DNA of 64,000 nucleotides. Source: Calocera cornea HHB12733. Taxonomy: Eukaryota; Basidiomycota; Dacrymycetes; Dacrymycetales; Dacrymycetaceae. The notes under the pieces were generated by a model, which saw only the letters and a list, made by a program, of their open reading frames with translations, made no database searches and had not been told where the DNA came from. The stretch lies in the NCBI GenBank assembly GCA_001632435.1, contig KV424043.1, positions 27,209 through 91,208 on the forward strand, given 5' to 3'. The translations under genes were made by a program, and so were the position numbers. The stretch's first letter is position 1. Each line of letters begins with the position of its first letter. Shown in pieces: positions 1 through 64,000 of this stretch.

Positions 1-438
1 TATCTGCTGCAACCTGGGAGGAACAACAGACGCGTCAGGCCATACTGCAGAAAACGTCCGCAGGGATGTTTTTGGCTGGGGAACTAAGCGGTGTTCCACA
101 GCGACTCTGCGCTCCACCCATGATGTTCTATGAAATACTCCTTGCTGATATACCAACTAGCACAGATAGATGAGAAGCTGAGATGCAGCACGAAAAGGTG
201 CGGCAGCTGGAGGTGCTACGGAAGTAGTTACTGTTGTATCAGGACCGCAGCCTGGACGCGGAGCGTGCGGAAGCAACCGTGTGTAACCGTGCACCTCTTG
301 CCCACCGTAAGCACACGGGGGTGCTCCCCTCACCGTCCGGATTGCGCCCTCGGCGTCTTGCGAGCCCGGCGTGGCGTGCAGTTGCTTGGATTGTCATCTC
401 CGACCCACACACCCCTAGGCTCGCAATCACTGGCGAGG
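1..438. other. 5' flank of lipase gene, no gene seen
   Basis: No convincing exon was found here. Open frames run through the segment, but they lack family resemblance and merge into the first lipase exon without a supported start. It most likely holds the promoter and 5' untranslated region of the lipase gene. Confidence 0.4.
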
Positions 439-2620
439 ATGACGTCCCCGACGGTCACATCCCTCTCACCGCCCCTCGCCCTCCTCCGCCGCCTCCTCAC
501 AGCACTCTCATCCCTCTCCCTCTCCCCCTCCGCCCACGCCACCCAGCACCACCACCACCAGCCCCACGAGGGAGCGCCCGCCCGGTCCGTCTGGCAGTCC
601 CTCGGCTGGGAGACCGTCCACAACGCCCTCGCCCTCCGCTGGCCATGGCGCGCCGACCTCCTGGAGCAGGTGGACACCTCCAGCTCCTCAGACGCCCCGC
701 CCCCGCCGTCCATGCGCCTCCCCCGCCCGTCCGCCTCCCCGCCCCCACCTCCGAGCGGCCCCGGGCGCGAGCAGCCCCAGCCCCAGCCCCAGCGCCCGCG
801 CCCAACGCACGTCCCCAACACCCCGCTCTACCAGCTCTACTTCCACCCGGCCCTCTTCGACCCCATCCGCACCCCGCGCCTCCCAATAGTCCTCTGCCAC
901 GGTGCGTCCCCTTTCCCCCCCTCGTTCGCTTGCCTTCGCCCGGCAGAAGCAGCTGATGCGGCAGTACTGTGCTTGACAGGCCTGTACGGGTTCGACGTGC
1001 GCGGGCCGAGCAGCATCCCCGCTCTGCAGATGCACTACTGGGCCGGGGTGCTCAAGGTCCTCCGGGGCAAGGTCGGCGCAGAGGTCGTCTGCCCCGGCGT
1101 GCCAGGGTGAGCCGCGCCTCCACCACCACCACTTTGCGTGGCGGGATGCTGATCTCATTTGTGCGGCCGCTTGGCAGGACGGGAAGCATCGAGCAGCGCG
1201 CACAGAAGATGGACGCCTTCCTGCGCGAGCAGCTGCCCGGCAAGGACGTCAACTTTGTCGCGCATAGCATGGTGCGCTTCCTCCATTCTCCTTCTACGGC
1301 AGCCAGCGGGAGGCTGACAGCGCCGCAGGGCGGGCTGGACTGCCGCCACCTCATCACGCACATCCGGCCCGAGGCGTACACCCCGCGCAGCTTGCTCACA
1401 ATCTCGACGCCCCACCGGGGGAGCGCAGTGATGGACTGGTTCACCGTGCGCCGTCCTCCCCTCCTCTTCCGCCCGCAGTCCCTGACCAGGAGCCACTGCA
1501 GGCGAACATCGGCGTCGGCACGCCGCTCCCAGACATGCCCGTCCCCCCTCCGCCCGCGGTGCCCTTCTCGCTCAAATCGCCGCTCCTCACGCGCGCGCCC
1601 GGGCCCGCGAGCGCCAAGCTCACCCTGACCCTGGCCGCCCTCCCGAGCTCCCTCACCTCCCTCCTCCTCTCCGCCATCGACTCCCCGGCCTACGCGAACC
1701 TGACCACGGCCTACCTGCAGCACGCGTTCAACCCGCGCACACCCGACGCCCCAGGCGTAAAGTACTTCTCCGTCGCGGGCCGCGCGGGGCCGCTGTCCAT
1801 CCTCCACCCGCTCTGGCTCCCAAAACTCATAATGGACGCCGCGGCCGCGCGCGACCCGGACCCAGACGGAGACGGGGACGGGGGGAACGACGGGCTCGTC
1901 TCTGTGAAATCGGCGAGGTGGGGCGAGTTCCTCGGCACCCTCGAGGACTGCGACCACTGGGAGATGCGCGGCGCGCGCGGGCTCGTGCGCGCCTGGGAGC
2001 TCTGGGGGAAGGGCGACGAGCGCCAGGCGCGCGCGAAGGGCCGCCCGTCCCCCGCGGCGGAGGAAGCGGCGGCCCAGCTGTCCCAGCAGGCTGGACGCGC
2101 CGCACACCCCCAGCGGGCCAGGGAACCAGCAGAGCAAGCGGAGCAGCAGCGCTCCGCCCTCTCCCGCGTGCTCTCACAGCGCCGCGGGGAGAGACTGCGC
2201 CGTGCACCGGAGGCGGGGGCGGAGGCGGAGGCGGAGGCCCGCAGGCTTGAGAGGGAGGAGCGCGGGGCCGTCGAGCGCTTCAGTGGCGTTGTGCAGTGGA
2301 TGACGGAGCTCGCGCCGGGCCGCGTTCGGTTGCGGTCCGCTGGGGCTGGGGCTGGGAGCGGCGCTGGCGGCTGGGAGGGGGGCGGTGGGAGGGCCGAGGA
2401 GGAACCGCTCAGGCTCAGCGTCTCTCCGGACTCCTCCCAGCCCTCCTATCCCTCGGAGCCCTCGCATTCCTCGCACCTTGGGCCAGCGGCGCGGACCGAC
2501 GGCCCCGCGGCCCAAGCGAGGAATCTGCGGGAGAAGGAGGAGTGGAAGCGGTTCCCTGCGTTTGACCTCGAGCGGTTCTACCTTGCGCTCAGCAGGAAGC
2601 TGTATGATGAGGGCCTTTGA
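439..2620 (+). CDS. Tgl2-like triacylglycerol lipase, alpha/beta hydrolase
   Basis: Predicted lipase hydrolysing ester bonds of acylglycerols; the yeast relative Tgl2 is mitochondrial. Five exons (439-901, 980-1106, 1178-1271, 1329-1445, 1502-2620) join in frame to 639 codons. The oxyanion strand reads LPIVLCHG, followed by LYGFD. The nucleophile elbow AHSMGG is restored only by removing the third intron and puts the serine near residue 227. The likely acid is the Asp of NDGLVSV near residue 397, and the likely base is the His of CDHWEM near residue 419. The first glycine of the usual G-x-S-x-G box is alanine (A-H-S-M-G), as in some lipases. The last 220 residues are a low-complexity, charged and Ser/Pro-rich tail with no visible domain, so the protein is longer than a typical Tgl2. 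The start is the first ATG in the frame that begins the family-like part. The convergent neighbour on the minus strand ends about 350 bases downstream. Confidence 0.82.
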
Positions 2621-2971
2621 CCTGCTTGCTTGCACTGCACTGCACTTCCCGGGCGTGCGGGCCTGCCGGGCTCCGCACATTCGTTGGCTGGTGTTGGGAG
2701 GCGGGCGGCTTCAGCGGCGACTGGGAGCCGAGGGGGGGGATGTACTGGTACATGCATGATCTCGGTTGGCACATCGATACCCTGTTCAAACAGCACGCAT
2801 ATGCATACTGTAATAAGTTCTGTTTGGGGCTCGCAAGTTCCTTATTCTCATTGAAGAACATCTCTCTGCTACTACTGCTCACTAAGGAGATACGGAGGGG
2901 ATAAACAGGCTGCGGCTGCTGCGCGGACGAAGTCACCGTGCGCCGCCTACTGTGGGAGCTGGAGCTGGAGC

Positions 2972-4222
2972 TCAAAGCTGGGAGGTGAGCTGCTGCTGGA
3001 TCGCGCCCCAGTTGGTGGCTGCGATCGGGCAGCCCTGGCCGGGCCCGTTCAGGTTCTGCATCGTGTCGATCTGGGCTGCAGATAGGGTCTACCGTCAGCG
3101 GATACTCTGCAGAGGGGAGTGGAGTGCAGTGGAGAGGGGAAGGGGAGGGGGACGTACCCTGCAGACGGGCGAGCTGCTCCGAGACCGTGTTGCCCGACGG
3201 GAAGGAGAGCGTCACGCTCGGGTTGTGCACCGCGTGCCCCGCGGCGACGTTCGCGCTCAGGTCGTTGATGAATGTCTGCCTGTCGGGCGGGCAGGCGCAC
3301 GGGACTGCATTGACGGCTCTGGATCAGCATTTAGGGTGGAGGGCAAGGAGGCAGGGCACGCACCCTTGATGAAGTTGCCGCTGGCGTCTTTCACCGCGCC
3401 GTCGCAGTTGCCGGTGCCGTCCGGGTTCGGGTTCGGGTTGTTGCCGAACTGCAGCACGAGCGAGGGGTCGACACCGCCCGTCGTCGCCGCTGCCGAGCTG
3501 GCAGGGGCGGACGGGGCAGCCGGGGGAGGGGCGGCCGGCGCGGCCGGCGGAGGGGCGGACGAGGCGGCCGGGGGAGGGGGAGCGGCTACGGCAGGGGTGG
3601 AGGAGGCCGGCACGGAGGTGAGCTGCTTCTGGATCGCGCCCCAGTTGGTCGCCGCGATCGGGCAGCCCTGGCCCGGCCCGTTCAGGTTCTGCATCGTATC
3701 GATCATCGCTAGCCCGTTGCGTCAGTGCGCGAGCGAGGCAGGCCCGGAGGAGGAAGAGGACGTACCCTGCAGGCGGGCGAGCTGCTCCCCGGCCGTATCG
3801 CCCGACGGGAAGGAGAGCGTCACGCTCGGGTTGTTCACCGCGTGTCCCGCGGCGACGTTGGCGCTCAGGTCGTTGATGAACGTCTGCCGGTCGGGAGGGC
3901 AGGCGCATGGGACTGATTGGCGCGTATGGGTCAACATCTAGTGGAGGGGAAGGAGGGAGGGGCACGCACCCTTGATGAAGTTGCCGCTGGCATCCTTCAC
4001 CGCGCCGTCGCAGTTGCCAGTGCCGTCCGGGTTTGGGTTTGGGTTGTTACCAAACTGGAGCACGAGCGAAGGGTCGACACCTCCGGTCGCGACCGCTTCC
4101 AAGGTGGGCGGGGCGGACGCTGCGGCCGCGGGAGGGGCGCTGGACGAGGGCAGGCACGGCGTGGGAGCGGCCAGCGCGGCGAGGGCGAAGAGGGCCGGGG
4201 TGAGGAGAGGAAAGCTGCGCAT
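2972..4222 (-). CDS. secreted protein with two tandem cysteine-containing units
   Basis: Function unknown; the family is widespread in mushroom-forming fungi as secreted proteins. Five exons on the minus strand (4222-3970, 3912-3766, 3708-3364, 3304-3158, 3075-2972) give 331 residues. An N-terminal signal peptide (MRSFPLLTPALFALAALAA) is followed by a Pro/Ala-rich spacer. Then come two copies of a unit running from GGVDPSLVLQFG through NCDGAVKDASGNFIK, PCACPPDRQTFIND and AAGHAV to NLNGPGQGCPIAATNWGAIQ. The units are separated by a second Ala/Pro-rich linker of about 45 residues. Both units are cut by introns at identical positions and phase, so the duplication copied exons and introns together. 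The start was chosen because it gives a clean signal peptide. The function is not inferable from sequence. Confidence 0.85.
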
Positions 4223-5280
4223 CTTGTCGGTGTTGTGGTGTTGGGGGAGTAGGGAGCGAGTGAGTCGGCAAGGAGAGTTGGATGCGGGTGCGGCCGGCGC
4301 AGGAGAATACGAAAAGTGCAGGGAGGCAAGCCTGCCCTTTCCAGGTCATGTCGAGCGAGACTTTATACCACTGTGGAGGTGACTAGTCAAGAGCGGGGCG
4401 TCTTGCGACAGGGAGAGAAGCAGCGTGGGTGCCTGAATAGTCACTAGGCGGAGTGTCCGGAGCCTCGATCGTGACCGGGCTTCGGCGCACCAAAAAAAAG
4501 TGTGGATACCGTAAGGAGCCTCCTGCCCATTCGTGGTCGCCATAGCCATTTCCCGCGGTAGCATGCCGCTTACTCGGAAGTGCGAGGACCGGGCTTGGTC
4601 CCAACTCAAATGCCATTCCAGGTGCCCGGCCGTCGTGAGCGTTGCTAAGAGACGTGTCGTAGCAGGGCGCTTACGGAAGCGGACGCGCGCGACGCGTCGA
4701 GAAGGAGGACGGCAACCATGGACTCTGTGTCACCTCTTTCCCACCTTCCATTTCACTCTCCAATATTGCGCTCTCGACGAATTGACGGTGAAGGAAACAA
4801 GAGCGCACATACATCAGGATGAATTATACATGGACCCTTCACGATCCTGAGCATAACAACGCCCCCGGACGGTGAGGTTTGGCAAACACCCTCCATCTTG
4901 CTCTTCCGCACAGACTCTATGTGCAGCGCATATCGAGCGACGGCGTGCAGCGCATATCGAGCGACGGTGTTAACGCTGTCGTACGCCTCAGTCGCTACTT
5001 GCTGATCCCCATTCGAAGTCATGCCACTCCTGTTTCCTGTAGCCCAACTCGATCAGCTTCGCGTTGAGGCGGTCCGTACGTGCTTGAGCATCGGACTGGC
5101 ATATCGTTCCCGCAGAAATGCTTGAACAAACTTGACATCTTCCCTCGAGAGCTCCATACAGGCTGGGCAGGCCACGTAGGCTGTAAGGAGCTGTCAGAAC
5201 AGTGATGGCTTGAAGTCAGAAGGAACTGACGATGACGTGTCCCCTCCCACTGGGCAGGCGATAGCCACTGACCCCTCATC
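4223..5280. other. intergenic, no gene supported
   Basis: Upstream flank of the secreted-protein gene. Short open frames on both strands overlap each other and none shows family resemblance or plausible splice partners. A short direct repeat of a 'gcatatcgagcgacgg' type unit occurs twice around 4924-4965. Confidence 0.4.
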
Positions 5281-5875
5281 TTATATCGACAAGCACCTCT
5301 ACCTCCACTGAAACAGGCGATTCTAAGCTGCGAAATGGGCTCTCTGTCAAGGATAAACACTCACTCGTAGAACAAACAAGACCCTCCAAATATACACCGG
5401 ACAACGTCGGCTGGGTCGCAATCGCAATATAGACGATACAATCCTCCATCAAGTGACGGAAGGGAGATAATACATTCTTCTCCTTTGTTGCCAATCCCAG
5501 GAACCATCGCAGCTCTCCATTTCCTTAGAGTCTCCTGGTACACTTCGACTTCACGAAGAAACCAGTTGCGTCGCGGCCGACCGAGTAAATTGCGGTCTTG
5601 TCCCTGTAGGGTAACATCGGTGGTGTCCAGTCGGTGTGCACAACAATGGTACTAGCCACGACGGCGTGCCACACATCAATCCCGCCGCGCTCATTCTCCA
5701 GGATATCTGCAGTGATGTTCTATAGTTCTTGCGGAAGTCGACGACGGCTGCGCTTGGAGAGGAGTCGGTGACCGTGGTCTCGAAGCCAATACGGTCTCCT
5801 CCCCTGCAAAAGAAGGAGCGCATTGGTCGGACTGCCGTCTGGCATGGTGAGATCGGCGACAGTCGCTAGCTTCAT
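5281..5875 (-). pseudogene. broken copy of the F-box-like gene at 7.3 kb
   Basis: The minus-strand reading frame starting at 5875 (MKLATVADLTMPDGSPTN) aligns with the N-terminus of the intact neighbour (MRFASPTDIETADGAPTK). It continues through GHRLLSK and LPQE and then meets TAG exactly where the neighbour has the Trp codon of LPQEVW. The frame resumes as NITADILENE, matching RITADFLENE. Beyond that the similarity is scattered over different frames down to about 5300 (for example NKGEECIISLP against NGHRYILLQELP), consistent with frameshift decay. An undetected intron cannot be fully excluded, but no good donor or acceptor flanks the TAG. Confidence 0.6.
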
Positions 5876-6407
5876 GAGGGAGAGATGGTGGTGAAAGAGA
5901 GAGTGGAATGTAGTCCGGAGCTGCCCAAGCGACGGATTTATTTAGGCCAGGCGATCAACTTCACCGCCACGGACCACGAAATGTGTCACATCGGTGTATG
6001 CGACGCCCGGTACTAGTGCAGATCGAAAGTCCACGCGAACGCTTCTGATTGAACAGCATACGTTACTCGGATAATGCCATCGTGTCCTGAGAACATTAGG
6101 ACACGATGGCGTTGCAGAAACCGCATGTGACGAGGACATTGTACTCGTAACAGACGGTCAATTGCAACAATGCACTGTATAAGTCCGCAAGCGTGACTCT
6201 GAGATTTTTCATGAATGTCTCGCAAGGACCAGTCGTACAGCTCATATTTGGTGGACTCATGAAAGCATAGTTGGGCATATATTGTAAATACAGACATTAT
6301 GCTCGTCGTCGGTCACCTCCAACTTCTCTGATAACAGAATGAGCTGCCAGTGCTACTGGACTAATAAGTACTACTTAATATCAGCCCATAGCGTGACACG
6401 AGTTGGA
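5876..6407. other. spacer with short minus-strand open frames
   Basis: Two overlapping minus-strand frames (about 6297-6013 and 6278-6096) are open, and one ends in a VTCGFCN-like cysteine pair recalling the LCGQC pair read from the intact gene upstream. They may be the decayed 3' end of another copy. A perfect inverted pair of 'gagaacattaggacacgatgg' type sequence lies near 6075-6110. No gene is called. Confidence 0.3.
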
Positions 6408-7328
6408 CTAGTCATTTAGAGGCGATCCGTCATCGTCGTCCATCGTCGACTCTCCGGACGAATGGTCAGACCACCCGCACATGTCATATCCTAGCTCGCG
6501 TAGCTTTGAATTCAGACTCTGTTTTCGACCGGGGGCCAACTCGGGGAAGAACCCCTCCTCAAGGGCATCACCAACAATGTCAAAGTCGTTCTCCGAGACC
6601 TCCCGTCCCATGCAGTTGGGACATGCAATTCGAGCTGAGCGTACGATCAGTTCTGTGGTGTACTGTTGTGGATGACGAGCTCACGTGAAGGCGCATTCCA
6701 ACGATCCTGCACTGGCCACATAGCTTTCTCCTTTGGGAAAAAATAGTACCGATGAACAGCTCGTTGTCCACTTATGGCATGAGAGAACGAAAAATCAGCC
6801 TACGCAAGTGACACTTCAAATAGTAACTCACAGACATGAGCTGCAATATCCGTTCAATATGTACTGGGTGATATCAGCCGGTTCCAGGCGATGAAAGAGA
6901 CTAGGCCCGGTCGGATCTCCTAGCAAGTCCATACGAAGCTCCCAAGAGTCCGCTTGCGAAAGAACCTTCCCGGAGAACCACGTTGTATGATTCATCAACT
7001 GCTGTTCAAGGTCTTCGAAATCATTCATGTCATACACTTCTTGACCGGAAGGAAGCTCTTGCAAAAGAATGTAACGATGACCGTTTCGAACTGAGAAGGC
7101 TTTCCCCGCGACCAGATGCCAGCTGCAGCGCTTGCGCTCATTCTCCAGAAAATCAGCAGTAATACGCCAGACCTCTTGCGGAAGACCACGTTGGGTGTCC
7201 TTGGAAAGGAGTCTATGGCCGTAAGTCCGAAGCCAATGTCGCCTCTTTGGCTTATCGCGCAGAAGTAGAACTTCTTTCGTTGGAGCGCCGTCCGCGGTTT
7301 CGATGTCTGTAGGGGAGGCAAAGCGCAT
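6408..7328 (-). CDS. hypothetical protein with F-box-like N-terminal segment
   Basis: The first exon (7328 to about 6830) encodes about 165 residues beginning MRFASPTDIETADGAP. It contains GHRLLSK and an F-box-like LPQEVWRITADFLENE stretch around residues 50-65, where such boxes bind Skp1 in SCF ubiquitin ligases. That role is inference from a short motif only. The frame closes soon after a CSSC pair, where a donor-like gtgagt follows. Downstream minus-strand frames contain LCGQC and ACPNCMGREVSENDFD and end at 6408, so the gene probably continues through one or two more exons to a cysteine-paired tail. Exact splicing of the tail is unresolved. Its sister copy 1.5 kb downstream is broken. Confidence 0.45.
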
Positions 7329-8047
7329 GTCGTTATGTGGGGGGTAAGCTGGACGCTTGTCTTCATCGGCTACAAGTCAAGCCTTAAAAGGTGCTGGCGG
7401 TTGCGGGGTTAGGACATTGTTGCCGCCTCGTAACCCAGCAAATGTAGCAACGATTGCGCCCGATGGCCAATGATGGAACATCCTAATTTGTCGTAATAGT
7501 ACGACAGATTGAAACTCGGAACCATATTTAGTGCAGTTCTGAGCATGGTGATCGGAATACGCGACGATGTCGGGAGATCTAGAGAATTAAACCAGTTCGA
7601 TAGCAAAGAGGGTCGCTCGTAAGTAGGATAAGATGCAGTCCGTGAATAAGCGCGCTGCGAGGGCAAGTGGGAGCAGTTTGGACCAGTCAAAGCAAGAGCG
7701 CAGCCGTCGGGGCTTGGCTTGGAATCAATGTGCCCATTCATTCGGGAATGGCCGCCCTTCTTCCGTGACGCCGCTCCGCGCGGACTTCAGGGACGCTGAT
7801 CCCCGCGGTCTCATAGGCTCGCGTTCTGATTCTGACCACGCCGCAGTACCGTATCTTGATAGACGACGTCTTCTACGATCCGTCTATAAAGACTCGTACA
7901 GCCAGACGTCCCTGACTCCAGCAAGGCTCTGCTCCTCTTTCACCAAGAGGAACTCACGCCCACCCACGTCCACGCCCGACACGTCATTGTCTACCCCGCG
8001 CAACGGAAGCAAATCCTCCTAACAACGCGTTCGCGGGACCTAGCAAC
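7329..8047. other. divergent intergenic region, no gene supported
   Basis: Lies between the minus-strand F-box-like gene and the plus-strand AAA ATPase, and so carries both promoters. The plus-strand frame 7633-8022 and the minus-strand frame 7741-7409 are open but have no recognisable content. Confidence 0.35.
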
Positions 8048-10084
8048 ATGGTCGTTACTGGCACCCAACCTCAGCCTCAGGCAGGCTTTCCCGTCCCCAA
8101 GGAGCTTGAGGATGCCTTTATCAAGGTGTCCTTTGAAGAGATTAAGAGCTCGCCCGCCGCTCAGCAGGTCCCTGCATGGGATCCTGCGTACAATCCTGTC
8201 ATCGCCAATGGTCAGCTTGACCAACATCTTCGTTCTGAGAATCGCTTCTTACACGTTCATATTAGCTTCGGCCCAGCGCGCTTCGACAGAGATATGGATG
8301 TTGGTGGAATGCGGTCTCTGATTTGTCCGGATTGCCTCATATATCATTCTAGGTACGAGGAGCTCCGCCGAATCTACCCCAACCACACGATCGTGCCGTC
8401 TGGCAACATGAACATTCTCGGCTATCCTCATGCCATGTTCCGACCTCTGAGCCCCGACCAGATGATTCTCAACGTTATGTTTGTTCCCATCGCTCGGCGT
8501 GCTTCTGAGAAGCCTGGTTATATCATGGAGCAAGTCACCTACGGCACCTTCATAGTGGCTTGGGATGTCAGTCGTCTATTACCGGAGTCGTCCCGCTCTC
8601 ACGTCTTCTCAGAAATACGAGTTCATCCTGCACATCATCAGAGTATGTGAAGCTAATCATGGTAGATGATGGGGCACTTTGGAATCTGACTGACCCACCT
8701 TCAGTTCCCTATCATCAACTATGGCTATGTGACATACAGCTACCTGCTCCACGAGGGTCCTGCATCCCCGGAGCGTCCTGCTGAGCGGCTCATCCTGGAA
8801 GCTGGTCTCTACTTGCAGGAGTTGCATAATGAGATCTATGTGTTCAACCAAGGCTTCTGGCAGAAGGATGCCGGGCTGTGGCACGAGATCCAGAAGGCGA
8901 ACTGGGAAGACATCATCATGAAGCCGGTCAGTCTGCCTTAGTACGGCACCGGTGTGATGACACTAACAGAGGACGGTTGACAGGAGTACAAGGATGAAGT
9001 CAAGAAAGACGTCTATGGATTCTTCGACTCCGAGAAAATCTACAAGGAGCTGGGCATTGCGTGGAAGGCAGGTTGCCGTCTCCGAAACACTGTGCCATAT
9101 TCTCAATGGCCTGCTTAGCGTGGGATGATTATGTGGGGGCCACCTGGTAATGGCAAGACCATCACGATCAAGGCGATTATGAAGGACTGCGATGCCAAGG
9201 GATTCGCTCCGCTCTACGTCAAGTCCTTCCAAAGTAAGCAGTACTGCTGTCTCGATCCGATCACCAGTCCTGACGGATGGTTCAAGGCTACATGGGAGAA
9301 GAAGGATCGATGCAGATAGTTTTTGATAAGGCGCGCCAAATGGCTCCCTGGTGAGAGAGCACCTGCGATAGCCCTTCGAAAGCACGCTGAACACCAACCA
9401 GCGTCCTGATCTTCGAAGATCTTGATGCGCTCATCAACGATCGCAATCGATCATTTTTCTTGAACCAGATGGACGGTCTCTCGAACAACGATGGCCTGCT
9501 CTGCATTGGAACGACGAACCATTTCGAGCGGCTGGATCCCGGTCTGTCGGAGCGTCCTAGTCGGTTCGACCGCAAGTAGTGCGTACTTGGATTTCTGGGT
9601 CTCTAATACGCTTCCCAACGCCTTTGAATAGCCTCTTCGATAACCCTGATTGGGAAGAGCGCAAGCTGTACTCCAAGTACTGGCAGCACAAGCTCATCAG
9701 CAACAAGAAGATCACCTTCCCCGACCCACTGGTGGACGATATCGCTAGCAGGACTGCAGACTTCAGCTTTGCTTACCTCAAGGAAGCATTGTGCGTACGA
9801 GCCGAAGTTATATGGATGCCACACTAATGCTCTACTGCAGCGTCTCTTCTCTCGTCCTGCTGGCTGTCGGCCCCGACAAATCTAAGGACTTCTCGACGAC
9901 GATTCGGGAGACAATCCAGTCCCTGCGCAAGCAGCTGGAGAAGGGTCGCCCGGCTCTCTGGTCCCGCTTAGGCAGCGACGCACCGAAGATCACCATTACC
10001 GGAAACGGCACGATCCCGAAGGCCGAACCAGACATGCTGCAGGGTGCTTACGCAGCCCATGCCCTTGGCCGCACCTTCTTCTGA
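8048..10084 (+). CDS. AAA-type ATPase, fungal P-loop NTPase
   Basis: Predicted ATP-driven remodelling protein of a fungus-specific AAA group; its substrate is unknown. Nine exons (8048-8566, 8613-8642, 8705-8926, 8984-9067, 9119-9233, 9287-9350, 9402-9578, 9632-9790, 9841-10084) keep frame and give 537 residues. The N-terminal half holds the group-specific region ([45 protein letters not shown]). The AAA module follows: Walker A GPPGNGKT, Walker B-like [10 protein letters not shown], a [15 protein letters not shown] segment, sensor-1 IGTTNH, and RPSRFDRK with candidate arginine fingers. The second exon is only 30 bases. The fourth intron appears to use a GC donor (see findings). It converges with the AP endonuclease gene, whose end is about 125 bases away. 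Confidence 0.85.
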
Positions 10085-10210
10085 GCCAAGGCCTGCGTTG
10101 TATTACATCTAGCGTGTAGCAATCACTACACGTCATTATGCCGCAAACAAGTAGGGGTGCCAGTGGCCATACTAAGAAGAGACGGAAAAGACAAACCATG
10201 GCACCTTACT

Positions 10211-11528
10211 CTACCTTGCTCGCATCTTCTTAGCTGGACGATCACCTTCGGTGGTCTTTGTCGTGAAGAAGCTGGATATCTTCGTCTGCTTGCCCGAGAA
10301 CTCGAGCCAGTATCGTGTTGCAAGCCGAGGCAGTGGTGCTGCTTCACTGTACTTCATCGCATCTCGTAAGGTTTTCTTGGATCCATCTTCCAGAGTAATC
10401 TCGTCATGAAGATCGACATACACGGGGCAATGATCCGATCCAAGGACTTGAGGTAGGATGTCAGAACCTTTCAGCCACGGCAGTAAGCCTTCCGTGCAGA
10501 TTATGTAGTCCAGCCGTAATCCGAAGTTTGCTGTTCTTCCGTCCTTCTTGGATTCCCAAACTGTATTTGCTTCATCAACAAGGGAGAACATTATAGGCAT
10601 AAGCAACCATACATGTATACATCTTCGCACGATCGGGATGGAATCGTCGAGTAACGTCGATTAGCTTGCCGATCGGCTGCACCCACTCCTTCAGCCAATT
10701 CCACGGCTTTTGATTCCAGTTCCGCTTCTTGCTCTCCAGTATGGGCTCTCCGTCATCCAGTATAGAAGCGCACATATTGAGATCGCCGACGATGATAACG
10801 TCTCTTTTCTCTTCCTCGACGAGGATGCGGACGCGCTCTTGCAGCAGCAGGTGCAAGTTCATCTTGTAGGGGAACCGCTCCTTTACCGTGTCTGCCGGAC
10901 AGTAGACGTTGATAAGCACAAAAATACCAAAGTCGAGTACCAGTGTACGGCCTTCATTGTCGAGTTCTAGCAGGCTACTCGGTAGTCGATCATTGTCATC
11001 GGCGACAAAATCCATCAGGTTTCCCGCAGGATAGGTCTTCGACACACGTTCGTCTTCCGATAGCGGCGGTTTGGGCTGGATCAGTCCCGAAATCCCTTCC
11101 TCTGCTCTGAGGGGCTTCGCGACCGTCGAATCCACGTAGATAGCAACGCCGCTGTATCCGCCTTTGCCCGTGGGCAACGATATGAATGAGTCAAACGAGC
11201 CAGGAAGGGCTTTGTCACGGTCTATCTGAGGCCGCATGATCTTCATTTCTGTCCGAGGGTTCGCTTACAAGATTGCAGATCAGGTACCTACATACCTTGG
11301 AAGCAATAGATGTCGGATCGGATATCTGGATGGATGAGTATCGCCTCCAGCGTCTTCAGCTCGGACCATCTAGATAGAGCTCTGTATGAGCGGAAGTCTC
11401 AAAACAACTTTTCCTCGTACGGATAATATTGTGGGAGGGTACGTATCCCATTCTGTAGATCAATCAGTTCGCGCGTGTAGACATATTGGTTATGTTGTGC
11501 CGACCACGTTCCAAGTCAATATTCGCAT
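10211..11528 (-). CDS. Apn2-like AP endonuclease, exonuclease III family
   Basis: Cuts DNA 5' of abasic sites and trims blocked 3' ends in base-excision repair. Five exons (11528-11505, 11452-11421, 11369-11296, 11248-10613, 10560-10211) give 371 residues. Family landmarks in order: MRILTWNVNGIRTLPQYYPW at the start, CFQEMK with the metal-binding Glu, INVYCPADT, GDLNM, FHPDRAKMYT, LRLDYIICT, and GSDHCPVY with the catalytic Asp-His. The tail ends with QTKISSFF, which fits the PCNA-binding PIP-box pattern and is expected in Apn2. The usual C-terminal GRF zinc finger is absent. Only a possible remnant (TPTCLRHND) follows beyond the stop, near 10126-10165 on the same strand, and might be reached by an extra intron. 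The first exon is only 24 bases and was chosen for the conserved WNVNG junction. Confidence 0.85.
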
Positions 11529-11725
11529 CAGGATGTAAACACGGAGGATGAGAAAGAGCAAGGCGTTTCGGCGGTAAGACCACTGAAGTCGGACATAAGA
11601 ACGCGTCTCAGCACCCCTGTGCGTCTTCCATACTTAGCGGACGAGCCGTGAAGCATTGCAACGTTTCTTTATGATGGCTAGGTAGATTGGCTAGGTAGAT
11701 TGCGCTTGCCTACTAGGTCCCGAAT

Positions 11726-12435
11726 TCAATCATGCTTCTTCTCCATAAACTGCGGCACAAGCTCGATAAAGTACCCATCGGGATCTTGGATCATCGCGAT
11801 CTGCTTGTACACCTCCTTATACCCATCCACGATCTCCACCTTCCCGGGCGGTACGGGGATCGTCTCGTTCGTCGCGACGCCGAGGGGCTTGAACACCTTG
11901 GCTCCGAACTTCTCCAGCCGGGCCAGGGCAGTGGACACATTGGGAACCGTCAGTCCGATGTGACCGCTGTAGCGCGTAAGCTCTCGTATCCATGACCAGG
12001 ATGGTACAGCAGTGAACGCACAAGCCATAATGAGGCGCCTCGTTCCCATTGTTGTACCTGAGCCCCTCTTCGTCCTCCGTCCCATGGACATGTATCAGCT
12101 CCAGCAGCCCGTCCCGCCGCTGCATCTTGGCGAACGTCTCCTCGGGCGTCCAGCCATGCTGTGGGTAGCCCATGTAGTACACTGTCATGGGGCCGGAGTT
12201 GAAGGTGAACACCAGACGCAGGCCGATGCCATCGAGGTAGAAGGGGAGGGAGACGCTGGGGTCCTGACCATAGTAGTGTCAACACAACGGCATTACATAC
12301 CAGTCAAGAGCAGGGACGCACCTTGATCCGGAGCATGAGATGGTTCAATCGCCATCCGACTGTTTCCTCTGGCTGAGGCGCCCACTCCCTCTCGATAACA
12401 TGCAAACCCGGCTCAGGTGCGGTGACTTTCCCCAT
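11726..12435 (-). CDS. glyoxalase I (lactoylglutathione lyase)
   Basis: Converts the hemithioacetal of methylglyoxal and glutathione to S-lactoylglutathione in the cytosol. Three exons (12435-12322, 12263-12022, 11966-11726) give 198 residues, normal for a single-unit (two half-domain) enzyme. Candidate metal ligands lie in the expected order: His of RLNHLMLRIKD, Glu of GLLELIHVHG, His of GFGHIGLTV (restored by splicing), and Glu of GYFIELVP. The substrate-site stretches DPSVSLPFYLDGIG and VFTFNSGPMTVYYMGYP are present. The start is the first Met of the frame (MGKVTAPEPG), and no targeting peptide is seen. Confidence 0.9.
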
Positions 12436-12658
12436 ATCCTCTTTGTGTTCGCAGATGGTGCTGGTACAGATGAGAGTCGCGCACGACGACTCGAGTTCTG
12501 GAGCGCTACATTTGGGCTGTCGAGCTGGTTGGAAGGGTAATCTATTGCCGGTTGATGGTTTAAGGCAGCAGTCTGGTCATGCACCTGACCCTGCCAAGGG
12601 CTCATTATGCCTGTTTAGAAGCACAGCCACTTACAGCGTGACTGAATTCTCAAAGTGT

Positions 12659-13036
12659 TTAGGAGCAGTAGTAACCTTCAAAAACATTACAGCATGAACA
12701 ATATTGGTAATAGGACAATTGTGCAGTGCCTTGTGCCGCTGGCATGCCGTAGAAATAAGCGAAACGCGATCGTATTCCCTTGTGGTTTAGATAGAATGAG
12801 ACGAAGCGAAGATCTGACAAACATCCAGTGTTTTTGCATAGCAGAATGATTTCAGAAATACCAGCCTGCTCATTTGTGACGTAGACATCTAGGAGCAACA
12901 GATCGTCCCAGTCGCGATGAGGAGGGAGCATGGCTGGATCGTAGACAAGCTGTGAAGGGACCAACGGGAAGGGCGCGATTCGGTCACTTGCTTCCGAAAG
13001 GCTCCGTGGGCGGTCCTCGATTAGAACACCTCCCAT
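12659..13036 (-). CDS. hypothetical protein, doubtful
   Basis: A 125-residue single-exon frame lies divergent from and only about 60 bases upstream of the complex I gene. It begins MGGVLIEDRPRSLSEASD and includes a PLVPSQLVYDPAMLPPHRDW stretch and a DDLLLLDVYV stretch. The carboxyl end is Cys/Tyr-rich. I do not recognise a family. The first half has codon use like a real exon; the last third looks less convincing and may be read-through beyond a splice donor. It could instead be 5' leader sequence of the neighbour. Confidence 0.3.
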   Translation of the reverse strand: MGGVLIEDRPRSLSEASDRIAPFPLVPSQLVYDPAMLPPHRDWDDLLLLDVYVTNEQAGISEIILLCKNTGCLSDLRFVSFYLNHKGIRSRFAYFYGMPAAQGTAQLSYYQYCSCCNVFEGYYCS

Positions 13037-13096
13037 TCATCAGGCGCCGCTCATCACCCATCCCGCCGCTCTCGAGTACCTAGACGTCGAGCAACC

Positions 13097-15023
13097 ATGC
13101 TCGCAAAGGCTGCAGCAAGGCGGGGTACGCAAAGGTGGTCATCATCATGGTATGACTGCTGACTTAGTCGGTGCTACAGGGCTCAGGCCGTTGAGGAACG
13201 TGCAGCTGCAGCGAGGGTTCGCAACAGTACAGGATCCACCAGTTAGACACTATGGAGGCCTCAAGGACCAGGTACGAGAGCCTCACAACCGCTTGGGGAT
13301 ATCTGCTGATGTCCTTTTAGGACCGCATCTTTACCGTAAGCTGGCAGACGCGGGTTTACTTGTGATTCATCTTGACTCCTGGTATCAGAACCTGTACTCT
13401 CGACACGACCACGGTCTGAAGGGTGCCCAAGTGCGTTTCTCTCCCTTTACTGCAGACCTTCGATCTCACCTGGATCTAACAGAGCCGCGGCGACTGGCAT
13501 CGCACAAAGGATATCTTGGCCAAGGGCGATGCCTGGATCATTCAGACGATGAAGGACTCTGGCCTGCGCGGGCGCGGAGGTGCCGGCTTCCCGAGTGGAC
13601 TGAAGTGGAGTTTCATGAACAAGCCGAATTGGAAGGAGGACAAACGGTACGCGCTTCGCTCATGCACAACGCAGTTCCACGTACTCATAGCTGTGTAGAC
13701 CACGCTATCTGGTCGTCAACGCCGATGAGGGTGAGCCCGGCACGTGCAAGGATCGCGAGATCATGCGTGGCGACCCGCACAAGCTGGTCGAAGGCTGCCT
13801 CGTCGCCGGCCGCGCCATGAACGCGAATGCAGCATACATCTACATCCGAGGCGAGTTCTATCAGGAGGCATCCCACGTCCAGCAGGCGATCACCGAGGCG
13901 TACAAGGCTGGTTTGATCGGGAAGAACGCCTGCGGAAGTGGGTACGATTTCGATGTCTACCTGCACCGTGGGGCCGGCGCGTACATCTGCGGGGAGGAGA
14001 CGGCGCTCATCGAGAGCCTCGAGGGGAAGCAGGGTAAGCCGCGCTTGAAGCCGCCTTTCCCTGCCGACGTGGGCCTGTTCGGCTGCCCCTCGACCGTCGC
14101 GAACGTCGAGACCGTCTCCGTGGCGCCGACCATCTGCCGGCGCGGCGGCAAGTGGTTTGCCCAGTTTGGGAGGGAGCGGAACCAGGGGACGAAGCTCTTC
14201 TGCATCTCCGGGCATGTCAATAACCCGTGCACGATTGAGGAGGAAATGAGCATCCCGCTCAAGGAGCTCGTGGAGAAGCACTGCGGTGGTGTTAGGGGTG
14301 GGTGGGACAACTTGCTGGGCATCGTGCCGGGTGGTAGCAGTGTGCCTATCCTGCCCATAAAGAAGTGCGAGGAAGTGTTGTAAGTCTTCTTGCTCATTTG
14401 GATTGATGTGCAGAACTGATGCTCAATCAGGATGGACTTCGACTCCCTGCGTGACGCTCAATCCGGCCTCGGAACTGGCGCTGTCATCGTCATGGACAAG
14501 TCGACCGACGTGGTGGCGGCGATCGCCCGTTTCTCGCACTTCTACAAGCACGAGTCTTGCGGACAGTGCACGCCGTGTCGCGAGGGGACGACGTGGATGA
14601 TGAACATGATGGACCGCTTCGCGGAGGGGCGCGGGCAGGAGAGGGAGATTGATATGCTGCTGGAGCTCACGTGCGTCCACGGTCTTCATACCCCCGGTGC
14701 AGATAACTGACTGCATTACAGTAAGCAAGTTGAGGGTCGCACAATCTGCGCCCTGGGTGATGCTGCTGCTTGGCCCATTCAAGGGCTTATGCGCCACTTC
14801 CGTGCGTCTCATTATCCATCACCGTCTGAATCATCACTGACACACACTTACAGGTCCTGAAGTCGAGAAGCGCCTTGCCACGTTCAAGGCCGCCAACGGC
14901 CCCGTCCTGTTCGGCGGCAGGCTGCAGAGAGACGCCGTGTCTGACCTTGCCATCCCTGACAACATGGGCCCTGAGCGCACCCCTCCGGAGCAACAGCTCG
15001 CTCCTCCCCCATCGGGGCTTTGA
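13097..15023 (+). CDS. NADH:ubiquinone oxidoreductase 51 kDa (flavoprotein 1) subunit
   Basis: The NADH-binding subunit of mitochondrial complex I (NDUFV1/NuoF homologue). It carries FMN and iron-sulfur cluster N3. Nine exons (13097-13124, 13180-13271, 13321-13335, 13389-13430, 13483-13646, 13699-14379, 14431-14670, 14722-14801, 14854-15023) join to 503 residues. A basic, hydroxylated N-terminus ([19 protein letters not shown]) looks like a mitochondrial presequence. Landmarks: DRIFTNLY, the glycine-rich [16 protein letters not shown] (NADH/FMN site), [30 protein letters not shown], and the cluster motif [13 protein letters not shown] with its fourth Cys in [13 protein letters not shown]. The third exon is a 15-base microexon coding DRIFT. 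Confidence 0.95.
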
Positions 15024-15545
15024 AAGCATTGCTCGTCACGTACAATATGTAGGAAGTCATGCGGATGTTCCTAGCTATAATCAAGCTTATTTCCCCAACT
15101 GTCCTCCAATTTGCGAAGTTTTTGCGAGATGCGGAAGTCTCACTTGTCTGGCGGGTGGTCCCAGTGACTTGGGAAGGACGGGACGATCTGGCCCCTCGAC
15201 TGTGGCATATTGGGCATGTACACGCCTTCGTGCTGGTATGTGGGGATGACAAAGTACGCAGATTAATTGCCATGCTTGTACAATACAACAGGGGTTGTGT
15301 GCGACACACGAACGTGCCTGACGTGGCGCGCGTCCGATAAAGATGTGGTTCCGATACGTAGACAGCGTGGAAAGGGCTCCGATCCCTGATCTCGTCATCG
15401 TCGTCTGAATGTCGACCATGCATGCCGTGGCAGCGGCATCGCTGACCCACACGTCGCACCAGCGTCAGCATACATCCCGCTCAGCGATCGCCGATCCGTC
15501 CATATCCCTCCGGTATTGCGGGAACGCTCGCGCAATAAAGACAAC
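15024..15545. other. intergenic, nothing identified
   Basis: Terminator region of the complex I gene and promoter region of the cytochrome b561 gene. Open frames are present on both strands but show no family resemblance. Confidence 0.4.
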
Positions 15546-16440
15546 ATGGCCGACGTCCAGCTCAGGCAGACATACCCCACACCGCAGACACCGATGGTCA
15601 TGGAGACACCAGAGCAGGAGCCACTGCTGGATGACGGAGAGAGGACAGTCGTGCCAGAGCTGCCCACGGCTGAGCCGGCGAAGAGGGTGGTGAAGGAGGA
15701 ACGAGGTGCGTTCATAGTACTTCGCTGTATGATGGAACACTAACAAAGGGGGACAGCCGGGGACTCGATTTTCTACCTGGTCGCATATGCTGGACTCTTG
15801 CTGTTCGTTCTCTCAGCTTGGTACATGGTATTATCGACGGGCTTTTCAAAGCTAGGATGGTTTGCATACCATCCGACGTTCCAGAGTCTGGGCATCGCGG
15901 TCATGGTTGTTGGTACGCCCATGTATATGCTAAGCAATTGGACAGTGCTCACATTTATTCACAGCGATCGAAACACTCCAACCGACCGCAACACCACTAT
16001 CGAAGAAGCTCGGACTGGTGCGCCACCAAAACTTGCAGATCGCGGCCCTCGTCCTCCTCTCCCTGGGCACAAGCACGATGGTGATCAACAAGATCACACA
16101 CTCTGCGCCGCACATAACGACGTGGCATGCCTCCTTCGGCCTTGTCTCCTACATCTGGCTCTGGGTGCAGTCCACCATCGGCGCAGCTAGCGTATGGTGG
16201 AAGGGTGTCGCCTTTGGCGGGGAGGTGAAGGCGAAGCGGATGTGGAAGTGGCACAGGATCAGCGGGTATGCAATGCTGCTGTGGATGATGGCGACTGTGT
16301 TCTTGGCCGGGGAGTACAGCGATTGGGCGAGGGGCGTGAGCGGGCCCGTGTTTAGGGGTTTGGGGTTTGGGGTGAGCTTGGTGCTTGTTCTTGTCGGTGT
16401 GCTGGGAAGGATGAGGGTGGGGAAGATGCGATTTTGGTGA
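15546..16440 (+). CDS. cytochrome b561 domain membrane protein
   Basis: Predicted transmembrane electron carrier with two b hemes, likely moving electrons from ascorbate or a similar donor across an internal membrane or reducing ferric iron. Three exons (15546-15705, 15757-15912, 15965-16440) give 263 residues. A hydrophilic acidic N-terminus of about 55 residues is followed by six likely membrane helices. Candidate heme histidines lie in the usual order: YHPTFQSLG, VRHQNLQ, TTWHASFG and KWHRISGY. No DOMON domain or signal peptide is present, so this is the stand-alone b561 form. The last helix is followed directly by a short basic tail (GRMRVGKMRFW). The start is the Met at MADVQLRQTYP; an in-frame Met 10 codons upstream is less likely. 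Confidence 0.87.
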
Positions 16441-16887
16441 TTGTTTTGCCATTGCAGCCCGCCCCTGTTGCACCTGCGTACGTCCATTTAGGTTAATCGG
16501 ACGAGCCCGTTGTTGACGATAGTGAACTCAATCCTACTTCGTTCATGTATTTGTAGTGAATTCGTCGGAGTTCCGACAAGTCACGACCTTGCCTTCTAGC
16601 GTGGAATCCAGCCGTCTCCTGTCCGCAATCCTTTGGAAGCTCCTCCTGCCGACATTCTCGCGACAAAGCAGCCTTGTGACCTCCCTGCGATACGTAAAGT
16701 ACACGGCCCTCTATCCCTGCCAGCGAGTGCATATAAAGCGGAGGGAGGAGTGTGGTGTGGGACATCGCAAGCCCTTCTTGAATCTTTCTCTCCGAAAATA
16801 CTTGTATCCCATTGAGAGTCTACCCAAAGTAAGCTGACTGCATTGTAGAACCTGTTGACCGGCTGATTCTGACTCTGCTCCCAAGTT
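16441..16887. other. 3' end of b561 gene and promoter of paralogue P1
   Basis: No coding exon is supported. The segment contains the TATA box listed separately and is the left border of the paralogue cluster. Confidence 0.4.
16732..16737 (+). promoter_or_regulatory. TATA box of paralogue P1
   Basis: TATAAA lies about 150 bases upstream of the P1 start codon in a region without other genes. Confidence 0.45.
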
Positions 16888-18170
16888 ATGGCTACCCAAT
16901 CCAGGTGCGTAGACCATATCAGCACGCCATGAACTTGCTGATAACGTGACGCTGTGCATACCCCAGGTCCAATAGAAACGTGAACCTGATTTCCGAGACC
17001 AAGGAGAGTCTGTCTGAGGGAGAGGCGAAGAGATCCGTAGAATACTGGACGTATGATCTGGCATCATCCCCGTGATCGGCAGGCTCACAGTGTGATAGCT
17101 TCTCCAACAGCGTCGCGGCTGATATCGACTTCGCCTGCGGTGATTCCCATGCCTTCGAGATCATCACGCGTGTCGCACTGCCTGACCTCTTCGCCTTCAA
17201 AGGAACCTCAACCTCCATGGCCGGAGCGATCTCTGACGGGCTCCACACGACTGGAACCTTCTTCTGGAACAAGACGGCCGAGCTCGTCAATGCCAATAAC
17301 CTCGTTTACCACGCCAAGAACAGCGCCGATTCGCTGACCGTCACGTTCTACGAGGACCTGTCCCCGACGGGAGATGCTTCGGGAGAGGCACAGGAAAGGG
17401 AAGCTCTTGCTCACTTCACGAGAGAACACATCGCAGGTCTCGAACTAGATGTCAGGGGTGCTTGTCTGTTCACGTAAGTTACCAACTGTGGCATACAGAG
17501 CGGCTGGATACTGATGAAACGTCCACATATGCACAGTGGGTCAATCGGAAACTTGTAAGGATTTCGTCTCCTGCCCTCTTCACGTCGCATCACCCATTGG
17601 TCTAACACCTGTACTAGCCTGACGGCTAGCGCAAGCGTCGAGATCAAGGTCGCACACCCGGAGATTCAGCTCCGCATGCAGACTGACTACAAGGACTATT
17701 CCTGCGTCTGCCTGGGTGCGAGCCCAGCTAAGGTATCAGGCGTTCCCGAAACAGCGAACGTCCCGGCCCAACAGATCGAGCTGGTCATGAAGACTGATTA
17801 CAAGGACTATTCCTGCCTCTGCCTGAGCGACAACACCACCATCAGCGTGCCTGAAAAGCCGATCACCACAGCAGGACACACGTTCTACTACGGTGGCGGC
17901 TGGCAGAAGGGAGATGCTGTCAAGGACTACGCGTTCACTTTTACGATCCGGAAGGAAGGGCCAGAGAAGACGGTGTGTGTGACGTTCCTTCGGGAGAAGA
18001 AGGTTGAAAATGGGAAGGGGCCCGAGGCGTTTGCGTACTTGCCGCTGAAGGGGATCAACTATGAGGGGCAGTTTGATGTCGAGGGCGCTTGCGAGTGGCA
18101 TACCCAGGTTGGCCCATTTGCGACTCTCGCAGCAAGACGTGCACTCATGCCCTTTTCTTTGCAGCGCTGA
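16888..18170 (+). CDS. cluster paralogue P1, units B-C
   Basis: Unknown family; no function is assigned. Six exons (16888-16904, 16967-17050, 17111-17473, 17537-17554, 17618-18107, 18165-18170) give 325 residues. A short first exon MATQSR leads to a charged linker, then a B unit (TTGTFFWNKTAELVN, LTVTFYEDLSPTG, LDVRGACLFT) and a C unit (DYKDYSCLCL, FTFTIRKEGPEKTV, AYLPLKGINYEG, DVEGACEWHTQ). The opening strand of C is present twice in tandem (MQTDYKDYSCVCL and MKTDYKDYSCLCL, about 37 residues apart), a local duplication or an unrecognised intron. The last exon adds only Arg and the stop. No signal peptide or membrane helix is seen, so a cytosolic protein is inferred. The A unit present in P2, P5 and P7 is missing. 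Confidence 0.75.
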
Positions 18171-19929
18171 GCTTGCCATCAGGGCGTAAGGAAGCCCGCA
18201 CGTCATTCATGCTGGATTAAATAGCACCAAACCCGACATGCATCAGGAAGAAAGTATGATTGTATGCAGTTCTGTTTTCTCGTCAGGGATGTGGTGTGTT
18301 CTTCATGCTCACGCGCCGCGACGGAGCAGTGCACATCCTCAGTCAGTCGCAGACCAGGGTTTGTCCGGAGCGGTGCGCCTGATGTGTCAGCCCCCCCTTC
18401 AAATCAAGCCAAATCAAGGCGACTGGAGAATGTACGCTGGTGACGCGAGCGTTCGAGAAATGAGGCGCGGTGAGACGAGTGGGAGGTGCGGCGAGCGTGA
18501 AGCCCCCGTGCGCCGATCGTCCCGTCACTCCCGTGTGTTCCCATGGACCGAGAAGGGATCCGAGATGTTACCCGGCAGGCAGGTTGCACATCAATCGCTT
18601 GTGCAATTGTACTGAATAATAGCTCACCGATGCGCCCCTCTAGTATTACTCTCTGGAACCGCTCAGACCGGTGCTGACAAAGATAGCAACAATAAGCAAG
18701 CACACTGTAACAAAATCGGTACTTTGCGTGCGCTTCATCAATGCGATTACCTAACGGATTTCTCGTCCATTTTGTGTTCCTCCTCTCCATAACGGGCGTC
18801 TCGTCCTGCTGTATTGAATGAGCCGACGTCGTACGATGAACAGCATCCTGGAGCCTAGTACCGTTCCCCCCTCGCGATGCTCCTTTCACCTTTCCTCTAT
18901 GATCTCATACCGGCCAGCGCATCTGCCACGCTAGCCCTCCCGATATCTACTGGGCCCGGGCTCCAGTCCGGTGTTTGTGAAGCACCGTCTCTTCCCACAG
19001 AATCTTGTACTCAAGTGCTACTAACCAGTCTGCTCCGAGCATGATTGGCCCACAGTGAGCCTGGGTCGCGGAATTTGGTGAATAGATCGAGCTGGTCCTC
19101 CTGCTTTCCAGCCCAGAAGATATGTGTAGCGTCCCCGCACACAAATGGTTCCAGAACCTCCTATCAAGTCTTTTGGTGTTCCAGGGTAGTGGGCGGTTGT
19201 GATGTCCTCTGTTGACGCCGTCTCAGTAAAGGAAGCTCATGACTATGCAGCCAGCAGATGATAACGCATGAACTCCCCCTCCTTCATACCTGTCCATGAA
19301 GCAGTATCTCTCAGGCTCCTGAGCTGCTCTTGGAGCATCGTTATTTTGGAAGGCCTGTAGTTCCTACTCAGTCACTTCCTAGATAGGAATAATGACTTGA
19401 GGAGACCGTTGGATGCGGAGCGCCACCAGTCCAGACTCCAGTCCGACAACAGCTCAGCCTTTGGGACTACCGTCAGACCCCGCGGCTTTCCGCAGCTTGA
19501 AATCCGTCGTTTACCTTCTTCCGGTCTAGAAGTCATTGCTAGCGTCCCCGCAACCCTTGTCCATCTCCTTTCACCGGTACTATCTTGTGGAAGGCGCTGG
19601 GCCCGGAAATGTGACTTGCTAAGGGATAACCCTCTGCGCAAATGGGGACCGTGGCCCCTAGATGGTACGCGGGCCCGACTGTCACGAAACACATTTAAAT
19701 GAGTGAAAGGCAGCAGGCTGTCTACCTCAGTACCACGACTTCACCTTGAATCAGTGACCCCATTTATCTTCACACAGTACTGAGCACGCGGAACGTGAGT
19801 AGACTGGTCTCTCAAAGGTCTCAATGGATTGTTCTGATCAAAGGGCAGACCATGAACATTACCACTGGGTTTGTTTCCTGTCACAGAGATTGAGACAGTC
19901 CTATTTCAGCTGATGCTCGTGCTTCAGAG
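18171..19929. other. long intergenic stretch with duplicated 3' flank
   Basis: No gene is supported. About 18330-18545 resembles 21700-21910 downstream of P2 (see repeats). The remainder has scattered short frames only, none with splice partners or family resemblance. Confidence 0.4.
18330..18545 (+). repeat. duplicated flank, copy 1 (downstream of P1)
   Basis: Shares the blocks 'ccagggtttgtccggagcgg', 'caaatcaaggcga' and 'gaggcgcggtgagacgagtg' in the same order with 21700-21910, at similar spacing. It shows that the segment copied between P1 and P2 extended well beyond the coding region. Confidence 0.7.
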
Positions 19930-21532
19930 CTGCTACGAAGGGATCGGAGATTGACGCCTCTCAGTGAGTCAGTTGCAGTGAGAGTTCCTTGGCATTCCCT
20001 TCTCACCGTAACCAATCACAGCCTGTCCACCCAGATCCCAGTCGAATTCCTTGTACTGAGCCGTACCGAGCCCTCGGACCATATTGCTCTGTCCATGTCG
20101 ACCCGAGTTGACCATGAAGGCAAAGTCATTTCCGTTGGTGGACACGGACTCGGTCGTCTGGCCATGGAGATCCTGGCCAAAGATGGATGGTTCTCGTTCG
20201 ACCGCATCGACAATCTGAATGGAGGAAAGACGACGAGCTGTACATTCTACGCGGAAATCATCGGCGGGACGCTTCTTATCTCCTTCTACGAGTATAAGGA
20301 GGTTCAAGGTGCCGAGCCCAGGCAGCTCATCGGCCAGTACAAGAAAGAGAAGGTCGGAGGTCGTCTAGCTGCCCGCGGCACATGCACACTCCAGTAAGTC
20401 TTCAGAAATAAATCTCATGTGGACAGCTCAACTAATGGGAACTACCTGAAAGGGTCGAGAAGGTATCGTTGGGGGCTCTGGATGACGTGGAGGACGAGGC
20501 GACTGATACGGAAGTGGACGCTGCAGACGTGAAGCCGACGTCATTGCTGTATGCGACATCCCCCTCCTAGAGGAGTGTCGAACTAACAAGATTCACACAG
20601 CTACGCCCAAAGTACCGAAGTCGTGTGGATGGCCGACTATGACCCTAGAGCCCTCTACATGAGCTCTCTTCTGTCCCTCCCCGATCCCGCCGTGATCACG
20701 TCCAGCGCAATCACCGTGACCGGAAGCCTTAGATATGGGGCTAGCGACCAGGCGACGTTCTGGTGGAATTCGGATGAGGAACTCCTCAATACCCCGAAGA
20801 TCGCGTTCCATGCTAAAGACAGGAAGAAAGGGTTCAGGATTCAGTTCTACGAGGATTTGTCAGAGGGCGGTGAGATAAAGCATGGCAGAGAGCTAGCGCG
20901 TTGCGAAGGGCCCCACTTCGGGCTCAACCTGAAGCTCGACCTGATAGGAACTTATCAGTTCGAGTGAGTCTTCCGATTTCAGAATGTCATTCAACTTCTG
21001 ATGAAGGGCTCTACTATGTTCAGGTTCACTTACAGATATCCGTACGCATCTCTATTTTAGACGCTTGCGCGATTTGCGGCAATACGTACTGATAAGAAGC
21101 AGCGAGAAGGCCAACGCGAGTATCACGATGCAGATGCACAATACCGCGGTCGAATTGCACATGCAAACCGACTACAAACGCTACTCCTGCGTCTGCCGGG
21201 CGGAGAACGTGATTCCGATCGTCTCCGGCCCGCGCATCTCGGCGACCGGGTTCAAGTACGAGTACGAGGACTGGGAGGATGTGGAAGACCCTGAGGGCTT
21301 GGTCTTCACTTGCACGATCAAAACGGAGAAACCAGGGGAGGGGCCCCTTGTCACGTTCTGGTGCAATGCCGCGATCTCGAAGAACCGTCCGTGGGTCATC
21401 GGGCGGCTGCCGCTCGTCGGCTTGAAGTGCGGGCAGCTGGACGCCAAAGGCAGTTGCGAGTGGTTCACCAAGGTCAGCCTGAGCACCTCGCTTGGAGCAA
21501 GGTACTAATCAAGCCTGTTCGGCTCGCAGTGA
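19930..21532 (+). CDS. cluster paralogue P2, units A-B-C, start unresolved
   Basis: Unknown family. Firm exons: 20022-20393 (A unit: DGWFSFDRIDNLNGG, LLISFYEYKEV, LIGQYKKEKV, ARGTCTLQ), 20453-20548 (acidic linker), 20601-20963 (B unit: ATFWWNSDEELLN, RIQFYEDLSEGG, LIGTYQFE), about 21061-21472 (C unit: DYKRYSCVC, EYEDWEDV, GRLPLVGLKCG, AKGSCEWFTK). The stop TGA at 21530-21532 follows the last acceptor directly. An upstream exon around 19930-19962 (ATKGSEIDAS) is likely, but it lacks an ATG: the sister genes read atggctac where this one reads gctgctac. The real start may therefore lie in a further exon or be lost. In the B unit the closing G-x-C-x-F reads G-T-Y-Q-F, so the cysteine is missing. 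Confidence 0.7.
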
Positions 21533-23201
21533 TAACCGCCAAGCGGGGTCCGTCGTTCCTACACAATCAAGTAGTGACAAACGACATTTGTATCGTGAAT
21601 AAAAAAAGGCATATGTGCGGGCTTCATTGTCCTCAGGGATGGAGGTCGAGCCTTCTGGCGTTCTCGCTGCGGCGAAGTAGCGCAGACGCTTAGCCGACGG
21701 CGCACCAGGGTTCGTCCGGAGCGGCACAACTGGTGCCGCTCAGTCGGCTTGATGTCTCGGGGTCGTCTCATCCTGCAATCACCCAAATCAAGGTGAGTGG
21801 TGTTAGCGCACGCCGGTCACGCGAGTGGCCGAGGAACGAGGCGCGGTGAGACGAGTGGGAGGTTCGGCGGAGAGGAATGTGGGCTGACGCCACCCGACTG
21901 TCCCCTATCCTGTGACCCACGTTCCTGTTCCGCGGAGCCAGCTGCTGGCGACGCGGCGCCCCGGAGACGCTTCTCTCTTTCCCCAGACTTCTGTCGCCGC
22001 CGCGCTTCGGTGATTGTTGTCGCGTTCTGCAGCTTCTGTTTCTGGAACGACGACGGGCGCAGTCGGGCACCTTCTCTCCTGTGGCTGTCAAGTGCGAAAG
22101 GGCCATGTCTCATCTCCGGTTCTCGTGGCTGACATAAGCTGCGGAGTCAAGCGGTGATTGGGCGAGGGAAGATAGGGTTCAGGCGCCGATTGTCGCGTCG
22201 TGCGACAGGGTCCGGACAGACACTGGACGGACAGCACGTTCATCTCGACTCGGAGTGCCACCTCGCCCCGCCGCCCCTCCTCGCCCGTGCTGGTTCGACC
22301 TTCCTCACCGAGCCCGTCCGCCAGGGGGCGGGGGCGCTGGCTCCACACCCGCTGGCAGCCGGAGGGCTGGAAGAAGTGCGGGCGCTGGCGTCTTCTCGCC
22401 GTCGTGAAAGATAGGGAATGGTGCTCGGCTCATGCATGCGCCCAATCATCACGTTTCTGGCCCACCACCGCGCACGGGAAGTCGCAGGAAGATACGCATG
22501 CATGGACACACCTTGCTCCACGCTCACCCGACGCATGCACGGGCATCTGTTTGTCTCCCGCTCGACGGTCGCTGATCGAGCATCAGTGGTCCCCTCGTCA
22601 CTCCTCCTGACTCACAAAGGGTGTCGCTGGCCCGCCAACCCCCCCCCCCCACTCGAAATTAGGATTTAGCGCTGGCATGCTCGTCCGAGATCGGTACAGT
22701 CCAACCAGTTGGTTTCCACGCCCCCTACCTGCGCGTCTGCCGCCCGCCGCCTCGCAGTAGCCCATTCAACACTCAGCGCAGCTCGCAGTACGGCACCCTT
22801 TTTCCGTTCCTGAATTGTACATCTACACCGACTCCGCAGCCCGCCCATCCCAAAGTACTACAACAGCCCCACCAGCTCATCATAGCCAGCACAGTTCACC
22901 CCTGACAAGAGCACGCTCTCCACCGCACAATCGCAGAACCGCAGACCGCCGCGGCCCAACCAAGCCAGCCCAGCCTCGCATATACGTACTTGCAAGCCAC
23001 CCCCACACACGTCTTCTGGTCCTGTGGCCTATTTCTGGTCGAACGAGCCTCAGCGACACCCATCATCCGCGCAAAGCCTTTTGTTCCCCTGTCTATCGGT
23101 CTGTGGCGCACCCCTCGCAGCCGACTCTGACCTTGTCGCGGTCGTCGCACGCCGCCTCGCAGCTCACCACCTCGCACCGCCATCGCCTCCCCGCACGAAC
23201 G
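21533..23201. other. intergenic, with duplicated 3' flank and CT-rich leader
   Basis: No gene is supported in 21.5-22.8 kb; 21700-21910 is the second copy of the repeat seen after P1. From about 22.8 kb the plus strand is pyrimidine- and C-rich, which fits the promoter and 5' leader of the small membrane-protein gene starting at 23202. Confidence 0.4.
21700..21910 (+). repeat. duplicated flank, copy 2 (downstream of P2)
   Basis: Second copy of the segment described at 18330-18545. The shared blocks occur in the same order and orientation relative to the paralogue upstream. Confidence 0.7.
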
Positions 23202-23504
23202 ATGCCCTCCCCCAAGTCCTCCTTCAAGGGCTCGCTCTCTCCCCCCCTCCTCCCACAGCACGCCCCCCACCGCATAACGCCCGCCCGCACGAACCCCCGC
23301 GTCATCCTCGACCCCGCCCCTACGCTCCTCTCCCGCCTGCGCGGTGTACGTGCCTACCTCTGCCCGGGGGACGCGACGCCCCTTCTGATCCTCATGACGT
23401 TCTGTCTCTGGGCCTGCGTCCTCCTCGTCTCCACGGGCCTCGATATGGGCAAGAACGTCGCACTGGAATGGGTGGGTAGGGTCATCGGTTCGCTGCGCAT
23501 GTAG
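23202..23504 (+). CDS. small single-pass membrane protein, hypothetical
   Basis: A single exon of 101 codons beginning MPSPKSSFKGSLSPP. A Ser/Pro-rich, basic N-terminal 60 residues is followed by one hydrophobic segment (about residues 63-84, PLLILMTFCLWACVLLVSTG) and a short tail ending GSLRM. I do not recognise it. It is unrelated to the surrounding family and is GC-rich like the housekeeping genes. The frame is open far upstream, but the first ATG after the C-rich leader gives the compact product. Confidence 0.5.
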   Translation: MPSPKSSFKGSLSPPLLPQHAPHRITPARTNPRVILDPAPTLLSRLRGVRAYLCPGDATPLLILMTFCLWACVLLVSTGLDMGKNVALEWVGRVIGSLRM

Positions 23505-23932
23505 TCGCCGCATGAGAGGAGGAGACGCGCCGTGGTGGCGTTAGAGTCGGGTGGAACCTGGGCGGTCCCGTTCATCGATCGGCCACAGGCGTGTGCGCAC
23601 ATGGTGTGTGCTGCTAGTATGCTGTCAATGTCTTGCGGCTGCTCTCGTACAGTGTTGGGGATCAGAGAAGGATCCGGGAGGGGGACGGAGGACGGAGTCA
23701 CACCACGGGTTCAGGTGGTATGTCAGCGCTGGATAGCGTCTAACGACTTGCTCATGTTCATTTTACGGTCACGGTTCCCTTCATGGTCTCCCTTGTTTCT
23801 AATAATGGTAGCTCAAGCCTCTGGCGAGGCTGTTGTAGTCCCACAATAGCAGTACATCCTGCAATCTACATATATGCACATACTGTGTCAACAGCGTACG
23901 CCCGCCCTCGGCCCCCCAGGCTAACAAGTCTA
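23505..23932. other. convergent intergenic spacer
   Basis: Between the plus-strand small membrane-protein gene and the minus-strand P3. No gene seen. Confidence 0.4.
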
Positions 23933-24720
23933 CTAGATGACCGCCCAGCACATTGGGTCCTCGCCCACCCTCAGCGGAGCCTCCCCCGCGCAGCAGTCTT
24001 CCGGCACAACCTCGCTGTCGCAACAATTCAGTTCTCCGCACGTGACTCGCCACCGACTCACATGAGCGACGGGGTGAGTCGGTGCGTACCTCCAGGTGCA
24101 TTCGCCCTCGCCGTACGCCTCACCCATGAACGGCGCCCAGGCCAACCCGCGCAGCGTCTTCCCAACGAAGAAGGAGAGGACGATGTTGCCCTTGCGCGTT
24201 CCGAGCACCCATCGGCATTTGGTCGGCTTGGGAGCTTTGGGCTCTTTGGGCTCGGGCTCTTTGGGCTCCTTGGGCTTCTTGCCCCCAGGCCACACTTCAA
24301 CCTCCTCCGGGTCTTCCGGATCTTCTGGCTCTCCTGGAACATCCTCGTTGGGCGACAAAAGCTCGCTCCAATTCCGATACGCCATCACCCCCGCTTCCCA
24401 GCTCAACCCCACATCCGCCCCTCGACCAGTCCCCTCGCATACATGCACACTCGGCTTGGAGCGTGTGCGCAGGGAGAGCGAGAGATGGCCTAGGGAGGTG
24501 TTGGAGATCGCGAGATGGGAGAGCAGGCAGATGTGGGGGAACTTGTTCTTTGGTGGCTCAGGCTCGGGGGAGGGAGGATCGTCGGGCTCAAGCTCGAGGG
24601 AGTGAGGCGCGGGGGGTTCATCAGTGCGATGGTCGGGGCGGGGGTTGGCGGGCGGGACAGGCGCAGGAAGGGAGGACGACGGTATGTGGGTGACGAGGTG
24701 CAGCGTCCTCTCTGGCGGTC
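23933..24720 (-). CDS. cluster paralogue P3, diverged single A-like unit with Pro/Glu/Lys insert
   Basis: Unknown family, assigned to the cluster by pattern. The unit reads LGHLSLSLRT, CEGTGRG, MAYRNWSELL, NIVLSFFVGK and GECTWR. These match the opening strand, C-E-G-x-G-x-G turn, F-x-Y-x-x-W-x-x-L core, L-x-x-x-F-[YF] strand and G-x-C-x-W close of the other members. A roughly 45-residue insert between core and strand is built of repeated Glu-Pro and Lys-Glu-Pro steps. A last intron after GECTW in the same phase as P8 (24085 to about 24011) leads to a terminal exon ending at 23933. The start is unresolved. The frame stays open to 25147 without stops, but an acceptor-like 'gattggcag' near 24720 suggests the exon begins there. 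GC content is much higher than in the neighbouring paralogues. Confidence 0.5.
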
Positions 24721-25358
24721 TGCCAATCAGAGATGAGCACAAGCACCCCGACGTGCATACATGTACAGCCGACGCACCCTTGCGCGCTCTTGAACGCCCC
24801 CGCCCGTCTGCGCAACCACTCCACATCCCGTCTCTTAGCAGTGATCTGCATCTCTGTGTTTGTATTGCTCGTTCGGCCCATGGCTGCGCGCTGGGTATAT
24901 GTACAGCACCAGCCTGCCGCGCGGGCGGGACGGACGCGGGTAGGGGATCAGAAGCCCGTAACTTGGCCGGGGACGGTCGGGGACGGCCGGCCTTGCCCGT
25001 ACCCGAGGAGAGCGCCGGGGATGGAATTGGCGCTTGACGTAGGAGTGGCCGAGGTGATTGGGGCGTTAAGGGGGTGGTGCTGTACAGATTATCATTTGGC
25101 GGGCGGGCGATAGGCTGGACAGGGAGGGCAAGGACGATGGTGTGCACATGCGAGTACTACCATGGTTGCTCCCTATCACTATTTTCACGGGCAGATTGAA
25201 AACCTGGCTGCACAACGGCTCTCAGCAAAACCGCGCGCGCTCTTGATGTCTGTTATGCAGTGGTGACTCGATTGAGATGGTATCCATCACTGCCTACCAA
25301 CTGCACACTATGATCATGGACGAGACTACGATATTGGCACGGGCCCCTGAAGCCCGTC

Positions 25359-26000
25359 TTACGTCTCAGACTTCTGCACAAACGTCAGCAGATAAGTAGG
25401 GGTCGATTGCATCAACAAATATCTTACCTTCTCGTACCACTTGCATTCGCCCTGGATATCAAGCTCATACATGTAGTGAATGCCTAATGTCATCACCAGC
25501 CAACCGACCTCCTTCGGGACGTTGCTCAAATGTGCCTTGCTAGTGGCGTAGAATTTGACCAGCAACGTGTCCTTCGGCGCTTTCTCGATGCTGAACGTGT
25601 AGTCGCTCAACGCGCGCTGCGGCACGGTCAAGTCGGACCAGTCGTTGCAGTAGAACGTGAGCCCGCGGTTCGTCATTATCTCTGTGTTGTGCGCGTCTAT
25701 CGTGCTTTTGCCGATGCCTGTGCAGGATAGCTTGTCGTGGTCGGTATCCAGCGTCAAGTCCACTTTGCTGGATCCAACATGAAGTGTCACCTCGGCGCTG
25801 AGTGCCTTTACGGTCAGTGGATCATTGTCATTCAACGTATGCTCGTCAATCGTTCCGTAGTGCAAATCCATGCTGGACCAGACGGTGGTCAGGCAAGCAA
25901 GACGCGCGAGGGAACAAGAACCCGAGATAGCTTACTGGCGCTCGAGAGCCTCGGAGGCCTTCTCCTTGGCTGACTTCCCGTCTAGCGAGGGACTAGACAT
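25359..26000 (-). CDS. cluster paralogue P4, single C unit
   Basis: Unknown family. Three exons (26000-25936, 25872-25428, 25373-25359) give 174 residues. A 22-residue charged first exon (MSSPSLDGKSAKEKASEALE) leads to a linker and one C unit: HDKLSCTG, GLTFYCNDWSDL, YTFSIEKAPKDTLLVKFY, VGWLVMTLGIHYMYELD, QGECKWYEK. The final 15-base exon encodes KSET and the stop. It retains the first Cys and the closing G-x-C-x-W Cys but only one of the two Cys in the usual YSCxC. No A or B unit is present. No signal peptide is seen. Confidence 0.75.
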
Positions 26001-26800
26001 CTCGAAGGGTCGGTTGCAGAGAGCACTGGAGTAAGGGACACACGCGATGTCCGACAACCTCTTTTTGCAGAGTTCCCTTCTTATGTATGTCAATTTTGAC
26101 CTTGCGGATTGTCCGCGACGTCAGGTCCACTTTATGCCTCATGGATGTGTGGGCATTCTATAAGGATATGGCTTATCGACTTCCTAGCGGAAGTGAAAAA
26201 CGGACGCGGCGGAGTGACCAACAGCAGGGGCCGGTACATGGAACTGCCAACGTATCACTAGCTCGTTGATGGCGCTATATAAAAGTTCTCTCCGGCTGCT
26301 TGTCACTAGCGGCGCCGGTTTGAAGAAGTTCTTAGTTGCCGTAGACGGCCTGAATTGAAGTGCATCTAGTTCATGACGTGGACCCATTCTTGGTGCGCCG
26401 GAGATTGACAGACGCCGGTATGCCGCACGGGGAAAGTCGACTTTACAGGAAAGACATAATCAATAACAAATACGTTGGAAGCAGCGCCGAAACCACGGTT
26501 CCCGCCGAGAACGTGGAGTTTAATTTCCAAACGGGCTTTACTCGATCGATGTTCCAATATACAGTCCGTCCATCACCCGGCGTTTCTTCATAGGGTATCA
26601 GTGAGGTATCTAAAAGCCTATGCATACTCACTGTCAATTGGCAGTACTGTGATGCTTTCCCCAACATTTGGATACCGCAATACATTCTCGCATTTATAGA
26701 CGACAACAGTCATTCAACACAACTAAACACTACCAGTCCCAAAGCCGTTGAGGGGGTGATGCCAACTTCTGGCCCCAGTCTTAAAGCCGAAACAGGAAAT
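26001..26800. other. intergenic between P4 and P5, nothing identified
   Basis: AT-richer than the housekeeping DNA. It holds the P4 promoter on the minus strand and the P5 3' end. Short frames of 60-90 codons are not supported. Confidence 0.4.
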
Positions 26801-28462
26801 TCACTGAGATGCGTCAGATGAGATCACCATTTTGGGAGAGATTGACGAAATATGGACACACGTTCTTAGACCATTTGGTGGTACCGTCGACGGTCAGGTC
26901 CCCACTATAGCGGAAGATGCCCAGAGGCAGGTATCCGATTTCGAACGGATCGGTATTGGGATTCGTCTTGAAGTTGAGGAGGAACGTGACGAAGATCGTG
27001 TTATCCGGCCCGACCTTCCGAATTGTGAAGCCATACGTGTACCTGTCTGGGTCATAGTCGAGGTCGGCCCACTCTCCACAGTAGAACGTGGCACCCGAAA
27101 TCGAGATAGATTTGGCGTTACGGCTGCTTTTCGTGTTGTTGCCTTGGCTTGAGCTGGAATAGCCTTCATATTGCGTCCGCATAGCCAGGCTGACGGACTT
27201 GCCCACCATCAGCTTCAGGTTAGCGTCCGCCTTGGTCATTTCGCTAAGTGTGATCAGGTGGTAAGCATATTGGATCACGTTAGACAGGACAGACCTACAA
27301 CAGGTCTTGGGGATAGTACGCTCTGTGATCACGGTATGAGCCTCGATAGACGTTGAGAAGAGAGGTTCATCGCTTACGTGAATTTAATGGAGCCATCGAG
27401 ATTCAATGTGAGATGTGGCACAGCGGAAGTCGTGAATTGACCCAGATCGCGCCCCTTTTTCATCGGACCACCGTCAGACAGATCCTCATAGAGTGTGATA
27501 GTGAGCGCATTCTTTCCGTTTTCTGCATGGAAGCCAATGTGTTTCGTGTTGACTAGGTCGTCCACATTATTGAAGCTGAAGATCCCTCCGTCGACGATGT
27601 TGAAGGAAAGTGTACCCTTGGCAGATGTGGATTCGCACTCCATCTCAATGAGATCGGGGATGTACAGATCACTTTGCATGTAAAATCCTGGGCCGTCCTT
27701 GAGGCTGGTGACAATGTTGGCATCGACGCTCCTGGAGAATCTGCACATACATCAGCGATCTACTCCGATCACAGTAGAAGGGCCCCACGTACTTCTGGAT
27801 GAGAGAAAGATCTAATGGTTCAAGGGCCGTCAAGATCTCAGCGAGGTCGGCCATCGTCTCGTTGCTTGACTCGGCTCTCGGAAAGGAAACAAATCAGAAA
27901 ACGAAGCATACGTATTATGGACAGCAAGTGCATACCTGACCTGGCAAGAGCCACGGATAGACACACGACAGACCACGCCGTCTTTCTTATATTGGCCAAA
28001 AAGCTCCCTGTGGTCGTGGCCGTGTCCATGCTCGACGTAATAGAACGAGATCACTAGAGTGGCACCTTTCGTCTCGGCCTCGAAGGTGTACGCCTTGCCT
28101 TCATCTCCATCCCAGTCGTAGCTACTCTCATAGGAGAATTCGCCGCCTTTCTTCACCGTGCTGAAAGATCGACCAGAAGTGGTACCCACTCCATCAAACT
28201 GCAGTATCCTCCCTTGGACAGGGAGCGTCTTCATGGACAGCGAGACTTCAGAAGCCGATCTTCCACGTGTGATCATTAGGTACGAGACTTGAACTCGGTT
28301 CGAGAGACTGTCAAGCCGCTCAACAACTGGATCTGGAAACGTTCGGACAACATACTTGGACGAATCGACATCCTGGGCCATCTTGACGAGTCTATATCAG
28401 AAGGCTCAGACTGAAAACAATGACAGGTATATCATAGTTACGTACGGAGCTGGTGTAGCCAT
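26801..28462 (-). CDS. cluster paralogue P5, units A-B-C
   Basis: Unknown family; one of the best-preserved three-unit members. The first exon MATPAP (28462-28446) splices into LVKMAQDVDSSKYVV. The A unit follows: GEFSYESSYDWDG, LVISFYYVEHGHGH, LFGQYKKDG, IRGSCQ. After a linker (SSNETMADLAEIL) comes the B unit: GIFSFNNVDDLVN, KHIGFHAENG, LTITLYEDLSDGG, LGQFTTS, NLDGSIKFT. Then the C unit: TFYCGEWADL, YGFTIRKVGPDNTIFVTFL, IGYLPLGIFRYSG, VDGTTKWSKN. The stop TGA lies immediately after the last acceptor. The C unit has lost the YSCxC and closing Cys together (YSSSS and GTTKW), and B has GSIKF in place of G-x-C-x-F. A His/Asp-rich turn follows the A strand. No targeting signal is seen. Confidence 0.78.
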
Positions 28463-29420
28463 GACGGTGGACAGCTAGTAGAGAGGTTCGGTGTCGAGAG
28501 GAGGATGGGCGCGGAGGGCACTGATACAGCAGCTGACTGGCCTGTAGTCGAGCTTATATGCGGACTCGCACATCGAATGAATGGGACGCATAGTCTCATG
28601 TAGACACGCCATACAGCAGCGCCATGAGTCTCAAGGCATGCGCGCACCTCCGGCGCCGGCTTATCACAACATGCCGAAGGGTTGCGGAGACACTATGCCT
28701 ATCTCGGCCACCAGAAGGTCCCATCTCGTAGGAGCTGTCTGCCAAATGCAGCTCTCCATCCGAGCTTTCCATTCAAGTACCCCTCATACGCAATTGAATC
28801 AGAGTCCCCTTCGTTTGGCCGTCCATTGTAGAAGTTCCGATGCATCGGAGGTTCATTGGCACCGGTGTTCGCAAAGGAAGCCTCTTTGTAGGAACAACAG
28901 CAGTGACTCAGTGAATCAGGCATGAGATGGGTTGCGGGGCTCTGATCGGCATTGTCTGCTGAGCCTAGTATTGCGTATGATTCCAAGTCACAGGGCATGC
29001 TCAAGCGCGCTCGTTTGCTTCTCTTTGCCTTGAGATGCCGGCTGGTGGGAAGGAGCGAGCAAGGAGCGAAGACGGGATCAGATTACCCACCGTTTGATGA
29101 AGTCAAATTGGATCTCAACAAGCAATTCTGGCCGATAACGTTTGCTGCGTCTAACAAAGTCATAACACCATACACCTTCCGCTCTTCACGGAACAATTTC
29201 GCGAGAATGGTTGAGACTCCGTGATAAGGAAACCGGAGCAGAGGGACGTCGACGCAGGGGTGCGTTTGGCTGTTGACGGGGCGCTGTCGTTTGCAAACGC
29301 GTAAGGCGGGAGTAGTACAGACGGGTCTAGCTATCTAGGCACAGACAGGGCGCACAGACCATCCCCTACACTTAGGGCAGGTCTCTCATCACTCCGCTCA
29401 CTGGGTTGGCGAACGCAATG
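28463..29420. other. intergenic between P5 and P6
   Basis: No gene supported. The P5 TATA-like box lies at 28553-28560 (minus strand). Confidence 0.4.
28553..28560 (-). promoter_or_regulatory. TATA-like box of paralogue P5
   Basis: CATATAAG on the minus strand, about 95 bases upstream of the P5 start codon. Confidence 0.4.
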
Positions 29421-30453
29421 TCACTGAGACAAACCCAGTTGATTAGTAACTGTCCGAAACAGTCCGTTTCATGCTGACCGGCTTGGACCACTTGCAACTT
29501 CCATCGACAGTGAGAGTACCCTCGTAATGCAGCCCCTTCAGCGGCAACCATCCAATCTCAAACTGATAGCCGCTCGAGTCTGCCTTGAGAGTAGACAAGA
29601 AGGTGGCAAAAATCGTCTTCTCCCGTCCCACTCTCCTGAGCGTGAAGGTGTAGTCATAGTCATCGGAGGAGCCCAGCTGACTCCAGTCACCGCAGTAGAA
29701 GGTATCACCCGTGGTGGAAATAGATTTCGCAGTTTGGCTTTCTGCCTCGTTTTCACCTCGGCATACGCATGAACAGCCTTCATGGTTGGTTCTCATATAG
29801 AGCTGGACGGAGGTCCCGATCGCGATGTTGATATCGGCGATCACGGTGTCAGAAAGACTAAATGTCATTACAAAGGTCAGACTCATGACTACACGAGAGA
29901 TGGCACACGTACAAGACCAGCTCTGGGTACGTCGGACTGTTTGGATTGGAATGTTCATTAGGAGTTAGCACGAAACATGACGCGGAGACGTACGTGAATG
30001 AACAGAGGCCATCGAGATCGAGTCGGGTATAATCACGGTGTGCCCCAAGGTACTGACCGAGAGTGCGCCCACGTTGAGGTGTCTCCTCACCTTGGGACTT
30101 GTCTTCATAGAATGTAACCGTCAGAGCATCCGATCCATTCTCCGCATGACAAGTGATATGCTTGATATTGAGAAGGTCGCTAATATCTTCAAACCCGAAC
30201 GTTCCTTCATGCAAGAATGCCTCAGATACGGTACCTGACGCGGCGCTGGTGTCAGCGGAAAAAGATATGAGATCCGGAAGGGTGATATCTGTTGACATAT
30301 GGAACCGTAAGGGCGATGGAGCAGCGAAAATGGTGGCTGCGACAGTGTTGGGAAACCTGCTGCAGGGTCAGAGTTTGGGTTCTCCCAGTGAGTACGGGGG
30401 GAGCGCGACTCACTCGTGACCGCGGACGGCACCTGTTTCCCCTCCATAACCAT
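29421..30453 (-). CDS. cluster paralogue P6, units B-C
   Basis: Unknown family. After a short uncertain first exon (MVMEGKQVPSAVT, from 30453), a B unit reads NTVAATIFA, GTFGFEDISDLLN, KHITCHAENG, LTVTFYEDKSQGE, LGQYLGAH and LDGLCSFT. A C unit reads NHEGCSCVCRGEN, DTFYCGDWSQL, YTFTLRRVGREKTIFATFL, IGWLPLKGLHYEG, VDGSCKWSKP. The stop TGA at 29423-29421 follows the last acceptor directly. Both closing G-x-C motifs and the CSCVC pair are intact. The first-exon join needs a gtcgcg donor, so the start is tentative; an upstream exon could instead supply the N-terminus as in P1 and P5. Confidence 0.72.
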
Positions 30454-31409
30454 CGACGCCCTTTGCAGGGACGGTACGTTTGGAGCGAATGTATCTGGTC
30501 TTGACTCTTTCCAACAAGCTGAACAGAGGAGCGGTCATAAACGAGAGGGCTCAGCGGAGACATTGAAAGTGCGCACGCCGTCCCATCAACAGTGCTTCCG
30601 GTCCTGGGGAGGGATCTGGGTTAGAGTTGTTCGTTGGAAGCTGCTTGAACATACGGGGAATCATTCGCGTTGATCTTAGCGAAATGTTAGTCTTGGTACC
30701 AGTCGAATTCACAGCAATGAAGCTCACCAGTGGCATGGTCTGCCGAGTATAAGCTTGGGATAGAGCGGGTTGTGGAAAAAAACAGGCGGGTAATGGGTTG
30801 CACATCGCTGCATCCACGCGCTATATAAACAGTGAGGGAGGCGTGGGATTCACATGTGCAAGACATGCAGCGCGGCGAAGTGGCACGTTGTCCACGGAGG
30901 AGAAGATGCCAACGGATTGCGGGCACGCTATCCCCTGTATGCGATACCATGGAGAGAAATACAAAAGGGGTACTCGAGGCACACTCGCAACCGGAAGAAG
31001 GTGCAGAGCGCCGGATCTGTCCGAGCAGAAGTGCTAGGTCTGGGCTACTCGACTAGTCGGAGGTTGATAGTCACCGGTGTTCGAGCATGGGCACTGGAAT
31101 GGGCATCAAAGGAACCTCAGATAGCACCAGAAAGGATGGCTGTCCCTTGCGGGCAGAGGTCACCCGGCTTCGCAGAGTCGTGCGCTGCACCGGGGGACGC
31201 GACGGAACTGAAACGAAGTGCGGAGCCTTTTCGATGTGCCTCCATCCTCCCGGGATTTCATATGATGATGATGATACATATAACTTATTCGAGGTCGACG
31301 AACACCTTTCCTCTTCAGAATCACGAAACACCGCAAGCTCTCTATGGACACAATTTGACTCCTTGATCTGGCGCCAATCCCGGTACGCTACGGCCAATCT
31401 GCCGTTGTG
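30454..31409. other. intergenic between P6 and P7
   Basis: No gene supported. A plus-strand TATATAAA occurs near 30823, but no plus-strand gene follows it convincingly. The overlapping frames at 30.8-31.4 kb lack resemblance to anything nearby. Confidence 0.4.
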
Positions 31410-33204
31410 TTACTTCTGACAGTGATCATCGTCAATACGTTTGGACAAGGTGGAAAAGGGACTGTTCTAACCTTGTTCGACCACACACAACTTCCCTCGA
31501 CCTTCCAATTCTCCCGCAAGTCCTTGATGCCCATCCAGCCAATGGTATAAGTGGCTTCTTCGTTCGTCTCCTGAAATCGCACCAGATGCATTGCCTTCGT
31601 CGTTCTTTCGATCTTAAAGGAATAGTCATTTCCCCCCGAGACTGTGAAGTTGTACCAGTCGAGACAGAACAGCGTTAATCCCTTTTCGATAACGTGGATC
31701 GGTCCCGTGCATGCTGGTCCCTCCCTTTGACCGTCACCCTTGCAGTGATAGCCATCACGGTCCGTGAGGAGGGAGAAGTGGACCGTGGAGCTGCCTTTGT
31801 CCATGGTGATGGTACAGTCGAGCGCCGTAACTCTGTCACTGTCAGGGAATTAGCATAAATTTCAGGGTAGGAATACCCTGAACCCACTAGTCCGCTGGAT
31901 CTATCATGTATGGACTTTGCGAAGTGTGAGTGCCGTATCCATCCGCCAGGACTTCGCACTCACGTGAATTGACACTCGCCCCGGATATCAAGTTTGTTAT
32001 TCAGGAGATCGCCATTGTAGTCCCCGACAAACTGGGCCAAAACTTGTCCGAGCCTGGCTTTCCAATCGATCTTGCCAGACTTGAAGAGCAGTTCATAGAA
32101 CGTGACCGTAATGACGCCTTTCACGAGTGTAGCTTCGAAACATGAGTCCTTGATGTCGAAGAGTTCGTTGACGTTATTGTAGCTGAATGTACCGCTATGG
32201 CCAGGAATAGCGTGTTTCAGTGTACCTTCGATGAGTGTCACATCCATGCTGATGTCGATGAGGTCGTAGAGCGGAGATTCGCTAGTCATGGTGAACAGGT
32301 ACGGGCCTGCTGAGCACTTCTTTGCCTGCACGAACTGGACGCCAGACAGCAGATGTTCGGAGAAGCTGCTCCTCGTTTAGATAGCATGAAATGGGTGTAT
32401 AACACGGCACATACTTGGGTACATCGGTCTGCTCTACCGAAATAAGCACTGGGGTACTCTCTGCTCCGAAATCCTCGGGCCTGGATCATACGCGTAAGGT
32501 CTCTGCCTCGTAGGACTTCATGGAGAGCGATACGTACGATGAAGTCGGAGCAACATGCCTGAAAGGAACAACAGATTCCAATGAGACATATAGTTGGCTT
32601 TGAATAAGTCCCACTTACGTGAATGTGCATACACCATGAGCGAAGAGAAGCTGTCCCGCATGATCCTTGTTGTATTGACCAACGAGTTGCTTCTCTGATT
32701 CCTCTGACTTCGTGCGGTAGAAGTTGACGGTGAGAGCGCCTGCCCACGAGACTTCGGCATCGAAGCTGCATTCAACACCAACTAAATCGTCTTCCGTAGC
32801 GTACGAAAACCATCCGTCTCCTTCGAGGCAGTCCCTGGTGAAAAATCGGCCAGTTCCATGCCCTTCACAAAAGAGAAGAGAGCCTTGCTCCTCCGTCGTC
32901 TCCATTATGAAGGTAATCCCAGTCGCCTTCGAGCTGCGCTGGATCCAGATGTACGCCGCTTCGACCTTCTTGACCAAGCTACGGAACCGAGACAGTCAAT
33001 CAGTGCAAGAATATGCGGTGTAATGTCCACGTACTGAGACGCATCAACTTGAGTTCCCTTCCTAGGCGGTCATAGCTTCAGCAAGACAGCTTATACATCG
33101 GGCTCATGGCCCATATCGGACGTACTTGGGGATCACAGCGCTGGTCTTGAACAATGATTAGATGCAGTGACGTGTCACGAGAGAGGGTCTCTTACCAGTG
33201 ACAT
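31410..33204 (-). CDS. cluster paralogue P7, units A-B-C
   Basis: Unknown family. The first exons MSL and TSAVIP (from 33204) lead to an A unit: AYIWIQRSSKA, CEGHGTGRFF, DGWFSYATEDDLVG, LTVNFYRTKSEE, LVGQYNKD, AHGVCTFT. A small linker exon and STPVLISVEQTDVP follow. The B unit reads GTFSYNNVNELFD, ITVTFYELLFKSG, LGQVLAQF, IRGECQFT. The C unit reads DGYHCKGDG, LTLFCLDWYNF, YSFKIERTTKAMHLVRF, IGWMGIKDL, EGSCVWSNK. The terminal exon encodes Lys and the stop (31410). All three closing G-x-C-x-[FW] motifs are intact, unlike P5. Small-exon boundaries between 33125 and 32980 and between A and B are approximate. No signal peptide is seen. Confidence 0.75.
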
Positions 33205-34015
33205 ATTGGGGAATTGTGCTGGAGGTGGATATTGGTATAGTGGAAGATATGCGAGCGGGAGTGAGTTGGGGCCGAAGAGGTCTGAGCAAGGCAGGCTTTT
33301 ATAGAAATACGGGCTCAAACAGAGAGCGCAAGGTATGCCATATCGTGGATATGCTCCGATCCTCCGGTGAATAGGGCCGACTCCCGGTTAGTAGAGCACA
33401 CGTTGGACCAGTATCGGTACCCGTTCGTTGAGCCTTGTCCCCTTCAGTGAGGATGCGAACGAAAGATGTATCCGCCAACATCTTAATGTACGTTCCACAG
33501 TAGCTGGGACACTGCGACCCCACTCCATGGACTGATTGATAGGGCTAGTCCCCGGAGAGTCGGCGGTTTGAGAAGAGCCGGTCTTCCGAGAACGCGCCTC
33601 ACACAGGAGCGCACGAAGAACCGGAATCGTCAGAATCTACAGAAATCCTCTGCGGTTGCATCTTGGTCGTCTGAGGCGTGGCCACACCTGGTTTGCAGAG
33701 CTGGTTTGATGCAGCAAGCAGAAAGTGACTGAGCCAGAAGCCGTGTGAGGATGAGGTTGATGAGTGAAGAGACCCGGAACGGAGCCTTTTGTGCCGCCGG
33801 ACCTTCCGCGGCCGCGCGGCAACGCTCAAAGCGAGCAAGTAATTGTTGTGCTGTATTCAGCAACACAGATATCGTTTTCTATTTTGTTACAAATCGATGT
33901 TGACACTCTATTTGGTGCTCTTGCTCTTGATCATATCATTCGTTCATTTCAGCACCAAAGACCCAGTCAACCCTCCCTTGTCCACAGATGATGGAAGACA
34001 TTACGTCAAACGTCA
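33205..34015. other. intergenic between P7 and phosphoglycerate mutase
   Basis: No gene supported. It contains the P7 TATA box (33296-33303, minus strand). The GC-rich part at 33.6-33.85 kb carries only overlapping short frames. Confidence 0.4.
33296..33303 (-). promoter_or_regulatory. TATA box of paralogue P7
   Basis: TATAAAAG on the minus strand, about 95 bases upstream of the P7 start codon. Confidence 0.5.
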
Positions 34016-35933
34016 TCAGTGCTTCAGCAGGGAATGTCCGGTCATCTCCTTGGGGATGTCGAATCCCTGTAAGCTATATCAGCGGCAAGTCACATCGCAC
34101 GGGCAATCAACGCACCATGAGATCCAGCACAGTCGGCGCGACATCGCACAGCGCGCCCTCCTCGCCGTTCTTCTCAGGGGTCACCTCAAGCTGGCCCTTA
34201 TCACCCGTAAGGATGAAGGGCACGGGGTTGGTCGTATGTGCAGTATGCGGCTCGCCAGTCTCTGGGTTGATCATCTGCTCTGCATTGCCGTGATCGGAAG
34301 TAACGATGAGGATGTAGCCAGCCTCCTCGCACGCGTCATACACCGTCTTCACCGCCTTGTCCGTTGCGGTGATCGCCTTGACAGCCGCATCGTACTTGCC
34401 GGTGTGGCCAACCATGTCCGGAGGTGCGAAGTTGCACATGACGAAATCATACTTCTCCGACTTGACGGTTTCGGCGACCTTGTCGGCCACAAGCTGTACC
34501 GACATCTCTGGCTTCAGGTCGTAGGTCGCAACTTTCGGCGAAGGGATCATCTCGCGATCCTCGCCCGAGAACTGCTTCTCCACACCACCATTGAAGAAGA
34601 ACGTGACATGCGCGTACTTCTCAGTTTCTATTGAACCGTGAGTATATGCGCAGGCTCAGAAGGAATAAGCGTGCTGACCAGCAATATGACACTGCTTTGC
34701 GCCCTTCTTCGCCAGCCATTCAGCAAGCACGTCAGTCATTCCCTGGGGAGGGAAAGCCACCGGGAATGACCAATCGGGGTTGTAACGCGACATCGTGGTC
34801 ACATTCTGCAGCACCGGGTCAGGCACGGCTACATGTGAAGGATTACGTTGAACGCACAAGGCCAGTTGGGACCTCAACCTCCATCGGCTTCTCAGGGAAC
34901 CCGAAGATGCTGGTGAGCTCACGCATACGGTCGGAGCGGTAATTGAAGAAGAATAGCGTGTCGTTGTCTGCAGTTTCCAGTCAGCGCTTGGCACTGGTGC
35001 AGCTGCACAATGCAGCATACCCTTGATACGCGTCTCCGGACCACCGGAGATGATAGGCTTCATGAACTCGTCCGTCTCGTCTTTGTCATACCTCTCCTGG
35101 AACGTCTTTAAGAGGTCGTCCGTCTTCTCGCCCTCCCCCTTGACCAAGGCGTCAACTGCGATCTTGACACGCTCCCAGCGCTTATCGCGATCCATCGCGT
35201 AGTAGCGACCAACGACAGTGACAACCTTTCCTACACCCTCCTTCTGGACAAACTCTAGGAGGTGCTTAAGGTGCTTGATGCCAGAGTGCGGGTCGGTGTC
35301 GCGACCATCGCCGATGAAGTGAACGTAAACCTCGGGAATGCCTTGCTCCTTAGCAGTCTCGAGGAGGGCGAACAAGTGGTCGATGTGAGAGTGAACACCA
35401 CCATCAGACACCTTCACGTATATTAGCATCTCATATGTATGAAATATGGAGTGGCGCACCAGACCAATGAGATGAAGACGTCCGTTGGTCTTCTTGGCAT
35501 GCTGAAAGCTCTCAACGATGTACCTCTCCTTGTGGAACTCGCGCTTCTTGATGGCAACATCGATGCGAACAATATCCTGCCAAACTATGCGACCAGCGCC
35601 AATGTTCAAGTGACTATACGCGGCTGTCAGGACCATCCATCACAGAATCCGCGTAACACGGAGTAACGCACCCGACCTCAGAGTTACCCATCAGCCCGTC
35701 GTTCAGCCCGACAGCAAGACCATGGGCCTCCAGCAGGCGGTAGTTATGCTTCTCGGCAATTTGGTCCATCGTGGTGGTGACGCCAGCTTCGACGGCATTG
35801 CCTTTCAGCCCAGGCTGCCGTGCGACTCCCCAGCCATCATGCACACTTTATGCACATACAATCAGCGTTCTGAGTAGCAGCCCGTGAGGTATTGCACACA
35901 CATGAGACAAACTTTATGCTTGACTTGGACCAT
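34016..35933 (-). CDS. 2,3-bisphosphoglycerate-independent phosphoglycerate mutase
   Basis: Interconverts 3- and 2-phosphoglycerate in glycolysis, using two metal ions and a phosphoserine intermediate. Eight exons (35933-35902, 35845-35672, 35613-35460, 35411-35021, 34967-34858, 34805-34679, 34627-34116, 34066-34016) join to 516 residues, the usual length. Landmarks: LIVHDGWG at the start, the catalytic Ser in LMGNSEVGHLNIGAGR, SDGGVHSHIDH, GDGRDTDP, VGRYYAMDRDKRWERV, FFFNYRSDRMREL, NFAPPDMVGHTGKYDA, TSDHGNAEQM, and EMTGHSLLKH at the end. This housekeeping gene sits inside the paralogue cluster between P7 and P8. The first exon was chosen because its donor restores the conserved DGWG strand. 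Confidence 0.93.
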
Positions 35934-37064
35934 GTCGTAACAGATTGAACTATGAGTGTGGTCTATGCCAACGCAGGATGCAGGAGTTGCGGTAAAGAGA
36001 TGAGGGAAATTGATGGGGTCCGACTATTCGCCGTCTCGTAACTGGCCGACTGGCCCAGCCCGCCGCGCCTCAATGACGCGCAGAGTTATTCCCGGCCAAG
36101 CACGTGCACCACGTGGAGTGTCAGGGTCTCGGCGAACTTCGGCGTGTCCTCCACCGCACCCCTGCGCTCCCACGTTCCTGCCTCCTTCAAAGCGTGTCTC
36201 CACCTTATAATGCCCTTCATCCCGGTCTCCTGCAGAAAGCTCGTTGCATACCAAAACGATTCGTCGGTAAATCTACGAAAGACATCCAAGGCTCATTACA
36301 ACAGGTGCAAAACACGACGCCCTGCACCAGCTCCCGCGGTTGACTGGATACAGTACACTGCATTACAACTCCATCAACGGATTATGATGAGCTTGTTTCA
36401 ATGCGCTTTATGAACGACATTCTGTCAAAACGCACGAGAATTAAGTTGTGTATGTTCCTTGACCCTGTTCAGTCGCAGCAGCGTAGGCGGATCTCTCAAT
36501 GGTTCGACGAAATACCGGCGCCGTGTATGTTCATCCAACTTGGTGAGATGCATTCAAGCTTTCCTGGATGACGTTCCGGCAAGTCGGATTCCGTCTCCCT
36601 TATCATTCGGGTCTGATGACGTAGCAGGTTCTCCGCCAATTGCACCGCATGCTCATGATCAAGGCTATCATGTGAAGCACCTCGAGGTAGCTCATCAGAT
36701 GTCCCAGGCTCTGGCTTCTGCCGCAGCACATCGGAGCTCGGGGAGATGGCTCTCCGGCGGGAAGCCGTTTCTATGTTCCCTCAGACTGGTCGACTTCATG
36801 ATCTCTAGAGATCACACTAGGGTCACCTCGACAGATAAACACAGCGGCAACATGCTCCATCAGGAAACCCTGTCCGGGCCCTGATTTCGCCCTCGGCTTG
36901 CCCTTCTGGCCTTCTAGGCCGCACCACGTAGACCGGAGTTCTGCACCTGTGCTTCATCTGTATACCTCCATTGTATAAGAACTGGTATGGATTACCCTCC
37001 TCACCGCCATCTCGACACCAAATTTCCCTCTCGTTTCTAGGTACTACCTTCAACCATCTACGAG
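35934..37064. other. intergenic; left copy of a duplicated segment begins about 36.6 kb
   Basis: No gene supported. From about 36660 the sequence shares blocks with 38150-38240 (see repeat entries). A TATAAG at 36974-36979 may serve P8. Confidence 0.4.
36660..36800 (+). repeat. duplicated upstream segment, copy 1 (before P8)
   Basis: Contains 'gctcatcagatgtcccag', 'tctgccgcagcacat' and a 'ttctccgg..gga' block in the order and spacing found at 38150-38260 upstream of the P8 pseudogene. With the coding similarity, this marks a tandem duplication of about 1.5 kb. Confidence 0.7.
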
Positions 37065-37644
37065 ATGTCTACCGTGAGTGCTCCTTGACTCAACGCACCA
37101 ATATCGGACACTAAGCCATGATATAGGAAGCGGCACCTATTGCGTATGTCACTGTAGCAGTCAGATCCCCTCACGTTAGGAGCTCATAAGCCCCAGATTC
37201 AAGCACCAGGCCGATGCTGATCACGTCGAGTGCTGGTTCGAAGATTCAACCCTCAAGATGTTTCTTCTCCTCACCGATGCGTCCTCCCGCTACTCGGACG
37301 GCATTGGCAAGAAGTTCACGAAGACGGAGTTCATTGTGTTGGACGGCGTGTTCTACTATAATGACTGGGCCGACCTGGTCGGCGTCCATGGCCTCACGTT
37401 TGGGGTTTTCACGCAAGGAGAAGATTTGATCGTAAACTTCCATCGCCTCACCACTTCCAACGCCGAGGAATTGATCGGTCAGTACAAGGGAAAGAAGCCC
37501 GATGTGAAAGACGCGATCGACATCGCAGGCACATGCACTTGGAGGTAAGCACTGGTGTCGTTCATTTCTCTGCTCGTATCTCACTGATGCTCCAGTGCGT
37601 GGGACGGGGTCACCGAGCTTAAGCAGAAGGGGAAGTCCCGCTAG
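37065..37644 (+). CDS. cluster paralogue P8, single A-like unit
   Basis: Unknown family. Four exons (37065-37073, 37127-37143, 37191-37544, 37596-37644) give 142 residues. The unit reads VECWFEDSTLKMFLLL, TEFIVLDGVFYYNDWADLVG, LIVNFHRLTT, LIGQYKGKK, IAGTCTW and ends with a terminal exon AWDGVTELKQKGKSR. The first two exons are 9 and 17 bases. The D-G-x-F-x-Y-x-D-W-x-D-L core and the closing G-T-C-T-W are intact. A decayed tandem copy lies 1.5 kb downstream. No targeting signal is seen. Confidence 0.78.
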
Positions 37645-38592
37645 GTGTAATACTCCCTTCTGCAACACTGTGAAGATCATCAATGTGGTAAATTAAAGCG
37701 AGTTGCTATTGTCCCGGAGTACCAATGCTGGCATACTGCTGTATCAGGCCGATGTCCGTCCTTACTTCCGGCTGTCTCATGAGAACACTGTCGTCGGGGA
37801 GGGATTGGAGTGGTATCAGCATTCCAGCTGCCGTAGAGTACTCAGAGGAGCCGTGTCAAAGGTTAAGGAGCTGCAATATTTGTCTAGTCTCTCGGTGAGA
37901 ACTAGGTGCACATATCCACCTGCCGTCTTTCGTTCTGCGTGAAGTACCGTATGTAAGTGTGGTACCTAGAAGACCGGTGAGTGCCCAGATGGCTCTAGGG
38001 TGATGGACCAGCAGAGAGCTCTGCTGTGTCCTGCTGGACCATCTGCCTCTGCCGCTTTCTTGAATAGTGTCTCTTTCCCTTTCCCTTTGATTCCCCTCTG
38101 AGTACATGGCACGGTCTACAACGCACACTGCTTTCCAGTGCTGACATGTGAAGAGTACACTGCGAGAGCTCATCAGATGTCCCAGCTTCTGTCCTCTGCC
38201 GCAGCACATCCCGGGAGATTGGGCCTACGGTTCTCCGGCAGGGAGATTTTATCAGTCTTACTCAAAGCGGTTGACTACATCAATCCTCATCTACACAAAG
38301 ACATCCCGCTGATGGTCACTTTGGCACACACTGGGCTGCGGCTGCATATCTGCCTTACAGAACACTGTCCGGATCCTGGAATCGCCGTCGATTGCCCTAA
38401 CCCCTACACGGATTGAGTACGGGACACTGAGCATAGTTGAATGACTGGCACGCAATTGCTGTACACCGCAATACCGTTCATGACTTCTATCATTCCATGG
38501 CGATCCTTTCCAGGATAAGTAGCACCCAGTGTGGGAGCTTACTTTCCACTCTACGTACGCAACTGCAGGATACGACTTCAGCCCTCTGCAAG
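37645..38592. other. spacer between P8 and its pseudogene
   Basis: No gene supported. Carries the right copy of the duplicated upstream segment at 38150-38260. Confidence 0.4.
38150..38260 (+). repeat. duplicated upstream segment, copy 2 (before P8 pseudogene)
   Basis: Partner of 36660-36800; shares 'gctcatcagatgtcccag' and 'tctgccgcagcacatc' blocks in the same order. Confidence 0.7.
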
Positions 38593-39017
38593 ATGTCGGC
38601 ACAGGTATGTCCTCTCTTCGGCGGTCGTTATGGTGTCACTCACTGTGCACCATAGGAGTTCAAGCCCCACAAGGACAGAGTTCTATAAACTCGTTCAGAG
38701 ACATGAGAAGCTGATGTGGAGGTAAATAGGTTCAAGCACCGAGTCGATGCCGATCATGCTGAATGCTGGTTCGAGGAAACCACGCTCAAGATGTAGCTAC
38801 TCCTCACCCAGGCGGCCAGGCCATCCCCTGGTATTCAGACGGAATCGGGACGAACTTCACGAAAACGGAATTTATCGTGCTAGATGGCGTGTTCCACTAC
38901 AAAGAGTGGTTGAATCTAGTCGGAGTTCACAGTGTGAGATTTGTGGTGAACACGGATGCTTTGATAGGCGATTGCTCTGGGCAAACGTGCAAGGATCTTA
39001 TCACTGCGGCTCGGTAG
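38593..39017 (+). pseudogene. pseudogene of paralogue P8
   Basis: A short ATG exon (MSAQ, followed by a gtatgt donor) and the main exon resemble P8 along their length. RFKHRVDADHAECWFEE and TTLKM match RFKHQADADHVECWFED and STLKM, but the next codon is TAG where P8 has Phe. A change of frame follows: WYSDGIGTNFTKTEFIVLDG and VFHYKEWLNLVGVH continue P8 in another register. After FVVNTDA the similarity ends and the L-I-x-Q-Y and G-T-C-T-W parts are missing. Stop codon, frameshift and 3' loss together make this a clear pseudogene. Confidence 0.85.
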
Positions 39018-39175
39018 ACTCCAACGCAAATTTCATTCTTTCATCGTATTCCAATTTTATTGCTTGGTATCGCAACTCAGCCTTACAATAGTGACCATCT
39101 CCTTCTGCCATAAGTCAGCGCTTCACATCAACGAGGATAAGGCGTTTGACCTACTCGGTTAATTCTTGTTGTCAC

Positions 39176-39806
39176 CTATTTCTTGGCAGGAAACTTTGGC
39201 CTAGCGCTGAGACCGGTCGCGGGGGCAATTCCATATGGCCTGTCATGAGAAGGATGTGTAGTAGCGGCAAATGAACAGAGGCGAATGGCTACTCACTTGA
39301 ACTTGCAAGTGCCTGTGACATTGACTTTCTTCGGCATAAAGTCGCCGGTGTAGTTGTCGATCCTGTACTGGCCCAGGCAAATGCCTTGACCCAGACCGCC
39401 ATCCTGGCCAACGAAGAAGTTGCAGGTAAACTTGTTGCCCGTGCGTGTCGCCTGGAACTTCACGGGGTGTTTAGGCTTGGGATGATCCAGGCCGCTGAAA
39501 TCGTCGTAGTAGAACCTGCCCTCATCCATGACAAGGAATGACGAAGCAAGATCGCCGGTGCCGTCATAGCCTTCGCAATCGTGCCACTCGCTGTCGTCTG
39601 GATACATAAGAATGGTGATGCCGTCCTGCAGAACTTCCATCTGGAAGCCTTCGACGGTAACGCTGTTCTTGAACCTGTCTCGTCGATCAGTCATTCACAT
39701 CCTGGATATCAGAGGCAAACGCGTACTGGGGATCCTATAAGAAGAACACTGTTAGCTGAATTTACCTTGTGCCAGTGGCAGAACTCACTGAGCTGGCGGA
39801 GGTCAT
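39176..39806 (-). CDS. cluster paralogue P9, single A-like unit
   Basis: Unknown family. Four exons (39806-39789, 39734-39727, 39674-39297, 39200-39176) give 142 residues. The unit reads MEVLQDGITILMYPDD, DCEGYDGTGDLAS, DEGRFYYDDFSGLD, NKFTCNFFVGQDGG, LGQYRIDNYTGDF, VTGTCKFK. The frame could stop at TGA right after FK, but a canonical gtgagt donor spans that TGA. Splicing to 39200 gives the tail PKFPAKK, which is paralleled by PKFPGGK in P10, so the spliced form is preferred. The second exon is 8 bases. No targeting signal is seen. It is close in sequence to P10 and lies in a duplicated segment with it. Confidence 0.8.
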
Positions 39807-39900
39807 GATGTTCCTGTCTTGAGTCGGGTCGTACGGTATGTCGTTCCTGTGGTTCAGGGGTCTTGTTGGATGCGCCTTGAGCGAGGGAACCTACTACCAC

Positions 39901-39907
39901 TATATAT
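39901..39907 (-). promoter_or_regulatory. TATA box of paralogue P9
   Basis: An ATATATA run on the minus strand about 95 bases upstream of the P9 start. P10 has the equivalent box at a matching distance. Confidence 0.5.
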
Positions 39908-41768
39908 CCTTCTGGGACGATTGTCGAGAAACGGCACTGTCGGCTGCCAGAGGAGCACCTGCATAGGAGCACCTGCATAGGAGCTCATGGATCAACGGTG
40001 ATCAATTCGGCCGCAGACTCAGCGTTTGCTTCTAGCGTGAGGTTCATGCAGGACAAGAAGACAGTGATGCCGGTCCTTGAGAAAGAGAAGACCAAATGTG
40101 TTTCCTTAAGTGGCTCCACAACCGCAAGAGGGTACAGAATTCGACGTCTTTATTGGGTTGTCATACGTCAGGAGACGTGAATCTCACCTAAATGTAGTAT
40201 AGAAGCCAAAGCGTCGGAACCGGTGGTCCCAGGGGCCGAGCGCCGGTGGTTTGCGGGGAGACTTGTGATTTGTATTGCCATTGTCATTGTTCAGTAATAT
40301 CGTAGCAGTGAGGTGCAATCAGAGCAACTGTGCTTCCGTCATCTGATACACCGCGCCTGCGGATTCAGCCAGAAACACATGTTATCATACAATGCTTGCC
40401 GGCCGAGTCTGCCGAAGACCAGGGGAATGTACAATCAAGACGAGGGTTAGAAATGTAGTAAATAACATCGATAGAACGCTGGCGAGCCAGCAAGAGGACG
40501 ACAAGCTTGGGAGAACAGTCATATTGCGCCTAGTACCAAGGACAGCGGTGGATTGCATGAGACCAGGCTGGATGCAGTTCCGAATGTCAGAAGGCCGGAG
40601 GACGCGAAACGCCGATGACGGATCATGGCCCGGGCCCTTTCATGCACGGACCGGTCATTCCTCTCGAGTCCATCCAACGTTGCTCATGTCCAATCCGGGT
40701 CACTGAGCTCCTGGAAACACCAGATCGGGACACATTGATAAGGGGGGTGCATCCATTTGAATTTGCCTACAGCACCGATTGAATTGCTGAACGCTCCAAG
40801 CAACGCTTTGGGACCGATCTGCAGAGGAGGCTTCGAATACGGCGCTGGCATAGCTTTGAAAGATCTCGCTCTGAGACCGGCGGAGCAAAGCTCTTATATG
40901 TACAACACTGGCACCGCGGCGTTGTAGGATGGACCGGCCTTGAGGGAGCAGTCGAATGATGCCGAGCCGCCGGCTCAAGACGGCAGCGTCATGAAGTAAC
41001 ATGCCGGGCTGTCCACGGCTCCCTTCCTCGAATCATTGCAAGACAAATGGATAGATGAAGTTGCAAGTGCTCTGTCCTGATCTGCAGGTATATATACATA
41101 CCATCGGCACCGATGTCGTACTCTCCCACTGGTGTCGTGGCTAGTAACGTCTGCGCGCGCCGCCTCACAGAGGAATCCACCCGCATCTCCCCGCTCCTGT
41201 CACGCAGCAGCCCGACATCTACAGTACTCATTGTACGGCTTTTCAGCTTGATATCACTTGCAGACCCTGTCAGCCCTTATGTAGGATACAGTATAGTGAT
41301 CTCTTGGCAAGCTGATTAAGCCGTAGTCTCGCAAGGGCGACAGTGTTCTGAAAGGGAGGACCAAGCCCAAATGGCAGGGAGTCTCGATGGGAAAACACGG
41401 CCATCTACCTTCTTCCCGCTTCCATGGGTTCCTACAAGGACAGAAAGTACCCGGAAAGGGACCAAGAGTGAGATCAGTAAGGCGGACCAACAGAGGTGGG
41501 CATCTTGCTAAGAGGTCGTAGTACACCCGTACTGTTGCACAAGCTCAGTCTGAGGGTGACTCTGGACAGCTTTACACACAAGCTTCATTGATTGATGGTA
41601 TCGCCTCGCCTCCGCCTCCGCTGCAGAACTACACCATGCTGCACCAGACGAAACAGGGCTCCCTCTGTGAACATAAACACATCTGGACAGCTGTCTCAGC
41701 AAGAGTTGGATTGGCTACGGCGAGATTCTGACCTACAGCTGTAATCCACCTGCTAGTAAGTCGTTCAC
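39908..41768. other. intergenic between P9 and P10
   Basis: The first 0.8 kb belongs to the duplicated segment. Around 41080-41240 is one copy of a short repeat shared with 44420-44560 (see findings). Otherwise nothing is identified. Confidence 0.4.
41080..41240 (-). repeat. dispersed repeat with exon-like frame, copy 1
   Basis: On the minus strand an ATG frame (MSTVDVGLLRDRSGE) runs into TLLATTPVGEYDIGADG and then a gtatat donor-like sequence. The DNA resembles 44420-44560, which reads ALLGPTPAELRDIGVD before a gtaagt donor-like sequence. It may be the first exon of a duplicated unknown gene or a mobile-element remnant. Confidence 0.4.
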
Positions 41769-42410
41769 CTATTTCCCTCCCGGAAACTTCGGCCTAGCGC
41801 TCTCCTCAGTAACACCATGTCCAGAGCTTACATTTGGCCTACAAATCAGAGAATCTTTAATAACAAGCACGAGCACATGTAGAAGGCGACTCACTTGAAC
41901 TTGCACTTCCCGGTGACAATAACCTCCTTGGGCATGAAGTCGCCCGTGTAGTTGTCAATCCTATACTGGGCCAAAATGCGGTTCACGCTGTTGTCCGGAC
42001 CGCTCCAGAAGGTGCAGGTGAACTTGTTTCCCTCGCGAAGCGCTCGGTACTTTACACCGTCCTTGTGTGCAGGATGATCCAGGCTGTTGAAGTCGTCGTA
42101 GTAGAACCTTCCCTCGTCCATGACGAGGAACGAGCTGGCAAGCTTGCCGGTGCCGTCATCGCCTTCGCAATCATGCCACTTGCTGTCGTCAGGATACATA
42201 AGAATGGTAATGCCACTCTTCAGGGCTTCCATCTGGAAGCCTTCGACGGAGACGCTGTTCTTGAATCTGTTCCACCCATTAGTTATGTAGCGGACTATGG
42301 CAGAGAGAAACGCGTACTGAGCCTCCTACAGTATAGATGCGATTAACAGAACCGTTATATATATATCATTGAAAGTGTAGAGTGCTAACCATGTCGGCCG
42401 GCGAAGTCAT
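41769..42410 (-). CDS. cluster paralogue P10, single A-like unit
   Basis: Unknown family. Four exons (42410-42390, 42325-42318, 42266-41895, 41793-41769) give 141 residues. The unit reads MEALKSGITILMYPDD, DCEGDDGTGKLAS, DEGRFYYDDFNSLDH, NKFTCTFWSGPDNS, AQYRIDNYTGDF, VTGKCKFK and ends PKFPGGK after the conserved last intron. It is the closest relative of P9, with long identical stretches (SSFLVMDEGRFYYDDF), and is the right border of the cluster. The second exon is again 8 bases. If the last intron is retained, translation ends immediately after FK. Confidence 0.8.
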
Positions 42411-42494
42411 GATGTTCTGTGATATACCGTTTCTGATGTTCAGGGTTAGGCGTCGTGTGGTTGAACGCGTCTCGTACCGAGGATACCGTCGTTG

Positions 42495-42502
42495 TTATAT
42501 AT
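42495..42502 (-). promoter_or_regulatory. TATA box of paralogue P10
   Basis: ATATATAA on the minus strand about 85 bases upstream of the P10 start, in the same place as the P9 box. Confidence 0.5.
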
Positions 42503-44052
42503 CTTTCCGGAACGAAGGTCCAGAGACTTCGTTTCAAACTAGATAACAAGTGCCTTCTATTGGTCCCACAGGGTTTTGGCACCACCTTTCGCTCTTGCTT
42601 CTAGCGTGAAGTTCATGTAGGACAACAAGAGAGCGATGCCGACTTGGGAATATGCCATGAGCAATGTTTCCTGGTAGAGCCTCTCTTCCGCAGGACAGTA
42701 CCCCATTCCCTGATTATCGTGGTGCATACTACGTCAGAAGACACTGTAGCCGTCTACATATAGCAGACAACCCCTGGCCTCGGCACCGGCGATTCCGGGG
42801 ACCGACGGCCGATGCTTTGCGGGGAGGCTGCGCCTCGTACTGCTATTGTCCTTACTCGGTCATGTACAGGCAGCAATGTACAACTGGAACTGTATTGCTT
42901 CTGTCATATGATACCGTGCTGATTCGGATAAGTTAGAGCAAGTATTGTAGAATTGTTGCCAGGAGAGTCTGTCCGGGGGGCCGGGAGAGTCTGTCCGAGG
43001 ACCAGGGAGCTGCGAAAGGTACGAGGCACCAAGGCAGTAAATAGCTGGGGCGCCAATTACAGGAGGACAAGGATCAAAGAGTAGTGAGACTGATTAGCAC
43101 GAAGCTGTAGCGGTGGACTGCAGACGAGGGGTTGCTGGATGGATGGACTTCTGGGCGTTAAAAAGCCGCCGGAGGACGTGAAATGCCGATACCGCCGGAT
43201 CATGGCTCACTCCATGTCGGGTCATTCCGGGTCATTCCATGGGACATTGATAGATGTTCCATTCCGGGTAACTGATCCTCTTGGCAACTGCCAACAACAG
43301 ACCAAGACATGTTGAGAGAGACTGACAAGGATTGACTCAAGGATCGGAGTGAAGCGGCGAAGAGCACCAAGCCATTATTGCGAGGGCTGGGCGCCAGGCC
43401 CAATACCCCTGAGGGCGGACTTCGAAGTTCGTCGAGTATCAGAGTGCATGTTTCGACACTTGTCATCACAGAGCCAGCGGGGAATCCTCCGGATCAGCGG
43501 GGGTTTCTCTGGGGGAGAGGCAACAGTCGAGGAAGAGGGCCCACCGGCTTGAGAATGAGATGACAGTACAATGAGATAGCACGCGGAGCGGTCACTCCCT
43601 CCATCCACAAACGCGCAGACAACTGACAGCCGCTGGCACCAGGGCCTTCAGGTGATGAAAGACTCCACAGTCTTTATGGCCCTGATCAGGCATTTTGATC
43701 CATGACCAGCTTGGACTTAGACCCTTGCATCTCCAAGCACACTGCGTTGCAGACCCACTCTGAGTTCACATTCATTTGCACCAGGGCATATGTCACGTGT
43801 CATTTGTTGACCTTGATTGCGTGCTTGATTGCGCCCCTCTCCCTCCCGGGGATAAAAGGGTCCCCCTTTGCATCCAACTGGCCGCTCCTCAGTGAGTTGC
43901 CCCTCTTCCGTCTTCCCTTTTGCTAACTTACTGTCACAGATAATAGCTTATAATTACTTATATATATACAATTACTATAGAGCAGTTAGAGCGATATTAG
44001 GTATAGCTAGCCATCATGAATATGAATGCTGTTGGCGGATGCTGTAAATATG

Positions 44053-44079
44053 TCAAGTGGCACGTCACCTGCCACTTGA
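44053..44079. repeat. perfect 10-base inverted repeat, 7-base loop
   Basis: Arms TCAAGTGGCA (44053-44062) and TGCCACTTGA (44070-44079) flank cgtcacc. The sequence can form a hairpin or bind a symmetric factor. It lies in the AT-rich TE-like stretch. Confidence 0.7.
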
Positions 44080-44419
44080 CACATGTCACCTGACACAAGC
44101 TTGACCGGGCCCTCAGACTTGTTTCAGCACCTGGCAAGTCTAATATACCTCCGGATGGGTCTTGAAACCAGACCCACCAGACCCACACCTGTCATAATGA
44201 CATTGAACCCTGCGCAGATGACAGGCATTGCCAACTTGACGCAGGTAGTTACAAGGCCTTCCCAGGGGCCTTTCACCTGACAGCCCTGACGGGAGTGCTA
44301 GGGCCTGCCCAGCCCTGAACATAGGGCTGCGCGACTGTAGATGTCCTTTCTTGAGCTCCGCGCAAGCCGGATAGAAGATATAACCTGTGCTGTCCTGGCC
44401 AGTCGGGCAAGTAGATGAA

Positions 44420-44560
44420 CAGTACTTACATCGACACCGATGTCGCGCAATTCCGCGGGTGTCGGGCCTAGTAACGCGCGCTGCATCGCCTCGCACCCGA
44501 ACCCCTCCGTCCCTCATCCTGTCATTCGTGGCTCCACCAACTTCTCCTCGCTCCTCAGCT
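44420..44560 (-). repeat. dispersed repeat with exon-like frame, copy 2
   Basis: Partner of 41080-41240. On the minus strand it reads MQRALLGPTPAELRDIGVD before a gtaagt donor-like sequence. Confidence 0.4.
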
Positions 44561-44986
44561 GGCAGCCCAGCTATCCAGTCTTTCGTACCGCTTAACGGCT
44601 CCATTTTTGGTCACCTACAAACCGTATTCAGCTCGATCATCGGCCTTTAAGGCCGACTCAGGCATGCATCGCTCTCGGCCCTGCTTGACTGCCTCCAGCC
44701 TCCGCCTCCTGTTATGCCGGGTCGACGCGCCCGGACAGCCGTTTCGGTAAAGACTGTTGTCATCGCCGGTCTCCCATTCTTGCCAACTCCTGTATGACTT
44801 GCTTCCAACATGCCCATGCGGACGGATCGTAGGGATGCAGTGAACAACCATGCGTGCCGCAATTTTGAATCGTAGACATCCCGTCTACAACGGATCTGAA
44901 GACATCAGCTCCGCCCTGTTTTCCAGTACAAATACAGGAGAGTACAGTCTTCCGACAGTTACCCAGCCCACACCATTGTATCCAGT

Positions 44987-45581
44987 ATGCTCGCTCTCAC
45001 TGTCATCCTAGCCTGCCTCGCTTGTACGGCGCTTGCCGCCCCGCACATGCCCTCCCGGACGGTGCAGAAGCGCGAGCCTCACCCGGCCGTCCTCACGCTG
45101 CCCACTCCCGGAACTGAGTTTTATGTGATGGTCGAGAGCAACTACCCGGTGGGATACTTCGAGTTCCCATTTGTCATGACGGACGGGGTACGTCTTTCCG
45201 GTCAGATACCAGGGCTGTACGACGTCTAATGCCGAATCTGTCCGTTTGTAGGAAGATCTGTCTCCCTACGCGAGAGTCGTATTCCAGAACAGCACCGGCA
45301 TGTATCCGGTCGGAGAGAATGTTCCGGGATACAACGCCTGGACATTCGAGGCCATTCTGAAGAGCAGCCTGACCTATATTTCCGTCGGTGATTACAGTAA
45401 GATCTAGCCATCCACCCGAGATTACAACAAGCTGATGTCCATTATCTGTGCAGCACTAATCGTACAAGAGGGAGATCCGTCAACCGGAGAGTGGAACGGG
45501 CCCGTGGTATCGGTCAACGTCTCTGTGTATTCCGAGATTTGTGGCTCGGACCCGACCTGCTGCTGGTCCTGCACGACATGA
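44987..45581 (+). CDS. small secreted protein
   Basis: Function unknown. Three exons (44987-45187, 45252-45396, 45454-45581) give 157 residues. A clear signal peptide MLALTVILACLACTALAAP is followed by a KR dibasic stretch near residue 28 (possible Kex2-type processing). A mature part of about 120 residues is rich in Val/Ser/Tyr and ends in a compact cysteine group (EICGSDPTCCWSC). The mature region looks like a beta-rich fold (TEFYVMVESNYPVGYFEFP, PVVSVNVSVYSEI). It is not related to the cluster paralogues. Small size, signal peptide and C-terminal cysteines fit an effector-like or cell-surface protein, which is inference. Confidence 0.75.
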
Positions 45582-46240
45582 TCTGCGAACGATCGCGTTG
45601 GCTCCTGAAACCTCTATTTATTTATAGTTTCTTCCTTCACCGGACAGTATGCAAAGGAAGGGAGAATCTGTTGCTCCAGTTTTGCAAGCTTTGTAATACA
45701 GTAAACCATGTTTGCATCGTTGCGGCTTGCCCTACCCGAGCGATTGTAGCGCCATCCTCGGAGATGTTATTGAAACATCGTGGGAAAATCTGGCGGTTGG
45801 GCCGGACCTCAATCATTATGGGGCGTTCCATCTCTGAGATAAGTACTGAATGCAAATGACTCCCCTGGTCGTCGAGGCTGTATGGCGATAATCATGGCGA
45901 ATCATGGCGGTCGGGCACAGCGAGGACGGGACGTGGACACAAAAGTGTCGGCAGACTCGGAGGGCGGAGGTGATTCCCGCACGGCTGCTTACGTTGCTTA
46001 TGACGGCTAGGGTCCTCCTTCACCTCAGCACGATTACACCATCAACCTTGCTCATTGATTCCAGGCAAGGCAGGGCAGTCTCCGCATTGATCTTCTTCTG
46101 CGCCTCATCATCGGAGAAAGTAGTGTGCGACTGGAGCGATAGGGCATATATAAAGATGGCGACGAGTCGAACGGCATCCTTCAACAATCAACCCCCATCG
46201 ACCTGAGTATTATACACCGACCAAAGCACCAACCAGCCAC
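45582..46240. other. intergenic, nothing identified
   Basis: Terminator of the small secreted-protein gene and promoter of the monooxygenase gene, with a TATA box at 46147-46154. Confidence 0.4.
46147..46154 (+). promoter_or_regulatory. TATA box of the FAD monooxygenase gene
   Basis: TATATAAA about 90 bases upstream of the start codon. Confidence 0.55.
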
Positions 46241-47559
46241 ATGAAGGTCATCATCGTAGGATCCGGCGTAGCTGGCCCAGTTCTGGGTATGCTATTGAAA
46301 CATAAGGGGTTCGATCCAGTCGTTTACGAGCGATCGACTCACCGCGGAGGAGGCATCACCGTTGTCCCCGCTCCCCAAACGTGCGCCTTCCTCACATCTC
46401 CGCCCTATCAATGCTGACCATCGTCCCAGATTCCGTGTCTTCAATATTCTCGGTCTTGCGGAGGAGCTCCTCTCCATCGGGGCTCCGATCGATTCCATCA
46501 TATCCTACTCCGTCCTCACCTCCCCACCCACCGAGCTGATGCGAACCGACGCGCCGAAGGAAGTCCGCTTCTCTGAGGGATGGCCGATCATGGGCATCGC
46601 GCGCGACACGTTCGTCAAGTGGATCATCTCGAAAGCCGAGGAGCGTGGCGTGCCCATCATCTTTGGGAAGGGAGCGAAGGATGTGCACGAGGTGGAGGAC
46701 AAGGTCATAGTCACCTTGACGGACGGGAGCGAGGATGAGGCGGACTTGGTGATTGGTGCGGATGGGCTGCACTCGAGGGTCCGGGAGATCCTCTTCGGAA
46801 AGGACGAAGCAGACTTTTGCAAGCTGATTGAGGTACGCTATATTGTCGTTTTAGCGGATTGCTAGATGCTGAGGTGCTTTCCAGATTGGTGGCCATGCAA
46901 AGACACCTGAATCACTCCTCCCCTACAAATCCACCGCACTTCACTGGTACGGCTCCGGTATCCACCTCGTATCCTTCCCAATCAGCCACGACGGCTCCGA
47001 GCGGATGTGGGTCTGCACGATGGCCGAAGAGAAGGAGGCACACGAAACCTGGCACGCCCTCACGCGCGAGCAGCTACACGTAATCATGAAAGACCTTCCG
47101 ATGTTCAACGACCCGCATTGGGCGGGCGCGCCCAAGGACCTCATCACGAACCACTCGCATTTTGTCAAGTACGGCTTGTATGACCGACCGCCGCTGGAAA
47201 AGTGGCACAAGGGCCGCATCATCCTCGCTGGCGACGCTGCACATCCTACGAGCCCGCATCTCGGGCAGGGCACCAATCAGGCTATGGAGGATGCCTACCA
47301 CCTTGTGCGCGTCCTTTGCCAGTTCAAGGACAGGAAGACGCCGCTCGAAGATGCACTCCGAGAATACGAGAAAATCAGGCTGCCCCGCGTCAGCGCGCTG
47401 GTGAAGCAGGCGCGGAAGGAAGGCGAGCTGAGGGTCGTCATTGGCAAAGAGGCGTGCGAGAAGCGGGATGAGGAGCTGAGGAAGGGATTCGATCGGGAGG
47501 CGTTGCAGCTTTACCGCGAAGCTACGCATGGACCGTACACGGGTGAGAGCGCTATCTAA
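46241..47559 (+). CDS. FAD-dependent monooxygenase, salicylate hydroxylase-like
   Basis: Class A flavoprotein hydroxylase using NAD(P)H and oxygen on an aromatic or polyketide-like substrate; the substrate cannot be told. Three exons (46241-46380, 46430-46832, 46885-47559) give 405 residues. Landmarks: the Rossmann start VIIVGSGVAGPVLGMLL with the expected downstream acidic residue in VVYER, a DG motif ADLVIGADGLHSRVR near residue 165, and the second FAD motif RIILAGDAAHPTSPHLGQG near residue 300. No signal peptide is seen. The C-terminus is short and charged. A 3'-truncated tandem copy follows at 47.66 kb. No other biosynthetic genes are adjacent, so a secondary-metabolite role is only a possibility. 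Confidence 0.87.
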
Positions 47560-47654
47560 GGCTTTCCGATGATAATTGTACTGTAGACAGTGGGTCACTG
47601 GTGATGATTAACAATAACGAACACGTGACGGTCAAAATCGTGGCTGGATAGTCC

Positions 47655-47938
47655 CACCTTAGCCAAGGCACCAACCAGGCGATGGAGGATGCTTACCACC
47701 ATGTACGCGGGCTGTGCAAGTTTCGAGATGACAAGAACTCCTTGAGGAAGCGATCATCGAGTATGCGCAGATCAGGCTACCCCAAGTGAGCGTGAAAATA
47801 GAGTAGGTGCGCCAAGAAGGCGAGCTCAGAGTCGTATGCAGCGTGACCAAGAGCTGAAGAAGGGCTTTGACCGAGAATCACTCAATTTCTATCGTGGGGC
47901 CACCCGTGGACCGTATGCAGGCGAGGGTGAAATTTGAG
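47655..47938 (+). pseudogene. truncated duplicate of the FAD monooxygenase C-terminus
   Basis: Reads LSQGTNQAMEDAYHHVRGLC against LGQGTNQAMEDAYHLVRVLC in the intact gene. It continues with DDKNS, EYAQIRLPQVSV and VRQEGELRVV, with an in-frame TAG before VRQEGELR and a later frameshift. The final DNA still matches the parent's end (a GPYAGEGEI-like reading against GPYTGESAI). Nothing upstream of the second FAD motif is present, so only the last quarter was copied or survives. Confidence 0.85.
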
Positions 47939-48050
47939 ATTCCTCTGCACTGTAGACACGATTGACGATAGATTAGAAATATAAGTACACTAGGGTAGAC
48001 ATACAGAATTCTCACTTGGAAAGGTTGTTCGTACTGGCTTAGAGTCCTGG

Positions 48051-50515
48051 CTACTTGTCACCTTTGCCCAACAGTACACTCAACCTTTTCACGGCTCGGC
48101 CTGCAATGGGCAGCGACCTACTGGGCGGCCCTCCGAAACTTGCTTCGACCAAACTCAGTCGAGCAGTCACTTCCAGTCTTTGGACCTCCGTCCTCTTGAG
48201 GGCTCCGGCGAATGGGCTGACGCCGAGCTCCAGCAAGGTTGCTGTCAGCTCAGGCAAGCCATCATCAATTTCTGTCGCTTCCGATGTGTGGAAGCCTGAA
48301 ATTCCCATGGCTTGCGCCGACTCGCTGCTAGGTCGGTGGACCGACGTCGTAGAGGAGACGGTTATGGTGCTGAGACGATGATCCAAGGGAGGACGCGAGA
48401 GGTCCCCGTCAGCGATGTCCTCGTCTCGACCGGCAATGAGAGGGAATACAGTCTCGTAACACGTGTTGCACGCTCTTGCAGGTCTTTTCGGCGGTTCTTG
48501 CGAATTCGAATGGGCAACGAAGAATGTCTAGAACAATTGAATTAGCATGTACAGGATCGTGAATATGGCGCGGATTCACTTTGGTGGAACAGTCTGCGCA
48601 GACTACTGAACCGCATAGCCGGCAGTGATGTCTCCATCGAAGAACGGTCCAAGGCTTGCCACAACGCATACATGCTGGCGCTTTCTGGTCCGGCACCCAC
48701 ACGGCAGGAACGAAGTGATCCACTCTCTGCCGATCTGGTTCGGCAGGTAGCGCTTGCAGTGCCAAGCGTAGATGACGTGTCGAAGTCGACGAGGTCAAGG
48801 TACTGAGGGGTCGGCTGAGAGTTTGAAGGGAGGACAAGAAGATTGCCTTGGCTTCGCGAATCGCATCTAGCCAGGCTTGACAATCCACTTTCGAGCCTGA
48901 GGTAGTTCAGCAAGTGTATCTCGATGAGATACGCAACTGCTTACCCGCATATACAGCGAAGCTCTCCTGCGGACTGAGGATCTCAAATCGCCGTCCATCC
49001 TCACGCTGTTCCTCAGCTCCACCTCCCACTACGGTGACATCTTGCAAGCTCAGCTTGCCCTGATATCTCCACTTATCGGATTCCGCCATTCCTTCCTCGC
49101 CCATCCTTCTAATTTGTGCGTCATTACCACTTTTGCTTCGCCGCCGCGCCAATGGGGGCCTCGCGCCCAGCCACTTTTCATCGGCAACTCGGCTGAAGTA
49201 AAGGATGCAGTCTGTAAACAGCAAGAACTCACGCGGCTCTTCACTCTTGGGACCCTCCCGTATCAGTGCGCCACGCTTGATAAGTCGACGTCCAGGTGAG
49301 ATGAGAGGGAATGGCAGGTTGACGCATGCCCGCTGCAGTGCCAGCGCCGACAATGTCAAGGAGTGTTCGGCAAGCGCACGGTCCAGCGTTTCAGCAGCTT
49401 GGTTTTACGTCAGGCTGTCATATATGCGGCTATGAGATGCTCACTTTTCGATACCATCACAAATACCCGTCGCAGCTGCTCTGTTTCGTCGTCGGTAGGA
49501 TCGGAACAAGCCACAAGATCCTTCAGGAGAAGCAGATATCGAGGTACTCGTTGAACGCAGGTGAGCAGCCAAGCAACAAGGGTCATATGTCCGCATTTTG
49601 GATCCTTCTCTCTGTCGGCCAGCCAAGCACGAAAGACAGGAGATGTCGCTTGCAGGTGCGAGATTGTGGACATCGCAGATGGGAAGTTGGCAACGAACGG
49701 CCTGTACATCGACAAGTACGGGAAGTGTGATCGCATAACGTAGGACAGTGCTGGCGGGACGGGTTGGATCGGGTCGCTCGGGGAGACCGCTTCAGTCAAG
49801 CTTCGTAGGATGGCTCGATGCAAATTCCATATGTCGATGAAGTTGGAGAACATCGCGTTTAGGTCGTCTCGTGTCACCAGCGGTCGGCGAGACGTTTCCA
49901 AAGACTCCATCAGCGGGATGAGGAAGTGCTGCTCGACGGTCAGACAGCCTATATAACACACAAAGAAGACACACACACCTCATAGATGAGATCAAGCCCA
50001 GCGACATACGACTTCTCTGTGTCAAGCAGCTCCTTGACGACCTTGAGCCGCTTGAGCGCCCGCCTCTGGTGACCCTCATCGATGGACTCCTGCTGCCTGC
50101 TGCTCCTCCTACTTCTCGGCCCTTGTCTCCTCGGCGACCTTGGTATAGCCGGGCTGAGCGGGCTGAGGCCTGAAAAGGAGGACGATCTTGCTTGCTCAGA
50201 CAGGAGGCGCGTCGCCGCTGGCGGGCGCGAGGACAAGCTGGAGCCTACGCTCGACCCGGGCTCGTGCGACTGCGACTGCGACTGCGCCGCGACGTCGTCA
50301 AACGACGTGACGCTGCTGACTGCGGACCGTGGGACATTGGACGGGGCGGACGCGGTGGACAGGCGGCGAAAGGAGATGGGCGGCCGTAGGGACGGCTGGC
50401 GCAGCGTTGCGAGCGTGTCGTCCTCTGCGTCGCCAGGGTAGCTCGCCGTGCGGAGGTGCGAGCGGGGGAACGTGATCCCCGCCGCGTCCGCCGAGCTGGG
50501 CTCAGAGATCGACAT
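48051..50515 (-). CDS. RhoGEF (Dbl-homology) protein with PH and FYVE domains
   Basis: Predicted guanine-nucleotide exchange factor for a Rho/Cdc42-type GTPase at endosomal or plasma membrane; the domain order resembles the animal FGD family. About six minus-strand exons run from MSISEPSSADAAG at 50515. A Ser/Arg-rich N-terminus of about 150 residues is followed by the Dbl-homology domain (VVKELLDTEKSYVAGLDLIYE, NAMFSNFIDIWNLHRAIL, LLTCVQRVPRYLLLLKDL). The PH-like region follows (LIKRGALIREGP, REFLLFTDCILYFSR). The FYVE finger has CMRCGKPW, RWRHHCRLCG, VCADCS and, after an intron, RACNTCY. The R-x-H-H-C-R core binds phosphatidylinositol 3-phosphate in known FYVE domains. The tail holds ELTATLLELGVSPF and ends LLGKGDK. 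The first exon is 50515-49979; limits of exons 2-5 are approximate. An ArfGAP gene on the same strand ends 400 bases upstream. Confidence 0.85.
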
Positions 50516-50919
50516 AAGTGGCTATTGTCACAACAGGCATGCGGGGTAATGAAAGAGGCGGGGAGATAGAGAGATAGACTAGCGGTCGTCAAGGGGTACC
50601 AGTCGTCTTTATCGCTGCTATGCCCCTCTTCGGCTCCCTCTCTAACAGAAGCACCCCTGACGACAGCATTCCTGAATGGGCAACTCCTGACTCCTCTTTC
50701 AGCATTGCCTCAGTACAGCCCGATCGTTGTATACACATCATTTGCATACATAGACCTCCTCCGAGGACCTGATCGATGAGTATCATGGGTCCAGTACAGC
50801 GATTCGTGGCGTTCCTCCGAAACATCCTGGCATCTAAACATGCCCGACCCAACCCGCAACACGAACAGAATAATATTGCATAGGGAATAGGTGTACACAA
50901 GGATCGCATGTATGCAGCG

Positions 50920-52725
50920 CTAGTGGCTCTCGCTCATCTCGGCCAGCCAGTTCGCCATCTACAAGCCAGCAATCAGCCCATCGTTCGCATACACAGAACA
51001 AACGAAAAACGCACCTTGAGCGCACCCTGCCTGAGGCTCTCTCCCGCATTCTGCACATCTGGATTGGCCATGACGCGTCCAATCACGTCCCTCGCGGCGA
51101 TCTCGACATTGGCGAGCGTCTCGTTCGTGTTTCCCAGGATCAGCCCACCGCCCGGCGAGCGCGGGCCCATCTCGTCCTCGTCCTCCCGGCCGAAGTACTG
51201 GTTCGAGCTGATAGACGTCGCGCCCGTGAACTGGGACAAGCGGGCTTGTGCCTCAGCTTGCGAGCTGGGATCGTACGCGTTCCGTCCGAAGTACATATCG
51301 GAGGAAATGGCCTTCTGGGTACCGAACTTCTCCCTCGCATACCTCTGCTCATCTGAGTTGCACAGGTTAGTTGAAATTCTCCTGCGGTGACGCATACATA
51401 CCAGGATCGGGCGTGGCAGAGGCGCTCCGAGTGCTAGAAGCTGCAGGCGCGGCAGACCCTGTGCCACCCGCAGTCTGTCCAAACCCAAGGCGAGCTATGC
51501 CCATGCCGAGCCTGTTGACCTCGATGCTGTCCTTCTTCCCATGCAAGCTCGTCGGGCCGCCGAGCGTGGGCTTCGGTGCAGCCGCAGACGTGGCCGTCTC
51601 TGTTGTCGCAGCGGCAGCGGCAGCGGCAGCACGGGCCTTCGACTCGTCCTCCTCCTTCTTCTGGTCATACCCCAGCCGCTTGATACGCTCCTCCTCCTCC
51701 TTGGCTTTCCGCTCCGCCTCCTCAAAGTTGATCGGCGCACCCTTCCTCGCGCCGAGCTTGGACGCCTTCGCATGCGCCGGCCCCGAGCTGGCATTTAGCC
51801 GGCTCGCGCCGAGCTTGGACGGCCGTGCTCCAGCGCCACTGCCAGCAGAGGAGGTGCGTAATGAGTTGGACGTGACTGTGCGAGGGGCCGCGGGGATAGC
51901 AGGCGTGCCGGACGGCGTCGACGCGGGTGATATTGCCGGTGTGGACGCGGCGGACGACCCGGCGGTGGCGGTATTGCTGACGGTGGACAGGCTGCGGCCG
52001 ACACCCGGTAAGCCGGCTTTCAGGGAAGGCATGGATGGCTTGGGCGAGGGCGTTGCCGGCTTGTCCCAGGAGGTGAAAAAGTCTTCCTCGACGGCTGGCG
52101 TCGCTTTTGGTGCCGCATCTGCCATCCCGTCGACGTAAATACGATCAGGGAATCTGAATTACGTGAGACGCGGTTGCAGGATGTATGCGCGAAGCGTACC
52201 GCATGACGTCCTCCTTCACCCTCCGTGAAAGCTCGTCCTTGTACAACCCCGCGACCCTGCTCGTGTACTTGTTCTTCACATCCGAGTCACTCAACACCGA
52301 CGATCCGCCATGCTTCGTGAAAAACTCGGTCGCGGAGCCGTTCCCACCAATCTTCATGTTGCGCATCTGGCCGAGCTGCCACCCGTCGAGGTTGGTGGAC
52401 CTGCACGCGCGGCATCAGAGACCCGCTCGCGCTGCCTAGCCTGCATACACATACCGCACAAAGCTGATGTGCACACCCATGTTCCTGTGCACGCTCGAGC
52501 AGTCCAGGCAGATGTACACGCCGAACGTCACGCTCGCCCAGGTGGGGTTGCGCGCCTGGCAGTCGAAGCACATCTGCGGCGGGCGCAACGCGTCAGTCAG
52601 TCAGTCAATCAGTCGGGCCTGCACACGACTCTGGCAGGACAGCGCACCTTGTTGCCTTTTTGCGATTTGAGCACCTTGAACACCTCGTCGCGCTCCTGGT
52701 GCGATACGACTGTTGTTTCGGCCAT
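50920..52725 (-). CDS. Glo3-type ArfGAP
   Basis: GTPase-activating protein for Arf1 at the Golgi, acting in COPI vesicle cycling (yeast Glo3, human ArfGAP2/3). The first exon starts [20 protein letters not shown] at 52725. The ArfGAP zinc finger follows: [38 protein letters not shown] with the catalytic Arg, then [11 protein letters not shown] linker rich in Ala/Ser/Thr/Pro (about 200 residues) carries [20 protein letters not shown]. The C-terminal Glo3 motif is present as repeats: [12 protein letters not shown] and [10 protein letters not shown]. The short last exon ([12 protein letters not shown]) ends at 50920. In the family the Glo3 motif region couples to coatomer and Arf. Upstream exon limits are approximate; the start is the first Met before a conserved helix. 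Confidence 0.88.
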
Positions 52726-53802
52726 TGGGAGCGGGGAGTACAGGGAGGGAGGTGGATGTATGCTGGGTATACAGTAGCACTAGGGAAAGGGACTTCGGCA
52801 AAGGCTCAGAGTCAAAGGGGCGGTGGCTTCCGTTACACGTTCTGCTCGCAGGAGCGGAGGCTTTCTCCCTATAGGCGCCGACCATCTCCGTCTTCATGCA
52901 TCTCGTAGGACGCACTTGCTGGGGCCGTTGCATTTGTTGCCAAATATTTCTCTCAGCTGTCTTATTGCTTACACCGAGCATCTCTGTGCCTGCGCTTCTC
53001 CAGCCGCGTATCGACCTTGCCATAGTCCTCGCACAAGTGAAAACGGATCCAATTATTGACCAGGTCTTATTACGAGTTTGCATATCCCGAATCTGCTCTT
53101 CCTGAAGCTCTTCTAATTTCCGACATTCTGGGATACTTCCCGAACTTAGCCTTGGTCTCAACCTTCCGATGAGCCTTGCGTTCTTGGATGACGTGTTCGG
53201 CTCCGAGTGCACCGTAGCTCCGCCACCGCCACACTTTCATGAGGCCGACGCGCCCCGCGCCGCGATGCGACATCTCACACGGCCGGTTCGCACCGTCTGC
53301 AGGCATATCACATCCTCCCCACGCTCCGTCCATCGTCGAATGCCCGCAGCGCGACAGGGGCACCGCCCTAAGACCTGAGCTAGCCCTTCTCCCCCTCCCA
53401 GCAGCCCACAGCAACATTCCCGGCACCGCGCCGCACGCCGGGAATGTCATGTTTGTCAACATTACATTGCGCTATGCCCGGCGCGGACACGCCCATCCCG
53501 CACATTGGGTACGGAATGAGGCGCTCCTACGATCCGCACGGGGGGAGACGGGCACGGCGCATTGGGCAGCGCGGGCTATGGCTCGGCTCAGAGAGTGCCG
53601 GAGCGCGGTATATAGACCGCTGGACGGGGGACCGACGGCCAGCCATCCCCCTTCCCCCGTCCCTCCTCACCCCCCTCTCCCGCCCCGGTCTCACTACCCT
53701 ACCCCGCCCGCTAATATTCCAACTACCCACTGTCATTTCCCCCACCCCCACCCTACCGTCACTCCATTCCATTCCCCACCTCATTAATCTCCCTACGCCA
53801 TA
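52726..53802. other. divergent intergenic region
   Basis: Between the ArfGAP gene (-) and the CPL1-like gene (+). No exon supported. The right half is GC/C-rich with a TATA box at 53609. Confidence 0.4.
53609..53615 (+). promoter_or_regulatory. TATA box of the CPL1-like gene
   Basis: TATATAG followed by a pyrimidine-rich leader up to the start codon 190 bases downstream. Confidence 0.4.
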
Positions 53803-54885
53803 ATGTACTGCCTCGCCCTCCTCGCACTCCTCGCACTCTCCCTCCCCGCGCAGGGCAGCCCCCTCACCCGGCCAGCACACAAGCTCCAGGGCTCGCTCGC
53901 GCGCGTCGACACCTGCGCAAACGTCGACCAGGGCGTGCTCACCGACGGCAGGACAGAATGTGCGCTTTCTCGCCCTTGCCTTCCTCTGGCCCAAGCTGAC
54001 CTGGACTACGCAGACGGACTCCTCACAGGCTGTCTGTGCCACTCCACCCTCTCCCGCTTCTCCCTCCTCTCCCCAGCCCTGCGACGCGCCGCCCGCTCGC
54101 TCGGCGCAGAGCAAGCCAACGCCCTCCTGGAGTCGCTCATCGCCGCCGACCCCTCGGCGCGGTCCTGCGAGTACCCGCCTCACGCGTTAGCGGCATGCGC
54201 GAGGGAGGACGTCTGCGGCTGGGTGTGCGAGGCCGGGTACGATGCCTGCGAGGGCGCGTGTGTACCCAGGGGGAAATGCGGCCAGCAGCCCACTGCCGAG
54301 GCTGAGCCCGCCGCCGACCCGGACGCCGAAGTCGAGTCAGAGGAGAAGCCGGAAGAGGCAGCGCACCTCCCCGCGCTCGTCTTCCCCCCGCAACAGCACC
54401 ACTGCGCAAAGGGGTACATCGCGTGCCCTGCCCCCGGCCCGCGGCTTCCCTCCCAGCAACTCCGCCGCACATTCCCCTTCCTCACCCCTGCCTCGCCCAA
54501 TGCCGTTTCCTCCGACTCGCACAGGCTCAGCGTCGCCCCAGGCTCCGCGTCCAACGGCGGCGGGAGCGGGAAGGAGATGAAGCCTAAGCCGGCTATGCTG
54601 CGCCCCGCCCAGCCCGACGCCGCCTTCATATGCGTCGACCCCCAGCGGGACAGCGAGCACTGCGGCGGGTGCACGTTCTCGGCCTCCTCCCCGACCTCCT
54701 TCGGCACCTTCGCCGGCTCGGACTGCTCGAGCGTCCGGGGCGCGCTGAGCGCCAGCTGCCAGCTGGGCAAGTGCGTAGTGGAGAGGTGCAAGCATGGGTG
54801 GGACCTTAATGCCACGGGCGGGTGCACGAGGAGGTACAATCTCAGCAAGGGCCAGGTGAGGCTCGGCAAGGTGGACATGCCCTGA
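53803..54885 (+). CDS. secreted PriA/CPL1-like cysteine-rich protein
   Basis: Secreted protein with the C-terminal domain of the mushroom PriA and yeast-form CPL1 proteins, which in other fungi are associated with development or the cell surface. One frame of 360 residues starts with a signal peptide (MYCLALLALLALSLPAQG). An N-terminal cysteine region (DTCANVDQG, LLTGCLCHS, CEYPPHALAACAREDVCGW, CEGACVPRGKCG) is followed by an acidic Pro/Ala linker. The C-terminal domain reads FICVDPQRDSEHCGGC, GSDCSSVRGALSASCQLGKC, VVERCKHGWDLNATGGC. The 54 bases at about 53960-54013 start with gtgcgc and end in gcag and are a multiple of three. They may be an intron, which would join TE to a Tyr followed by GLLTGCLC and remove ECALSRPC; both forms are open. 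Confidence 0.82.
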   Translation: MYCLALLALLALSLPAQGSPLTRPAHKLQGSLARVDTCANVDQGVLTDGRTECALSRPCLPLAQADLDYADGLLTGCLCHSTLSRFSLLSPALRRAARSLGAEQANALLESLIAADPSARSCEYPPHALAACAREDVCGWVCEAGYDACEGACVPRGKCGQQPTAEAEPAADPDAEVESEEKPEEAAHLPALVFPPQQHHCAKGYIACPAPGPRLPSQQLRRTFPFLTPASPNAVSSDSHRLSVAPGSASNGGGSGKEMKPKPAMLRPAQPDAAFICVDPQRDSEHCGGCTFSASSPTSFGTFAGSDCSSVRGALSASCQLGKCVVERCKHGWDLNATGGCTRRYNLSKGQVRLGKVDMP

Positions 54886-55456
54886 GCTGTCTTCCTCCGC
54901 CCGACGACTTCCACTTCTTTGCTCCTGCGCTGCCCTCTCGGGCGGCTCGTCTCGCGCTTCTTCTCTTGCCCCGGACGCGAACGGACGGACGGACACCCCC
55001 ACTTCTCTTCTCTTCTTTTTCCAGAACCCTGCAGCACCCCCACTCAGTGCACCCCCTGTATCCTTACCCCTCCCAAGGGCCGTTCCAACACCTCCTAAAA
55101 TCCCAAAATCCCAAAATCCTGTACGCAGCCCCCGGTCCCGGGAGCAGCGAGCTCACTGTTTGTAGCGTAGCGTTGTTGCCTAATGTAGCCATATTGTTTT
55201 GGGGCCTTCGGCCTGCTTTTATTTCGTATGTGTCGTTGGTGCTTGTGAAGCACGGGGGAGGCGGTGGCCGGGAAGGTGGCTGCTTTGCCACAGGCAGAAG
55301 GAGTGTGGTAAGAGGCGGTGCTGACGGGGGCACGTGATTCCAAGGACTCCCGTGTGCTGCAGGGACGAGCGCCAGTCCGATGTGCAGCATTGATACGACA
55401 CAATATCGTCACCTCGCCTCCCCAGCCAGCGATTGTCTGGATGATCTAACGGCGGT
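54886..55456. other. intergenic, nothing identified
   Basis: 3' flank of the CPL1-like gene and promoter of the WDR24 homologue. Open frames are not supported. Confidence 0.4.
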
Positions 55457-56413
55457 ATGGCCTGGCAGCGGTACGTCCTTCTCCCGCTCCTGTGCATCCC
55501 ATGCTGTCCAGTGCTGACAAGTGCACTGTATGCGCGTCGGTCGGGCAGGGACGACCCGGCGCTCCCCACCCAACCCGCGCGGCTCGCCTCTCCACGGCTG
55601 AGCTCGCCCTTCCTCCCCTCTCCGGGGTTCACCACCTCCTCCTCCTCCTCCAGCGCCACCCAGTCCACCACGCACGCCTACCCCGCGCCGTCCTACTCGC
55701 ACCCGCGGACCTCCTACACCTCCTACGCGCCCCCCACCGCGAGCGCGAGCGCCTACGCCTACCCGACCCCGCCCTCCGCCGCCTACTCCCTCTCAGCAAG
55801 CGTCACAGCCCGCCTCGCCCTCGCCCAGCTCACCCCTTCCCCCGCCCTGCTCAACGCCAACGCCCCGCATACGAGGTATGTGAGGTTGAGGGTTGTCGGA
55901 CAGGGACAGGGGTGCGCGGATGTCGCGGCCAGGGGAGAGGGCGGGAGGGTCGCCGTTGGGGGGAAGGACGGTGCGTGTCTGCTTTGCTCCGCACTTGCCT
56001 GCCAGGACGCTGCAGGGCCGGCGCGCCCGAAGGATGAGCGGCACATGCTGCATGACAGGTGCTGATACAATGGAACAGTGCTGAAGATCATCAAATTCAC
56101 CAACCGTCTCCCGGCAACCCCCCTCCCCTCCTCCCCCTCCTCCCCCCCAACAACAACCGCCACCGCCTCCCACCCCTCCTCCTCGAACCCGCTCGCCCAC
56201 CCCCAGCCAGTCCAGCGCTCCCTCTCAGACCGCGGCCACTCCCGCCGCGGCAAGTCCAAGGTCGTCGGGCCCGGAGGGAGCACGGCGGAGGAGGTGCTGA
56301 ATGTTTGGAGTGGGAGCAAGCTCAGCTTGGTCCATGGCCTGCAGGATGTTGCGTGGGGGCATCAGAGTGCGTCTTTCTTCCCACTTCACTTGCCCTCCTT
56401 CCTCCTCACTGCT

Positions 56414-56453
<40 letters not shown>

Positions 56454-59400
56454 CCGCCTGAGCCCGTCCTCCGCCCTCTCGCTCGCGCATCTGCTCATCC
56501 CTCCCCCCTCACAGACTACTCCGAAAAACTAGTAACAGCACACGTGCAAGGCGACTGCATCCTCTGGGACCTGCAAAAGACAGGGAGCAAGGTCGAGACC
56601 TTCCTGCACGAGCACGCCCGGGGCCGCGGGGTCGTCCGCGTCCAGTTCTCCCCGAGGCAGAGCCACTTGGTGCTCAGCGGGAGCATCGATGGGACTTGTA
56701 AGCTCTGGGTGCGTCCTCCCCTCTCCTCGGTACTCGACACCCTTCTGCGCCTGCCTCCATGATCCAGGAGTAGCAGCAGCTAACCTCCCTTCCTCCGTGC
56801 AGGACCTCCGCAAACCCATGTCGAGCGTCTCTACCTTCAGGTGCAACGCCGCCGTCTCCGCTGTGTGCTTCTCGCCCATCGGGGGGAGCAGCGACTTTGT
56901 GGCTGGGCTCGGGAATGGCGCGATCCAGAGGTTCGACTATCGGATGGTGCGTCCTTACTCTCTGGTCACGGTCTCACCACGCCGCGGGCGGAGTGGATCT
57001 GTCCCCGCCGTTGTGACAAGTTGTCTGACCCCGCACAGGGCGACAAAGGGATGGTCGACTGGGTGTCCTCCGCGCACTCGGCCGCCGTGCAAGACCTGAA
57101 GTGGCGCGAGCCCGGCCCGACCTCGACAGACGACTCGGGCACCTGGCTCGCCTCCTGCGGTATGGACAAGTTCGTCAAGATATGGGACATGGACGCTTCC
57201 TCTCCCACGTCGGCGCTGTCCGGCGCCCCGGGGGGGAATTCGTACGGCTCCTTTGCGTCCCCCTCACAGGGCCAGGCCGCGGCGGCGGGGAGCTACTCCT
57301 CAGGCACGGGCAGCAGCCTCCTCTCCTCCTCCCAGGGCACCGCCTCCTCCGCCTCGGGCTCGCAGGGCGTCCCGTACAACAAGCCCAAGCAGGTCCTGCG
57401 CACCCCGACGTACAACAGGCGCGTCGCCTGGCGCCCCGGGGTCGACACGGAGCTCGTCGTGCTGCCGTACGTCAAGGCTGGGGGCGGCGAGGAGGCTGAG
57501 GAGGAAGAGGCGCCCGAGGAGGCGAGGATCGCCCTCTGGGACGTGAGGCGGAATTATGTGCCCAAGTACGTGTTCGAGGGAGGGACAGGCGCGCCGCGCG
57601 GTACGTTCTCGCACACCACCGCCTTTTCACAGGCGCTAACGCTGCGACTTGGGGGATGCAGATGTACTGTTCTTCGAGACAGAGCCAGACGCGCTCCTCG
57701 CCACGTACCACAACTCGTACGTGGTGCAGCACGACCTGCGGCATCATACGCGGCCTATCGACGCGCTGTCGCGGACGGCGCTGAGCTGGGATGGGAGCGG
57801 GAGGATGGCGTTCGCAACGGAGGAGAGGACGGAAGGGGAGGTGCCGTTTGATGAGCCGTGCGTACCCCGCTGCGGAGGCCGCTTGTACAGGGGGCTGATA
57901 TCCATGAAGACCATACGACCCGCTCACGCGCATCCGCAACCCGGGCGGGAAAGAGCACACCGTGCGCGGCCCGCGCTTCACCCCCACCAACCAGGTCGCG
58001 GCTGGGATGCTTGTCCCCGGGCTGGACGCGGACGCCTTCTCTGCCATGGCGCGCGGGTATGTTCTCTCCGGCGGGGAGAAGCACGAGCTGTGCGGGACGA
58101 ACGCGAAGGTGGCCCGGGAGGCGGGGCATGTCGAGGCTGCGCAGGGCTGGCAGATGCTGCATTCGCTGCTCGTGCCGCTGCCTATGCCGTCCAGGAGCCC
58201 GAGCCCGATGCACTCCACCCCGGGGCAGAAGAGCAGCAAGTTCTCTTACTCTCCCTTGTCCGGCAGCTCCCGTCGCGCCAACTCCTCCGGGCCGAAATCG
58301 CGCGGCCGGCGTGCCCCGAGTGGGCGGCAGGTTGCCCGGCCGAGGGCGTCCAGGCGCGCTACGGCCGCTGCGGTGGCGGCCGAAGAAGCGGATAAGTCGG
58401 TCGTCAGCGGCGAGGCGACACAGCACGTGGGCGAGGGAGCGCTCGAGGACTCGGACAGCGAGGGCGACGCGGGAGACGAAGGCGAGCCGGACGGGTCGGA
58501 CGTGCCTATCTCGCCTGTGGAGACCAAGGTGTCGAACGACGACCGCTTGCCCACTGTGGGAGGGGTGGCGAGGCATCATACGCGGAATCAGCACTCGGAG
58601 AGCTCGGTCTCCAGTGGGGTGGCGAGCATGCGCTCGCCTTTGTCACGCACACCTGTTACGGCGGACTCGATCGGAGTATCTGGGCTGCGACGGCTGAGCG
58701 AGATGACAGAGGAGGATGAGGAGCAAGCGGACGCGAGTGCTGAGGGTCCTCTCTCCCCTGACGGTCAAACGGATGGCGAGACGGGGAACGAGCTCGACCT
58801 GGAGTCGTCCAGCTCCGCCCCAGAAGGCGGGCTGATGCTCAAGCGCGGCAAGCCTGTCGGACGGTCGACCCCTCGCCAGCATAGTCAACTCCAGTCCTCC
58901 CAAGGGACAAGGCGGAACAGCATTGAGAGCGAAAGCACGAATGCGAACACGAGCACGAGCTTTGTACGCGGACATCGACATACGATCTCTAATGGCAGCG
59001 CGACTGCACAATCGAACACCACCGGCCGAGGTCAGCTGCGGAGCGGCAAGAAGCTGTCCGCCTCTCCTGCGCCGGTCGATCAGAGCGATGCGATCATTAA
59101 GCCGGGAGTGCGGAGGTCGAAGCGCGAAATCGTTGAGGCTGAGCAACGGATACGGCAGAAAGGATGGGAGGTCATGCGGACGGTGTATGAGGGTATGCTG
59201 CAGGAGGGTGATGTGCAGACGTGCGCCGTTATGGGTATCATAACGGGCGACGAACTTGTGAAGGAAGAGGGTAAGGTGGTCAGGATCGTTTCGGCGTACC
59301 TGGGTAGGCTCTCTCCTTTGTGCGCCCAAACATTACTAATGTGCATTTGGAGAAATGCTGTCGCGACTGCAGCTCTTCACTGCCGCGGCGGAGGTACGAA

Positions 59401-60055
59401 AGTATTTCCAAGCGCCCGAAGTACAAGATGTGACGAACGTGTGTTGCATCTTGGTCGTCGATTATTACCAACGCTGATACTCTTCTAGTCTGGAACGCAG
59501 TTCGACTCCAGCTGTGCGCGGTGTAAGAAAGCGCTCCGTGGCGAGAAGCTCTCGCGAGGCTCTTTGGGCAATGCTGGCAACTATGCATACTGCAAAGACT
59601 GCAATCGCGCGGCATCCCGATGTGCTATTTGTCACCTACCCTCCAAGGGGCTGTTCTTCCTCTGTCCTACTTGTGGCCATGGTGGACATGAAGAGTGTTT
59701 CAAGGACTACTATCTCTCCCATCCTATGGACAACGTCCATATCTTCCTACAAACGACTCAGGTGCTCCCTCCCCACTCACTTCGCGGTAATCGGCATTCC
59801 ATTTCCGACGCGAGCCAGCTCGATGAAGAGGACCGCACGGGCCGCGCACCAAATGCGAAGCGGCTGCGACGAGGTCCCGGCCGGGTTCATCCAGTTGAAG
59901 CGGCGGATGACTCAGAAGATGAATCCCAGAAAGCAAGATTCTGGGAGCGCAAGCGGAGGATCGGCAAGCGAGTCCTTTTGGGACATCCTTGCGTCGCTGG
60001 ATGTGGACATGTCTGCTGGGTCTCGAATGATCGAATACAGACGGATCTCAAGTGA
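55457..60055 (+). CDS. WDR24/Rtc1 homologue, SEACAT/GATOR2 subunit
   Basis: A vacuole-membrane WD40-RING scaffold that relieves inhibition of TORC1 by amino acids (yeast Rtc1, human WDR24). The first exon 55457-55970 encodes a low-complexity Ser/Pro/Tyr-rich head; its donor joins GGKD to VLKIIKFTN at 56079. WD40 repeats follow: GDCILWDL, SGSIDGTCKLWDLRKP, AGLGNGAIQRFDYRM, HSAAVQDLKW, ASCGMDKFVKIWDMD, RVAWRPG, RIALWDVRR. A long disordered acidic/Ser-rich region (about 58.2-59.1 kb) precedes a helical segment (QKGWEVMRTVYEGMLQEGDV) and the C-terminal zinc-binding RING of WDR24 type: CARCKK, YCKDCNRAASRCAIC, FLCPTCGHGGHEECF, CVAGCGHVCW. The head of 170 residues before the first repeat is unusually long. 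The second intron contains a 35-base poly-C run. About ten exons; inner limits are approximate except those stated. Confidence 0.87.
56415..56449 (+). repeat. homopolymer run of 35 C in an intron of the WDR24 homologue
   Basis: Uninterrupted C on the plus strand within the intron between GHQ and NYSEKLV. Such a run is prone to slippage and to length errors in sequencing. Confidence 0.9.
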
Positions 60056-60541
60056 ACATTTTTGGAACTCGGAGAACCTGGTTGTCTTGTACGCTTGTGT
60101 TGCTATATTACTGATGTATATATTCGATTATTCCCTGGCACAAACCAGCCTTCTGGGTCTGGACTGGAGCCTGGACGTGTAACCGTCACCTAGAATACGG
60201 CGGAACCTGATTTTGACCATCTGTGCTGACCATCGATGTTGGACGATAAGGCCCATCAGACGAAACGGCTTCTGCAGGCCGAAGATTCGGGACCAGAAGG
60301 TCTAATTCAATTGAAATGTAAGCCGCCTTCCAATGTCTTCCTCCCGCGGCATCAGCCAATAACTGACGCTTAACAGAAGGCCCCTAAATCTGGTTCCACA
60401 TGACCGTATGTGGTCTGAGCCAGTGATCAGGAGTGCGCGGATCTGTGGTGTGTGGAAAAGATGGGATAGTGGCAAGGACTGTCTGTCCCCATCACGGCCG
60501 TCAAAGCAGTTCGTCCATCCCTATTGCAGCGCAAATTCGCA
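60056..60541. other. intergenic, nothing identified
   Basis: Between two plus-strand genes. No exon, RNA gene or repeat recognised. Confidence 0.4.
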
Positions 60542-61777
60542 ATGGCATACATCCCCAAGAGAATCGATCCTTCCTGTGTTCTCCTCGCTATCAAGTACAT
60601 TCCTTTCTCAACGGAACAGCTGTTAGACGCCCTTAATCAGTTCTTCCCGGATACCGTGTACGTGCCAAGCGCGGAGAGATCAGAACCAAACGACTGACAT
60701 TGTATTTGCAGTGAAGACGTCGTTCACTGCACCATCCCATCCTACAGCTCAGCATACAGAACGGTCGCATATGTCATCACTCGCTCTCCAAGAGACACAA
60801 ACATCCTGCTGGCTTGTCGGTCTCCCGAAGGCTCCGTGTATGCAAACGGTCAACTTGTCTATCTGTTGCCGCTCGACCCTACTTTCCTCGGCTGGATCTT
60901 TGGTCGCTGCATTCCTGGATACGTGCTTATGATACCTCATGTACCGGACTCGCCGCAATCTGATGCTAGCGACTCGAGCGATCTCTCCTTGACAAACCCG
61001 TCCAGATTTATTCTGGACGATCCCGGTCTCTCGCACAACTTGCATAGAGCGGACTTCGGCGATGGAGCAAGCATACAAGACTCGCCGAGGGCATCCATTG
61101 TTCATCCTCACTTTCCAGCATCACTGACGATCTCTTCTCTCCCGTTCGAGTCGAACAACACTGGCTCACACATAGACGTCGCCTGGGTCGCTGAGACCAA
61201 TGGTTCCGATTCTACTATTCTGGGCTACTTTCATGGCTCTTCGAATGATCTAGGCTGGATGAGGTTTCATGTGACTGAGGAGCAAGCAGCAGCGGCATAT
61301 CGCTGGTCTGCTCTGGGTCCTGATGCAGAGTAAGCACACGACTGCCTAGTCAACGCACCTAAGCTGATGTAGTCCGACAGTCTGGCTGCATCCCACGTCC
61401 CTGGGAGTATTGCTGCGGATGATGGCTCCCCTGGTGCTGCAGTGCACAATGGGTTGTGCTTCCAGCTCTTCGCATACCGGTTGGACGACTTCATCAAGGC
61501 TCAAGCAGATGGTGTGCCGATCAACAATCTCCAGATCTTCTGGCCGAGTGTAGGAATGGCTGTTTATCTCGCCCGCTTCGAAGAGAATCAGTGGAAGCCA
61601 CAGGCTAGCATTTTCCAACCGGAGGAGTGTGGAGACAACTCGGAAGAGATCGACATTTCTGCGTTTGTGGAGCCGGGACTGATGCGGATGCACGTGTCGG
61701 CGGACTGGCCGGTGTCGGACTACGTCTTTGTTCTGATGGCTACGCCAATCGCCCTCGATGTCGTTAACCTCGGCTGA
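60542..61777 (+). CDS. conserved-looking hypothetical protein
   Basis: I do not recognise the family. Three exons (60542-60657, 60712-61329, 61381-61777) join in frame to 376 residues. It begins MAYIPKRIDPSCVLLAIKYI. A first globular part has YRTVAYVITRSPRD and QLVYLLPLDPTFLGWIFGRC. An acidic Ser-rich linker (about residues 145-185) leads to a second part with HIDVAWVAETNGSDSTILGY, VHNGLCFQLFAYRLDDF and IFWPSVGMAVYL. The end is RMHVSADWPVSDYVFVLMAT. No signal peptide, membrane helix or known catalytic motif is seen. Clean splicing and even codon use make it a real gene. Confidence 0.65.
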
Positions 61778-62256
61778 GCGTGGTGCGGGAAACGAGCCGA
61801 GCAAGTCCAAGATAGCCGTACGTATTATTGAGGGATAGCCTCATACTATCATCGCTCTGAGCATTGTCACCTCACTGGGATATATCCGGGGGAGACCATG
61901 GGACAAGACATGTGTACATGGGCCAAGCACTCGTCTGAAATACACCCACAAAAAGAATCGGGTTAACAATGATGTAATTATGTGCGGAAGCGTTCGCTCT
62001 TTAATCCAAGAAACGATTGGGTGCAAATAGAAATATAATTGCCTCGATGAAAGATCTGGACCTCCCGACTACACACAACACAGGGTAACAGCGTTGGCTG
62101 CCATCTATAAAGCGCCTCTGGTCACCGGGAATGCTGTTGGTCTGAACCCAAGCAGTATTCTCCATGATGAAGATTTCGCCGTACCGCAGAGAGATGCAGT
62201 GTTTGTGGTCCACCATCTACCGAACAGTGGAGCGGGGCAGCGGGATTCGGTATTGA
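61778..62256. other. convergent 3' spacer
   Basis: Between two convergent genes. No feature identified. Confidence 0.4.
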
Positions 62257-63475
62257 TTAGGGTCCGTCGCACCATCTCCACGTGCCACCGTTCAATGCTC
62301 CCAAGAACATATTCAATGCTTGCACTCCGAGAGGGGCCAATCCAGTGACCTTGGCACCATCGTGATAGATCAGTCCCGCATCTTCGGCTTCAAGGAGAAG
62401 TTGTCCGCACGGAATGCCCAGTATCTTCTCCAAATGAAGGAGCTTCTCTTCCTCAGCCAGGTCTTGGTGGATGATCATCAAAGGCAGAAAGAGAAGCTCC
62501 AGCAATGTCAAACAGCCCAGGCCACGCAAAATGGCATTGGCAATAAGTTCTCCACACGTCGTCCTCTCCAGTTTTTGCGGATAAACCAAGCCACCTTGAA
62601 TGTCGACTGCCTTGAAGTTGTCCCAAAACATTGAGAACGGCGGTTCCAGATTGATGCTCACGTCACGGCGACTCAGCTTCGTTATCTTCACAATCCCTCT
62701 GCTGGAAGCCTTCTGGAAGTAGCGCAGCACTGTACCAAATGCAGCGACAATGGGAGATAATAGATCGGTCTCGATCAGGGGTTCCATCGAAGCGCTCAAC
62801 ACGCTCATCCTGCAGCTCGTTTCTCCGTTTCCGTATGCCTGACGGATCCAGTAGTAGACGGCGGCACGGAACGCGTCGCCCCCAGGTCGTCTCTCTAGCT
62901 CCGAGTTGACCTCCCGCAAAAGTTGTAAGAGGGCAAGACCTTTGGGTAGCAGGAATATAAAGACAAAAGTGGGCACTCGGACTCCCATGTCCGTAAGGGC
63001 GGTCGACAGGTAAACCATGCCAGTCTCGTGTAGCTGGCTGATTGCTGTAATGACAGGTCGGGGATAGGCATGGTGTGGTACAAGGTGGAGACACTTTCGA
63101 TCGATCCAGCACAAGAGGGTATAAATCCAAAACATGTCCATGAGGGGACGCTCATCGAAGGACCTCTCGGAGTAGGTTCGTACGACGGGAACGATGAGCG
63201 CAGGCGGCGAGTATCTAGTTGCCTCGAGAGAGACCTGTGGAGTCGATGCTGATAATGCAGGTGATTCGAAATGTCCATCAGTGTTTCCTGCTGTGACAGT
63301 TGAGGGCCTTGGGACACACAGTCCTCTGCACACGTCCTTCCAGAGGTACCGATGTTCGACAATCGACAGCAGCGATGCCGAGATGCTGCTTGAATGGACT
63401 AAACATACGTCATAGCCTGCGTCCTTGAGGATGGACAAGCGACGCCCGAAGTCCAGATCTGTGTGCTGCTAGAAA
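62257..63475 (-). CDS. hypothetical protein, 5' end unresolved
   Basis: One long minus-strand exon of about 400 codons beginning, after a ttctag acceptor near 63476, with QHTDLDFGRRLSILKDAGYD and VCLVHSSS. It ends LGVQALNMFLGALNGGTWR. The first 40 residues (D-x-D-F-x-x-x-L-x-x-L-x-x-A-G-Y-x-V-x-L-V) recall the last strand-helix of NYN/limkain-b1 type PIN-like RNase domains; this is a weak inference. The middle has hydrophobic but not clearly transmembrane stretches (VPTFVFIFLLPKGLALLQLL). The C-terminal 120 residues resemble a helical winged fold (RTTCGELIANAILRG, LLHLEKILGIPCGQLLLEAE). If the N-terminal reading is right, the rest of the domain should lie in exons upstream, in 63.5-64.0 kb or beyond. 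One candidate exon starts MDRFLYYGLCPIGIPK at about 63650. Confidence 0.5.
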
Positions 63476-64000
63476 GGTAGTAGAGGCAGTATCGATAGCA
63501 ATGTATTCTTTTCTTTTCTTTCGTATCGAAGCAATCGACGCTTCGAATCGTCGATACGGTCGGGTTCGGCGCACGCTGGCCCGCACGGTCTTCGATTCGG
63601 ACCTTCGGTATGCCGATCGGGCACAGCCCGTAGTATAGGAACCTGTCCATACGCCTTCGGGCCCCAATGCGATCTCTTTCCCCTTCGACCGCGTCGCTCC
63701 TTTCGTTCGCTCATCGGCCACACGAGGCCTCGAATCGACTCGATATCGATATACAATTACGATCTACTACAAACGATTCGACACTACTATCGATTAGTGC
63801 CCCTCCCAGCGTCTCGCAGCCTACAGCCCGATATTTGGGTATAGGTACATTGGAGCCCAACGCGAGGCATTTCTGGTTGGGGTTACTACAGCGGGCGAGC
63901 GAAAATTCGTCGGGGCGTCCAGCGACCCGAGACCCATCTGCAACCGTGACGCTCCGCAGCGGCAGACCCTTTCGGAGCCAGATACCGACATATCAACCGC
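63476..64000. other. window edge, unresolved
   Basis: Minus-strand frames (for example 63650-63560) could be upstream exons of the preceding gene. From 63.75 kb the sequence has repeated cgat/tcga motifs and no convincing exon. Nothing is assigned. Confidence 0.3.

Follow-up and report, generated by a model that had tools for sequence, protein, structure and literature searches.

Taken as a whole, the data are best explained by an old gene family, confined to a single locus in Calocera, whose proteins would be built of one to three small Vap-fold beta-barrels in a row, probably staying in the cytosol and with defence as their likeliest role; we hold this reading, with all its parts, with slightly better than even confidence. 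The fold and the architecture, that is, chains of one to three Vap-fold barrels, are very probable in themselves.

Gene content and unit architecture of the cluster

The window, by which the whole 64,000-nucleotide stretch of DNA analysed is meant, lies on contig C130 of a 32.1-Mb Calocera cornea genome, and some of the proteins that it encodes are deposited under strain HHB12733. An iterated profile combined with hand splicing places nine genes firmly and a tenth tentatively, beside one pseudogene, between positions 16888 and 42410, the end points given in the first-pass annotation; M1 and M10 have their start codons there. That annotation had described clustered paralogues, ten of them apparently intact, together with one pseudogene; the clustering is confirmed and the pseudogene stands, but the gene count does not, one of the ten being tentative. 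Six units picked by hand seeded the profile, which was then iterated on six-frame open reading frames (ORFs) and is thus trained on its own hits; it recovers 17 full units, each about 110 residues long (i-E <= 8e-23), as well as a duplicated half-unit in M1 (1.2e-4) and, at 1.9e-8, the pseudogene. As a less circular check, each of the four unit classes (A, B, C and D) was left out of the profile in turn; the left-out units were regained at E <= 1.2e-5 in three of three cases for D, three of three for C, four of five for A and only one of six for B, and these profiles listed no ORF from outside the family at E <= 10. Class-against-class hhalign comparisons gave probabilities of 84.5 to 97.6% in five pairs and of 17.5% for A-B; the units are mutually related, class B least clearly. 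In a tree of 20 units with an arbitrary root, B (99/98) and C (94/93) form groups, A does so less surely (60/99), and M8 is separate from the remaining D units. The motifs reported earlier are present, but less strictly than had been stated: the closing motif has Gly in all 17 units, Cys in 14 and Phe or Trp in 15, with the three together in 12, and the exact L-x-V-x-F-Y occurs in four.

Three genes carry three units in the order C-A-B, namely M2 (19852..21532, +; exon 1 inferred), M4 (26801..28462, -; profile and splice model) and M6 (31410..33204, -; deposited as P0001). Two full units (A-B) are present in M1 (16888..18170, +; profile and splice model), with the half-unit duplicate (17649-17759) ahead of B, and in M5 (29421..30736, -; deposited as P0002), which has a possible C vestige. 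Single units are found in M3 (25359..26000, -; class B, identical to deposited P0006) and, of class D, in M8 (37065..37644, +; profile and splice model), M9 (39176..39806, -) and M10 (41769..42410, -), the last two deposited as the shorter models P0007 and P0004, respectively. The pseudogene (38593..38996, +; profile and translation) adjoins M8, is related to it and contains in-frame stops. The variation in unit number and the distribution over both strands, both claimed at first pass, are thus borne out by the mapped models. At 17649-17860 (+), M1 shows the duplicated first half of a B unit (TDYKDYSCVCLG ... TDYKDYSCLCL). The M5 exon ahead of the A unit (30414-30518, -) resembles, by eye, a shrunken C unit, and loss of C from a C-A-B gene could therefore give rise to an A-B gene.

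Spliced models with GT-AG introns were written for nine genes, the splice sites being picked by eye to hold the frame, so that the regularity of intron phase is partly a choice. In these nine models every full unit is contained in one exon, the introns preceding or separating units are in phase 2, with the exception of a phase-0 intron before the A unit of M1, and all six genes ending with a B unit have an extra phase-0 intron directly upstream of the stop. Five of the ten genes were found to have deposited proteins (P0001, P0002, P0004, P0006 and P0007). Their C-termini agree with the models of M3 and M5 and disagree with that of M6, which otherwise matches P0001; M5 agrees with P0002, but the latter begins further upstream and carries extra small exons.

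The tentative gene, M11 (24071..24538, -; ends approximate), would encode a single divergent unit with a Pro/Glu/Lys-rich insert. It is counted tentatively as a family gene from the order of its motifs and a terminal TWR|GTACGC splice donor, both judged by eye. Its profile match comes in two pieces (i-E 4 and 450), a chance antisense row scores better (i-E 0.94), it was recovered by none of the leave-one-class-out profiles, and a genome search with M11 found no second copy in C. cornea.

No signal peptide was apparent in the nine models or in seven deposited Calocera proteins by crude hydropathy with one control, the best N-terminal means over nine residues being 1.93 and 1.47, respectively, against 2.83 in a secreted-looking neighbour; this fits the earlier statement that signal peptides are missing. 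The control gene is small, begins at about 44986 (+), immediately to the right of the cluster, and encodes a hydrophobic N-terminus. Within the cluster, between M6 and M8, lies a gene of the metalloenzyme superfamily (PF01676, E 1.4e-58) at 34107-34652 (-), probably extending to about 35900, presumably a cofactor-independent phosphoglycerate mutase. The domains found in 19 other ORFs of the window are FYVE, RhoGEF, FAD-binding oxidoreductase, CPL1-like and cytochrome b561, together with a weak WD40 match below its own cut-off. The GC-rich stretch at 2600-4345 (-) seems to hold a secreted-looking protein in tandem copies (repeated 'GNCDGAVKDASGNFIKGACP'), and its ORF at 3941-4345 has no Pfam match.

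Distribution, age and constraint

When the C. cornea genome was searched with family units, P0003 and M11, every match at E <= 0.001 fell within the cluster, two rows outside it standing at E 0.07 and 0.14, and no relatives outside C. cornea and C. viscosa were found in the protein database. The two relatives from C. viscosa probably share one scaffold, both being listed under a contig 528,653 bases long, and classes A, B and D occur in both species. The two units of P0003, from C. viscosa, nest within the A and B groups of C. cornea in the 20-unit tree, and several A-B copies therefore seem older than the species split; the position of P0003 is beside M2, with moderate support, while BLAST identity instead favours M5 and M4. 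This suggests that several copies of the cluster predate the separation of C. cornea and C. viscosa, whereas M9 and M10, which cluster together to the exclusion of P0005 (90/78), may be younger. Identity within classes A to C is 23-48%. The lowest dS over 31 within-class pairs is 0.89, two pairs being saturated; on these values and the nesting of P0003 among C. cornea groups, the amplification named in the first-pass annotation is not supported as an ongoing process. The ratio dN/dS is 0.18 in the closest pair, M9/M10, and lies between 0.11 and 0.66 in all other valued pairs but one, the B pair of M2 and M3, in which it is 1.03 at 24% identity; constraint is well shown for M9/M10 alone.

Old paralogues, the constraint on M9/M10, the sharing of classes A, B and D by both species and the absence of an apparent signal peptide would suit proteins with no part in conflict, such as binders of an endogenous lipid or metabolite, or proteins that are abundant in the fruiting body and serve there for structure or storage. 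We consider such a housekeeping or developmental function quite possible, although the low identity within classes A to C, the varied unit number and a decayed copy would be unusual for housekeeping genes, as would the finding of no relative beyond one genus.

The predicted fold and the bacterial Vap proteins

A confident model of a single class D unit gave strong structural matches only to structures of the Vap fold, a rare barrel known chiefly from the virulence-associated proteins of the horse pathogen R. equi, namely VapB (PDB 4cv7/7b1z), VapD (4csb) and VapG (5aeo), with near-complete coverage of the Vap domain and about nine Z units separating them from the next row. The same entries rank first for a class A unit in the second, low-confidence model, which has a mean pLDDT of 42; the B unit of that model gave no clear structural match. 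The predicted unit is a compact beta-barrel with one helix that matches the solved Vap structures domain-wide (class D, and class A at low confidence), the Vap strand order b1-b2-b3-b8-b5-b6-b7-b4 is implied for the Calocera units by the alignments only, and the fold may be common to all four classes, of which one was modelled well and another poorly. The first-pass annotation had called for a fold prediction and had spoken of an unrecognised, possibly lectin-like family; with the prediction run and the single-unit model matching R. equi Vap structures, 'unrecognised' holds for Pfam and NCBIfam but not for the fold, and the lectin-like reading is not borne out: the predicted fold resembles Vap and not a lectin, and the units match no lectin family.

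At the level of sequence, none of 18 units (the 17 of the window and P0005) matches the Pfam model PF05526 (R_equi_Vir) or the NCBIfam Vap models, while four bacterial Vap-like proteins, as positive control, match PF05526 at E 5e-21 to 4e-41. A search of the C. cornea genome with PF05526, which had no positive control within that run and gave matches in other genomes, found nothing. Alignment by hhalign of the Calocera profile with a bacterial profile, shallow at three to four sequences, gave probabilities of 0.12-0.54%; column shuffles scored as high in 26 of 300 cases locally and in 291 of 300 globally, and the local alignments, at those same probabilities, place the helix region in the expected register. 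The Calocera units lack the Gly-rich last strand with a following Trp; in VapD this strand is credited with a lipid-binding 'bald' patch (PMC4118825, section 3.6). They keep one Gly, usually followed by Cys and Phe or Trp, and the final residue is Phe or Trp in 15 of the 17 window units (Trp in seven).

The likeness to R. equi VapB, VapD and VapG (PF05526) thus concerns the predicted single-unit fold over nearly the full domain, the presence of several clustered paralogues there too (PMC4118825), and a last strand closing in Gly and an aromatic residue, as in 15 of 17 Calocera units. Unlike them, the Calocera proteins have no HMM-detectable sequence similarity to the family, one to three barrels instead of one, no apparent secretion signal by crude hydropathy and no Gly-rich last strand, and they are fungal, from genes with introns and one unit per exon. 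Bacterial members of the 'VapA/VapB family' outside R. equi (L158, L159, L160 and, from Pantoea, L161) presumably share the fold, as they match PF05526, and such homologues are reported likewise to have no signal peptides (PMC4118825); they differ in having a single barrel and a Gly-rich end followed by Trp, and their hhalign alignment to the Calocera units is not significant. PF05526 is rare: it was absent from all 20 genomes reached by loci and present in two of the 369 genomes of a class sample and two of the 390 of an order sample, one genome being common (the genomes behind these counts are labelled G276, G385 and G765). VapA/VapB-like matches were found in 42 plasmid records, 36 from Prescottella (R. 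equi), three from Escherichia and one each from Edwardsiella, Pantoea and Vibrio, and in none of 50,697 phage records. On a Pantoea plasmid (L162:13980-14489), a gene of the family lies in opposite orientation between genes annotated as baseplate and hypothetical or tail proteins; the surrounding stretch is phage-like and includes genes for holin and lysis.

On the models, the Calocera units are built like a Vap, which is not to say that each is a Vap. Common descent of the fold is favoured because the Vap topology is rare. A Vap-like barrel reached by convergence, in a family born within Calocera and unrelated to bacterial Vap, would account for the missing Gly-rich strand, for relatives being found only in Calocera and for the lack of a significant sequence signal; nevertheless, it is unlikely, given a topology described as novel or unusual (PMC4118825, PMC4089522), a near-whole-domain match with its gap in Z, and a second unit class whose model ranks the same entries first.

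Possible roles and meaning of the family

A small closed barrel, in one to three repeats per chain and with no recognised catalytic motif or apparent signal peptide, suggests a binding module whose valency varies. Each barrel would be a compact binding module and two or three linked barrels a multivalent binder, perhaps acting as an intracellular defence protein that would be swallowed with the fungus by a grazer and would target the surface, perhaps the membrane, of the consumer's digestive cells. This stored anti-grazer role, which draws on analogy and is proposed tentatively, derives from the effects of VapA on endolysosomes taken together with the hypothesised intracellular storage of fungal effectors; a role as an endogenous carrier or storage protein is at least as likely. 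VapA is reported to bind and permeabilise membranes, phosphatidic acid best (PMC10100859), and its core to disturb endolysosomes, which neither VapD nor VapG is reported to do (PMC5387311); VapB is described as a weak membrane disruptor (PMC10100859). The Vap structures matched here are therefore the inactive or weak ones. Fungal anti-predator effectors, for their part, have been hypothesised to be stored within the cell and taken up upon grazing (PMC6126850). The intracellular defence lectins of mushrooms treated in that source offer a functional analogy only, in being inside the cell and possibly multivalent; their fold differs in structure searches, and the Calocera units belong to none of their families by sequence match. 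As in a cytosolic fungal defence protein, a secretion signal was apparent in none of the nine models and seven deposited proteins by crude hydropathy. Besides the low activity of the matched Vap proteins, two points count against the role: the presumed lipid-contact patch is absent from the Calocera units, and old copies are not usually the residue of an arms race. A broader proposal, in which the Vap fold would be an old intracellular anti-grazer module, the tandem Calocera barrels would disable the endolysosomal membranes of eaters (animals, amoebae) and the R. equi Vap proteins would be the counterpart of this weapon that a pathogen carries and secretes, is, taken jointly, very doubtful. 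The self/non-self (incompatibility) locus suggested at first pass, although it would fit divergent clustered paralogues and decay at a single locus, is highly improbable, as no HET or NACHT/STAND-type domain was found in the 18 units or the 19 other window ORFs scanned and the copies are old.

The small bacterial family in which the Vap fold was reported, as a novel one (PMC4118825), has a function that is still debated. A passage of a 2019 review assigns vap homologues to a number of bacterial phyla 'and even fungi' (PMC6852188); one of the two papers that it cites for this, PMC4118825, names bacteria only in its section 3.9 and contains neither 'fungus' nor 'fungal'. The titles and abstract beginnings of the literature matches listed describe no eukaryotic Vap-fold proteins in tandem or in clusters. 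The occurrence of the cluster in a wood-inhabiting jelly fungus (Dacrymycetes) raises the possibility that the Vap fold is older and more widely used. If the fold is confirmed, the family would represent a eukaryotic, multi-barrel branch of Vap proteins, amenable to expression and testing in the laboratory, and the job of the Vap fold beyond virulence would become a question that can be asked.
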